Shown here: positions 1 through 64,000 of the stretch, piece after piece
Layout of the letters: every line of letters begins with the position of its first letter
Numbering within the stretch: the first letter of the stretch is position 1
Program-made: the position numbers and the translations under genes
Assembly (NCBI GenBank): GCA_026874595.1
Contig: CM049320.1
Span: 20,407,714-20,471,713, forward strand
Source of the DNA: Sipunculus nudus
Lineage: Eukaryota > Annelida > Sipuncula > Golfingiida > Sipunculidae
Direction of reading: 5' to 3'
DNA length: 64,000 nucleotides
Notes under the pieces: generated by a model
What the model was told of the DNA's origin: nothing
Database searches by the model: none
What the model saw: only the letters and a program-made list of their open reading frames with translations

Positions 1-57
1 ATAGCCGTGAGAACCTGCACGAAGCAGGGTTCATCTTGAAAAAACTGTTTTAAACGC

Positions 58-101
<44 letters not shown>

Positions 102-851
102 CAATCCAAGAGCAGCATCCAGGTACGTTAGAAAGAAATGATGTTAATTCCTTTATTTGTCGTCATATTACAGATAAATACAGTGGAACCTCTCCATACG
201 GGCAACTGTGTTCTAAGGGTTCTTCCTATTTACGGGCACTTTCGGACAGTCCCTTGAAAGTAGTTCTATGAATCTATAACACTGATATATATATATTTTT
301 TTTGCTATACCACATATATACACTTTTTGCTATGGCACCTAAATCGTTAAGGAGGCATTGGGTTGTTGAATTTAAACTGGACTATTAAATGTGGCTTGTA
401 TTATGTAATAATAACTCCACATGCTAATCATTATTTTGCATTTATGATCGAATGTTTGGTAAATAAATGTAATGATCCTTTGATTATTCTTCACTTGAAA
501 ATGCCATCATTCGTACATACTTCTTAACACGAAAAATAACTAACATGAACTAAACAACTACCATAAACGTCGCTAATACCCGATCCCAATGTTGCTCCAT
601 TATTTGAATAAAAACAACCTGTGTGTAGAATTTTAGTTGCGAGGTTTAAGCAAGAATAAAGCACTTATGACAAACTTTTATTATATAACAAAAAACAAAC
701 AACTGGTCGTATGGAATGAATATGCGCCATTTTTTTATGGAAATGAAAAAAATTATGTATTTATTAATCATGTGTCAGTAGATCTGCCCAATATATAATG
801 TAAAAATAATCAAGTGAAATGTAAAATTAGGTTATCCTAGCTCTAGTCCTG
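1..851. other. 5' flank of MCT-A, no gene seen
   Basis: AT-rich sequence with a (TA)n tract at about 59-99. I see no exon, tRNA or recognisable element. It presumably includes the promoter and any 5' untranslated sequence of MCT-A, but no core promoter element stands out. Confidence 0.5.
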
Positions 852-1777
852 ATGGTGGAACAGGAAGAAAAGTCAAAGCCAGAAGGGGGATATGGCTGGG
901 TGGTAGTGACGTCATGCACTCTTCTCAACTTGATGGTGGCTCTTGTATTCGTGGCACCGGGTGTCTTTTTGTTGGAGCTTGTTGAATCCTTTCAAGTTTC
1001 AACTTCAGAAGTTGTTCTAATCAGTTCGTTCTCCCTAGGTGCTAATGGTGTTTTTGGTGAGTATCATGGCAATAAATGATGGCAACTCTAAATGGAGAGG
1101 CCGTAAATGCCTGGCAAACACTTGTACTCCTAGAATCATACAGAGACACTGTGCACGTAATAATTACTCAGGGAGAACACACTGGATTGTTTTTCACATC
1201 GCTTACGAAATACAAATGCTTAATATAGTATGTAATACGATTATGACTGCTTGAAGAGTAACATCTAAGTGTTAATTCTAGAGATTAAAAAAAAAAATAA
1301 TATAGTTTGATGATTATATAAATGCAAACATTTCCAAGGAAAAATATACAGTTTCAAAATTAACCATTAAAGTTAATTTAGATTTATAAGTTGTTTGAGA
1401 AATACCCAGATATGACATTTTTGGTTGATAAACCAGAACAGAGGTCACAGGAAGTGGCGGTAACACCAGGAGGAAGGTTTATTATCTTGTGTATCTTCTA
1501 TATTTCCAGGGATATTTTCCGGGTTTCTTGAGCAGCGGCTTGGATGCAAGTATTTAACAGTGATCTGTGCATTCATAGTGGCATCAGGAGAAATTGTTTC
1601 TGCTTTTGCACCGAACATCTACACATTATACGTCACGAGAGGTTGTGCCGGCGGTGAGTTACTGTGGATTAAGATAATTACCTGAGCTTAAATATTGAAT
1701 TTGGTATTAAGACAAATAAAGTTTTCAGTGACGTAGGAATCGATTCCGGACTTAGATTAAAGTCCATATATATGCTA

Positions 1778-1840
<63 letters not shown>

Positions 1841-1868
1841 ATTTTTATGAATTTATATCTATATCTAT

Positions 1869-1907
<39 letters not shown>

Positions 1908-1936
1908 AAAATGTCCCCGAATGGCTGCATTAAGTG

Positions 1937-1984
<48 letters not shown>

Positions 1985-4109
1985 GCCAATTTAATGAAAT
2001 GAAGCTATATAGGATTGGTTGGTGGCAAAAGCAAAGTAAAAAAATGTTAGTTTCGAAAGAAACGTCTTTTTTAAGACTATATTTACCCTTGTTATTGATT
2101 TGAATTTTAGCTTTAATATTTTTTTAGGTATATTCGATGGATGTCTAGATGTAACGACAATGATCCCGATAACTCAGTATTTTGACAAGAAGAAAGGTTT
2201 AGCTCTTTCTATTAGGATATTGGGTGCAAGCCTTGGTGTTTTTGTGTGGCCTCCCGTCATACAGTATCTAATTAATGCTTTTTCATGGCGGGGCGCAACG
2301 CTGATTCTTGGTGGCCTGCACTTGAACAGCATAGCGCTTGCGTTGCTCCTAACTCCTCCACCCGGAAGTGCAAGGAATGATGGGAAGACAAAATTTCGCT
2401 GTAGACCCAAATCATTCTTCGACTACACATTGTTGAAGAATTTTGCGTTCCTTTTCTTAGCACTAGCGTTTGTTACAGCACTTGTCGGGCATTCGACGCC
2501 AATTAACTTTCTCCCAAGTCTGGCAAGAAGTCGCGGTGTTTCACCATCAATGAGTGCATGGTTGGTTTCCATTATTGGAATATGTAGTTGTATTGTACGT
2601 CCATTTTGTGGGATGTTGGCAGACAAAGCAAGGAAGTATCAAGCTCAAATCTTTGCTACTACAGTTGCTATTGCCGGAGCATTGGTTGTTGCCCTTTCAC
2701 AGTTGTATTCATTTACCATGTTTGCAATCGTCAGTGGTTCATTTGGAGTATTCAACAGTAAGTGTATTTTATCGTGTTTTTCATATGTTCATATCGCATA
2801 ACCCTTTTTGGTGAAGATAACGTCCCCATCCCAATTTTATGCTGATTTTTCTTATTATTTACCCGAGTATGTGCATCTGCAGAGTTCAATTTCAGTCTGG
2901 GACTGCCTGACCTAGTGGCAGCACTGACTGTCATTCATATATGGTGATATAACCTAGGCCTGGTGTCTGCTGCACCCACGGTGTATGGGTGTGTAATTAT
3001 CCGCATAGCTTAACCATATCACCTGGCAAGCCCTGAGACGGACTCATTTATGAGTGATTGATAAACGGTTATTAGGCCCAACCTTCCCATTAAGTCTACA
3101 GAACTACCTATGAGTCTACATATGACAAATTTTAATATTATATGTATTTTGAAAGTAAAAAGACTAACAATCGTCGGCTCCATATGAAGCTGGCGTGTTA
3201 CCTTTATGTCATTCTTTGGTGAGTGAGGAAATCATGACTGTTATAATATAAAAGTTTAGGGATTTTCGGAGTATTCCGGTTAGCCTTATATGATACGTTG
3301 CTTATGGCAGTAATTGAAAACAATATAGTCATAATGAGATATGTAGTGTTCTTTTATTATTTTATATAATTTCTCCTTTACTTTCTACAGGTAATTACCT
3401 TATTCTTTTCCCAACACTACTAAGCGATGTAGTGCCGGCTCCACAGATATCTACTGCTTTAGGATTTTCTGGAACTATGTTGGCAGCCGTAATCTTAGGA
3501 ACCAACTCTTTGGCAGGTATGTATAAATCATTTTTTTTTCTGAGTGAAATCTAGCCATTTCTAAAGACACCATATATTTAAATGGCTAGATTGACGTAAT
3601 TATAATAGATAACGGGCGTACGTTGCAAAGTGCATGATGAGAAAAAGCGCACGTTTTTAGTATTTTCTACTTGAAACCACCGTGTATTATCAGTGCCGTA
3701 ATCGATACACCATACGTACATTGTTTAATTTTACCAATTTAACCAAATTCTTAATTATATTAATTGTTTATCTAATCCTCCTTTATTGTATTTCCCGTTT
3801 AAATCCATTTAAAGTATATTTAACGTTTGCAGTTCGTGATAATCTGAGGCAGCTTGTTTAAATCAGATTGGAAAGAAAATGTAGCTTGTTGCAGAATAAT
3901 TTATTTTAGGATGGATGGTGGATGCAACGAAAAGTTTTGCAACCCCATTCATTGTGTATGGCTGCGTTCAGATAAGCTCAAGTTTATGTGTTGGACTTAT
4001 GGCCATACTACTGAGGAGACGAAGAAAGACAAAAGAAACAAAGGAAAATACAGAACTGAATAAGGAAACGGAAAATTTAAACTCTAACAACAGGGAACTA
4101 GAAGTATAA
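852..4109 (+). CDS. MCT-A: SLC16/monocarboxylate transporter-like, 5 coding exons, 434 aa
   Basis: Predicted plasma-membrane carrier of the SLC16 (MCT) branch of the major facilitator superfamily. Coding exons are 852-1056, 1510-1653, 2128-2757, 3391-3516 and 3910-4109. All introns have GT-AG ends and all junctions are phase 1, and the joined frame is open to the TAA. The start ATG at 852 places the SLC16 signature EGGYGW at residues 11-16, at the mouth of TM1. The second family signature, YFDKKKGLA, is at 134-142 between TM4 and TM5. About 12 hydrophobic segments follow, with a cytoplasmic loop near 193-221 (PPPGSAR...) and a Lys/Glu/Asn-rich C-terminal tail. Arg274 sits in VRPFCG, where MCT1 has its substrate-binding TM8 arginine. 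The TM1 lysine and TM8 aspartate of lactate-type MCTs appear to be replaced, which favours an orphan-type MCT of unknown substrate. Its tandem paralogue is MCT-B. A possible poly(A) signal lies at 5116. Confidence 0.93.
1779..1978. repeat. Compound microsatellite in MCT-A intron 2
   Basis: (TA)n at about 1780-1817 runs into (TG)n to 1840. A (GA)n tract follows at 1872-1903 and another (TA)n at 1938-1978. All lie within the intron between exons 2 and 3 of MCT-A, so the open frame across them is not coding. Confidence 0.95.
2865..3115. repeat. Dispersed repeat in MCT-A intron 3
   Basis: This block resembles 15165-15430 in MCT-B. Shared landmarks are ATCTGCAGA, GGGTGTGTAATTAT versus GGGTGCGTAATTGT, and GACCTTCCCATT versus AACCTTCCCATT followed by a CTGCAGA-like run. 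The two copies sit in different introns of the two paralogues, so they are separate insertions of one interspersed family and not inherited from the duplication. I see no coding potential, so it is probably a non-autonomous element. Confidence 0.6.
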
Positions 4110-6683
4110 TATGACATTACGACTCATTAGGCAACTGCTGACGTCAGTGTCTAGAGTCATACAGATAAATCATTTGAAGAAGGTAGATCAATTTGCTCAT
4201 ATGGATTTACTGTCACATTGCATTGCTACCTCAGTTGCCATTAACAAATGAACTTTAGCTGTCTTTATGTTGAAAATACTCATACAACCGTGTACATTTA
4301 CATGAATTGCACTGTAGCTGGCAGATCATGACAACACACGATTTTTTACCCTTGTTTTATTTTTGTAGATTATATTTGCGTATGTTAAGCAGCTGAAAAC
4401 AACACATATGTGACATTCATGTATTAAGCGATTATTCGACGTACAATCATCTTACCCTTGTATTATTTAGAGATACATTCCATATGTTAACCAGGATATC
4501 AAAAGATAATAATCATGTATATTTGGTGATTTTAAATAGGAGATTAAAGCCAAAATGTTTTCATAAAATGTACATACACGTGACAAAGGGTTAATCAAAT
4601 TTGGTTACCATAAAGGAATTTCAATAGATGACTCATGTAACATGTTATTGTACTGTAAAAATATAACATGTGCGCGTGGTATAACATTTAGAAACAAGCA
4701 GTTATCATCAGTGAGACTCGCGACAGGTTAGATTGCTGTAAACAGAAATACATTTCAATATTAAATGAGGCACAAAAGCTTTTTGAAGGAGCAACAACTG
4801 TCTCCTAAGTCTGTTTTTAGGGTGTATATGTTATCCTTGGACCTGCCTGAATCGCTGCACCCAGAATACTAGACCTATACATTTCCTGAAAGCTAGTAAC
4901 ACTGTTCTTTGGCATAAAACAGTTCAGGGATTGCTATGCTGAATTTTCAAAACAATTATTTTTCTGCTTTTATTCATTATCATTAATGGTGTTAAATTGG
5001 TGTTTCTCATTTGTAAACGCACGCTGTAAACGACGCATTTTTACTTGTGCCCATTTTTATTGAGACTCCTTTATGTATGAAAATGTATAACAAAGTCTAA
5101 GGCGTTAGACTCTCGAATAAAGGGATTTACTTGTATCATTAGTTAAACAGGAAATTATTATTTTAATCGGTTAGAATATACCAGTCTCAGAAAACATGAA
5201 GTTGTATATACCCATATGAGAAACACATTCTCAGAATTCGAAGTATGTATAACTCAATTGGTATTAATGCAGTTGTTTGTAAAATATTTAAGGAAAAGCT
5301 GAAACATGAAGCGTGGTTATTCCTGCACATAGGATAGTTCTGAGACCTTAAACATAACAAAAATGGTCTTATATCTTCCGATATGTTTGCACTGTCGATG
5401 GTTTAAGCAATATATTCTATACACTAATCTATTAATCTGAATACCAGGTTTGAGGGAGAAAATTTGCTTAAAAGTTTATATTTTCCAATAATTTCATAGA
5501 AACGTTTTTTCACTCTTTACAATTATCTGACTGATCAGTACAGTCCCTGTATTAGCAGCATTCTTTGTTTTAGATGGTAATATTTTTCAGGGAATTGAAC
5601 ACGAGATTATCCTATCAGCTCCGTTCACTTGAGGCTGTTTTTTGCACGTGACCGCAGCCACCACACCTTGGGCCGATATGTTATATATAGACCCCTGTCT
5701 CATATAAGGAGCAAATTAATCTGTGTATTATGTAAAGTGTAAGGTATGCATTTTTTACCTGGTCGAAAATTCGATCGTTAAATCTTCTACCTAACATCAT
5801 AATTTTTCTAATTGAAACGTAAATTATAAAAAAAAAATGTTCAAAGCTTAAAAAAAAGTTGGACATGAGAGGTTGGAACATATTATTAGCTTCAGTGACC
5901 TTACAATGGCGACAGTTAAGTTTAACATCTATGTTCATCGTAAGACGCGAACAAGAATTTCAACATATACCCTTAGAGACAACCCTTGTGTTTTTTTTTA
6001 GAAAAAAATATATACATTGATGGAGGAATAATTTTAGCAGGTAAATGAATATAGACCCTTAATGGACAAAATTGATGGTATTTACACCATGACGGCATAC
6101 ACTCTACAGAAGATCCTTGTCACAACGTATAAGAATCATTCATCATTATATCTATTTCTTGTTGATGATAATATGTTAGATCAAACGTCAAACATAAATT
6201 CTAAATGATCAATGATATTCACTTTATACAGTTGACTTTTAAGATATGAGAGTTGAGAGTAGTTAACGTTAAATAAATTAGTATATATATATATTTTTTT
6301 ATTCCAGATAAAGGATATCATGAGCTCTTTATAAATTGAGGTTATACATTGAGCTTATACATCTTAAGATAAATGTCATAAACGTTTCCAATAACTATTT
6401 CTACATGTATGCCCACTACTCATGACAGTCATATGCAGTGTCCTGGTCAAATGAGCCATCGTCATAGGTTTGGTAAAATGAAATAAAATACATACCCTAC
6501 CAAAACTCCAACAGGTAAGTAACCTTTGAAGATAAGGTACTTTTATTACGATATATCATCTAACAAAATATCATCTTTCGTGTCGATTTAACGGACCCGA
6601 TAACTTGGTGTCAGTCGCCGACGAGTGGTGTCGCTAGGGTGGAGTTAAAGATCAATTTCCGTCGAAGACTGGCGTTGCCTGAC
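4110..6683. other. Intergenic: 3' end of MCT-A and tail of SP309-A
   Basis: No exon is recognisable. An AATAAA at 5116 could end MCT-A transcripts. A TTTATT at 6542 reads as AATAAA on the minus strand, about 140 nt past the stop of SP309-A, and is a plausible signal for that gene. The two genes converge here. Confidence 0.4.
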
Positions 6684-8942
6684 TCACAGATTCTTTAAAT
6701 CGAGATAGCAAAGCGCTGCTTCCCTTGGCTTTCTCTGAAAGATACGAATGTTAAGTGTTGAGTTCATTTGCTCCGAAAAGTCCATGGGGGATATACAGGA
6801 AAATCCACATTGTGAGTAAACACCGTCCGTCTGCTGCTCAGGTGAACAAAGACGGTGAAGTGTCTTCCTCCCGTTTTCTTCAGCAGAAATTGGCCAGTAA
6901 ACATAGACCTGGTCACAGCCGGTGTCTCTGACAGAGACATTCACGAACATATCGGGCAGGGGGAACAGGAAGTCAAGATGTACACTCAGCATTTCCGGGG
7001 GATGAGCCGGAACTGGAATACAGGAACTAGGCATATTCCCTTCCAGAAATGACGGGTCACCAGCTGTCACTTTAATGACAGGATCTGAAGGCAAAAGAGG
7101 TGTATATTAACTATATTTATTATACTTATATATATATATTTATATATATTATATATATATATATACATATATATAAATTATAGTTTATTTATGATTTTAA
7201 GTCCAAATGTGACATAAGATGATGTGTGAAAATAATATTATAATAATTGGTGTTCATCTTATATTGTGCCTTGAAATAACTTTACACCTTTCTCAGAAAT
7301 TTCAATATTTTGATATGTTTTATTCTTTTATTATAAAAAGTTGTAAATTCATCATAACACAAAGGTATATTGTATCATAATAAAATCATCTTAACAATTG
7401 ACGTTCAACCTCTGTTGATGTGGACCAAAACAGCTTTGGTTCTCCGATGAGCTTTGTTGATGGTTATAGTATATCCGATGACAAGGTTCGGATCATAGAC
7501 GTCCGCCACATGAGAAGGTTTAACCGCTAAGCCACAACAATCCATTGATGTCCTTGGAATGATGCCGCCACCACTAGCATCCATACTATGAACGCCTATC
7601 ACTTGACCCACACGGGCCGGATACCTGTCGGATTCGGGTACCGTGAAAACCTGGATGGTAAAAGCATGTATTGCAGAATATCTATTAATTAAATATGTTA
7701 AAACTCATAACACTCATGTTTAAACAAAAAACAATATTAAACTGCTGTCCGATAAAGAAGGGAAAATAAGCAGCGATATTAACAAGAGTATTATTTTGGA
7801 AATCATCCAAAAAATTATCCTACATATAATGACAAGCATTCTGTTATGCTACAAGTATGGGGTCAATAATTAAAAAAAAACTTGGTTACAAAAAAAAATC
7901 ATAATATGAAGTGCGTATCTTATCTGTCTAGATTTTTGGTTACCTTTGGTCCTAAAAAACTTTATTTTCTATAAGAATGTACTGGATTTATGTTATAATT
8001 TTTCCAAAATGACACCGTTTCGATTCTGCTTTTAGATCTTATACTTTATTCTAATAACAAGACAAACCGAATATTAATATCTTGAAATAAGTCAGAGTAT
8101 TAAACTTGATATTGCTCTTCCCGAATGAAAGATTTAATGATACCAACCTGTCGTCCGACTGCCATCACATTAATGTATGTTTTGTTATGAAGACGATAAC
8201 GCTCTTGTTCAAGAGGATCCCACAAACTCAATATGATAGTTCCAGTCTTCTTGGCGACAAATTCCCAGGCCACAACCGTGCCAGATACGTTTACAACTAC
8301 AGACGGGTGAATGGTCAACCAGTCCCCCTGGGTCTCTGGGAGGTCAATAGCAGCAGTACCCGACTTGTAAATCACTTCAAATCAGGAGATAAATCTCTTA
8401 TTTTTAAATTTAAATACATCTTTTTTAAACTATATCGTCGAAAAATTGAAAAAGGAGCCTCTCCCTAGTATTTAAGAAGCAATACACAGTTGAACAAAAA
8501 AAGGCGATAATGGGGGATAAGTTATGGAATGTATGACATTTAAAATAAAGTCAACGTCTGAAGTAAATGTCAGATGTAATTCTGTCAATTTTCGGTAGTA
8601 TCATGCATTAAGGTCAGGTTTAAAAATCAGCCATCAGAAGATTAAAAACATGACACAAGAAAGGAAAAGTAACAAAAATGAAGGAAAAATTATGTTCAAT
8701 TCTTTAGCACAAAACAAATGAACCAAATATTCATTTTGAAATAAACTCATGAACCCCTATATGTCTTCCTGCCTAATGGTGGACGCTAAATCATAATGAC
8801 AAATATCTTATTAAATAATCAGCAGTAACGAAATGAAAATACAAATTCGAATAAAATGCAGTACATTTGCATGGAAAATACCTTGCATGGATGTAGACAT
8901 AGCGATCGCCAACATCACAACAAACAATTTCAGAAGCTTCAT
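6684..8942 (-). CDS. SP309-A: secreted protein of an unrecognised family, 4 exons, 309 aa, intact
   Basis: Minus-strand coding exons are 8942-8882 (61 nt), 8374-8148 (227), 7650-7410 (241) and 7084-6684 (401). Junction phases are 1, 0 and 1, all introns are GT-AG, and the joined frame is open to the stop. Exon 1 encodes only a signal peptide (residues 1-20, MKLLKLFVVMLAIAM...). Exons 2 and 3 (21-176) encode a module starting with YKSGTAA, with VSGTVVAWEF, SLWD, NKTYI, and later RYPARVGQV, DCCGL and LVIGYT. Exon 4 (177-309) encodes a second cysteine-containing region with LFPLP, NVSVRDTGC, VYVYWPISAEE, CGFSC and LNIRI. Sequons include NVSG, NKT, NVSV and NST. The protein looks extracellular, soluble and beta-rich. 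I recognise no named domain. It reminds me of modules in uncharacterised molluscan secreted proteins, but that is memory, not a search. It lies between the two MCT genes, in the opposite orientation. Confidence 0.85.
7125..7170. repeat. (TA)n microsatellite in SP309-A intron 3
   Basis: Short interrupted TA tracts in the 325-nt intron between exons 3 and 4 of SP309-A. Confidence 0.85.
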
Positions 8943-11185
8943 GATTCGTGCAGTGCTGCTTGACTTGTCCGAACTGATAAATTTGCAGCGGGCAATGGTG
9001 CCTGATGTGTATATTGCCCGAACCAATCGTGTGACCTTTCGAGTAGATCTTCGCCATTGTAACGAGGACCATTGAATTATTTAGTAGTGCTTTGTCATTC
9101 CAGGGAACCCAGTGATTTTTTTTCCATCCAACGCGGTTTGGATGTGTGCCCTAGAGAAAGTACTTGCAATCAATTACCTTCACGTAGGCACTTCTATTGA
9201 GAAATATTTTCAATCGTTCACAACGGGGATACCTTTGTTCCCAGGTATTACCCAGCGGCACAGTTTTAAGAACCAGGCCTACAGATCAATGTATCTACAA
9301 ATGTCTCAAGTGCAGATATATCAATAATTGATAAAGCTTGCCTAATAGGGACTTGGTGTGGGGGAACTTTCTTGAATTAATGGCTGAAAAAGTATTATTG
9401 CTAGAAAGGAAATACATAAATTGAAAAACTCAATTCTGTTATGCATAAATGTTAATGTTATTAAAAATAGAAAGGCAACTCTTTAATTGTCTAATTCATA
9501 TTTATTACTAGACGCTTGAGTTAATAATCTAAACTATTGACAAATGTAACAAAATAAGTTCAATTTATAGGGATTGGACACAATGAGACATATACAATAT
9601 ACGAAATAGCGTCACTCCTTGAAATTTAAAGCGGTTTGGCTCACTCCTGTAGACGAGTGTTAAAAAAGTGGACCGGACGCGATAAATAGCGCTTACATAA
9701 AATAAGCCACTTGCGTTCTTCGTTTTTCATTTCAGGCCCACAGCCGGTACTTCTAAACCGTGCACGTTAATGTTTGGACTACTCCTTGCTTGGGATCTGT
9801 CACCCATGCGCTAAGTCGGATCTCTGGTCACAGGGGCTAGTTATGGAAAACAGAAACGTGGACCGTATTAACGCACACGCAGAACCAGAATAAAATGTGT
9901 TAAGCAGCTAAAAGGGAGGCACTGAGACGGTGTGCTGGGATGGTTTCGCTTGGAAACTTTGTACAAAGCAAAACTGAACTGATAGTTTGAAAGAATGAGT
10001 AAAATATTGCTCCTGATTAATCCGCTTTAGTTAACTTTCCAAACAATTTGTAAACGTTTAAGTTCTGACACCGTCTCATTTACTTATAGGAATTCACAGC
10101 ACCCCAAAGGTCGACTGCAGCATTCCCGTTTTTAATATATGTATAAAATTAAACAGTAAACTGCATTTTTTTATCCTCATAACCGGCATTGTCCTAGTTA
10201 AAGAAAAAATAATATCATGAAACGTAAAATTTATCTGTCAGGTCAAGCACATTCTTAAACCTCAGAATGTTTGAGGATTAATAAAACCCATAATGACCTC
10301 GCCAGAGGATGAATCAAATCAGGTCCAATCAGAGATTAATTTATAATCTAGTCGTTATCACAGTAAGATGTATGCGGACAGAACACAGCACATTCATAGC
10401 TAATCGGCTTTGTGTAATCACCAATGTTCAGCGACTGTGAGCCCGGTTAGTGCAGGAAAATACCGCTGTGTCTCTCCCTGCAGGGGTAACGCGGCCACAA
10501 TACTTTAGATAGCCCTTTCCTTACGTTTTGCAATGTTTCTGCTCCCGTGAAATCGTCTACTAAATCATTCCAACGCATACAATCGAACAGATACATACGT
10601 TAACGCATGAGAAGGTAGACAACGCGAGAAAGAGATGAAATGTGTTAATATATGTTGGACATGCTCTAAACGCATTGCACATACATAAGTTAGGAAACGC
10701 ACACATAAATGCAGAAATATAAACAGCAAAATGTGAAATATTGCACGCGAAATAATCGGACATCCCTGAAACGCACGCATGTCGCCTGTCTTTTAAACGT
10801 CTTCTCGGTCGCGTCAAATAATCTGCACAACGCTGAATCTTGAGGGTCCCTTAACGCTTATCGTCCATGCGTACTACCGATTTCCTTTATGCCCGGGTCG
10901 CATTGTTCAATCTTTAAAATTTGCCATGGGTGATCGGGTCCGAAATGTAACACTTGTTCCAGATAATGACCTGACAGTCATAATAGTTTCTTACAACGAG
11001 GTTAATCTATTTACATACTTAGCTACAGAGATTATAGGTTCCTCTATCATATGGAGCACTTTGGCCTCACATGTGGCATTATTATATCGATTTACTTAAG
11101 TATTAACTGTTCCCTGTATGTAGTCGATGCACCTTCACTTCGTTTAGAAAGTAGACGGAATCTTATGCTAAGGTAATTATCACTT

Positions 11186-11241
<56 letters not shown>

Positions 11242-11879
11242 GATCATTTATACATGCTTGTGAGCAAATGTTAATCTTATGTCGTTCCTCATATAAACGT
11301 ACAGATCAGGAGTGTAGTTTTTATATTTAAATGGACACAATATTATTAGTTTTAAGGAATGGGATAAATGAGGGATGTCATAGAGATTACTCATGGTTAC
11401 CTTGAACTATCAGGGTCCCACGTTATTGACCTTGTGAGTCACGTGTGACACTGTTTTAATGCGTTCATGTAAACTTCAAATTAAACCTCTGATAATACTC
11501 CAGCAATTGCTTGTGGCATGGATCCTACCACAGAAACAGAAAGGTATTTGCCCGGACAAAAATTGGATACGGGTTCCATAAGGATCCAATACTCACCTGT
11601 TGACAAGGGAATTAAATACAATGGAACAACACCTTGCGACAACACCACAATTGCGACCACCCCACAATTGCAACCATCCCACAATTGCGATAATTTTTTG
11701 AAGTCTCAAATATTTTCAGTGTTATTACATTTATAAATGTCCCAGAAGCGTTACCAGCCAAAAATTCTGAATTCAGGAGTAATAGTTAGCATATGCAAAA
11801 TCATCTACTAAAAAATATATGATAAAATCCTAGCCATATTACATATAACATATTACAAGAGTATCCGAGTTTAAGATCG
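8943..11879. other. Intergenic between SP309-A and MCT-B, no gene seen
   Basis: This interval should hold the divergent upstream regions of SP309-A (minus) and MCT-B (plus). A (TA)n tract is at about 11190-11230. A small 17-bp tandem repeat built on CCACAATTGCGACCA occurs about three times at 11645-11692. The open frames at 10560-10817 and 11481-11736 have no recognisable protein character. Confidence 0.5.
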
Positions 11880-14800
11880 ATGGCGGAACAGGAAGAGAAG
11901 TCAAAGCCGGAAGGTGGATATGGATGGGTGATAGTAACGGCTTGTACTCTTCTCAACTTCATGGTGTCTGTTGTGTTCGTGGTTCCTGGTGTCTTCTTGC
12001 TAGAGCTTGCCGAGTCCTTTCAAGTTGCAAATGCAGAGGTTGTCCTAATCGGTACATTCTCAGTTGGTGCTACTGGCGTGTTCGGTGTGTATATATACCA
12101 TTTGTTAAATATCTGTTTTAAAGCTGAAATAAAATGTAGCCATTTGTACCAAACATGTGTTTGCCTGTAATATATTACATGTCTAGTTGTAATAAAAAAC
12201 GATGGTTTTTCATTTTACATACATCAGGCATTATCATTGCATAGCGCCTATTGTCGAAACACAAAGACTTACCTGAGATATACCTGAGATCTTAAAAGGC
12301 CTTTCACCATTTGCTTTGATTAAATTTTCAGGGATATTTTCTGGCGTCCTGGAGAGGCAATTTGGGTGCAAGTATCTAACAGTGATTTGCGCGTTTATAG
12401 TCGCATCCGGAGAAGTTGTATCAGCCTTTGCACCGAATATATATACTTTGTATATCACGAGGGGCTGTACCGGAGGTTAGTCATATTCGATAACCACGTT
12501 AATATAAAAATCTTCGTAGAATAACACTTTGTAAAAAAATAATATTTTTGGAAACATAAAATAAAATAGGTGGGTATAACGATCAAAATTTCCAAATACA
12601 GCTTTCATTGTGAAGATCTATAAATGAATTTGGAGGATTATATTATTGGGAGGTATCCAATTAACCGTACTATTTTTTATTCATGGTGACGATTAATATG
12701 CCTAAGTTATATGTTTTAAGAGAAATTAAAATTGGAGGAAAAATCTCTGACATTGATGAAATGATCATTAATTCATCGTCTCTTTCATAGAAGAAATAGG
12801 AACATCAGTTTACAATAGATGTACTTTTCGAACATTGACTCCCATTTATCGCATGCCATGATATATCATCAAATATGTACTGGATTCTATCCCAGAGCAA
12901 GCACGACAAAATGAAGTGCATACTGCAGTGTAAAAAATGTTAGCGAATCATGTCTATAAGTTATTGTCCCTGTGTTCTCATTTCCCTTTTGCAAGAAAAA
13001 TTTGTCTACGATAAAAATAAATTCCATGTACTCTGTTCACTTATATGAAAATTACCTGGTTTAATTCCGTCTACAGGTATATTTGCAGCATGTGTGGGTG
13101 TGACCACAATGATCCCGATAACCCAGTATTTTGACAAGAAGAAGGGTTTTGCTCTATCCATGAGAACAGTAGGGACAGGCCTGGGTATTTTTCTCTGGCC
13201 CCCTCTCGTGCAATTCCTGATTCATAGTTACACTTGGCGGGGAGCCACGATGATTCTTGGTGGCTTGCATCTGAACAGCATAGCTCTTTCTTTGTTACTT
13301 ACTCCTCCACCCGGAAGTGCAAGGTACGCTGGGAAGACAAAATGCCACTGTACCCTAAAATATCTTTTTGACTACACTTTGCTGAAAAACCTTTCATTTC
13401 TTTTCTTAGCATTAGCGTTTGTTACAGCTTTAATCGGGCATGGGACACCAATTAACTTTCTTCCTAGCCTGGCTAAAAGTCGTGGTATTTCTCCTTCGAA
13501 GAGTGCATGGCTAGTGTCCATTATAGGACTCTGCAGTTGTATTGTACATCCATTCTGTGGAATATTGGCAGACAAAGCCGGGAAATACCAAGCACAAATA
13601 TTTGCCATTACGGTGATCATTACCGGATCCTTGGTGGTTGTGCAATCACAGTTATATCGCTTTACCGTGTTTGCAGTCGTGAGTGGTGCTATAGGTGTGT
13701 TCAACAGTAAGTGTACATTCTTAGTTACACTATAAGCTTCTTTATAAATTGAGCAATCTTTGTATTTAACATATTCTTAACGTGCGTCAGCAAATTAGTT
13801 TGCATACAACTAAATAAAGATAGAAATGATGTATTATAAACCAATAGAACTGCACCGTATCTCAGTAAATTTGAGTACATATTCAACGTTACACCGATAA
13901 CACTTTTCCTACTTATAACAAATATCACAGCTAGATGAATTAAGTTTAACCATAAAAAATCTAAAAGTAACAAATTGACCTTACCATAAACTATACGTGA
14001 CGACATAATAGCATTTTTGATCGTATGAATAATTATGAGCAGAGCAGATTTGAGCAACCAATCAGGTTACCGTTCTCACTGTAAACAGTCAACCACCTAA
14101 CAAGTGCCAAATTTACATATTTTGAGCTATGCCTCCATAAGCAACAAGATAACCGCCCGTCTCAATCATTGTTCGCATGTTTCCAGCGAGTTTTTATACA
14201 TATGAGTATACAAATTTATGGCCTTATGGTTGTAGCAGATTTTCTGCAGACTCTCTGAATTTGTATTAGACCAATAACCATAAATCAAACAAAGAAACTT
14301 CAGAGTGATTGCGATGTACCACAGGAGAACAGAGATAAAAACAAGCAGTTCAAGCAGATGACATCAAACAATGTAAAGTTATAATCGGCTTATAAACAGC
14401 TCATGGAACCAAAGACAAGATTTTTTTCTGTGTAGCAGTGTTTTTGATGCTCATCTCTGGAAGTAATCATGAGACATCTGCGGTAATGTTACTCAGCCTG
14501 AATTTGAACCACTAAATGTCATCTTGGCTAGGACGGCGTTTTTATCTGGGTGCATCTGTTAAACATTATACGTACAATCGTACCAATTGGGGCAAATCAC
14601 ACGAAAGGGGCAGTGCTTAACCAGTACAACACAATGTAATCATGGTTATAATCGTTTTTCATCAATGCTTGTTTAATATAATGTTTTACTTATTACTGAT
14701 TGTTTTCTGTAGGCAATTACCTTGTCCTTTTTCCAACACTACTGAGTGAAGTTGTGCCAGCTCGACAGATATCTACTGCTTTAGGCCTGACAGGAACAAT

Positions 14801-16457
14801 ATTAGCAGCCGTAGCTTTAGGAACCAACTCTTTGGCAGGTAAAGTATAAAAGTCAGGGCTTTTAATATTCTAAGTGTGTGGAGAGTCAGAGACTTTAAGA
14901 TATTAATTTTGAACAATATATTGGGATTTTTTAGGATCCAAAGAGTCTTACTAATTTCTAAGTGTCCAATTATATAAAACTAATTTTTTTTGTCCTTTTG
15001 TATTAAATTAAATAAATATGAAAACCCAACATAATGCTTACTTTTGCCTTATTTCAGGAATAAACTTTTTGCCAGAATTTAAATTTATAATCAGATGGTG
15101 GCATTTACCGTTCCTTTTAATTTTTTTTGAGGCGGCAACCGCCTCCATTTTAATGCCTACCTGATTATGTATATGTACATCTGCAGAATTCCAATTAGAA
15201 TTACATGATAGGGCAGTATCACACGCTTCTCATTTTTAATCCTGGTTTTAGTCAGGCTCGGTGACTAGTGCACCTGCAGGCTCTGGGTGCGTAATTGTCT
15301 CCATTGCTGGGCCATACGACCGAGTAGCCCACGAAAGGCGCACTCGTGTCTGAGTGTAACACGGCCGTGGGGCACGACCTTCCCATTTAGCCTGCAGAGC
15401 GCTCACCCTTGGGGGGGGGGGGCCGACCATGCATTCTGATACCGTTCTTAATCGATATTATATTCTGAAGATTGAATTAAGAAGAAAAGAAGCATGCCCA
15501 TTAATTTAATTATTATTTGCAGCTTCGACTTATCCGTTGGCTTATAGATTACTTGGCTTTTACATGTACTTAGAATAACCCCTTTAGCTGAGCTAAAGTA
15601 CATTGATGATAGTTTTATAACTGTGTATGCACGGTGCTTTCACACTTCACCTGCTTCAGGTAATCGCCACTGGTCCGTGTTGGGAGTGTAATTTGTCCAA
15701 AACAACTTGAGCGGTAAAAAAAACCCGCACATTTGCTTGTACAATTGGGGCAGATAGCCGTCTTTGATGCAAACAACTGACGACCTGGAAGCCGTTTTAA
15801 TTAGTGTGTACTATCAGCATCAGTGGTCGATCACTTATAATAATTTGATTATACTGAATATCATATCGGGTTTCTCAGTTGTGTTTTACGAGGGGTCATA
15901 GTTAAAGGGTATAAAAAGTTGATGGACGGTCGTTAAAAGCCCACATTTTTTTAACCATTTCTGTTTATTTCTTATTTTAATTTTATTATTTACTAAGTTA
16001 TTTTAAGGTAGAAGCTATACATTATTTCATGTGTAGACAAATTAGTTTTATAACCATTAATGTATTATTATTTTATGTTATATCAATCAATGATTGTCAC
16101 TTTATTTTCAATTTCAACTTTACGTTTCTCCATTCGTGGCATATTTGAATGCAGCGGGTTAGAATTTAAGACAGGCAAACAGTCTAGTGCATAGTCTCTT
16201 AAACATAATGTGACAAAGTTAAAAAATATATACATATATTTCTGAATGATATTACAGGATGGATGGTTGATGCCACAAAAAGTTTTGCGACACCATTTCT
16301 TGCTTATGGCTGCGTGCAGATGAGTTCCAGTTTACTTATAGGGGTTGTGGTCCTACTCCAACGGAGACAGAAGAAGAAAGGAGAAACAAAAGAAAATACA
16401 GAATTGAATGAAGAAAAGGAAATATTAAACTCAAAGAACAACTCACCAAATGTGTAG
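11880..16457 (+). CDS. MCT-B: SLC16/monocarboxylate transporter-like, 5 coding exons, 434 aa
   Basis: Tandem paralogue of MCT-A. Coding exons are 11880-12084, 12332-12475, 13077-13706, 14713-14838 and 16258-16457. Exon lengths, intron phases and protein length match MCT-A exactly, and all introns are GT-AG (the exon 2 donor is GTTAGT). The ATG at 11880 gives the SLC16 signature EGGYGW at 11-16, and YFDKKKGFA is at 134-142. TM6 and the start of the loop (GGLHLNSIA, TPPPGSAR) are nearly unchanged from MCT-A. The C-terminal tail is again Lys/Glu/Asn-rich. The main oddity is residue 274: VHPFCG here versus VRPFCG in MCT-A, a CGT to CAT difference at the position of the MCT1 substrate-binding TM8 arginine. 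The gene is intact, so altered function is more likely than decay. The substrate is unknown. A possible AATAAA poly(A) signal is at 16930. Confidence 0.93.
15165..15430. repeat. Dispersed repeat in MCT-B intron 4
   Basis: Second copy of the family at 2865-3115. It contains GGGTGCGTAATTGTCTCC and GCACGACCTTCCCATTTAGC and ends next to a run of about 12 G at 15411-15422. It is much more GC-rich than its surroundings. The small minus-strand open frame across it (15248-15430) is not supported as a gene. Confidence 0.6.
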
Positions 16458-18493
16458 GATTTTTTTCGATCCGTTGGTGACTGCAGCCGTGAAATAACAT
16501 GTTATTGTCGTTTACGGTCGAAGTCGCCTTGGTGTGTGGATTCAGATGTTCTTGTGTACTTACTCATCTTGTTCTACCTCATACGTTTTAGCAGTTGCCT
16601 TTCATGCGGTAAATACTAATATGACAGGTTGTTGATATGTAATGGATAGTTAGCCGTTACAACAATGTCCAGTGCTCTTACACCAAGTTATTTCTAGAAA
16701 ACATGTACAGGGGCCTACATTTTTAAAAAAGATAGTTGTTTCCACGAGGTCTGATAATCACGTACCTTTTACAAATCTAAATATAGTTACATTTTTATTT
16801 GGTCTAATTTACGTCTAATGATGACATATTCTCGTACACGTGACAAGAACAAAGAATATAATTATTTATTATTACAGAAGTTCCATCATGTTACTCTTCT
16901 GAAACACAAACATGATGGAAGAGAAATAGAATAAAAATTCATCATTCACAGCTATACTATGTAACATCGGTTTCCCACGAAACAGAAAACACCACAGAGG
17001 CTAATGCTGAACATCAGGAATAATTATTATCATGTCATGAACGTCCCAGACACAATTTACAAATTTGTAATTTGTAGTTACATTATTTTCATAAGTCCTT
17101 GAGTCTTGTGAATATCCTCTTAACGCAAAACGTTTCCCCTGAAATCACATAATATAAGTAAGGGCCCATTTATGGTGGATCTAATAATTCGAGTATCCTT
17201 ACGTAAAGTACCTCTGCCTTATACCTTTACGATTTGACATCCGCAGGGCAGCTGTTGGTTTATGGTTGGAAATACCTGAAGGACACGTGGATATGACTCA
17301 GACTCCAACGATTATTCATATTATCCGTTTTCTTAGTAAATTAAATCGCTGAATTCATGCAGACACGGCCCGTTAGCAACCCTAATTCAGTTTTGCATAT
17401 AATACTGTGAAGCAGAAAAAAAAACAACGGGTCATTTACCGCTGTTCTCTGTAACCTAAGATTAATTTAATTAATTTTATTCACGCAGTGGTTGTTTATG
17501 GTTTGGCCATTTATCAATTAATTAATTAGAATACCAGTATTTCAGTTATACTAGTAGTACTTATCAGCTTGCCTACTTCTGAAATGACTTCTGGTTTTAG
17601 TTCAGTCAATCACCTCAGGAATATTGCTCCAAAGTGCTATATAATTATTTTTTAAAATTATATTTAGAAGGAAATTCCGATAAAATGATTTTACTAATTT
17701 CATTCAGTTTTTTTGTATCCATTCTTGTCCCAGTATGAATAAAACCAAATGAAATTTGACCAAAGACCAAATTATCTTACAAAAGACATTGGCTGTACTA
17801 TATATGAAATTCGACATTGAGGAAAAAATAAACATATGAGCATTTATGCATTAGAGACATATTGCTTATCAGGAAATCGCCTCTTGCGCCCCGTATTAGG
17901 TCATCACCTAAAATCAAACACCAAGTCTTCTTTTATTACTTTATTTTATTGATTTAATATCTGATTCAATTGACGCAGCCACTTTTAAAAATAATTATAT
18001 TGCAAAAGAAAGAGTAAAAATATTCTTTTGTTGCTTGTTATTTGCTTATCATTAATCTGCATCATACATGTGTCAACGAATTTTAAACATTTGAAATGCA
18101 ACCTGTCTCCCACAGTTTATACTATTCAAGATTTCATGCGGAAAAGTTTGTATCCTGATACTTGACACACAACCTTGCATTATATCTCCCCTTATAAAAA
18201 AAGGCTACATTATGCCTATTCGTCGTGTAAAAGCTTGATAGCAGAAATCCATGTTTCATTCCGAATATTCTGTTTGGATGGAGGACACTTTCTAACTATT
18301 CTAGGTTAGTTCTAAATTAATTATCAACCTTGAATGGTTTATCTGACAATACATAAAGCTGTAAATGCATTGCATTATAACAAAGGGTGCTCTTGAAAGT
18401 TGAATCACTATGCCCTGAAAAACTACAAAACAAAAGTCGAAATATTTTGCAGACGCCATCGGTGTACAATACCTAAATAACAACCAATGAAGC
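16458..18493. other. Intergenic, 3' flank of MCT-B
   Basis: No gene is recognised. A 12-bp inverted repeat (TTCCATCATGTT at 16881-16892 and its complement at 16909-16920) has a 16-nt spacer. I looked here for exon 4 of the SP309 relic that follows and found nothing similar. Confidence 0.4.
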
Positions 18494-18733
18494 ATCTTTT
18501 GATCCAAATCAAAATGACATTGGTTCTTTGAGATGCCTGGTTGCATGTCACAGTATACCCGACGGGGAGGCTAGAGTCATAGACACACTGTTCGTGGGCA
18601 AATGTGATATGGAACCCACAACATTCTACTAAAGTTTTTTTTAATAATGCCGCCACCATTAGCGTCCCATGCTGTGAACGCCAACCACTTAACCCATGCT
18701 GGCTATGTATCTATCATATTCGATCGTACAAAC
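18494..18733 (-). pseudogene. SP309 relic: exon 3 only
   Basis: Minus-strand remnant of SP309 exon 3, 240 nt against 241 in intact members. The acceptor AG is retained just above 18733. Recognisable pieces are DRY, VVGVHSM, a Cys-Cys-Gly, VYDSSLPVGYTVT, and a final Arg-Thr-Asn-x-Ile-Leu stretch. Damage: the codon after the first glycine of the VGQV region is a stop (GGT TAA), a frameshift falls in the glycine-rich stretch, and the donor is lost (GATGCT in place of GGTT). No exon 1, 2 or 4 is visible nearby. It lies about 2.0 kb downstream of MCT-B, the same relation SP309-A has to MCT-A. Confidence 0.8.
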
Positions 18734-19273
18734 CTTGAGCAACATATAAAAATAGGAAGGTTATGGTTGTGCATAAATTTTCCAAGCTTATATAACTTCC
18801 AATGCATATGTAAACAGAAAAAAAACAGTCTCAGGTTGATACATAATCATTTGCCCTTGAAATTAGAGATACCCATATAACTTGCTGCAAACTTATACAC
18901 GCTTTGCAAGTGGCACATATTTTTGTGATATTTCAATGGATTAAAGGAATCGGAGCTGTTTTCTGTATTTTATATTCAGAATAACTTTTACTTCATGTAA
19001 ACATTAATTATTAAACGAATTTTCTCTAATAACACCCACCATCTTAAATACGAATACAACATTAAAGAATATTGAGAAATAGTTTTTTGACCTTTGGGCA
19101 ATTGCTTGTAATCATAATAATTTGCATGAAGATATGCCGATAAGAGCCAAAGGAAAAAATTACTTCACGCCATATTTTTTAAACCCCTCTTGCAAATAAT
19201 ATTTGTCTCTTCGAAGATTTATGTGTTCTTTTTGGTACCAACTCAAAGTCAGCTGATTTTAAACGGGGAGATG

Positions 19274-19329
<56 letters not shown>

Positions 19330-20380
19330 TATATATATATTGAAGATGACTATGATTAGGTAGAATCTCAGTATTTGATGTTGAAAGTGAAATTTTGTAT
19401 AATTTTTTAATTAGAAGAATGAGTCGAGGTCTCAAATTTATTTCCATACTGTAATTCTTGGTGGGTTGCTTCAGATTAACTTCATGCATGCACTTGGAGT
19501 ATTTCACATAAACTTCCCGCATTATGCAACTATATAACATTTGATTATATAATTATAAAAAAAATCTCGTCTACCTGTGCCGTAACAATACAGGAAATAC
19601 CCTATTGGTATTAATCCTCTCTAAATATTTAATCAATTTAATGGACCCGTGGTTGTAACAGTGAGGTTAGAGTTGAACATTTTTGACAAGCTGTAGTGTG
19701 CGAAATCATGGGAGAAATTGGTGACCTTTTATCAACAACATTTTGGGAGTGGTCGCGTTAGACATTCATGAAAAATTGCAATACTTCCCCTCCCCCAAAT
19801 TTAATAAACTACCCTCCATTATCGACGACATGTAATACTGCTCCCCCATTGTCAACATTTAAATAAGCTTCAGATTCAATACCGGTTTAATCACCTTTGC
19901 AAATTTTACAATGGATTCTTGACTTTGATACAAATTTGCCTGAATCGATTCATTCACATTACTTTCTTATCATGGTTATTGAACATGATCACTTGAACAA
20001 GAAGTAACTCTCGGTACCACACTGTCATGAAATGACACCCGAGTTTCCCAAAGGAGCACTTTTTATATTGTTACCGAAGAGAAAAAACGAGAACCATCAA
20101 TTACTTTTAGTAACAGAATTGTTGGGAAATGAGCGTGCAACTGTAAAACTCCGTTAATGCTTTGGCTTTTAAAAACGTGAATTTCATGTTATATATCTTT
20201 TAAATTGTACATTTTTTAAAAATTACAATATGGAAGCATTTTACTATTTTCTCAACCATAAATAATACACAAATGGGTATCCGTGATTGTTCAGAAAATT
20301 TACGGATGCATGTTCTTTCGGGAAAGTCATAGACTAAATTAGCTGACAAAAAAAAAAAACTAGACAAACATAGGTCGGGC
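18734..20380. other. Intergenic with (TA)n tract, no gene seen
   Basis: A long (TA)n microsatellite is at about 19276-19340. No other structure or coding region is apparent. Confidence 0.5.
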
Positions 20381-20579
20381 ACTTGCCGGAAGTTGAAGTG
20401 ACAGGCAGAATTGAGTGACTCTCAGAATGCTGACCTTTGAACAACATGTATCACACAGAAGAACATGTTAGCAGACATAGCTTACAGCAACCAACAAACG
20501 GGCAGACATACTGACACACTGACACATCTGAGATAAAAGATGACAAGTTTATCATATAGGAAGGTATTCAGAAACAAAA

Positions 20580-21425
20580 TGAGTTATAGTTTATGCAGAT
20601 AATGTTCAAAGTTTTGGAAATATGGCCAAAAAATGGTATGTTGTAGTGGTTCAGAAACAGCACCCCTAGTGGCCATATCCGGAAAATGAAAAATAATTAT
20701 CGAGATATTAGCGTATGACATAAGATGTACAATTATCAAAAGGATTCTTGCAAAACTGTGGTCTGTACAATGCTGTATGTAGGACGCAAGTTCAAGTAAG
20801 TAGGCAAAATTGAGGACACCTGACAAACAGACAGCCATACTGACAAAGTGACACAAAACTGAGACCAGATGACTTAACCAGGTTATGAAGAAGACCCATA
20901 GGAAGTTATAGCTATGCAATTAAGGGTTATAGTTTAGAGATATGGCTAATACTGGTATCTTGTAGTGGTTCAAGTGCAGCCCCCCATAGTAGCCATATCC
21001 GCAAATTTAAAATCTGTTTCGAAATATTAGTGTATGACATAAGTTATATAAGTTTCAAAAGAACTCCTCTAAACCATGGCCTGTAGAATGCTATATATGA
21101 GATGCAAGAGCCAGAAAGTAGGTGAATTTGAGGACACCTGACAAACAGGCAGACATACTGACAAAGTTTCACAAGACGCAGACCAGATGACTTACTCAAG
21201 TTAAGGAGAAGACCAAGAGGATGAATATAGGTATAGTTTTTGTAATTGCGGTTTGCAGTTTTGGAGATATGGCCAAAAAATAAATGTTGGGGAGGTTCGA
21301 GTGCAGACCCCCCTACAAACATACCCGGAAAATGAAAGATCTGTTTTGAGATATTAGTGTAAGACATAAGATAAATAAGTTTCAAATTGAGTCCTGCAAA
21401 CCTGTGGACTCTAAGCTATCACGAA
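20580..21425. repeat. Degenerate tandem repeat, period about 320 bp
   Basis: About two and a half units. Anchors recur: TGTAGTGGTTC at about 20642 and 20961 and a GGAGGTTCGAGTGCAG variant at about 21290. Each is followed by a CCATATCCGGAAAATGAAA-like run, a GACATAAG run, and AGGACACCTGACAAACAG. A partial unit may begin near 20390. The two minus-strand open frames here (20584-20919, 21044-21385) are related to each other only because they lie in successive repeat units. Confidence 0.8.
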
Positions 21426-22549
21426 GCAAAATCTCGAAATATCTCGTTTGACGAGATATTGTACAGATATTGCAAGACTTGTAATATAATCAATTGATAC
21501 TAATTATATTCATCCTGGTGCAAAAAACTAGACCTCTGTAGCTTTAAAACTGACAAAGTTAGAAAAATAAGACCCCTTATTTTCGATTATCATGACTTTT
21601 CCCCAAAAATACGTTACCATGGTTACAGAAGATTTCAAACATATACAATCAGAAAAAAAGGCCATGGAATGACGAAAAAATGAGCTATGAATGTAGTGGA
21701 TACGATCATTTGTCACAAAGTTATGAGAAAAATAAACTGTCGACTTTTTTATGACCTTGACCTTTGCTCGATATTTACAAATATCAATAGGCTTCGGGGA
21801 TTTTTGGTTTTCTTTCATCTATGTAAGTTTGATAGTGATCGACGAAAACTATGCATTTTAGACTGGAGACAGACAAACAAACATTGCTACAAACAAACAA
21901 ACATACGGAACTGACCAACATGCTTGCCGAAATCGAAGATTTTCCGGCAAGCAATAATTAGTTTTATCATTGGTATTCAACCTGTTCAAAAAGTAAGTTA
22001 ATTAAACAAAACAGACGTACGAAACTAATAACCATTAATCTTTCGACGTGCTCGGCCCAAATATCTTATCAATAAATATCTGAGAAACAATCTATACGTT
22101 TAATACTCCCTTGATTTCTGCATGGTTTGAAAGGTACAATGAAATTTTAATTACATTGGTATCCAATTAACTATTATATACAAATAAAGCGTCGGCTTAA
22201 AATAGTTTTCACAATATTAAGAAGAATATCAATAAATCAGTTCACAAAACACAATAATTTTGAATTATTCATTATCTGCTTTCCATTGAAATATTGGGAA
22301 TATAAGATATGAAAGACTGAAAAGATAATGAATGGCATTTCCTGTGCTTTTATAATGAAGCCAAGGCAATATTCCGTGGGCTGGAAGGACCTACCTTGAC
22401 TCCCCCCCCCAAACAATTAGCCAAACCTATTTTTTTTCTTATTGCTATGTGCCTATACTTCATTTTTAAGGATGTTAACATTGAATAAACCAGAACTCAT
22501 TAGTGTTTCCGGGCTGTTTTTCAGACCACAACATCTGAAGTTTTCATTA
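21426..22549. other. Intergenic, low-complexity and repeat-like
   Basis: It contains a 10-bp inverted repeat (AATATCTCGT-TTG-ACGAGATATT) near 21437 and an ACAAACAAACA-rich stretch near 21870-21905 that resembles the tail of an interspersed element. No gene is recognised. Confidence 0.4.
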
Positions 22550-24055
22550 CCTATTTAAGGGGTAGGGTAATTAAAATTTAAAAAAATCTATTTAACCAAG
22601 AATAACAAAGTACCCAGCAAATTTTGCATTACCAAGCCCGGTTAGATGATATAAAATATGTAAAAAAGTCAATATTGAGGTCAACAGGGGTCAAGAGCTC
22701 ATGAGATTTCACCATGCCCAAAATCTAGAAACTGACGACTCATTATTCCTCTGATCAAATGTTCAATTTATGGCTTGATGGTGGTTTATATCACACATAT
22801 GGAATGGTTTGGATCACACATGTTCAAGGATTACTCAAAATGAAAGCACCAGAACAAAATACATTGGTGCAATATTAAGGATTTTGTGAGTAGCGCCATA
22901 TAAGTTGTAGGGAAAATTGAAATGACCATAAGTCCGTCATTGTATAACCTAGACAAAAAACCCAATTTATTGTTGCATTGGCCATGCCGGTTAAGATTTT
23001 ATTTAGAAATATGCAAATAAGGTCAATATAGAGGTAAGGAGGGGTCAAAAGGTTATGAAATTTAGTCTTGGCCAAACTGTAGAAACTATTGCGACCAAAA
23101 TATTCTGTATTGCGGAAATAGATCATGCGATCATATTATAACCTGGAATAGGTTTGAACTATACATTCAGACAGCTCTGATTGACATATTTCCAAGGATA
23201 ACTCAAAATAAAAGCACATAAACAAATGATATAGATATTATAAATTTGTTAAAAAAAAGCCATGTTAGGGGGCAGGGCAAACAAAAATGACCATAACTCT
23301 ATAGCTTTTATTCTAGAGCAATGAATATCAATCCAGTTGTTGCATGTCAATTTATATGATATATAAAATATGCATAAATCATAGGAAAGTATTGAGGTCA
23401 GCAAGGGGCAAAAGTTCATGAGATTTCGTCCCGGCCTAATTCTAATAACTGGAGACTACTGATTGCTCATCTTAGTATAAAGATAGATTAAGTGGCCAAA
23501 TTATGGCCCTAAATTGGTTTGTAACATACATTCAGAGTACTAGATATTATGCTAAATCTATTCTTATGATACAAATATGTAAGTTAAGTATGTATTGTGG
23601 TCAGCATGTGTCAAAGGTAATAGAATATTCACCTTGAGAAAATCTAATAAGAGTTGTTCATCAATACTTTGTATGCTCGAAATAGGCCAAATGGATATAT
23701 ATATATATAGTAGGTACTTGCATAAAATAACGTTGTTATCGTAGTAGTCAGGTGTAGTTCTATCAGCAGGCCTTTGGCTGGTGTTTTACAGTTCTTTATA
23801 TTTATGTGTAGGGGAAATCAAATTGACCATAACTCCGTCCTTGTTTAACTTAGAACAATAGAATATCCATCATATTGTTGCATTGGCCGTGCAGGTTAAG
23901 ATTATATAAAGAATATGCAAATAAGGCCTACATTGAGGTCGGCAGGGTCAAAAGGTCATGACTTTTAACCTCGGTTTTCAAAGTATAGAAAACGAGCGAC
24001 TCATATAATTAATCTGTGTGTTGGAAATAGATAAAATGATCAAATTATGTTAACG
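22550..24055. repeat. Degenerate tandem repeat, period about 350-360 bp
   Basis: At least four units. The motif (A)TTGACCATAACTCCGTC, or variants, occurs near 22570, 22918, 23285 and 23828. It is followed by TTGTTGCATTGGCC, a GGTTAAGATT run, and AATATTGAGGTCAACAGGGGTCAA or variants. The last interval is longer and contains a diverged unit and a short TA tract near 23695-23710. It is unrelated in sequence to the array at 20.6-21.4 kb. Non-coding. Confidence 0.8.
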
Positions 24056-24210
24056 GCGATTATTTCATTACTTTTAGCATTAACAAGCACCTTCAACAAT
24101 ATTTGCTGTCAAAGTCAGGCGTTGAACTGTAGCTGGTCCTTTAAGGTGATGCCTTTACCTCCATTGAAGCGGCCATAATCACATCCATTTTGTCTTTGTT
24201 TAAGTAAGGT

Positions 24211-24249
<39 letters not shown>

Positions 24250-26284
24250 ATCACTAAAATCATTCGACACGCTTTTCCGGTTGCTCATAGTAATTGAGAT
24301 AGATTAAAAAACTAGGGATATTGCAACTGCAGGACGCCTCAACTGATTTTCCACCGAAAACAGAGTTATTTTTTCCAATGAAAGGGCACTTGTGATAAAT
24401 AAGGTTCATAGGAGTTATATGGAAAATCATTGAACGACTCGGGTACCGTTTTGAAATGAGGACAAACATATGACAGCTCAATGTACTGAGCGAGCAGCAG
24501 CTAAAGGGACAAACGTAATTGTGAAAATAAAATGTGGCTTTTGTATTTCACTGAACCTGCATGTTAAAGGACACATACATGTACTACCCCAATAATATAT
24601 CTTTTCTTGTATATATTCACCGTTGTAGTGACCCGTGTAGCTATGTAGTGAAGACTGACTGAACATTTTCATGAAAACACAGCTAGGGGAAAACGGTTGA
24701 GTTATTTGTCAGAAAGGACTTTCATTTACGTTAATACATTGATGTAAGCTAGGAAAATATATGGACATTTTTAAATGGCGCCAAGGCTTTTATGATCACA
24801 AAAGAATCACTCAGTGTGCAATAGACCGAACTGAACTGCCACATTTGTGAATAAAGTGACTAGAAAATGTTCGAGTACAGGCATGTGAACAATTTAGGTG
24901 AAACGTCTAGACGTCGAGCTCAGCTGAATATTAACTTAATATGTAATGAATAAAAGAATATTCAACCCTTATTAGATAAAGTACAAATGAACTTAAGGTT
25001 GTGTGTATTGATGGGGCAGTGGAAAACAGAATATGACTTATACCAGTGCTTATTATATTTACACTTTAACACATATTTAGCCTAAAAAATTTAGGGGCAG
25101 GCAGTCTGCCGCTATGTTCAACCCTCAATCAACCACTGAGTACTCTATTTTAGCATTCGCAATAGAAACTGTTTTTCTGGACATCATAGTTATGCAAAGG
25201 TGAGCGCCATCCATGGTTGGTCTGCCAATTAATCACGGATAAAAGTCAACCTTTCGGTTGTGCGTGGATTGATTGACAAGTCGCCAGTGTTGCACTTTCT
25301 GGGTAATTTCATTAGTATGTACCGATTTCCCGGTCTATATCTGCGAGTTTTATGACAATCAGTTTTGCGACTCGGATCGTGGGCAGCGAGTTTTACGGTT
25401 CATAAAATATATAATCAGCGAAGAACATTAAGACCGCTACTTAAAGAAAACAATTTATTCTGGAAAATTATTAAGTGACATTTCACGGACTTATATTTTG
25501 GTGTGGAACTGTGGGTGTGCGCGCGTCTGTTTGTATATTAAATTATACATACCGATTATTAATAAAAATAAAGTGAAACCTTACAATAACAACCACCTTT
25601 GGGACTGATCAAAATGGTCCCAATTCGGAGATGATCGTATGTCTAAGTTACCCGGATCATATTTTATAGATTTGAATCGTAGATATATGTGTCTACAATA
25701 GTCGTTTCACCAAATTGTGTGACGTGTGTTGTGTAATTTTAACGTATAAACAAAAACTACCTTGAATATATTCTTGACCAAAATTTAATATATTCTTGGT
25801 ATTTTGCTTGCCGACTATCGGATCAATCGGTGATATGAGCAAGAGTTAAGGAATGCAAGGGAACATGATTTAGGTCGTGTATATTTTATAAATGTTTCAT
25901 GCACTAACTATATTAGGATTACATTTTGTGCAGTAAGCAAAGTATATTTCAGCTTTAAATGCAAAAGAAGTCTAGGTTAAGTAAACTGTAATGACATTAA
26001 GGATTAACCAGGCCGTTAAGAGGAGGATTGAACGAGATGATAGTAGAAGACATACTGCAGGTTAGCCAGTCAGGATTGCCGTTTAGCAATTGACATCGTT
26101 ATCTAGGCCAATACTTACAAGTACCGCACAGTATGGTCAGCCATGCGAAACGGCTAGTTAACTATGTGTTGCCCAGTATGAAGCTATCATTTACCCGGCA
26201 GTGACAGTCTTCGAGGCTAGTGACTTAGACTAAATATTACTACAGTACTAAGTGGTAGCATTTACTATTAACTTAATTTATTTC
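24056..26284. other. Intergenic, no gene seen
   Basis: A (TA)n tract is at 24216-24247. The open frames at 24260-24672 have no recognisable protein features. Nothing else is supported. Confidence 0.45.
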
Positions 26285-26485
26285 TAAATGGATTGTATAA
26301 CTGGTTATAATAATATGAGGCACTATTCAAGTCTTCGACTTGTGGCGTTCGGTAGCCTTTGGAGTTCGAGAAAACCATCCGGAAAAAAAACCACCGACCT
26401 TGGACGGGCAACGACAACACACTATCATAGCCACGCCGGGGATCAAACCAGGATGGCCAGAATTTAACAGGCTTTATCGACCTTG
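26285..26485 (-). repeat. SINE-like repeat, copy 1
   Basis: It starts with ATGGATTGTATAACTGGTTATAATAA and continues to GAAAACCATCCGG, CCACCGACCTTGG and GGGGATCAAACCAGG. The last element reads as a polymerase III B-box-like GGTTTGATCCC on the minus strand. The first part recurs at 38465 and 56130. I interpret it as a tRNA-derived SINE; the A box is not clear. Confidence 0.5.
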
Positions 26486-26653
26486 AAACCAGAAAATATG
26501 CTGATAACTAATTCCTCAGGGTTGGGCGCAATGCTGAGTTATTTTTCATTAAAATAAGACCGCAAAACAATATGAGATAAAGGGATTGGGAGGATTGAAA
26601 ATCACAAAAAAAATATTCCACTTGTTTGTCACAAAGCTTCCTAAAAAACATAA

Positions 26654-26657
<4 letters not shown>

Positions 26658-26703
<46 letters not shown>
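26658..26703. repeat. (TA)n microsatellite
   Basis: Uninterrupted TA dinucleotides. The apparent reading frames through it on both strands are artefacts. Confidence 0.95.
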
Positions 26704-26706
<3 letters not shown>

Positions 26707-27040
26707 CATATTCATTTTGGTTTTGTTTGCTTTCTTTAGACAATATGAAACCAAATATCGTCTTTAAAAGTACGACTAAATTAGGTACTTGATATCCTTC
26801 GACTGGCATATGCTTATAATTGGCTGGCAAACGGGCTACAAAAGAAATATTTCTATAGATTCCCAGGTGTGGATAAGCTGAACATCTAGGGTGTCCATGG
26901 TCGTTAAAGACCACTCAACAATATTATTCAAGTTTCCGTAAACCATCAAACGGTACAGAAAAGTTGTGATTCATAATCACGTTATAGCCATTACGAATTC
27001 TTCTGACCTTTTTTGAAAGAAAGCCAGAGGTCAGAAACCT

Positions 27041-27358
27041 TTGATATGGTTTCGTAAAGAGATAATTAGGGGATTAATTGGTATACGAGACGGATTCCTC
27101 TCCAGCGATCAGGCAGTGAAGGATAGTGAAAGTGAAATTGAGCTCGATCGCTCCGGTTTCACGCCAAAAAGTATATCGCCTATGAGCGAATTAGATTGTC
27201 TGGTTCACCGCATTTATCGGAACCTATTCCTCCAACATCAGCCATCATACCCTACCAAAGATTGCGTGGTATGTACACGTAAAAACAGAGGAAAGAGTTA
27301 CGGTGCCAGTGTAAAGCTGTCCGAAGAAACCGGGCTTGTGTGTATATCCGTGATTTGA
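27041..27358 (+). pseudogene. Possible piggyBac-like transposase C-terminal remnant
   Basis: An open frame of 105 codons with protein-like composition. Its C-terminal part has PTKDCVVC followed by a basic stretch (TRKNRGKS), which resembles the start of the cysteine-rich C-terminal region of piggyBac-derived transposases (PTKxCVVC...GxRxE). The later cysteines and histidine of that domain are not in frame, and the frame ends in CISVI-stop, so it would be a truncated, decayed fragment. No upstream DDD transposase core is visible. The assignment rests on a short motif from memory. Confidence 0.35.
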
Positions 27359-27517
27359 GATCAACCACACATAGGCGGACATTTAGTGACTCTATTAGTA
27401 CGACTTAAGTGATGTGAATGTGTGTAATGAACAAGATGTAGACAAAGTAATATACTTTTATAGTAACTCATATACTGTATTAAATGCATACACATATGGT
27501 ATTTTGTGATATTCTTT

Positions 27518-27549
27518 ATTTCTCTCTCCCTCTCTCTCTCTCTCTCTGT

Positions 27550-27622
<73 letters not shown>
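27518..27622. repeat. (CT)n-(TA)n compound microsatellite
   Basis: A CT-rich run from about 27518 to 27573 switches to (TA)n with one CA interruption up to about 27622. A second CT-rich stretch is at 27696-27720. Open frames on both strands here are repeat artefacts. Confidence 0.95.
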
Positions 27623-27624
<2 letters not shown>

Positions 27625-27719
27625 TATGTGCATTATGGTATTACACAGACACATCTACATAGGTGTATTGGACAAGCTTGGTATTATTTTACGATCTCTC
27701 TCTCACTTTCCCTCTCTCC

Positions 27720-29499
27720 AGCTAACATTTCTGTATTCTTGAATTAAATACATACAGATGTTTCAGATCTGTGTTATATATATTTTATTGCGTTTCATAT
27801 ATATTATTGTATCATTGTATTTTATGTATTTATAAGAGTAGCTCGGTATTACTTACTATGGGTTTGGTTATATACATTTGTATGATTTTATTATATATAT
27901 TCTTTGGATTAGCTAGGTATCACTCATTATGTCAATAAACGTGACTATACTCATCTATGACTTTCCTCAATCTTCTCATATTTGTCCACACGTCTGTGAG
28001 AATAAGACTTTCCTGTTCCATGGGCCACTGTGCTAATTGAGTCCTAGTTCAAGTCCAAGAGTAACACCTTCCGGGATTTATGTCCCTGGCGATCATACCT
28101 TCTTATCAGGGAGTTTGCGCCCACCCATCTGTCAGACCGACCTTCCTGGGACAGTTGATGACCGGTCTGTGACCAGGGCACTTGGGGTATATTTTGATCG
28201 GCAGTGAATGTGTTAAACCATGGATTAATAGGGTCCCAAAAATATTGTTCTAATTCGAAACAAATGAAGCCAAGTCCCTGTACAAACGTAAGCGGACACC
28301 CTCAACTATGTATGATTATTGCTCGCCAAACTCATTCAGCAGGTTGTGCTACAAACCATGTTTTAACTTCAACGTCAGTCTGATCATATCTAAATCTATC
28401 AATCTTTTTAATTATATTTTTTTAATGTTTACAGCTCAGAGCGGATCCCTTTATTTATGTTACGTGAAACTGCAATGGAACAAAATGTTGTTCTGTTATC
28501 TTTCTTTAGTGCCTGTTTGATCACACGATTGACACACACAAATTGTTCAACAATATGTAAATACTTTCAAATGCTTAATAATCTCTATGACTTGAATAAC
28601 TATTACACTTTCTCCGTCTAGTATTTTGGACTAATCATTGCAATCGGGAAATAAATGAACTTTTTGAAAAGATAGAAACGGTTGAAGAAAAAGCAGATCT
28701 AATTTGAAAGACTGAGGGGAGCACTTTAGTTGTAAGCCTTTATTTTGAATAAACAATGTACTTTTTTGTTATTGTCTAAAATACTGGTAGGTACGATAAA
28801 CATGATTGTCCTGGTTGTAGATATTTTTATCAATATTATTGGTAAACGGTAGCGTTAACAAATACTTTTTATGCTAGTTGATCCTTATAATAAACTTTTA
28901 AACTTGCTTTTCGTTTCTTAACCTCTCCACAGATCTCCACAAATCCTATATTTAAGTAACTTCAAAAGGTAACTTTTCTTTTCAGGATATCCACCTCACA
29001 TTCATGACTATGGCTCTATGCACTTGAAAAGAAAATAAAAAAAAGCCAATTTGTATTGACGAAAAAAAACTCATGATTCTGTATATGAAGGTTTACAAGT
29101 AAACTGAAGAATAATCACATAAACACAATGATAATGTACATGTAAACTCTTGCATACAAATTAATTTCTTTTTATTTAAAGCTTATGGTTTCTCTCAAAA
29201 TTTCTGTTATAGGTTTCGATTATATGTATTCCACACTACATTTTTACACATTTCAAAACGAAATGCACCTCTTTGCAATTTGTCTTGCATATGACCACTA
29301 CTTGGTCTAAACCCGTCTGTTGTTTCTGTGTATCAATGCAAATATATTTAACGTATTGAACAAATCATGAACCTAAATCTATCGCACACTCACAATCGTT
29401 GTATTTAATGTAATTAATATTGCACCGAATTTAACTTCCGAATCTGCAAAAAAACTTATGGCAATAAAGCAACACCGGTGATTAGAAATATTTTGCATA
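27720..29499. other. Intergenic, no gene seen
   Basis: AT-rich sequence. The 70-codon frame at 28308-28520 shows no recognisable motif. No RNA gene or element is supported. Confidence 0.4.
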
Positions 29500-30570
29500 T
29501 ATGCGGGGAACTGTCAGCTTTCCAGAATTATCCCTTGGATCCTGTGCGTACGAGACCTGCTCGATAGCAAGTGACTGTCATTGCCACCCAGGGGGCTTTG
29601 AATTTGCGGTCGCAATTGCTGGAACTATTGACGTAGTGAATGTCTTTGCTGTCAGAGGTTGCTAGGACAGGACCACTCAAAGCAATATTCGCGGTAATTT
29701 ACTGTCTCAAAGTAGCAAACAGATCTGCTAGATAGCAAATGCCATGGTTCATATTATGCTGCGATCGCAATGCGCAATATGCGCGGTAGCAAACAGACCT
29801 CCATGGTAGCGAGTTGCTGTCACCTGCTACCCATGTGGGCTAGGATTTTGCGATCGTAATTTCTGCAAAAATGGACGTAGTGCAAGTATTTGTTGTAAAA
29901 GGTCGCTCGGACGGGACAGTCATCAGCAATATGCGTGGGAGCAATTTATGGTGGCAAAGTAACACACAGTCCTGCCCGGTAGCGGGTGCCATGGACCATA
30001 TTTATTTGCGATTGCAATGCGCAGTGTACCCGGTAGCAAATCAGACCTGCGCGGTAGCAAGTACCAAATGGAGGCTATCACTTACGATCGCAAATGTTGC
30101 TACTATCGATTGGGAATAAAGCAACACTTATATTAAGGATACATTGCATATATGCCATATATGGGAACTCGGTTTTACAGATTTATCCCTGGGATACTTT
30201 GCTACCATAGCGCATAGCCCGGCACAACGGGCACTCTGCATCCACTCGTCTTGCTAATATTATGCTCTCAGCGGCTGATGAGCGCAAAGTGCGCGGCAGC
30301 AAATAGCAATCGCACAGTAGCATTTGCTACCCTTGCGCATAGCTCGCCACATCGCTCACTGCGCATCCACTGGACTTGCTACCATCAGACACAGACCGGC
30401 TGATATGCGCAAAGTGCGCGTAAGCAAGATCAGACCTGCACGGTAGCAAGTGGCTGTCATTGCTACCCATGGAGACTTTGAATTCGCATCTCAATTTCTG
30501 CTACTATTGACGTAGTGTAAGTCCTTTATGCCAGCGGTCGCTATGCCAGAGGTACGCTTGATATGCGCCG
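29500..30570. repeat. Degenerate tandem repeat, about 245-bp period, rich in CGATCGCAA and GGTAGCAAG words
   Basis: Units begin near 29560, 29802, 30052 and 30436 with (C)GGTAGCAAGTG and usually CTGTCATTGCTACCCA, then a GATCGCAA-type word and ATTGACGTAGTG. The short word GGTAGCAA(A/G) also recurs within units. The block is more GC- and CpG-rich than its surroundings. The open frame at 29871-30119 is embedded in it and is not considered a gene. Confidence 0.75.
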
Positions 30571-32239
30571 TAGAATCACAATTTTTATGGTTATGATGAG
30601 AATGCTACATTCTTGAACAAGGTTTAAGTGTATTTTTTAAACAAAGATTTTGGTTATTAAATGAGTTAAGTTAATGGTTTTCATATTTATGAATGTTTGA
30701 AAGCGAGAATTGTCTCGCTTAGCGTCGACGTAAGCGTAAAAAATTAATAGAAAATTCGTAAAATGCTCATGACTCAATCACTTGTCATGCTTTTAAATCA
30801 GTAATTTAATATGCTACAGAGCTCTGCTCGTCTTCGTTGTGTGGAAGGTCTATCCAATCTTGTCTGATCGAATTTCGTCCCGAAACGAATAAGAAACAAG
30901 AAACGAATATGCAATGGTATTGTTTAAATATATCTGCTTGACAGTGCTGGTGACTATGTCACGATAGGATCGTGTTTGTTGGCAAAACGGCACGAAGACT
31001 GTAGTCGAACATTCCATGATTACTAATATCCACTCTGCAAAGTGTTCGCAGCTATTACTGATCAAAATTGTACATTGTAGCAGTCCGGAATCGAAACAAA
31101 AGCCTTCCAATCACTTGCAAAAGATAACAAGATAAGGATCAAGGGAGAAATCAAGGGCCGGCAATAAAACACATATCACAGGCATAAGGCCAAAAGAAGT
31201 CACTGGTATGCTGATATAAAAAACACAGGGCCTCATCTCTGGCTGCCGTAATAACATGTTCATTACTCTTTATCTTGGCCTACTTAATATGTCCGCTGCT
31301 AACCTTCTATACTTTTCCCTGCCTTCTCAAAGTCAAATTACATTATGTGTCTATCATAGCCTTTTTTTCCAGTTTCCTTATTTGGCACGTTGACATCTTG
31401 ACAGAAGGCTAAAGAGTGTAATGCATATTCCGATGAATATTCATATGGTATGGATTTCTGGCCATCTTATGTCAGCAGGACCCTTGGGATATAGACTTCC
31501 ATCAGCAAAAGATAACCAGTTTATCAGGGTATTTAATATTTAGATTACCAGTTGGATATATTGAATATCCTTTGTCAAGGCTATTGAATTCTCATGAAGG
31601 GGCCGACCATAGTGTTTAATTTCTGGACACTATTAGAATAAGGGGAAAAACCCGTACTCATAGTGACTTGTTTATAGAAAAAGTTCAAGCAGTTTCTTAT
31701 CGATATATTTTTCCTTCAACACGTGAAGTGTCCTCTGAGCTTACTTACCTTTATATATGTATTCCGAGACAGATTCAGATCGCTTGTCTTGAACCTTTCC
31801 AAAGAAACGGTCTTAAGATAAACGACGCTCTACTTTACATGTATTAATTTACAATATTTTACACTACAACCTTTATTTTCAAGCTATATTAACCACGGGC
31901 ATTTGTTAACAAAACAAAATAAAAACATAGTTTTTTTTAAAAAGTTATATTGACAGTGAAGAGCAACATATGATACGCACAAAATTCAATTAGGTATAAT
32001 ATTTCTTGGCCGGAATTCAGTCTATTTCCAGCCTTCGAAAATCAATATTCAATAAGCTACATAATAAAAATAAACCACATAAATATACATAATAAATAAA
32101 CAGTGTACACATAAATGTCGTATTTTACTCGTCCGTTTCATTATTCACTTTCTAATCACATGCAGGGTATATCAGCCTTCTGATGTTTTACATTGTTTCT
32201 AGGTATTCGTTCAAGAAAAACCTGTGATCACTTCAAAGC
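30571..32239. other. Intergenic, 3' flank of SP309-B
   Basis: No gene is recognised. A TTTATT at 31872 is an AATAAA on the minus strand, about 365 nt past the SP309-B stop, and is a possible poly(A) signal. The frame at 30850-31110 is unsupported. Confidence 0.4.
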
Positions 32240-33752
32240 TTAAACATTTACCATGTTAAGAGAATGAAGGCTCACTGCCTCTCCAGGAGGCTGTAAGATA
32301 CGGATATTGATCGTAGACTTCATTCGCTCAGAGTTGTGAAAGTCCGAGTAACAAGAGAATCCACAGTGTGTGTGCTCTCCATCCAAACGGTTCTCTAAGC
32401 GACAAAGCCGGTAAAGGACTCCTCTTCCCTCTTCTTCAGCAGATAATGGCCAGAAAACATAGACATGGTCACATCCAGTGTCTCTTACAGACACATTCAC
32501 AAAGAGGTCGGGCAGAGGGAAAAGGTAGTCAAGATGAACACGGATTATTCCAGGAGGAAAAAAAGGTGCCTGGACAAATGTACCAGCCATGCTACCCTCA
32601 GGAAACCTGGGATCTCTTTCAGTCACTTTAATGATTGGACCTGAAAAAAAATCGTGTGAACTTCAGACAAAATAGATTTGCAATATCCTTAAATACCGCA
32701 TGGATTGGCATAAGGACATGATCGGAACATAAATTTGCCACGACAAATTTAATAATAAACACGTTTCGTAATAAAAAGTAATAAAATAGCAAATAGTTGA
32801 TTATAAAATACTTAATAACCTCGTTTGATGTGAACCAAAATGGCATTGGTTCTTCGCTCTACTCGGTTGTTGGTCACGGTATACCCTAAAGGGAGGTTAG
32901 AGTCATAGACAAGCTGAACATGAGAAGGTTCAGTCTTTAAGCCACAGCAGTCTCCAGTTGTCCGTGGAATGATATCGGTACCACCAGCATCGATGCCGTG
33001 AACTCCAACCACCTGACCGACACGGGCCTCGTATCTCTCATTTTCGGGTATTGTGAACACCTTTAAACATATATGAACCAGACTAACAGTGCTGCAATGG
33101 TAGGTATAATCTACGCTCTTTCAAGACACATATAAATATTGTAACTAGTAGTATATCTGACGGATACTTGTTTTATTGTACAGTAGTTACTTTTAACATC
33201 ATGAAGAAATTATTATATACATATTTAATTTTTTTTTTATAAAAAAAGTAAATTACATATTGTTAATAGACTTTTACAATTACGTAAGCTTTACACATTT
33301 TGATGATCTATGGATCTATCAGATAATTCTACATTATGTCACTTGATAAAATAAAATAAAATCTTAAGGATTTTAACTTTGTTACGAATCACTTGTATGT
33401 CTAACAAAGGTCGTTGGTATAACATTATAGAGGCTTTTATTTGTTCGAGTGATCGCCTATATGATGTACAGATTGTTAAGGCAAGTTAATATAAAAAATG
33501 ATAACCATTGGTGCAAATTGCATGAGAGTACTGGAACGCAAGATTCGACCCAAGCTACCTTATTAACTCTAGCTGGCTCTTGATGACTAAAACTTCCATA
33601 AATATAGGGATAAATAGACAAAGTATATAATTATTTTGACACGAACATCATATATTACAATTTTACAAAAAAATGAATCCATATCTATTTTGAAAAAGAG
33701 GGTAGAGAGAAATATTTTATTTAACATAAAGTAATTCTCTCTTATATATATG

Positions 33753-33805
<53 letters not shown>

Positions 33806-36105
33806 ATACAACATATAATTTGTTTTTGTCAGGAGACTTGTGTTTGTATAGTATAAATTATCCAGGCTTTGATGGATATTTCCACAACACTCAATATAAT
33901 TACTTAACGTTTTAACAATAGATTATATTGCTCGAATTCATTCTAGACAGTGATGGGAATAGAGAATCATAGAGTTAAATCATTAAAGTCATATAAACAG
34001 TCATATTTATGGTAGAGCTGTTAATTTAGTTGACAATTCAATTGTTTGATAATTAATGCTTATTTTTAATAACTTGAAAATACCTTGCACCACTATTTGA
34101 CAGATAGTATAAATATATAACATTTTTTTGTAATAATTAAGTAAATAAAAAAAAGTCTCATTCAAAATTGGTAATAAAGTAATGTCACTTAAAAGTAATA
34201 GATGAGAAACTGTGGCAATAGTAAATTAGTAATAGCAATAGCAAAATAATAAAATAAAACTAAAAGTAATGTTTACATAAAAAAATTGAACTAAACCCAA
34301 CCCTGATGAGTATGTTCACATTTTTGTTCAGACTAAACATCCAGGAGGCAACATGAGCAGTGAACTGTATACACTAAACAAATATCTAACAATGTGTAAT
34401 GATTTTGGAAAGACCCATGCTCAAATTTTATAGAGTGCATTCACCACTGTGTGATGCATTTTTGTTATCAGATTTTTCATATGTGTGTTTATTGAAAATA
34501 AACAATGTAATACCATGCAAAAATGCAAAAGTAATTCAAATTACTTCAAAAGGTATTTGTAATTGTAATCGATTACTTTTTAGAAAACACCAAAGTAATT
34601 GTAATTGTAATCGATTATTTTTAAAAGTAATTGTATTTGTAATCGATTATTTTAAAAGTATTTGGACCCAACCCTGATAGAGACAATACTTCTCCTGTGA
34701 TTTACTTTATACAGAATATTAAGATTCATGAACACTCGAGGATAATGAAATGAATACCTACCTGGTGGCCCACTGAGGTGACAGTGATATATGTTTTGTT
34801 GTACAGACGGTATCTGTCTTGTCCAAGGTTATCCCACAGGCTTAATACTGTCTTCCCTGTCTTTTTCGCAACGAACTCCCAGGCTACGACTGTGCCGGAC
34901 ACATTAATACCAACAGCGGGGAGAATGTTCAGACAGTTGCCTTGTGTCTCTGGCAAATCCCTTGCAGCGCTACCTGACTTGTAAACAACTGTATAAAAAG
35001 GGTAGAGTTATAAGTAGGAATTACGATTTACTGGTATCGTGACAATGGAGGCCGAAATAATATGTATTGAGCAAACCGTCGTTTATGAACCAAGGTCATG
35101 AAGGACACGTTTCGTGACTCTTTTCTTCGGAGCACGTTTCATCGGTGTCTCGACGCAATGGTTACTAGCACAACAGGTCGTGATAATTTTCCCAGAAAAG
35201 ACACCGTAGAGACCGTTTAAACCATAAGACCGGGATATATGGCTTCTGATTCCTTCATTAATATTTCTTAAACTACTTAAATGGTAACCGAAAAGGTTCG
35301 ATCTTACCTACCGAACCCCCTTTGCCCACTCTTAAATAGGTTAATATTATTAGATAATGGCGTTAATGAATATATATAACCCTTAGGTACTAAGGACAAG
35401 TAACAGAAATCAACTTTTTTATTTTGTAATCATTCATTAATTAGAAACGTATAATTTACATAGCAATTCTCAAATTCTACCAACTTGAATTTGTTATTAC
35501 GTCGATAGATTCTTGCATTATTTAAAAAAGTATGCAGTTTTGGTTTTCACTAAACAACAAATACAACCACAAATAAGAAATAAAGTCACAAAGAGGTATG
35601 AAAAAAGATGTCATGCAATGCATATATGTGTGTGAATGCATTTGAAATGTTACGTCCAACCATCCAATATTGCTCCTCTACATTACATGACAATCATATG
35701 CTGTTAGGCGTTTTATAGACGCCGAATAACATGACTTCTTGCATCACATACAGAAGTAGCAGTTAAATAACCAAATGGCGGCACATTCTTGCCTTAGGGT
35801 GTCGGACCCTTCGAATTTATATGATTTATAAGACACTGAGTTTGCAAATGTTTGAATTTTTTCACAAGCCCAACTAATGAATTCTCTCCGAAAACGCGTT
35901 GACATTGATAATAAAGCAAATGTTGTTTCATGAAGCAGTCACACATTTCCGGATAAATAAAACAAATATAATATCTAATTGAATAGAACAAACAGTTATT
36001 ACAGTAAAACACAATTAATTGTGTGAGTTTTGTATGAAATTCACCTTCCAATGAGTTCGACATATGTATTGCCATGATCACACTCAACAATTCCAGACTC
36101 TTCAT
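32240..36105 (-). CDS. SP309-B: secreted protein of the SP309 family, 4 exons, 309 aa, intact
   Basis: Minus-strand coding exons are 36105-36045 (61 nt), 34988-34762 (227), 33060-32820 (241) and 32640-32240 (401). Sizes and phases (1, 0, 1) match SP309-A, introns are GT-AG, and the frame is open from ATG to TAA. Exon 1 encodes a signal-like peptide (MKSLELLSVIMAIHMS...), less hydrophobic than that of SP309-A. Exons 2 and 3 carry YKSGSAA, VSGTVVAWEF, SLWDNLGQDRY, NKTYI, then YEARVGQVVGVH, GDCCGL and LPLGYTVT. Exon 4 carries LFPLPDLF, NVSVRDTGCD, VYVFWPLSAEEEG, CGFSC and INIRI. It lacks the last cysteine of SP309-A and gains one in exon 2 (GNC). Intron 2 is long (1701 nt) and holds a TA microsatellite and a hAT-like element. 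The flank up to about 41.5 kb is collinear with that of SP309-D. Function is unknown; secretion is inferred. Confidence 0.85.
33745..33808. repeat. (TA)n microsatellite in SP309-B intron 2
   Basis: TA tract with TGTATGTA and TTTA interruptions, inside the 1.7-kb intron. Confidence 0.95.
34290..34680. mobile_element. hAT/MITE-like element ends in SP309-B intron 2
   Basis: The sequence holds repeated AAGTAATTGTAATTGTAATCGATTA words. The motif CCCAACCCTGAT occurs twice in the same orientation, at about 34297 and 34669. I associate CCCAACCCTG ends with an internal GTAATTGTAATCGATTAC body with non-autonomous hAT elements. A left-end candidate, CAGTGATGGGAA, is near 33949, but I could not find a convincing 8-bp target duplication, so the boundaries are uncertain. 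SP309-D lacks this stretch in its 542-nt intron 2. Confidence 0.4.
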
Positions 36106-38464
36106 TCTGATGGCGAAGTTGCTTGTTAAGTCCAAGCCAACGGGTTTTTACACTGACACTGGCAGGTAGTGCAATTGCTTTTGTCGTAACTACGGCAATA
36201 GGAAATCCATTGTCATTTTAATGAATTGACGCAACTGCATCTACCCATCGTCATGAAATGACTGGGGATTTTCTCAGGGGAATTAAGTTGAGAGGATTCT
36301 TTTGTTAAAGCATGAAATGTCAACGGCGACTCAGCCCTGTGTCATGCAATACACCGTGTAAGAGGGCACAATGAAAAATCATTTACACTGAAGAGCCTTG
36401 CGTGTACACAAATGAATAATTACTTAATAATTCCTAACCAAAGGAAACTGTGTTTTATGGTTATTCTCCTGGGTTAAGAACAAAGCATTTTTTTTTTCAA
36501 AGGAACTAATGTTAGCATAATAAATGAAATAATATTCAATTATCCGCAAAAAAAAGCAATTTTCCCCCGCGGTCCTAGATCAATATTTCATACCGGTGTA
36601 TGTCGAGCCTGTTGGGCTCATCAAGTGCCTTCAAAGTATTTCCCTGACAGTGGAATATTCGTTTCTTCTGTGCAACGTTTTTCCATTGAGACACGTATAA
36701 AATACTGTTGAATATTTGATTAGAATGTTCTTGTGTTTAATGCGAATGCTGGTAAGTTCCTCGGTTTTTCAGAGGTTGTCTCTAACTGATGACATCATTA
36801 GAGCATGTGACTTTAAATCTCTTCTCTTTGTCTTTCAAGCTCCAAAGATTAATTATTATTTCTGTTAAATCTGAGAAATGTCGCTAGAAAGCTTGTATAA
36901 TTGTCCGAAATAATGTCGTGAGATAATAAAAACTGTTTCTGAAGAGTTTTTTTTTTCATTTTTGTGGATACCTTAAATATCATGTAACATAAAGTCCTTC
37001 AATAATCCTATTTGTTTTCTCACTTCTTCTTTCATCATTAAACAAAATAAAAACTGCTCTGAAATCCATATGTCAGGTATGTTTTTATCAAACCCATAAG
37101 GAGGGGGGATTTATGAACCCAGATCTGCCAATTACGTATTTAAGCCGGTGACTTATGCTGGCCATGATTGTACTTATTAACGTCAAGAAACAGGGTGCAG
37201 TAATCTGGGTATCTAGTATTTAGCTAAAAGACATGAGATCCCTGGTCACAGTGTCACCTATCAAATAAAAACTACATATATTAGGGAAATATATTTTATC
37301 CAGACGGCATAATTATGGTTTCATGCACACCCCTGTTGGTAAAGTTAATTTAAAGTCACCTTTCACCTAATGAAAACATGATTATGCAGCTGGCATGGTA
37401 TGGTAGATATAAAAATTATCTATTACTTCACAAATGAAGCTTTAAAGAGTTTCAGTTGTTAATAGGACCATCCCTTTAAATATTGGTGCATACTGTTTAT
37501 CTCAGCGCAACAAATCTGCAGCAAATATTATCATTGGTAAACCAACATTCAACTTCAAAAATTCAACAGGCCGCCAAGATCTGCGTAGTATCATGTATAA
37601 GTATTGTATTGAAATGAAGTGGTTAGCGTTAGCTGTTTTGTTATATTTTCCTACGTGGTGTTGAAAATATAATGTATGCAAGTAAAGTGTGGTGGCACAG
37701 TAAAAGTTTATTTGGACAGTGGAATAACGTAGTTCTGGAATGAAGGCCACAGTAATATGAGTTAACACGAAGCGGAAATGGTTTCTACTCCCTATTGCTA
37801 CTATAATCCTGCAAATAATACAGAGTCGATTGTAACTGCTTGCTCAGGTGAAGAAGAAACTAGTTGTAACAATTAATTTATCTCTTCCATAGAGGAAACA
37901 ACTGACTGTCTCTTACAAAAGGCTACTACTAGGTTAGGTTACGAAAAGGAATCTATAGTCAAGCACCCATATTTGCACATCAGTTACTAAAAGGCATACG
38001 CTGAGGAGGGAAAATATAAATGTATATATTTGTTAGTAAAGTCAAGTTTGCAATTGCACAGAAAAAAACTTAAAACATAGGTCATCAAGCTAGTCAAGGA
38101 AAATAAATGATGGTATTTTGTTGAATAATAACACCTGCTTCCACATTCTTGTTATTGTAATTTTGGAACACCATATATTAAACAATGAATGATCCCGGGA
38201 TCAGTATCATAAGTTTATTCCACCGAAAACTCTCACGTAAGAATAAGTTGTAAATGTGAATCACATAATATCTCCAAAAACCGTATCTCATTCTTCATCT
38301 GTCTTCTATTGTTTCAGATCCCATGTGTTTTATATATTTTCGAACTTTTTAACCGACTTCATTCAAAAACCAGTTTAAAAGGCTATATGCGTCATTCACG
38401 AAACCACCTAATGTTTACATGATTTTGTCAATAAATTGAGATGATTCTTAATATGTATTTATTT
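36106..38464. other. Upstream flank of SP309-B, duplicated at SP309-D
   Basis: Non-coding sequence collinear with about 53904-56130. Many runs are nearly identical, for example around AATAGGAAATCCATTGTCAT, TGAAGAGCCTTGCGTGTA and TGGAATATTCGTTTCTTCTG. It would include the promoter of SP309-B. No gene is recognised. The frame at 37502-37768 is interrupted in the D copy. Confidence 0.7.
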
Positions 38465-38660
38465 ATTTAACATGGATTGTATAACTAGTTATAATGACAA
38501 AACTCTTTCCATGAGTCTGTCTTTGGCGTGCAGCAGTCTGTAGGGATGGAGGAAACTAGGGGACTAGAAGGACCACAGATCCTGGTTGGGTCACTCTCGA
38601 AGCATAGTCGGGAATCGAAATCTTGTCGGCAGCTGAGAGAGCGGAGTGTAATAGATACTG
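38465..38660 (-). repeat. SINE-like repeat, copy 2
   Basis: It begins ATGGATTGTATAACTAGTTATAATGACAA and contains GGAGGAAACTAGGGGACTAG and GGGAATCGAAATC. The counterpart at 56130-56312 is at the same place in the duplicated SP309-D flank, so this insertion predates that duplication. Confidence 0.5.
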
Positions 38661-38839
38661 CCTGTGATATTCAAACTTATAATGTGACGGATAAACTGTT
38701 TGATACTGTTTCCTTATTGCAACCGATTTATAAATGATTTAGGCCTATATGCTCCTTCCTTTTTAGGATTTTACATATTATGGACAACAAACTTTCAGCT
38801 GAAACATTGCCTGCATGCTTTAGGTCTAATCATCGTCAA

Positions 38840-40880
38840 ACAACCTTGGTTTAATTTAGCTTTAGAATTCATATTAATTATAATTTTAGACAGAGTGAAG
38901 TATATATATTTAGAATCCTTAGAATATTCTCTATCAGATGATATATATTTAAAAAGTGTTACAGTGTCCACTTTGAAAATTTAAAACTTGAAATGATTTA
39001 AAATTATTATTTTTAATTGGATATATCTCAAAATTGGCATAGGATATGTATGTGGAAATAGTATCATTTGAAACTACATACAAATATCTCCAGGCTTTTT
39101 TTTTTGTTATATTTTTATTTTCTTTTTTTCGTAATGAATTTTAAATTAAAAAATAATGTGCGATGTTAACAATACTTATTTCGTTTGAATAACGCATTTC
39201 TACTACACTAAAAACAATATAGGAAAAAGAAAAAAAACGCATTTTAGAATACTTGTTGATTTACCTATATGCAAAATTTGAAGACTCTATATTCGTTGGT
39301 TTTTGTGAAATATCGCTCTGAAGACCGTACAGTCTCCTGAAATACTATTTTGAGAAAACGGTCAAAAACTGTGTGGGAAGAGAAATTTCGTTTTGAGTGG
39401 GTGAAACAAGGGATATAAGCGCAAGTGACAGTTGTATTTTTTCACTAAATGTTCCCATGAGAATCGGTTTCAATATATAAATTATAAAATTTAATGGTTT
39501 ATCAATGTTAAAAACAGGATTTTATTAGGCGTCATGACAACTGGAGAACTGTCAAACTAAAGTAGGCGGAGCATACTGGTCCGAGGGGTCGGTCATCGGT
39601 AATCAGGTCATGGGCTACCGCGCCGGGGCACGCGTCAGGTGTGTAGTGACTGATAAGAACGATCACTCTGTTTACTATGCGCTCTCATTCAGACCACCAT
39701 ATACCCTAATCCAATTAACAGCTTCTCTCTCCCTCTCACAATTATTTATGAGACACTACATAGCTAGCAGCAAAACATCTCTCTCTAATTAGATTTATTT
39801 ACACCAGTCATATACGCGCTAAATCGTGCTGCGGCCGCTCTTCCTTTACCGATCCCACTCATAGCTAAAACTCCGGCGCGGTTCACTTCGCAAAATTTGT
39901 TAGCAGGCGACGTGGTGGTGTAACTTTGTGCCGCGTTCCTCTCACAAAATTCTTTCGTGCAACGCAGTCCCATATTGCTGCACCACCCACGGCAATTATC
40001 TACATCCTCCAGTAAAGATAAATTTCCTTCACGGCATATGGCACTGAGGCTGGAACTCCCGGTTATACTGATTCCATGTTTTCGTTACTTGACGACTCAG
40101 AATCGTCATCTCTGTGTAGTTTCGTGACGGACACGGGAACCTTGTGATCAGCAGTATGTGACTGTCTGTCGTTCAAATAGCGAATTTTATCTTCGCTCAT
40201 TCTACTCTTTTTTCTTCGACCCATGACGTTCAGTTTGAAGATAGTGTATATTATAGAAGAAGGAATGATGTATTCGGTAATGGTTTTGGCGATGTATATG
40301 GACCCCGGGAGAAATGTTATAGTGTATAACAGGGTCAATATTACAGAAATAACAATCGGTAAATTCATATTTCTGGGTATATTCTTGGTGCCAGGACCAT
40401 TATTGGGTGACACTTACATATTTTAGGGCAGTGACATAGACATTATTCGGCGACTGGAGGAGTACAGTTTGTGCAGTTAATTCTCGGTTAGGCGTATAGG
40501 GGGAACGTGTTTGTATTAATTAGTGCCAATTAGTAAGTGCCGGTAATAAAGATAAGCTCTTTCCCGGCTGACTGATCGCGGCTTCCCCACGCCTGTCAAT
40601 CAACCATTTGCCTAATACCAGGAGCGCATGGTTAACCAATAAGCAACTTACACGCTGCTAACTCTCGCCGAGCTGACAGTTGGTCCTGTTTGCGGCCCAC
40701 GTGGGGTTGACATCTGAATTAAAATACTTATTTTTCTAATTGATACAATATAACCCCAGGAACGTGTTTTTGTGAAAAGGTAGATAAAACAAACTTCTAT
40801 AAAACCAGATGCTTTTCAGAAAAATGTAATTTTCATGATTTTTTTTACGATGATTAGACCTTAACGATGGATATCAATCA
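38840..40880. other. About 2-kb insertion present at SP309-B and absent at SP309-D
   Basis: Homology between the B and D flanks runs to about 38835/56540 (AACATTGCCTGCATGC versus ATATTGCCTGCATGC) and resumes at about 40885/56575 (TATCTCCCGCCTGTGCTTCAAA). The roughly 2 kb between has no counterpart at D. It includes a T-rich stretch near 39095-39135 and a GC-richer part from about 39600 to 40720 with a small open frame on the minus strand. It is either an insertion at B or a deletion at D. Confidence 0.6.
40063..40368 (-). CDS. Hypothetical small membrane protein, 101 aa
   Basis: Minus-strand frame from the ATG at 40368 to a TAA at 40063. The N-terminal part has two hydrophobic stretches (about residues 3-27 and 31-42; PIVISVILTLLY and IIPSSIIYTIF). 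A basic patch (GRRKKSR) and a hydrophilic, acidic/serine-rich tail (HRDDDSESSSNENMESV) follow. The composition looks protein-like in an otherwise AT-rich non-coding region, and GC content rises upstream. The IIPSSIIY followed by basic residues recalls the TM7/C-tail of a rhodopsin-type receptor, in which case this could be a truncated or retrocopied fragment; the loop between the hydrophobic segments is too short for a normal receptor. The frame stays open upstream of the ATG. No homologue can be named and it may not be expressed. Confidence 0.35.
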   Translation of the reverse strand: MNLPIVISVILTLLYTITFLPGSIYIAKTITEYIIPSSIIYTIFKLNVMGRRKKSRMSEDKIRYLNDRQSHTADHKVPVSVTKLHRDDDSESSSNENMESV

Positions 40881-41339
40881 CTCAAGTTGACAAGAGTCAG
40901 CAGAGGTAAAATTATCTCCCGCCTGTGCTTCAAACCCCGTTGTGTTATATATAAAGTGGCCGTGCATAGATATGTGGTCGACAAGGCAAGCGAACATGCA
41001 AGGCTAAAGTGATTCACTGCAAAATAAGTAACCCAAGGGAATAACATGACAATGGTTTCTTTTACGACATAATGACAAATTCACTTGAAAAGAAATAACC
41101 CAAGGGAATAACAATTGCAACGGTTTCTGTTGCAACATAATAACAATCTATTGAAAGCAACCAAAACAGAGAGAGAGATAGAGAGAGAGAAAAAGAAAAA
41201 ACACTAAAAAAATCGGTATTCTGGGAGAGAGTTTGTGTGTCTAACTGTAAAACTTTTGAAAATAAAAAAAAATTCCCCAAACAAGTAATAGCAAGCAATT
41301 ACAAATGGTTTCACTAGTTTGAGCATAACATTTGTTTCC

Positions 41340-41475
41340 TTGATCAAAAAGGTCAAATATAAACAATATTTCAACGTTTAAACTGCAATAGGTCAAACTG
41401 TTAACAAAGTGTCAAATGTTAACTCGAATAGGTCAAAATGTTAACAAAATGTCAAATGTAAACAAATCTTCCACT
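41340..41475. repeat. 40-bp tandem repeat, GGTCAAAxTGTTAAC type
   Basis: Three units of about 40 bp start at 41351, 41391 and 41431 with AATAGGTCAAA. The related array at 57010-57310 marks the far end of the B/D duplicated flank. Confidence 0.75.
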
Positions 41476-41544
41476 ATAAGCACAGGGTAAAAAATTGGTG
41501 GTCCGGACAAATATAATGAAAACTGAAAGTTATGGTATGATACT

Positions 41545-41608
41545 GTAAACGTCAATATTGACTACCTTATTATGGCTTTATAATAAGGTAGTCAATATGG
41601 ACGTTTAC
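41545..41608. repeat. Long hairpin: 28-bp arms, 8-nt loop
   Basis: The left arm 41545-41572 (GTAAACGTCAATATTGACTA...) and right arm 41581-41608 are reverse complements at 27 of 28 positions, separated by TGGCTTTA. It sits in a non-coding region and could be a foldback/MITE relic or a young palindrome. No matching structure was seen at the equivalent place after 57310. Confidence 0.9.
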
Positions 41609-41794
41609 AAGATCTTTTTCATCAGTGTCAGTAGAAATACATATATATCATACAAATAATTAAGACTGTTCAAATGCTGTTCCTGATTTATTGATAGCAG
41701 TATGTATACAGTATATATTTAGATATATACCTTTTTTTAAATTTAATTATATACCTATATATACCTCTCTCTTTATATATATATACATAGAGAG

Positions 41795-41905
41795 AGAGAT
41801 GGAACTTGAATACCCAGTAAATCGGTTCACTGCCGATGGAAATCAAACCCATGATGCTCCTATTTCCGGTCGGCTGCTTAAGCCACTAAGCTACGACAGA
41901 TACCA
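41795..41905 (-). repeat. tRNA-derived SINE head
   Basis: On the minus strand there is an A-box-like TAGCTTAGTGG (41893-41883) and a B-box-like GGTTTGATTTC (41849-41839) at a spacing typical of tRNA internal promoters. I see no foldable complete tRNA with a proper anticodon arm, so a SINE is more likely than a functional tRNA gene. A GA-rich simple repeat abuts it at 41788-41800. Confidence 0.5.
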
Positions 41906-42159
41906 AACCTATCTGTGTATTTGCACACTTTTATAGGAACCAGCGAAGTGAGGTCACGTTACATGTGTCGGCACGACGATTTTGCAGGGAGGACTTCTGG
42001 CCTTATTTATAGTGTGAGACATATATTATATAGGGAGATGTATAAATAGCTACGCTGGTTCATTGTATGTAGAGAAGGAACGAGAAGAAAAGTCGATTAT
42101 ATTTATTATATATAATATATATATATATATATGTATGTGTGTGTCATTTTGTGAAATCA

Positions 42160-43093
42160 ACCATTTCATAAAAATTGCTAAACAAATTCATGAACCGTAG
42201 AAAAATTGTAGATCGTAGAAAGGACATGGCCCGCAGTTAGAAGGGGTTGTTATTCCTGTGCAACTCTCTTTAAATGCTTTGGATGTGGGCGGTAAGTTTC
42301 AATCAGTGTATTAGTTTTTTCTCGGAGTTTACTTAAATACATTTTCACTTGGAATTTTGGTGGCTTTGGTTATACGTTTATCTATGTTATGTCGTTTGTA
42401 TCCCATGTTGATGAATACTTTCTTTAGTTTGAGGAGTTGTTGATCCCTGTCAGTTTGTTTCGAGCATATCCTGTTCGAGCCTGACTGTAAATGATAGATT
42501 TGCCAACATGGGATGGATGGGAGCTTGCTGGGTGCATATAGTTATGGCGATCAGTAGGCTTACGGTAAAGTGAAGTCTTGATATTACCGTCGGTAGAGTT
42601 TAATCGTTGTTTCCAGAAAGATAATAGAATTGGTAGAATATTCAAATTTTAGATTTATATTGGGGGTGACTAGTGGAATTATTGTGAAATTCTAAAGTTT
42701 TTTTCTCATCGTGGTGCCAAATTAGAAATATGTCGTCAATGTATCTAAGATAAATTAGTGGTTTGAATGTTTGTTTTGCCTGGAAATCTTGCTTCATGAA
42801 GCAATTTGCATATTGTGGTGCCATACGCGTATCCATAGCTGTGCTCATTATTTGAAGACAAATTCCTTCGATTTCAAAATAATTGTAAAAAAGCATAAAA
42901 GGATAAATTCAGCCAAATCAGTGCTATTTTCCATTGTTATATCATAATATTTATTTTTATCATTTAGGCGTTGAATGCATGGCTTTAGGCCATCTGTGTG
43001 AAGTATATTAGTGTATAAACTTTTGACATCCATAGTTACCAAAATACTGTCTTCTGGAATAATGTTGATCATGTTAGGTTTTATCGCGGACAT
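42160..43093 (-). mobile_element. Penelope-like retroelement fragment (reverse transcriptase), decayed
   Basis: Minus-strand frames carry Penelope-like reverse transcriptase landmarks in order. The first is LVTMDVKSLYTNI at about 43055-43000, followed by the catalytic YIDDIFLIW near 42755-42700. Next come SLYRKPTDRHNYMHP and HPSHVGKSI with YSQA near 42580-42470, then FINMGYKRHNI. A decayed ETYRPHPKH segment comes last, near 42290. The protein is split over at least three frames by frameshifts and by stops downstream of the tryptophan motif, and the 5' region and GIY-YIG endonuclease are missing. The host family normally encodes reverse transcriptase plus an endonuclease; this copy cannot be active. 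Confidence 0.8.
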
Positions 43094-44889
43094 AGCAAAT
43101 AGAATTTTGAAAGACTAAGATAGGGATTATTATTGAAAATGGCGGGCTGTACCATGCACGAAGGATCGCATTTTGCACCGAACGACCTTTCGACTTGACG
43201 TCATAGTGTCTATGACGTCGACCTTCATGCGGTTTTGCGGAATTCTTGGGTAGGGCGAGGCGTACTGCTCTGTACTACGGCCACACAGGGCATCATGGTT
43301 ATAATATTACTAAATATCTAATCAGAATGAAGATACACTGTTCCTGGTATTATGGACAATATGCTTTGTCATTCCATCATATTTGACATCTCTTCACACG
43401 TTCCCACTTGATTTACCACCTAATGAAGAAGCCCTGGGCCTTTCGAAAGCTTGTGTGTTGATAAACAAATTAGTCTATCTAAAAGGCGTCACTCTTAATC
43501 TTTACCTACGCTTCTATATTTCAAGAAATACTTCCATTGGCGATGGCGAGTCGTGAGTGTAAACAAGTTTCAGCTTGTAATATCGTACGTGGAAGAAACT
43601 CATCATACAGACCAATTATAAAATTAAGAGTCCAGAAATTGAAATCCGATTTCCTATTTACGTCAGCATGACGTGTCAGCAAAGCCGATTTCTCTCTGTG
43701 TGCAAAACAGATGTCAACGCAAAAACGAGTTTCGCCCCACTGCATAATCTTTCTCTCTCACTCTTTTTTCTCTGAAAACATGTTTTGGTGAAGACGCTCC
43801 TCGAACGCTGAGACATTCCGACACGTTCGGTTTATTAACGTCGTAACAAAGCTTGCGCTAGAGTTCATATCGCATATTAGAAGAGATAAAGCACATGCCA
43901 GCGGCACTGGAACACAGGGAGTTACAAAGGATTCCCCCTAGGACGACGTGACCTCATTAATATTAAGAATAGGATGACCTAGGCGTGACCTGTGATGTGC
44001 TGCGATGTGGCACACTTATGTCTGCGGAAACAAAAGTCTGCTGTGTAGGGCAAACAGGTATTTTAGGCCACGCACTATTCGGTCGGTTTACCACTTTTAT
44101 ACCAATGGTACACGCAGATATGATTTTGATATGACATTTCACGTTTCCTTGGTGCAGAATACTGACAATAATACTGCATTGTATATCTTTAATTGGGAAT
44201 TTGTTATAAGAACTCTAATGCTCATGTATTGAATATTGTGGCTCTAATAATGACAACAAATGTAAATGCGTTAATGAAGATTTACTGAAACAAACAAAGA
44301 AAATTCATGACTAATTATCACTGTAGCTGTGTCTGAATAAATGACAATGGAGCCATAAATACCAATACATAAGCATTAATGCTGCTCTATGAACTGTGAC
44401 AAGAAAATGACTATATGCCACGCGTGGAAGTAAAGAGAAATATACTCTGAACCAAGCAAGTCTCAAACAGGTAAGGCTCAGGTAAATTCTAATTTCACTG
44501 AATATTATGCAGGGAAATAACATTTTAGTGGTATGACCTAAGTTCTGAATGATACAAGTTATAACAGGAATGGCAATAAACTCAAGGTGGTTAAACTTCA
44601 GCAAAACAAAACTGTCAAGTTCAAACATACCGAATTACTGACCCTGTGTCTTATATAATAGGCAACATGTTCCTACTAAAACTTACTATTTTGTCAAACA
44701 CCCACTCTACGACCAACCATGGCTGTCTACCGGATGTTTCAAGATGGCTGAGGTTCGGTCCCGTTTGTTATGCTTTCTGCGTTTGCCATAAAAAACTAAA
44801 GGACTTAACAACCTTCACCTTAGTCTCTAGCTGCCTGTCTCAGTTACCATAACGACCTAACTTAACACTTAAAACATAGACCTAACCAA
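43094..44889. other. Intergenic, no gene seen
   Basis: It includes GC-richer stretches at about 43140-43270 (with a TGACGTCATAGTGTCTATGACGTC inverted repeat) and 43520-43800 that look like interspersed-repeat sequence. The minus-strand frame at 43521-43745 is unsupported. No RNA gene is seen. Confidence 0.4.
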
Positions 44890-45045
44890 AGAAAATCCTC
44901 TAAAAGTAATATTAACGTTCCTGTCTTCATAGCGACAAATTCCAAGACTACAATTAAGCCAGATACATTAACAAGAACAGTTGGCCAGCTTGTCAACCAG
45001 TCGATCGGTGTGCCTCCCAGGTCTATTGCGGCTGTGGCCAAATTA
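44890..45045 (-). pseudogene. SP309 relic: exon 2 only
   Basis: Minus-strand remnant of SP309 exon 2, with the acceptor AG retained just above 45045. It matches the family through AAIDL, a DWL/VNVSG stretch, EFVA-KTGT and a degraded ILLL. Damage: a short deletion removes the YKSG start, and the last third of the exon, including the NKTY sequon and the donor, is gone. No other exon is recognisable beside it. In details such as AAIDL and DWLT it resembles SP309-A more than B or D. Confidence 0.8.
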
Positions 45046-45559
45046 CTACAAATCAAACCTAAAGTTTAAAATGTAAAGTAGTCCATTTTGGAATGATGGC
45101 GAAAATATAACCTTCCAATATGTTGCATGAACAGCAACCAAAGGTACAGTAAAAATTACAATATAATGCGGTTTTCGTATGGCATCTAACCTACATCTTT
45201 AAGAACATATCTCACGAAATGAATTGTGTAATTTTGTTTAATTATGTTTTATTTTTATTTCCCAGGTCAGGAGTATCTTAGTTTGTGTATGTAAGTCGGC
45301 CACTCGCCGGTCAGCGTCACTCGTGTTGTGAGACAACAGTGGAATTCAGACTGGTCACCTAATGCGCCGCTTTAAGGTATGCCATTGTGGTAGGGATATT
45401 GTTTCCAGCCTAAAGAGTATTAAGCTCGCTTATGAATATAAATGAGACTTGGCACCGAAGCAGTCCAAGGCTTTGTCTTATCCTTATTAATGTAAATGAG
45501 CCTCTAGGGTAGAAGTTTATATAAGAGGGCCGCATACCCAGTGGGGAAGTGTCTGGAAG

Positions 45560-45910
45560 TCGGTGTCCAAGAGCCAGCCAGCCACCAGTAGGGGTCCGAT
45601 ATCGCCATTCGGGGTTTAGTACCGCCAGCCGGGATCCTGTGCTGCCAATAAGGGTCCAGTGAAACCAGTCAAGTTCAAGTACCGCAAGTCGGGGTCCAGT
45701 GCAGCCAGTCAGGTTCAAGTACCGCCAGTCCGGGTCCAGTGCCGGCAGTCGGGATCAAGTGCATTTATTCTGGGTCTAGTGCTGCTAGTCGGGGTCCAGT
45801 GCCGACAGTCGCGTCCTATGCGGCCAGTGCCCCCAGTCAGGTCAAGTGCCGCACGTCGGGTCCAGTGCCGCCAGTTGGGGTTCAGTGCTGCCAGTCCCGG
45901 TCAAGTACCT
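45560..45910. repeat. Minisatellite, 20-bp unit GGGGTCCAGTGCCGCCAGTC-type
   Basis: About 17 tandem variant copies of a GC-rich 20-bp unit, with some 19-bp units and one irregular spot near 45815. Because 20 is not a multiple of three, the open frame through it (45659-45961) is not a real coding repeat. Confidence 0.9.
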
Positions 45911-46021
45911 TATAATGAACTTTTGAACTTGAGTTTTGTTTCACACCTCGTCAAATCATAAATTTATGTTATTTCATATGCATATGGTTACCGTACTTCA
46001 GAATATCTACTGTTTCTAACA

Positions 46022-46335
46022 GAGTAGAAGCAGTTGAATATGACTTGAATACGATGTTCAATCATATTTATCATTTAAAAATAATAGTAAAAAAGCAAAT
46101 TTAAATTAACGTATTTATACCCATCCTGCATTTGATGTTCAACTTGAGATACATTACTTCACAGGAGATTGATTTACGTACCTTTCATTTCAATCAATAT
46201 TTACTACGGTCTGTTGTTAGCAATAATGCAAAACAGTGTATTTATAAGTTTTATTGAGAGTAAAATACAAGATTTAATTGGCACACCATTCAGTTAAGCA
46301 TTAGATCTCATTGTGGTTAAATTCATTCCGGCGCT
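46022..46335. repeat. 3' flank of SP309-C, near-identical to 50334-50640
   Basis: From GAGTAGAAGCAGTTGAATAT onward the two stretches match closely over about 300 bp of non-coding sequence. This shows that C and D derive from a duplication whose left edge is at about 46022/50334. Confidence 0.85.
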
Positions 46336-46548
46336 CATAAATCCGTTGAGTATTGCATAATCTTTACATTTAAAATATACAACATGATATGTTTACAATA
46401 TGATTAAATATACACCAATGAATATATAAGCATATTTGTCGTGATTACTTCACTTAATATTCACGTTTGCATGCAGTGTGTATCAGCTTTTATCAGTGTT
46501 ACCTTGTTCCAAGGTCCATTCAAGGAAAACCGGTGATAATTCCGAAGC

Positions 46549-47610
46549 TCAAATATTTACTACATCAAGAGAATAGAACCTCACCGCCTCTCCATGAGGC
46601 TGTAAGATACGAATGTTGATCGTAGACTTCATTTGCTCAGACTTATCAAAGTTCGAGTAACAGGTTAATCTACAGCATGTGTGCTGTCCATCCAAACGTT
46701 TCTCTTAGCGACAAAGCCCATTAGGACTCCTCTTCCGTCTTCTTCAGCAGATATTGGCCAGTAAACATAGACATGTTCACATCCAGTGGCTGTTACAGAC
46801 ACATTCACAAAGAGGTCGCGCAGAGGGAAAAGGTGGTCAAGCTGGAAACTGAGTATTCCAGGAGGAGGAGAAGGTACCTGGACGAATGTACCAGCCATGC
46901 TCCCCTCTGGAAACCAGGAGTCCCTGGGTGTCACTGTAATGATTGGATCTGAAGATACACCATGTAAAAGAACTTCAGATAAAATAGATTTGCAATGTAA
47001 TTAATTATCTTATAATCTGGCATAGGGACATGACCAGATCATCTTTTGCCACGGCAACATTTATTTAATCAAAACACTTTTAAAGATTTGTAATAAATAA
47101 ATAAATAAAAATAGCATATAATTGATAATAAACTACTTAATAACCTCGTTTGATGTGAACCAAAATGGCACTGGTCCTTCGCGCTAGCCGGTTGCTGGTC
47201 AAGGTATACCCTACAAGGAGGCCAGAGTCATAGACTTTCTGTACATGAGAAAGTTTAGCCTTTAAGACACAGCAGCCTCTAATAGACCGAGGAATGATAC
47301 CACCACCATCAGCATTCATGCTGTGAACTCCAACCACCTGACCGACACGGGCCTCGTATCTCTCATTTTCGGGTTTAGGGAATACCTTGAATCATATATG
47401 CACTGAGTGCTGTAATCATATGCAAACTTTCAAGAGATATTATCACTGGTAGTTTATTTGACTTGTATTAATTGTAGGATTACACAATAGAAGATAGGTA
47501 TTTGATAATATTAAAAGTTTAATCCTATCACATATTATACAGATTCAGACCCTGTTAATATATGTCATATATTAACAATATGAGATAGGTATAAAATCAA
47601 TATAACACAA

Positions 47611-47651
<41 letters not shown>

Positions 47652-48142
47652 ATTAATACAATATATGCATAACGTTATAATGGTCAACTAATCGAGAACA
47701 ACATTCATTGTGTCACATAACCTGTGGTAATTTTATAAATCCTTATAATTTTAGCTATATTTTAATTTCTTGTTTGGTTTACATAAGGTTTTAGGTATTT
47801 GGTGATAATACACTAAGTCGACAATACTTCAGGTGTCGCTTTTGCTTTATATACAGTATAAAGATTTAAAACATTCCAGGATAATGCATTAAATGTTCTT
47901 TCTTCATCCAAATAAATCCGGCCCACTTATGTAACTGTGATGTGTGTGTTGTTATACAGACGGTATCTGTCTTGTCCGAGTTTGTCCCACAGGCTTAACA
48001 CTGTCTTCCCTGTCTTTTTTTGCAACAAATTCCCAGGCTACGACTGTTCCGGGAACATTGATACCAACAGCGGGGAGAATGTTCAGACAGTTACCTTGTG
48101 TATCTGGCAAGTCCCTGGCAGCGGTACCTGACTTGTAAATTA
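46549..48142 (-). pseudogene. SP309-C: broken SP309 copy, exons 2-4
   Basis: Minus-strand exon remnants are exon 2 at 48142-47915, exon 3 at 47385-47145 and exon 4 at 46948-46549. Exon 3 is an intact 241 nt with good splice sites. Exon 2 is 228 nt: one extra A in the AAAAAA run after WEFVA shifts the frame, a TAA replaces the serine codon before VGxQ, and the donor is lost (CGGATT in place of CAGGTAGG). Exon 4 is 400 nt: one base is deleted in the GRGVL region, giving a stop 20-odd codons later. No signal-peptide exon is visible between 48142 and 50333. The lengths agree exactly with one insertion and one deletion relative to intact members. A non-functional copy is the simplest reading. Confidence 0.88.
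47609..47651. repeat. (CA)n-(TA)n microsatellite
   Basis: CA dinucleotides change to TA, in the intron-2 equivalent of SP309-C. Confidence 0.95.
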
Positions 48143-48210
48143 CTTTCAAACAAAGGTAGAATTATAAAATCGAAACTATGACTCACTGTTATCATGACAC
48201 ATAACCCAAA

Positions 48211-50333
48211 TGGACTATGTGATAAAACGCCGATAACCTCTCCTATATTTTTTCTAATATTTCAATTACATGTTAAACCTTCTGTACTTCATATTAAGCC
48301 ACAAATAAGCAGAATTTCTTTATGAACAACAAAGCATTCTTATTAAAAGCTGTTTTTATCTGTATGATTAATGCAATTATACTGCTATTGTTATAACCAA
48401 AAGGGAACTGGTAATATGGCAAGTGAAATATTAGGATAAAAGGGTAACGCATTCATATTTTAGTAACCATAAACATACGTAAGCTACAGTATTGCGCCAG
48501 ATATTCCAAAATCCTGGAAAACTTTTGAAACACAATGTCATGTTCAAAAAACCAAACTACCATAGGTTTAGACTGGACCAATATAAGAGATAGCCGCCTT
48601 CAAAATTCGAATACATTCTCAAAGTGTCGACTGTCGCCATCCCGTCACTTTCGGTTGTCACAGAATACAGGTCCCATTGGGTCTGTTTGTCTGGTATATA
48701 TTCCTTAGTTTGATTCTCCTTATTGGATTTACACAATTCTGTGATTATTCTGCTGACAAATGCTTATATGCTCCGCCTGTGTGGATCTCCCTCTCATCAG
48801 TACACACCTCCTCCTGCAATAATGAGTCCTTTACTTAAGTAAAAGTCTCCTTTCCATATGGTTCAGCCGTTTGTATTGGTCATAATATCTTATGTTGAGA
48901 CCTCTCCCTTTCTGGAAAGTACACCGCTGAACCAAGGGATATTGTATACATGTTTATTTGAAACGACGGTTGAGAGTAAGGGCCACACTAGGTAACTGTA
49001 AATGGGTTCTGATTTTGGTTTCCTAAAGAATAATTCGATGGATCACAAGCGACAAACTGACAAGCAGTTAGCCAGTGATATAGTTAGTGCCCAGATAGTT
49101 TATGTGAACTGTTAGAAAAAAAACAGAACTTTATTACAGGGGAATCTTTGCCTCAATGAAAACTTGTCCTGGTCTTCTCACCTGCCAGTATCCTTACTTT
49201 AGTGAGGACCAGGGACGCTGGGCCAGGTGTTGCTTGTGTGGTGCCTCATCATATTCAACCCTACCGTATCATTCGGAATATAAGTAAGCCCCTCCACTTG
49301 TAAATTTATTCTTGGGGAAAAATTCTCCAAAACTTATACTATTGTTGCCCTGTAAATGTTAGTTTGTTGATGTAGCCTGTCAAATTAAATACCGTTAATA
49401 ATCCAGGATAAGCCACAGGTGCAACCGGAGTCACATTTTTTTCTTGTTTTTATACTCCATCTGATATCTCATGCTCCATTCTATATTTGTAGATATAGCA
49501 ACATTACAGCAACGTTCATTCAATGAAAACTTGTTGGTAACTAATTGGCCAAACTAAGTTCAGTCAATTCAAATTCAACTTTTAGTTGGGTTTACTGTTT
49601 CTTTGCAGTATAGTATTCCTGGATAACCAAATCCCAATACAAAACCTGCTGTGGTCGAATTTGGAAGATACTGTCATGATTCTCAAATTAAGAGAATATT
49701 TGTAATAGTACATCTAGGTCAAACTGGGAAAGCAAATTTCTTCTCACCAGGAAAATTATAAATCTGGACAATAATTATGTATGCATACTGAAGGAAAGAC
49801 TACAGAAAATGCAAGTGATCAGCCAGGCCTTGTGCGCCTGTAGTCTAATTTTCCAATTTCCCATTTTACCACTTTAAGTTATGTGTACATAAATGGACAT
49901 CTCATCATTACAGAGCGTGTATAAATCATATGCCATATACATTTTACTTTTATTAACGTTCCCTTGATGCAATATTCTTTGTACCCATCAGTGTAAGACA
50001 TTTGATAATGTACAAGATTACTTGCTTGATAGAGTCACAAAGAGGCCTTTAATGCTTATTTCCCAACCGGTGTTCTCACTTCAAACACAATAAAGACACA
50101 CAGATATAATACATAGGAAGAAAAAAGTAACACCGTAACATCATATATATTGGGTAACTATGTCGCCACTGTCACAATTATTGTTTTCGCATTTTCACTA
50201 AAGTAAGTACTGCAAGGCAAACTGAACTAGGATATATGTGTCTTACACGATCGATGTTATGATCAATACAAGTTTATAAGGACATAGATATTTCCTATTT
50301 TTGCATTTGAATTCATGATCATGAATGATCATG
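48211..50333. other. Spacer between SP309-C and SP309-D, no gene seen
   Basis: Homology to the other copies stops about 70 nt upstream of SP309-C exon 2. I found no exon-1-like signal-peptide sequence and no other recognisable element here. Confidence 0.45.
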
Positions 50334-50640
50334 AGTAGAAGCAGTTGAATATGGCTTGAATACGAATTTCAATCATATTTATCTTTAAAAATTATAGTAA
50401 AAAAGCAATTTTAAATTAACGTATTTATACCCATCCAGCATTTAATGTTCAACTTGAGATAAATAACTTCACGGGAGATCGATTTACGTTCCTTTAATTT
50501 CAATCAATATTTACTACGGTCTGTTGTTAGCAATAATGCAAAACAGTATATTTATAAGTTTTATTGACAGTAAAGTACAATATTTAATAGACACACCTTT
50601 CAGTTAAGCAAAAGATTTCATTGTTGTAGTTCAGTCCATT
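50334..50640. repeat. 3' flank of SP309-D, near-identical to 46022-46335
   Basis: Counterpart of the SP309-C flank; both stretches begin GAGTAGAAGCAGTTGAATAT. Confidence 0.85.
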
Positions 50641-51889
50641 TCAAGCGATAAAAATGCAAGCAATATGAATAATCTGCACATTTGAATAATGCAGTATATA
50701 AAGAATAAAATATGTATAAATGTGAGTACATAATTGTCATGCATGTCGTCCGTTGTTCACTTCTAGTCACGTTTGCATGCAGTGTGTATCAGCTTTCTTA
50801 CGTTTTACATTGTTTCAGGGTATCCCTTTAAGATTAGCCAGTGATCCCTCTGAAGCTAAAATATTTACCAAGTGAACAGAATAAAGCCCCACTGCCGCTC
50901 CATGAGGCTGTATAATACGAATGTTGATTGTGGAGTTCATTCGCTCAGATTACTCAAGATCCGATTAACAGGTGAGTCCCCAGCGTATGTGCTCTTCAGC
51001 CAAATGATTCTCAAAGTGACAACGTCGATAAAAAACCCATCTTCCGTCTATCTCAGAAGAGACTGGGCAATAAACATAGACGTTGTCACATCCGATGCTT
51101 CTTGAGACACATTCACAAAGAAGTCGGGCAGAGGGAAAAGGTAGTCAAGCTTGACACTGAGTATTCCAGGAGGATGAGAAGGTACCTGGACGAATGTACC
51201 AGCCATGCTGCCCTCAGCAATGATTGGATCTGAAGGTACATAATGTAAAAAACTTTGGATTAAATAGGTTTGAAATGTCCTTAATTATCGTATAATCTGG
51301 CAAAGGAACATGACCAGAACATCATTTGCCACGACTTTACATTTAATAAAAAAGCACGTTTATTGATTTGTAAAAAGAAATTAAATAAAATAGCATATAG
51401 TTGATAAATAACTATTTAATAACCTCGTTTGATGTGAACCAAAATGGCATTGGTTAATTGGGGTTTCATGTTGTTAGTCACGGTATACCCTTAAGGGAGG
51501 TTAGAGTCATAGACAAGCTGTACATGAGAAGGTTCAGTCTTAAAGCCACAGCAGTCTCCATGTGTCAGTGGAATGATACCGGCACCATTAGCATTCATGC
51601 TGTGAACTCCGACCACCTGACCGACACGGGCCTCGTAACTCTCATTTTCGGGTATCGGGAACACCTTCAATCATATACGAACTAAGTGTGTTGTAATGTT
51701 TGTGTGTAATATGAACACTTCCAAGACATTATGCCTGGTAGTGTGTTTGAATGATATAAATGTGAAGTACATAATAACAGATAGCTATCCGACATATAAA
51801 ACAGTTTATTTTTATCGTGTTATACAGATCCAGGCCCTGTACATATGTTATACATTTAACAATATCAAACCGTTATTAGATTAATATAA

Positions 51890-51894
<5 letters not shown>

Positions 51895-51926
<32 letters not shown>
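51895..51926. repeat. (TA)n microsatellite in SP309-D intron 2
   Basis: TA dinucleotide tract at the position equivalent to the B and C intron-2 microsatellites. Confidence 0.9.
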
Positions 51927-51934
<8 letters not shown>

Positions 51935-53184
51935 TATAAATATAACCCGGCTTTGCGTTTTAATGACATACTAATATATTAGAAAATTCATTTTGTCACT
52001 TAACTTGTAATGAATGAATAAATCCTTATAATTTAAACTTTGTGATTAATCACGTGGTTTACAGATATGTTTAGGTATTTGGTAATATTACACTAAAGCG
52101 ACGATACTTCAGTTTTGTCTTTTGCTTTATGTATAAGATAAAGATTTAAGAACATTCCAGAATAACGGTAACTATTCTTTCTTCTTTTAAAATATAGAGT
52201 ACCTACCTGGCGGCCCACTGATGTGACTGTGATATATGTTTTATTATACAGACGGTATCTGTCTTGTCCGAGGTTATCCCACAGGCTTAATACTGTCTTC
52301 CCTGTCTTTTTTGCAACGAGTTCCCAGGCTACGACTGTGCCGGACACATTAATACCAACAGCGGGGAGAATGTTCAGAAAGTCGAGTTGTGTATCTGGCA
52401 AGTCCTTTGCAGCGGTACCTGACTTGTAAACTACTGTAAAGGTAGAGTTAATTAGTAGGAATAACGACTTATTGGTATTGTAACAATGGAGGCCTAAATA
52501 ATATGCACTCAGCCAACCCTCGTTTATGAACCAAGATCACGAAGGACACGATTTTTGACTCTCTGGAACACGTTTTATCGATGTCTCGACGCAATGGTTC
52601 CTAGCACAACAGGTCGTGATAATTTGATCAGTAATAATGACACAGTGAAGACCGTTTTAAACCAGATGCCTTGGATATATGATTATGATTCAATCTTTAA
52701 ATATTTCTTAAAATACTTAAATGGTAACCGAAATGGTTCGACCTTGCCCACAGGATCCCCTTTGCCCACTCTTTGATAGGTTAATATTATTAGATGATAT
52801 ATATATATAATGGCGTAAACAAATATATATATATAATCATTATTTACTAAGGACAAGTTACAGAAATCAACTTAATTTATTTTAAAATAATTCATTAATT
52901 AGAAACGTTCAATTTAGGGAAAAAAATCTGTAATTCTACCAACTTGCATACGTTGTAACTTCGCTAGAGTCCTGCATTATTTAAAGAGGTTTGAAAAAAC
53001 GAGGTCATGCAATGCATATACCTCGTATGTCTGTGAATGCATTTAAAAAGTCAGGTCTATCAATCCAATCTTGCTCCTCCATAATGCATGACTATTATAT
53101 GCTGTAAGGCGTTTTATAGACGCCGAATTACTTGACCTTTTGCATCACATACAGCAATAGCAGTTAAATGACCTAATGGCGGAG

Positions 53185-53600
53185 ACGGCGTCTGATAACA
53201 GACGTACCAGGGTCAGTTGCCATTTACATAATTTTACTTGTGTATACATCGAAAGGCAATCATTACTTAGATCATACATATGTTTACATATGATTCGAGG
53301 CTTCCCTCCTGATTGCCTGACCTTTGACGCACAATCGTCCGATTAGAAAAACATCAGGGTATAGGACCTAGAGAATCAAAATGTCGGATGTCTCAAACAA
53401 ACCACTCAGTGTTGGGAACACTGCGCAAACAACAGACTTATGTTTAACAAAAATAAGATGATCAATCAACACGATTTTAAATCACATAATACGATATTAA
53501 AAAAAATGAATTTATCATATCCATTCCAAATTTAATACATATCATGTCCCTTTTAAAGGCTCCAAACTCAGGGCTTTCCCCACATTCTTGACTAAGCATT
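53185..53600. other. Insertion in SP309-D intron 1 relative to SP309-B
   Basis: B runs from AATGGCGGCACATTC directly to TTCGAATTTATATGATTTAT. D carries about 400 extra bases between the corresponding points. No coding features or clear terminal repeats are visible. Confidence 0.5.
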
Positions 53601-53903
53601 CCGGACACATCCGAATTTATATGATTTATATGACACATAGTTTGCAAATGTTCGAATTTTTACGAAAGCCGAACTAATGAATTGTCTGCGAATATGCTTT
53701 GACATTAATAATTAGGCGAATGTGGTTCCATAAAGCAGTCACACTTTTCCGGATAAATAAAACGAATATAATATCTAATTGAATCGGACAAACAGCTATT
53801 TTAGTAAAACACTATTAATTGTGTGTTTTATATGAAATTCACCTTCCATTGAAATCGACATTTGTATTGCCATGTTCACACTCAACAGTTCCAGAATCTT
53901 CAT

Positions 53904-56129
53904 TCTGAAGGCGAAGTTGCTTTTTAAATCAAAGCCAGCAGGTTTTACGCTGACCCTGGCAGGTAGTGCATTTGTTTTTATCCTAACTACGGCAATAGGA
54001 AATCCATTGTCATTTTAACAATGCAACTGGTTTCACCAATCGTCATGAAATGACTTGGGATTTTCTCAGGGGAATTCAGTTGAGAGGACTCCTTTGTTTA
54101 AACATAAACTGTCAACACTGTTAATGCCGGCAAATGTGGCGTGTTCAATCGCTTAAATGCATCATTCATTCGTTTGCCCAGTAAAAGTCAGTCAGCGACT
54201 CAGCCGTGTGTCACACAATACAACGTGTATAGAGCCCACAATAAAAAAACATTTACACTGAAGAGCCTTGCGTGTAGACAAAGGAATGATTACTTGATAA
54301 TGCCTAGCCAAAGGTAATTGTGTGTTGTGTTATGGTTGTTCTCCTTGGTGAAGAACAAAATATTTTTTTTGCAAAGAAACTTATGTTAACAAAATAAATA
54401 AATAACATTCAATTATCTGAGGAAACGCAATTTTCGCCACCGGGGCTAAATCGATATTTTTTTGGGTGTATGTCTAGCCTGATCGCTTTATGAAGTACCT
54501 TCAAATTATTTCCCCGACAGTGGAATATTCGTTTCTTCTGTGCAAAATTTTCTCAATCTAGACACGTATAAACTACTTTTGAACGTTAAGAATATTCTTG
54601 TGCTTAGCGCGTGTGATGGCCAGTTCTTCGCCTCTTTAGAGGATATATCTAACTGATGAGAGTAAAAGATCGATTAGACTGGTCGATTTTAGAGTATGTG
54701 ACAATAAATCTCTTCTGTTTGTCTTTCAAGCTAGTCAGATGAATTATTATTTCTGTTTCTTCTCATAAATGTCGCTAAAAACTTGTGTTATTGTCCGAAA
54801 TACTGTCGTGAGAAAATACTATTTCCGAAGAGTTTTTTTTTCATTCTGGCTGGCTAACTTAAATATCATGTAACATAAAGCCCTTCAATAATCCTATTTT
54901 GTTTTCTCTCTTCTGCTTTAGTTTTCTAAATAAAACCTGGTCAAGCTTGTGCATATTAAAGTCAAGAAGCAAGGTGCAGTAATCAGGATATCTTTTATTT
55001 AGCTGATAGACATAAGATCCCTGGTCACAGTGTCACCTATCAAACAAAAAACACATATATTGCGGAAATATATTTTATCCAGACGGCATATTTATGGTTT
55101 CATGCACACCCCTCGGTTAAGTTAATTTAAAGTCACCTTTCACTTAATGAAAACATGATTATGTCAGCAACGCATCTTAGTGACAGGGTAGTTATAAAAA
55201 TGATCTATTACATAACAAATGAATCTTTAAAGAGTTTCAGACGTTAAAAGGACCATCTTCTTCGATATTGGTGTATATTGTTTATTTCAGCGAAACAAAT
55301 CTACAATAAATATTATCATTCTTAAACCAACATACGTTATCTGGAACATATAATTTGTGCAAGTAAAACGTTGGTGGGAAAGTAAAAGTTTATTTGGACA
55401 GTGGATTAATATAGTTTTTGGAATGAAGGTCACAGTACTATAAGGTAACACGAAGGGGAAGTGGTTTTTACTCCCTATTGCTACAATAATTTTGCAAATA
55501 ATACAGGGCCGATTTTAAATGCGTGCCCAAGTGAAGAAGAAACTAGTTGTAACAGTTACTTTAGCGCTTCCGTAGAGGAAACCACTGTCTCATAACAAAG
55601 GCTACTACAAGGTTAGGTTACGGAAAGGAATCTATAGTCAAGCACCCCAGTTAGCCTCATCAGTTAATAGAAGGCATATATTGATGAGGGAGAATATAAA
55701 TGTACAGCTTTGTGAGTAAATTCAAGTTTGCAACTGCACAATGAAAACTTAAAACATAGGTCATCAAGCTAGTCAAAGGGAATTAAATGATGGTATTTTG
55801 TTAAATAACACCTGCTCTCTAATTCTTGTCAACCGTAGCTTTGAAACACCGTTTATTAAACAATGAATAATTCCGATATCAATTTTATAAGGTTATTCTA
55901 CCAAAACTCTCATGTAAGAATACAATTTTAGATTTGAATAACATAATATCTTCAAAAACTGTATCTAATTCTTCGTCTTTCCGGGTTTTATGTATTTTTT
56001 ATCTTTATAACCGAATTCATTCAAATAACAGTTCAAAAGGCTATATGCGTCATTCACGAAACCACCATATGTTTACATGATTTCGCCAATCATTTAATAC
56101 GATTTTTAATGTAAACCTTTTTTTTTAAT
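53904..56129. other. Upstream flank of SP309-D, duplicate of 36106-38464
   Basis: Non-coding sequence collinear with the SP309-B flank, with indels. No gene is recognised. Confidence 0.7.
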
Positions 56130-56312
56130 TTCATATGGATTGTTTAGATAATTATAATAACAACACTTTCAATGAGTCAGATGGTCGAGTGCTGCAGGCT
56201 GTAGGGAAAGAGGAAACCAAGGGACTGGAAGAAAACCGCCAACTTTGGATTGGGCACCCGTAAAGGCCAAGTTGGGAATCGAACCCGGCCGGGCAGCGGA
56301 GAGAGCCGAGCG
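56130..56312 (-). repeat. SINE-like repeat, copy 3
   Basis: It starts with ATGGATTGTTTAGATAATTATAATAACAA and contains GAGGAAACCAAGGGACTGG. GGGAATCGAACCCGG gives an excellent minus-strand B box, GGTTCGATTCC. It is orthologous within the duplication to 38465-38660. Confidence 0.55.
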
Positions 56313-57009
56313 TTTTTCTACTCTATTGTGTTAGATAATACATGTGATATGCAAACTTTTACGTTAGTGGTATATTTACCTGATACAATATTAGATAATG
56401 TTTAAAAGTGTGATATTTTCCTATTTACAAACGATTTACTTATGTTTTAGGCCTATATGTCCCTACCCTGTAAGTTTATTACATGATATGCAAAACCTGC
56501 TAGCACTTTCAGCTGCAATATTGCCTGCATGCATAACTCGAGGTGAATATCGATCGCTCAAATTGATTAGAAACAACAGCTGTAATGTTATCTCTCGCCT
56601 GTGCTTCAAAGACCATTACGTATTGATAAAACTGTGTGCTGTGCATAAAAATGTGGACGACAAGAAAAACGAGCACTCAGCACTAAATGGATTCTAGGTC
56701 CCATATTCACTGTAAAATAGATAACCCAAGGGAATAATATGGCGACGGTTTCTTTTCCGACATAATGACAAATACACTGTAAAATAAATATCTCAAGGGA
56801 ATAACGTTGCAATATAAGAACAATCTATATGAAGAAACTAGAACAAAACAAAAACACTGCTCACCTGTATTCGAAAAATGAAATATGGATTTTCTGAGAG
56901 AGAGTTTGCGTGCCTAAGTGTAAAGCTTTTGAAAATAAAAACAAATTTACCTCAGCAAGTAAAAGCAAGCAGACAAAAATGGTATGACTAGTTTTAGGAC
57001 AACCTTGCT

Positions 57010-57310
57010 CCAATAGGTGAACTATTAACAATATTTCAACATTTAAATTCCAATGGGTCAATCTGTCAACAGAATGACAAAATGTGAACTCCAAAAACTC
57101 TAAATGTTAAGTAAGTGTAAACATTTTAACTTCAGTAGGTCAAAATGTTACAAATTTTCAACATTTTAACCTCAATAGGTCAAACGGTTAACAGAATGTC
57201 CAAATGGTAACTCCAATAGGTCTAAGTGTTAGCGAAGGGTCAGAATGCTTACTCCGATAGATTGAAATGTAATCCAAAATTTCAACATTTGAAATCCAAT
57301 AGGTCTAAGC
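57010..57310. repeat. About 42-bp degenerate tandem repeat, AATAGGTCAAAxxGTTAAC type
   Basis: Six to seven degenerate units, related to 41340-41475. It marks the right end of the B/D homologous flank. Confidence 0.7.
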
Positions 57311-57344
57311 AATTCCAAAAGGTTAAAATTTTAATAAAGCTATA

Positions 57345-58184
57345 CAAAGTGTCTCAAAAATTGTTTTGCTTTTAATAAATGGTGCAAAACACCTCATACA
57401 AACATGATCATTGTATTTAGTTTATTTGAACGTTGCCAAGCAATATCATAAATACGTTGTTTTGCAAATCTGGAAGAAATTCATTTTATTTCATGAATTT
57501 TGAACATTAAATCCATCGAATAATATGTATGTAGGTACCGGTATTAGGGTCATAAAAAGAAATGTTGGATTTTCCATTTCATAGTCATTTCATTAACCTA
57601 GTCTTGTAATAAAGTATATCATATAAACACTATATAAGCCTTAAAGTTAATTATTGCAGATTACTATATGCAGACATGCATTACGTGACCATATCTCCAT
57701 TTATTCGAGGAAATTTTGAGATTTGTTTGTAAGTCGCCCTGCTTTAAATTAATTTATCCTATTCAAGTCGTTGTAGGTTGATCAAACACATAATTCAAGC
57801 GAAACACAGGCCACTTACAGCCCAATCGTTCTCACAAATTTCACACAAATGCAATCATTTACCATTAAGGGGAACAAATTATTGAATACGCAAAATAACT
57901 ACTAATAGTGAATTTCACTACAATATTCTATTAACACGTGTGGCCGTTGTACCCATCTGTGCACGTGTGTGTGTGTGTGTGACAAGAAATAAAAAACTAT
58001 TCACAACTGATATTTATGTGACTTTTATGCGAGTGAGCAAAAGAAATCACTTAAACATGTAAAGAGTAGTAAATCCCGAGGAGAAATGTTAATACACGAA
58101 ATATCCGGGTGCCTTGATTACAAAAGCTCAGTGTTTAAAGAACAAAATTTGACTGGCAAACCAGGATGAGGATGAATGCTAAGA
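57345..58184. other. Intergenic, no gene seen
   Basis: AT-rich sequence with a short (GT)n tract near 57966-57980. No recognisable features. Confidence 0.4.
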
Positions 58185-58785
58185 TGCCTGAATGACGCCG
58201 CCACCATATGTGTTCGTGACATGAAGGCGGACCACTAGGTTGTTATGGGCCTGTGCTTCTTGTTATCAGGTATGGTAAACACCTTAGTGAGATATATAGG
58301 GCTACATGTTCTTTACGCATGAAATGGGAACCTGTTGTATAGCATTATTCCCTTATGGCCTATTCATTTACATTCAGTATTAACAAAATCCACTTTGTCA
58401 TGTACATAATGTGAAATAAACAATAACATCTCTTCCACCTTTTTTCTAACTATAATATTGAAATGCACAGGAATAACTACATAATCTCCATAGAAAACCT
58501 GTCAAATGGATAAATCAAAACAATACTCAATTCTTATTGTTGTTATCTGAGAAAGACTATTTAACGAAATTATAAAATATACAAGGTTCATGATGAAGTA
58601 ACAAAAGTAATTGTTTTTTTTTAATACTAAGGTAAACGTTAACTGTTAATGGTAAGTAAACAAAACACCTCATACAAATTTCTTACCTGACGCCCTACGT
58701 GTTTCAACGTAATGTATGTTTTTAACCCACAGTGTAATCACTATCGTCCATGTCTTCTTTGCAACAAACTCACAGGCCACGACCA
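58185..58785 (-). pseudogene. SP309 relic: parts of exons 2 and 3
   Basis: A minus-strand remnant of exon 2 at 58785-58687 keeps VVAxEFVAKKT, a TLW and a donor GTAAG. A remnant of exon 3 at 58282-58185 keeps its acceptor and VFTIPDN, but then runs into TAG and out of frame in the VGVH/GGG region. The 404-nt intron between them is like the 497-nt intron of SP309-A. The 5' half of exon 2 and the 3' half of exon 3 are missing, and no exon 1 or 4 was found. It is the most distal detectable member of the array. Confidence 0.75.
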
Positions 58786-60231
58786 GGATTTAACCAAACT
58801 GCTTTTACTCCTACAATAATCAAAAAACTTAAACTAGTGAAAAAGAGCTTTACCGTTAAAAGAGCTCATAATAGTTTGTACGTCAATATTGTTGAGTGCC
58901 GCTGGGGCGGGAGTGGGGGTACAAGAGTTGACCAGAGTTTTTCCATCACTTGTCACTTGTTGATGACATCCGAACCGCTGTCAGTTGTTAATCGAGTAAA
59001 AAATGGCTAATGAAAATGAACTTAAATTCAGACAAACATTTGTTTGAAGAATGAAAAATGTCACAAGTTCTTGCTTATTGTGTCTAAATGAGTGTTGATG
59101 CTTTAAATCGAACTGAAGTTCATTGATCCTTCTTACAGCAGAAAAAAAAATTAATTCATTTGTAAGTAAATGTTTAAGTGCATCAATCATTGTTACAGCA
59201 GCAAACAAAACTGATTTTCGCCCGAAAAAAAATTGTTTTGTCATTCAGCAGTAACATAAATACCAATAAAAAATATTAGTCATTTCATGAAATAACTGAG
59301 ACATAAAACGAGGCATTACAAGTAATGCCTAGAAATTTTAATCATTCTACTGTTGACTTGAAGGTCAGAGTGATCTATATCTGGTCCAGTCAGGTCAGCC
59401 CATTTTGTGGCGTCAAAAATAGGAAAGGACTGATTAATGCGGGACAGCAGAGCATGTAAAAAAATGAGGTATACATTATTTACAGCAGGTAGCTGGTAGG
59501 GAAAAATTAACAAATAAAAATTAAATGGCAGTGTTGGCTTATGTAGTTGATGTGGAGGGACTAAAAGATGTACATGTGTTTCTGCGAAACTGCTCATCAG
59601 GTTGCAACATCTCTGCCATTTGACATGAGATACACAGCCCCCTAATTTCCTTGAACAACATAACAATGCAGGAGTTTAGCTTGATCTGGAAGCCAAATAT
59701 GATGCCAGACATTAACATGATCAATTTGTATGATAAAATATGCACTAGAATGCATTTTTTAATGTATGCTTGCCCCTGTTGTGGCCCAGGAGTTGTCTTT
59801 GTGGACTGTCATGATGGGAAATGACAACTCAGATCATAACACGAAACACGGAAGGACAATTTGCTCTACTGACATGAAAGCATTATAGGCCTACTGATCT
59901 GAAAGTTAAGTTACTCTTTTATCTTTTGGTGTCCTCCAATCAACTTGCAAACCTTTATATTTTATATACGGCATTAAATGAGAGAAAACGTTTGCCATTC
60001 TGCTTTTGGCAAACTAGTATGAGACATGTCGTATTCATAATCTGATATATCGCAAAGGCGAATTTAACGTTATTGGTTAAAAATATGATATAGGAATCAG
60101 GATTTCAATAACCTTATAATATATATATATAAGGTCCTAAGTAATAATGCTCAACGTTACATAAATTAATTATCAACGTTACATAAATTAATAAAGGAAA
60201 TGATATGATATATACATATATATATTAAATA

Positions 60232-60265
<34 letters not shown>

Positions 60266-61800
60266 GTATTTACTGAAAGATAATGAATCTCTACAGTTAT
60301 GCCATGATACTTACACGACTACACTGAACCGATTCCTAACGCACAACTTTCATGCTGAGTTATTTATCCTGCATTCTTAAGGGTGAAAATTTACTCCATT
60401 ATTATAGTCATGATTTGTCAAAGTGTCGTATGTGATCGAAGAAATAACTGTGTTATTAATATATTATAGCAAACTAATATTTTTTTGGAATCATGATATA
60501 TCAAAATGTCGCATTTAAGAATTATAATTGTCCTACAGATTCTTACGTCTTATAGTAGCCACATGCCCAGTATTCCAATGACAGCAGTAGCAATAATGCG
60601 TTTCGCAAGTAAATGGAACTACTCAGGAGTATTTTTTCCGTCGAAAGCGCGTGCCGTATCAACAAACCGGGTGGATACTGATGAGCAATTCCATATGTAT
60701 TGTTCAATAATCCTCTTAACCATGGTGCATTCATATAAGCTGGTACATGGCCATGTTATATCTTACAATGAAACAAATTTGTTATAATATACATAAAAAT
60801 GGTGCGTTCCTCTAAGGACATGGGTAGACTGTTGAATTGTCGATCCGTAAGATTATACAGCCATCTTACCTTCGAGCCACAACAATGTTGATGTTTCGAT
60901 TTCCCATTCAACAGTATTATTACGTTCATCCTAAATATCTGAAAGCCTATATATTAGTGTCTTTAAGATTCCCCGTAATTCACAATTTCCGCACTAATTA
61001 ATTTATTATCAACAGTTCTGACCTGTGCAGCGCCAACTGACTTCTTTTTCATAACTTCACTCCATAAGTCTCTGTCACGACTATTAATCATCATTTCTGC
61101 CATACGCTGTTTACGTAGGTTAGTCTAATGACACTGGCAGTTTTTCAATATCCTATGACATACTGCACGAGTCCAACGTCTAACAGCAGCCACATGCTCT
61201 GTTTTTTAGTGATAATTCAGTGCCAGGATAAGGACTTATTTCAATGGTTTAGCTGCGTCTCTGTATGGACACTTTGAATTGAAATGGCTCACTGAATTAA
61301 GTGAAGAAATCTGATCCTGTGGTTTGTATGGTAATACGACCAAATCTGCCGAGGACAATGGGCTATGGGTACGACTATATTAACCCAGTAATTATTGTAC
61401 AGTTTAACGTAACAGTTCGAGATGACCTGTGGGTTTTGGTTATTATATTTTGGACATTAAGCATGACGGATTTTAGAACCTTCTTCACCTCTGTGGCAGA
61501 ACCTATCACATGTACATTCTCTGTTAATTTGCTCGTGTGTTTGAACAGGGAACAGAAGCTCAGGTGGCTACAGCCCTTACTGTCTTATTCAACATCAGGC
61601 GGCACTGGAGTTGTGTGTCTCTACTTATAATTTTAGTAATTTTTTTAGTCTAAAAGCTTTAGTCGGAAAGCTTATTTATCTTGGGGAATAGCGGGATAAC
61701 CTTTTTATTTTTATATATCTATGATCTACCTATGTATATTTTTAATAACATGATCATGATAATCCTTGGTGAAAATACATAACTATATGTACCTATGTAA
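58786..61800. other. Intergenic, no supported gene
   Basis: Short TA tracts are at 60119-60131 and 60209-60266. A small direct repeat, CAACGTTACATAAATTAAT, is at about 60153 and 60174. Open frames at 59316-59745 (minus) and 61301-61630 (plus) are discussed under rejected items. Confidence 0.4.
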
Positions 61801-61802
61801 AG

Positions 61803-61926
61803 ATATATATATATATATATATGTATGTATATGTATATGTACAGGGAAAGTAATTATATATGCACACTTATGTTTATGGATTACAAATGTGGTATTTGTA
61901 TATTTATATATATATATATATATATT
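61803..61926. repeat. (TA)n microsatellites
   Basis: TA tracts at 61803-61822, with TG/TA variants to about 61840, and again at 61905-61926. Confidence 0.9.
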
Positions 61927-62181
61927 AAAGTAATATAAAAATAGAGATTAGGGCGTTTCACTGTTTGTGACATATTAAATAGGTTTATACCAGAAACTGC
62001 GGTAAATGGCAAAATTTCTTGAGGTTTACGACGACCTGCAGGAGTATAGAAAAAGCACGCCATTAGTATCAGTATGCAATTAAGCCTGGGCGCATTAGGG
62101 TTGAGTGCCCAAAGTTGAGTGTCTTATCAGGAATGAACCACTTTTGCCACATTTACGGTAGCAAACATCGAACTCTTTGAA

Positions 62182-62290
62182 GTCTGTCATTAAAACATCG
62201 AAGGTGCATGGACACTCAATGGCTCATGTAAAAATCTATTTAAAGTCTGTCAATAAAACATCAAAGGCGCATGGACACTCAATACACCAC
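62182..62290. repeat. 63-bp direct duplication
   Basis: GTCTGTCATTAAAACATCGA starts at 62182 and recurs with few changes at 62245. Both copies contain GCATGGACACTCAAT. Confidence 0.9.
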
Positions 62291-62327
62291 GCAAAAAAAA
62301 TCAATTATTCAGAGCAGAAAGAGCGTA

Positions 62328-62473
62328 ACAAACTGGGAGCAAGAATTGCGTTGGTTATGAGTCCGAGTATATTGATATATATTTGTTGAATCCATAGCCT
62401 GACAAACTGGGAGCAAGAATTGCGTTGGTTATGAGTCCGAGTATATTGATATATATTTGTTGAATCCATAACC
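62328..62473. repeat. 74-bp near-perfect tandem duplication
   Basis: ACAAACTGGGAGCAAGAATT starts at 62328 and again at 62402, and the two units are almost identical through TTGTTGAATCCATA. Recent origin is likely. Confidence 0.95.
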
Positions 62474-62527
62474 TGTTCATAATTGATAAATGGGGACTCA
62501 AATTGGTCGATTAACTTATAAGCATAC

Positions 62528-62537
62528 ACACACACAC

Positions 62538-62568
<31 letters not shown>

Positions 62569-62570
62569 CT
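62528..62570. repeat. (CA)n-(TA)n microsatellite
   Basis: Short CA run followed by TA tracts interrupted once by AAATA. Confidence 0.9.
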
Positions 62571-62590
62571 ATTTCTTTCTAGCCTCTGTC

Positions 62591-62696
62591 TACGATGGCG
62601 ACCAACAGGCGAATGTACTGTTACATTCATGTACAGTTCGGTGTAACGTTTCTGTGGACCAATGGTTTGAATTGAGGATTGCTGTTGCGGCATTTT
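62591..62696 (+). repeat. Dispersed repeat, inverted partner of 63296-63402
   Basis: Runs from TACGATGGCGACCAACAGGC through GATTGCTGTTGCGGCATTTT. It aligns over about 105 bp with the reverse complement of 63296-63402, which reads GGTGGCGACCATCAGGAG to GATTGTTGTGGGGGCATTT. Confidence 0.75.
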
Positions 62697-62999
62697 GAGA
62701 AGTCCTGAAGCTGCTCAAAATACATTATATTGTTTTCCAACCATTCATAGTAAATTTCTCTTTGATATCGTGCTTACAATTCGTCAAGACGAACTACTAC
62801 GCCTTAAATATTTATTTCTATAATATTCATGCCACGGTTTTTTTTTTTTGCCTATTGGGGTTCGAACTTATTTTCTGCGCAAATACAACTAAGCTACATC
62901 CGTCACGGAAACTGCCTCATGAAGTCGATAGTGTACAAAGCCACTCTGACCCACAATCAATTAGAAGACTAATTTGGTGTCACGGGAGGCGCATTCAAA

Positions 63000-63105
63000 G
63001 ATATATATAGAAACAACATATACTCTTTCAAAATTAAAAATTGCAAAAGACAGATACAGAAACAACATATAATCTTTCAAAATTAAAAATTACAAAAAAA
63101 GATGA
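63000..63105. repeat. Direct duplication of about 55 bp
   Basis: AGAAACAACATATACTCTTT and AGAAACAACATATAATCTTT are each followed by CAAAATTAAAAATT(G/A)CAAAA, at about 63009 and 63058. Confidence 0.85.
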
Positions 63106-63179
63106 ACCATGCCTCCTGAAATATATTTGAAACATGGAAGAATAAGCGAAATATTACCCACTACATGGGGATTAATGAA

Positions 63180-63402
63180 AATACCATAAACGAATAAAAG
63201 AAAAAGCGGACTATGCAATTAACGCCTGGAGAAAAAAACAGTGATAGAAAACAATCAAGAACAATAGCCTCAATCGAAGATGGGAACAATTCTGGAAATG
63301 CCCCCACAACAATCATCTATTCTAACCTACGTACCACAGAACGAGATTACACCTCCCCGTACAGGAACACGACAGTCGGCTCTCCTGATGGTCGCCACCA
63401 TG
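63180..63402 (-). repeat. Dispersed repeat, inverted partner of 62591-62696
   Basis: The homologous part is 63296-63402. The adjoining part down to about 63180 looks like the continuation of the same element. The plus-strand open frame 63213-63458 lies across it and is not supported as a host gene. Confidence 0.65.
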
Positions 63403-63485
63403 CATGGAGGATGAACATCAATGGTAACGAATCTGACCTTTATTTCAGTACATCCTAATATGCTCTGCACACAGTTTCGAGCACT

Positions 63486-63488
<3 letters not shown>

Positions 63489-63534
<46 letters not shown>
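63489..63534. repeat. (TA)n microsatellite
   Basis: Uninterrupted TA dinucleotides. Confidence 0.95.
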
Positions 63535-63535
<1 letters not shown>

Positions 63536-63823
63536 CAAAGTAATACACATAGAAATTCAATACATCATAGTGAAAGTGCTCCATGCAGGGGAGCATCAAT
63601 AATGTATTATATACAGTTAGTTTTACCTCATATACTACAGAACTGTTTCTTGAGTAGAGCTGACTAGCCGGCTCACTTTTCAGGTACTAAATGAACTGGT
63701 CAGATATGCGGCGGAAGTTCGCCAAAATAGGTAGGATTGGTCTGGGGTTATTCTGTTTGGTGAGGTTTTTGATGGGGCCCAGGTGGCTATTGGGTTGCGC
63801 TTGTTCCCTGGGGATTTGTGCGA

Positions 63824-64000
63824 TTACTTAACATTACAAAGCAGGTGTTTGGCCTTGTGTTTCCATGTAGAGGTCAGTTCGCATCTATTGGTCAGTGTGC
63901 TTTCTTCTGGTCTGCATATAATAAAATATTTTTCCGAGTTGCATAAGTTACATTTCTTCGTTGTGGTGGAGTAGGCCTTGCGTTTCGTGAGGATTTTCCT
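63824..64000 (-). mobile_element. Penelope-like element, C-terminal fragment (runs off the window edge)
   Basis: A minus-strand frame is open from the window edge to a TAA at 63824, 58 codons. It carries AYSTTTKKCNLC, EKYFIICRPE, TLTNRCELTSTW and KHKAKHLL. These match the conserved YSxxTKxCxLCxxEKxxI...LNxRxEL...CRHxxKxLL pattern I associate with the C-terminal end of Penelope-like polyproteins, beyond the endonuclease motif. The frame is uninterrupted in the visible part. The rest of the element, if present, lies beyond position 64000. It is a different region of the protein from the fragment at 42160-43093, so the two cannot be compared directly. Confidence 0.6.

Follow-up and report, generated by a model that had tools for sequence, protein, structure and literature searches.

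The window, the whole 64-kb stretch of DNA that was analyzed, is the edge of a larger gene family, here called SP309. With about even confidence, its members can be read as small two-domain glycoproteins that are predicted to be secreted and to act as soluble ligand-binding (recognition) proteins, a glycan being the likeliest ligand. The gene models, the family, the homology of the domain encoded by exons 2 and 3, selection, and birth and death are established at the level of the sequence. A role in immunity, matrix or recognition, as proposed in an earlier note on this DNA, is speculation.

Two genes of the family, A and B, are intact. The models rebuilt from the sequence feature, in both genes, exons of 61/227/241/401 nt with AG/GT borders and a product of 309 aa followed by a stop; the phases 1/0/1 are implied by the exon lengths. 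Both the exon pattern and the two intact genes of exactly 309 codons described earlier are hence reproduced. The parts of the two genes are as follows:

8942-6684, minus strand: gene A, whole, intact, 309 codons
8942-8882, minus strand: gene A exon 1, resembling a signal peptide, 61 nt
8374-8148, minus strand: gene A exon 2, N-terminal half of the N-domain, 227 nt
7650-7410, minus strand: gene A exon 3, C-terminal half of the N-domain including Cys-Cys-Gly, 241 nt
7084-6684, minus strand: gene A exon 4, C-domain carrying CGFSC, 401 nt including the stop
36105-32240, minus strand: gene B, whole, intact, 309 codons
36105-36045, minus strand: gene B exon 1, 61 nt
34988-34762, minus strand: gene B exon 2, 227 nt
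33060-32820, minus strand: gene B exon 3, 241 nt
32640-32240, minus strand: gene B exon 4, 401 nt including the stop; covered from residue 178 to 309 by an AlphaFold2 model

The two proteins are 61% identical. Exon 1 is hydrophobic in A, B, relic C and five others, A, B and C themselves being the reference peptides of the exon-1 search. The claim of a signal peptide on its own exon holds insofar as this exon is separate and—by a simple hydropathy rule only—hydrophobic. Conservation of motifs was assessed in the 14 members with open exons 2–4. This set leaves out the window relics C and D as well as L011, L013, L015, L016, L017, L020, L023 and L027, because each of these eight loci carries a stop, a missing exon or a frame problem in at least one modelled exon. 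C134, C233, C256 and C269 are each kept in 14/14 members, C273 in 13/14 and C135 in 12/14; the sequons N49, N84 and N225 are kept in 13/14, 12/14 and 11/14, respectively. The conserved Cys motifs and N-glycosylation sequons noted from the window are therefore confirmed, being kept in 11–14 of the 14 open members.

The remainder of the family in the window is decayed. With A and B as queries, tblastn yields 41 pieces at E ≤ 1e-3, all on the minus strand, in which places are counted more than once because both genes served as queries. The reversed window gives zero matches at E ≤ 1, and each of 20 first-order Markov control windows gives zero at E ≤ 1e-3. The relics and the duplicated segment are as follows:

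50859..53903, minus strand: relic C, exons 1–4
53903-53843, minus strand: relic C exon 1
52431-52207, minus strand: relic C exon 2, open
51664-51424, minus strand: relic C exon 3, with a stop
51231-50859, minus strand: relic C exon 4, with stops
46549..48150, minus strand: relic D, exons 2–4, exon 2 with a broken frame
47385-47145, minus strand: relic D exon 3, open
46948-46549, minus strand: relic D exon 4, broken
18495..18722, minus strand: relic E, exon 3 only
44889..45035, minus strand: relic, part of exon 2
58669..58784, minus strand: relic, part of exon 2 with a broken frame
61280-61468, plus strand: C-domain relic, E 1e-7 in a 9-kb scan
50491..57247, strand not given: duplicated segment, largely copied from the gene-B region at 31.9-41.5 kb

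Exon 1 of relic D was not found within 3.5 kb upstream. The count of seven members or relics is borne out by the two intact genes and five decayed minus-strand relatives, to which the plus-strand C-domain relic—absent from the earlier list—adds an eighth member. This relic scores E 0.077 by tblastn with A as query and has a weak frameshifted extension to 61632 (E 0.075). The single orientation claimed for the family is valid for the array, which is entirely on the minus strand, but does not extend to all relics, given this plus-strand copy; plus-strand members also occur elsewhere. The duplicated segment consists of nine pieces that are 70.6-85.5% alike to their source, at offsets of 15.7-18.6 kb. 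For the relic at 18.6 kb, the idea of a twin of gene A, arisen in an 11-kb duplication together with a transporter pair, agrees with the spacing; its sequence, however, is nearer to B, C and D (158-160/240 in exon 3) than to A (147/240).

Relatives of exon 4 occur at 31 places in the 1.43-Gb genome, 17 of which lie in one 231-kb minus-strand array where many copies carry stops. Plus-strand members are located on C15 at 3.53, 3.56, 18.80 and 20.68 Mb. Equal phases at these other loci are by construction, since the exon search imposed them; the AG/GT borders at homologous positions were found, not imposed in place. Tandem copying with birth and death, as proposed earlier, is supported by the intact genes, the relics and the 17-place array.

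As judged by profile comparison, exons 2 and 3, the N-domain, are part of a far larger domain superfamily represented elsewhere in this genome. Against outside genome copies, hhalign gives 99.2% (reversed control 0.1%) and, in a second comparison, 97.5% (reversed control 0.2%), and an hmmsearch whose profile was built solely from outside copies also finds the profile-level homology. One outside query has 65 matches in the genome and a second query 75 exon-level matches, a few being common to both. The outside copies L029–L039 have the W-R/D, G-D/Q-V-I-G-V-H and I-I-P positions in common with SP309. They carry the domain in a single open frame, whereas in SP309 a phase-0 intron splits it and the exon-4 domain follows. 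At some outside loci, PAN_1, Kringle, Laminin_G_3 or repeat exons lie near the N-domain; an exon-4 domain was found nearby neither in L029–L033 at E ≤ 1 nor in L032–L039 at E ≤ 0.5. None of the 15 outside copies scanned has a Pfam family above cut-off. A model of the L018 N-domain, read through from exon 2 across intron 2 into exon 3, reached a pLDDT of 37 and was discarded.

The exon-4 domain is probably a cysteine-stabilized β-sandwich, as suggested by the AlphaFold2 model of gene B, which has a middling confidence (pLDDT 63). Folds near to it among the 50 matches listed are a Cel5A module, CBM65B, CBM22 and a clostridial collagen-binding domain at 3-10% identity. All of these, the collagen-binding domain included, have a Z comparable to that of unrelated sandwiches, and none has a sequence link to exon 4. 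The nearness of collagen-binding domains would suit a structural protein of the extracellular matrix (mucus, shell, cuticle or egg coat), in which the two β domains pack in a secreted layer and the copies supply dose instead of recognition. The secreted appearance, the glycosylation sites and the high copy number in one array are likewise in line with such a protein. However, the 309 aa are free of low-complexity or repeat stretches by eye, and the cysteines are conserved and of a single-domain type rather than in runs, which renders this explanation rather unlikely.

Searches of Pfam, NCBIfam, PHROG and PDB sequences gave no fitting family, so the family remains unrecognized, as first described. 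All library matches listed are weak and under the curated cut-offs where these exist. They comprise NCBIfam PRK11627 (E 0.058), PHROGs (E 0.36-0.39), DUF4432 (E 0.0091) and five others over single or paired exon-4 rows, Stn1 and an OB domain over exon-2/3 rows, and HphA_N (E 0.3) over one outside N-domain copy. A likeness to Ras/Roc GTPases (16.8 and 15.6 bits versus a cut-off of 27; Pfam E 0.005-0.02; best PDB match a Rab, E 0.0077) spans about 50 residues round W-D-x-L-G-Q-x-R-Y and was rejected as chance, because it is below the cut-off and limited to one short motif. IMG/VR with the query A1 yielded no confirmed viral relative, and GTDB contigs with A1 or one outside domain copy no confirmed prokaryotic one; neither is an animal database, which makes both results uninformative on other animals. 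A literature search found no paper on the SP309 family.

It is unlikely that SP309 is a far-diverged branch of an already named family (C1q-domain, F5/8 or F-type lectin, TNF-like) that escapes sequence profiles. The modelled β-sandwich, the class of fold also found in F-type lectin and F5/8 type C domains, would agree with it, as would the terminal L-C-x-[IV]-x-I of many divergent exon-4 copies, which we take to resemble the end of F-type lectin domains. Yet the two full proteins, 17 exon-4 rows and 32 exon-2/3 rows are without a Pfam match to these families, and the exon-4 profile has no PDB-sequence relative at E ≤ 10. In particular, C1q gives no Pfam match for A and B at E ≤ 10 or for the 17 and 32 rows at E ≤ 1, and F5/8 type C or F-type lectin none in the 17 exon-4 rows at E ≤ 1. 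F-type lectin, C1q and TNF do not occur among the 50 structural matches listed for the exon-4 model, which does not count against a galactose-binding-like fold. Bivalve C1q-domain-containing proteins are described as a secreted, tandemly expanded family (PMC6835236); SP309 is like them in outline but has no C1q profile match.

The family was also said to be fast-evolving, which the rates do not bear out: dN/dS is 0.19-0.21 between A and B (dS 1.3-1.4, near saturation) and 0.31-0.54 in the ten pairs among the younger open copies B, L009, L010, L012 and L014. Relic pieces are closer to 1, with 1.11 for B–D exon 3 and 0.78 for part of B–D exon 4, except for B–C exon 2 (0.34). Exon 4 evolves faster (0.39-0.49) than exon 2 (0.07-0.12) when B is compared with L009, L010 and L012, with B–L014 as an exception (exon 2 at 0.56). 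This difference, along with tandem birth and death, would fit gamete or self-recognition proteins maintained by copy turnover. Such a role is nevertheless quite improbable, as the very close open pair L025–L026 (1.22 at dS 0.02) is the only one among the listed pairs (dS under 1.6) whose overall dN/dS exceeds 1. That the array is largely dead and serves no function today, despite six relics in 64 kb and the many stop-bearing exon-4 copies, is highly improbable given that A and B retain open frames of 309 codons at a dS of about 1.4 and a dN/dS of about 0.2 and that 14 members are open in exons 2–4.

For SP309 as soluble recognition proteins, exon 1 would encode a signal peptide directing secretion. 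Exons 2 and 3 would form one domain, with the phase-0 intron inside, from a large extracellular superfamily absent from the searched libraries, and exon 4 a cysteine-stabilized domain whose sandwich fold is suggested by the middling model. The proteins would most likely act outside the cell on a putative ligand, likeliest a glycan, and the array would supply copy number and variants through repeated duplication and decay.

A large share of the molecules that invertebrates use for recognition and matrix belongs to expanded secreted families, and annotation follows the libraries. An N-domain present at dozens of places in one genome, yet without a Pfam family above cut-off in any of the 15 outside copies scanned, is a library blind spot, which a profile model could close. 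Tentatively, and on the unlikely side of an even chance, the N-domain may be an uncatalogued extracellular ligand-binding domain that was expanded in this animal lineage to many dozens of copies, at some loci beside PAN, kringle and laminin-G-like partners, comparable in scale to the C1q or fibrinogen-related families, and SP309 its soluble two-domain offshoot, an undescribed recognition repertoire. The 309-aa form is small enough for expression and ligand testing.

The SP309 family, which comprises putatively secreted proteins of 309 codons in four exons, is represented in the window by the intact genes A and B and by decayed relatives. Rebuilding both gene models from sequence confirms the earlier note: each minus-strand gene features exons of 61, 227, 241, and 401 nt that encode 309 codons plus a stop, and every internal exon border is AG/GT. 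The proteins align without gaps at 61% identity. No TATA-like box occurs within 400 nt upstream of A or B, and AATAAA is located 136 and 380 nt downstream of the stop of A and 362 nt downstream of that of B. The features of the window are the following:

8942-8882, 8374-8148, 7650-7410, 7084-6684, minus strand: gene A, four exons
36105-36045, 34988-34762, 33060-32820, 32640-32240, minus strand: gene B, four exons
~53.9-50.9 kb and 48.1-46.5 kb: SP309 relics C and D
18.7-18.5 kb, 45.0-44.9 kb, and 58.8-58.7 kb: further SP309 relics
61280-61468, plus strand: eighth relic, exon-4 domain
831-3527 and 11826-14850, plus strand: tandem pair of MFS transporter gene copies (PF07690, E 3.1e-24 and 3e-20)
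41828-41900, minus strand: tRNA-like match (Rfam, 30.8 bits, just above the cut-off of 29)
42642-43114, minus strand: two overlapping open frames

With A and B as tblastn queries, the window yields 41 pieces at E ≤ 1e-3; the reversed window gives no match at E ≤ 1, and none of 20 random windows gives one at E ≤ 1e-3. The single orientation proposed earlier holds for all 41 pieces, which lie on the minus strand, but not for the plus-strand relic of the exon-4 domain at 61280-61468. In self-comparison, nine pieces at 50.5-57.2 kb repeat most of the segment around gene B (70.6-85.5% alike, offset by 15.7-18.6 kb), and the stretch at 46.0-48.2 kb matches that at 50.3-52.5 kb as a copy at 77%. From these repeats, we infer that relics C and D derived from segment duplications.

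Gene A sits between the two transporter copies on the opposite strand. These copies are 78-83% alike in four matching pieces and are presumably monocarboxylate transporter-like. ARAGORN finds no tRNA at 41828-41900, which we take, judging from the neighboring reading frame, to be probably a SINE head. Pfam gives nothing for either frame at 42642-43114; both presumably resemble the reverse transcriptase of a Penelope-like element.

The window lies at C15:20407714-20471713 of a 1.43 Gb genome in 153 contigs, in which all match counts are lower bounds. Exon 4 of B finds at least 38 matches, grouped into at least 31 places: at least 17 at C15:20.414-20.646 Mb, all minus; a single plus-strand place at 20.68 Mb; and 13 others (3.53, 3.56, 18.80, and 18.91 Mb on C15, six at C15 18.37-18.48 Mb, and three on C7). 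Exons 2+3 find at least 75. Exons 2-4 are open, in the same order and of near-equal size, in 12 of 20 fetched loci, which together with A and B form a 14-member set with exon sizes of 218-230, 238-250, and 383-407 nt; phases agree by construction, being imposed in the exon search. An exon 1 like that of A, B, or C was found in five of 20 other copies (L011, L013, L014, L017, and L019). In one of these (L019:4422-5183, minus), the 129-nt intron 3 is open in frame between exons 3 and 4, and therefore a retained-intron reading would be open too.

The claim of an unrecognized family stands. Full proteins A and B find no fitting family in Pfam, NCBIfam, or PHROG, nor do 17 exon-4 or 32 exon-2/3 rows in Pfam. 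Among PDB sequences, exon 4 has no relative at E ≤ 10; the full protein (best E 0.0077) and exons 2/3 (best E 0.29-0.44) find weak matches, most of them Ras-type. Similar unnamed sequences are, we assume, present in mollusc gene sets.

Exons 2+3 constitute an N-domain that also occurs outside SP309, in one open frame, on contigs C3, C12, and C13. The 14-member profile matches that of six outside copies at 99.2% (E 2.2e-19, 133 columns; reversed and exon-4 controls 0.1% each), and seven further copies match the SP309 profile at 97.5% (E 8.7e-12; reversed 0.2%). A profile from outside copies alone detects exon 2 and exon 3 separately. As genome queries, one outside copy yields at least 65 matches, mostly on C7, and another at least seven. 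None of 15 outside ORFs has a Pfam match above cut-off over the N-domain, one carrying a weak listing (HphA_N, E 0.3); the domain is without a name in the libraries searched. Three N-domain matches of equal score and identity, spaced by 8.47 kb (G000 C3:57861615-57878911), point to either very recent triplication or a repeat in the assembly. Hand-picked ORFs near outside copies, on the same strand, contain known domains:

L033: Laminin_G_3 near the N-domain, E 4.2e-13
L036 and L038: PAN_1 near the N-domain, E 1.9e-7 and 5.2e-5
L034: PAN_1 in one open frame with the N-domain, a frame that may include an intron, E 1.9e-7
L035: PAN_1, below cut-off, E 0.0042
L039: Kringle, E 2.5e-25

A W-x-E-[AT]-G-C motif is shared by three ORFs at L030:640-3357 (minus), which lie beside the N-domain ORF of that locus; L-C-x-G closes two of the three. 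Pfam has no match for these ORFs, which are possibly another uncatalogued extracellular repeat.

As read from sequence, SP309 has a birth-and-death history marked by purifying selection rather than by general fast evolution. Birth and death, as proposed earlier, is borne out by relics and segment copies beside intact A and B; fast evolution is not supported by dN/dS, which is 0.21 for A-B with exon 1 and 0.19 without it (dS ~1.3-1.4, hence near saturation) and 0.31-0.54 for the ten younger open pairs among B, L009, L010, L012, and L014. Across open-member pairs with dS under 1.6, the overall ratio exceeds 1 in L025-L026 only (1.22, dS 0.02), and values above 1 in some single exons of close pairs rest on few changes. 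For relic D compared with B, the ratio is 1.11 over exon 3 and 0.78 over the initial part of exon 4; for relic C compared with B, it is 0.34 over exon 2. The 14-member set has 28 invariant columns out of 297. In the maximum-likelihood tree, a single branch separates the six core-array members from the rest (support 94/93), and B clusters with L009, L010, L012, and L014 (100/99).

A literature search covering few subscription journals found no account of SP309. Tandem-expanded secreted proteins are an already known kind, an example being bivalve C1q-domain proteins (PMC6835236).

The SP309 protein would be secreted once the exon-1 peptide is cleaved off, with predicted glycosylation at N49, N84, and N225 (sequons conserved in 13, 12, and 11 of 14 members) and two probable bridges among the exon-4 cysteines C233, C256, C269, and C273. 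Outside the cell, it would bind a ligand. The family part of this explanation is held with high confidence and the ligand-binding role tentatively, at somewhat less than even chances; the combined claim of family and role is evenly balanced.
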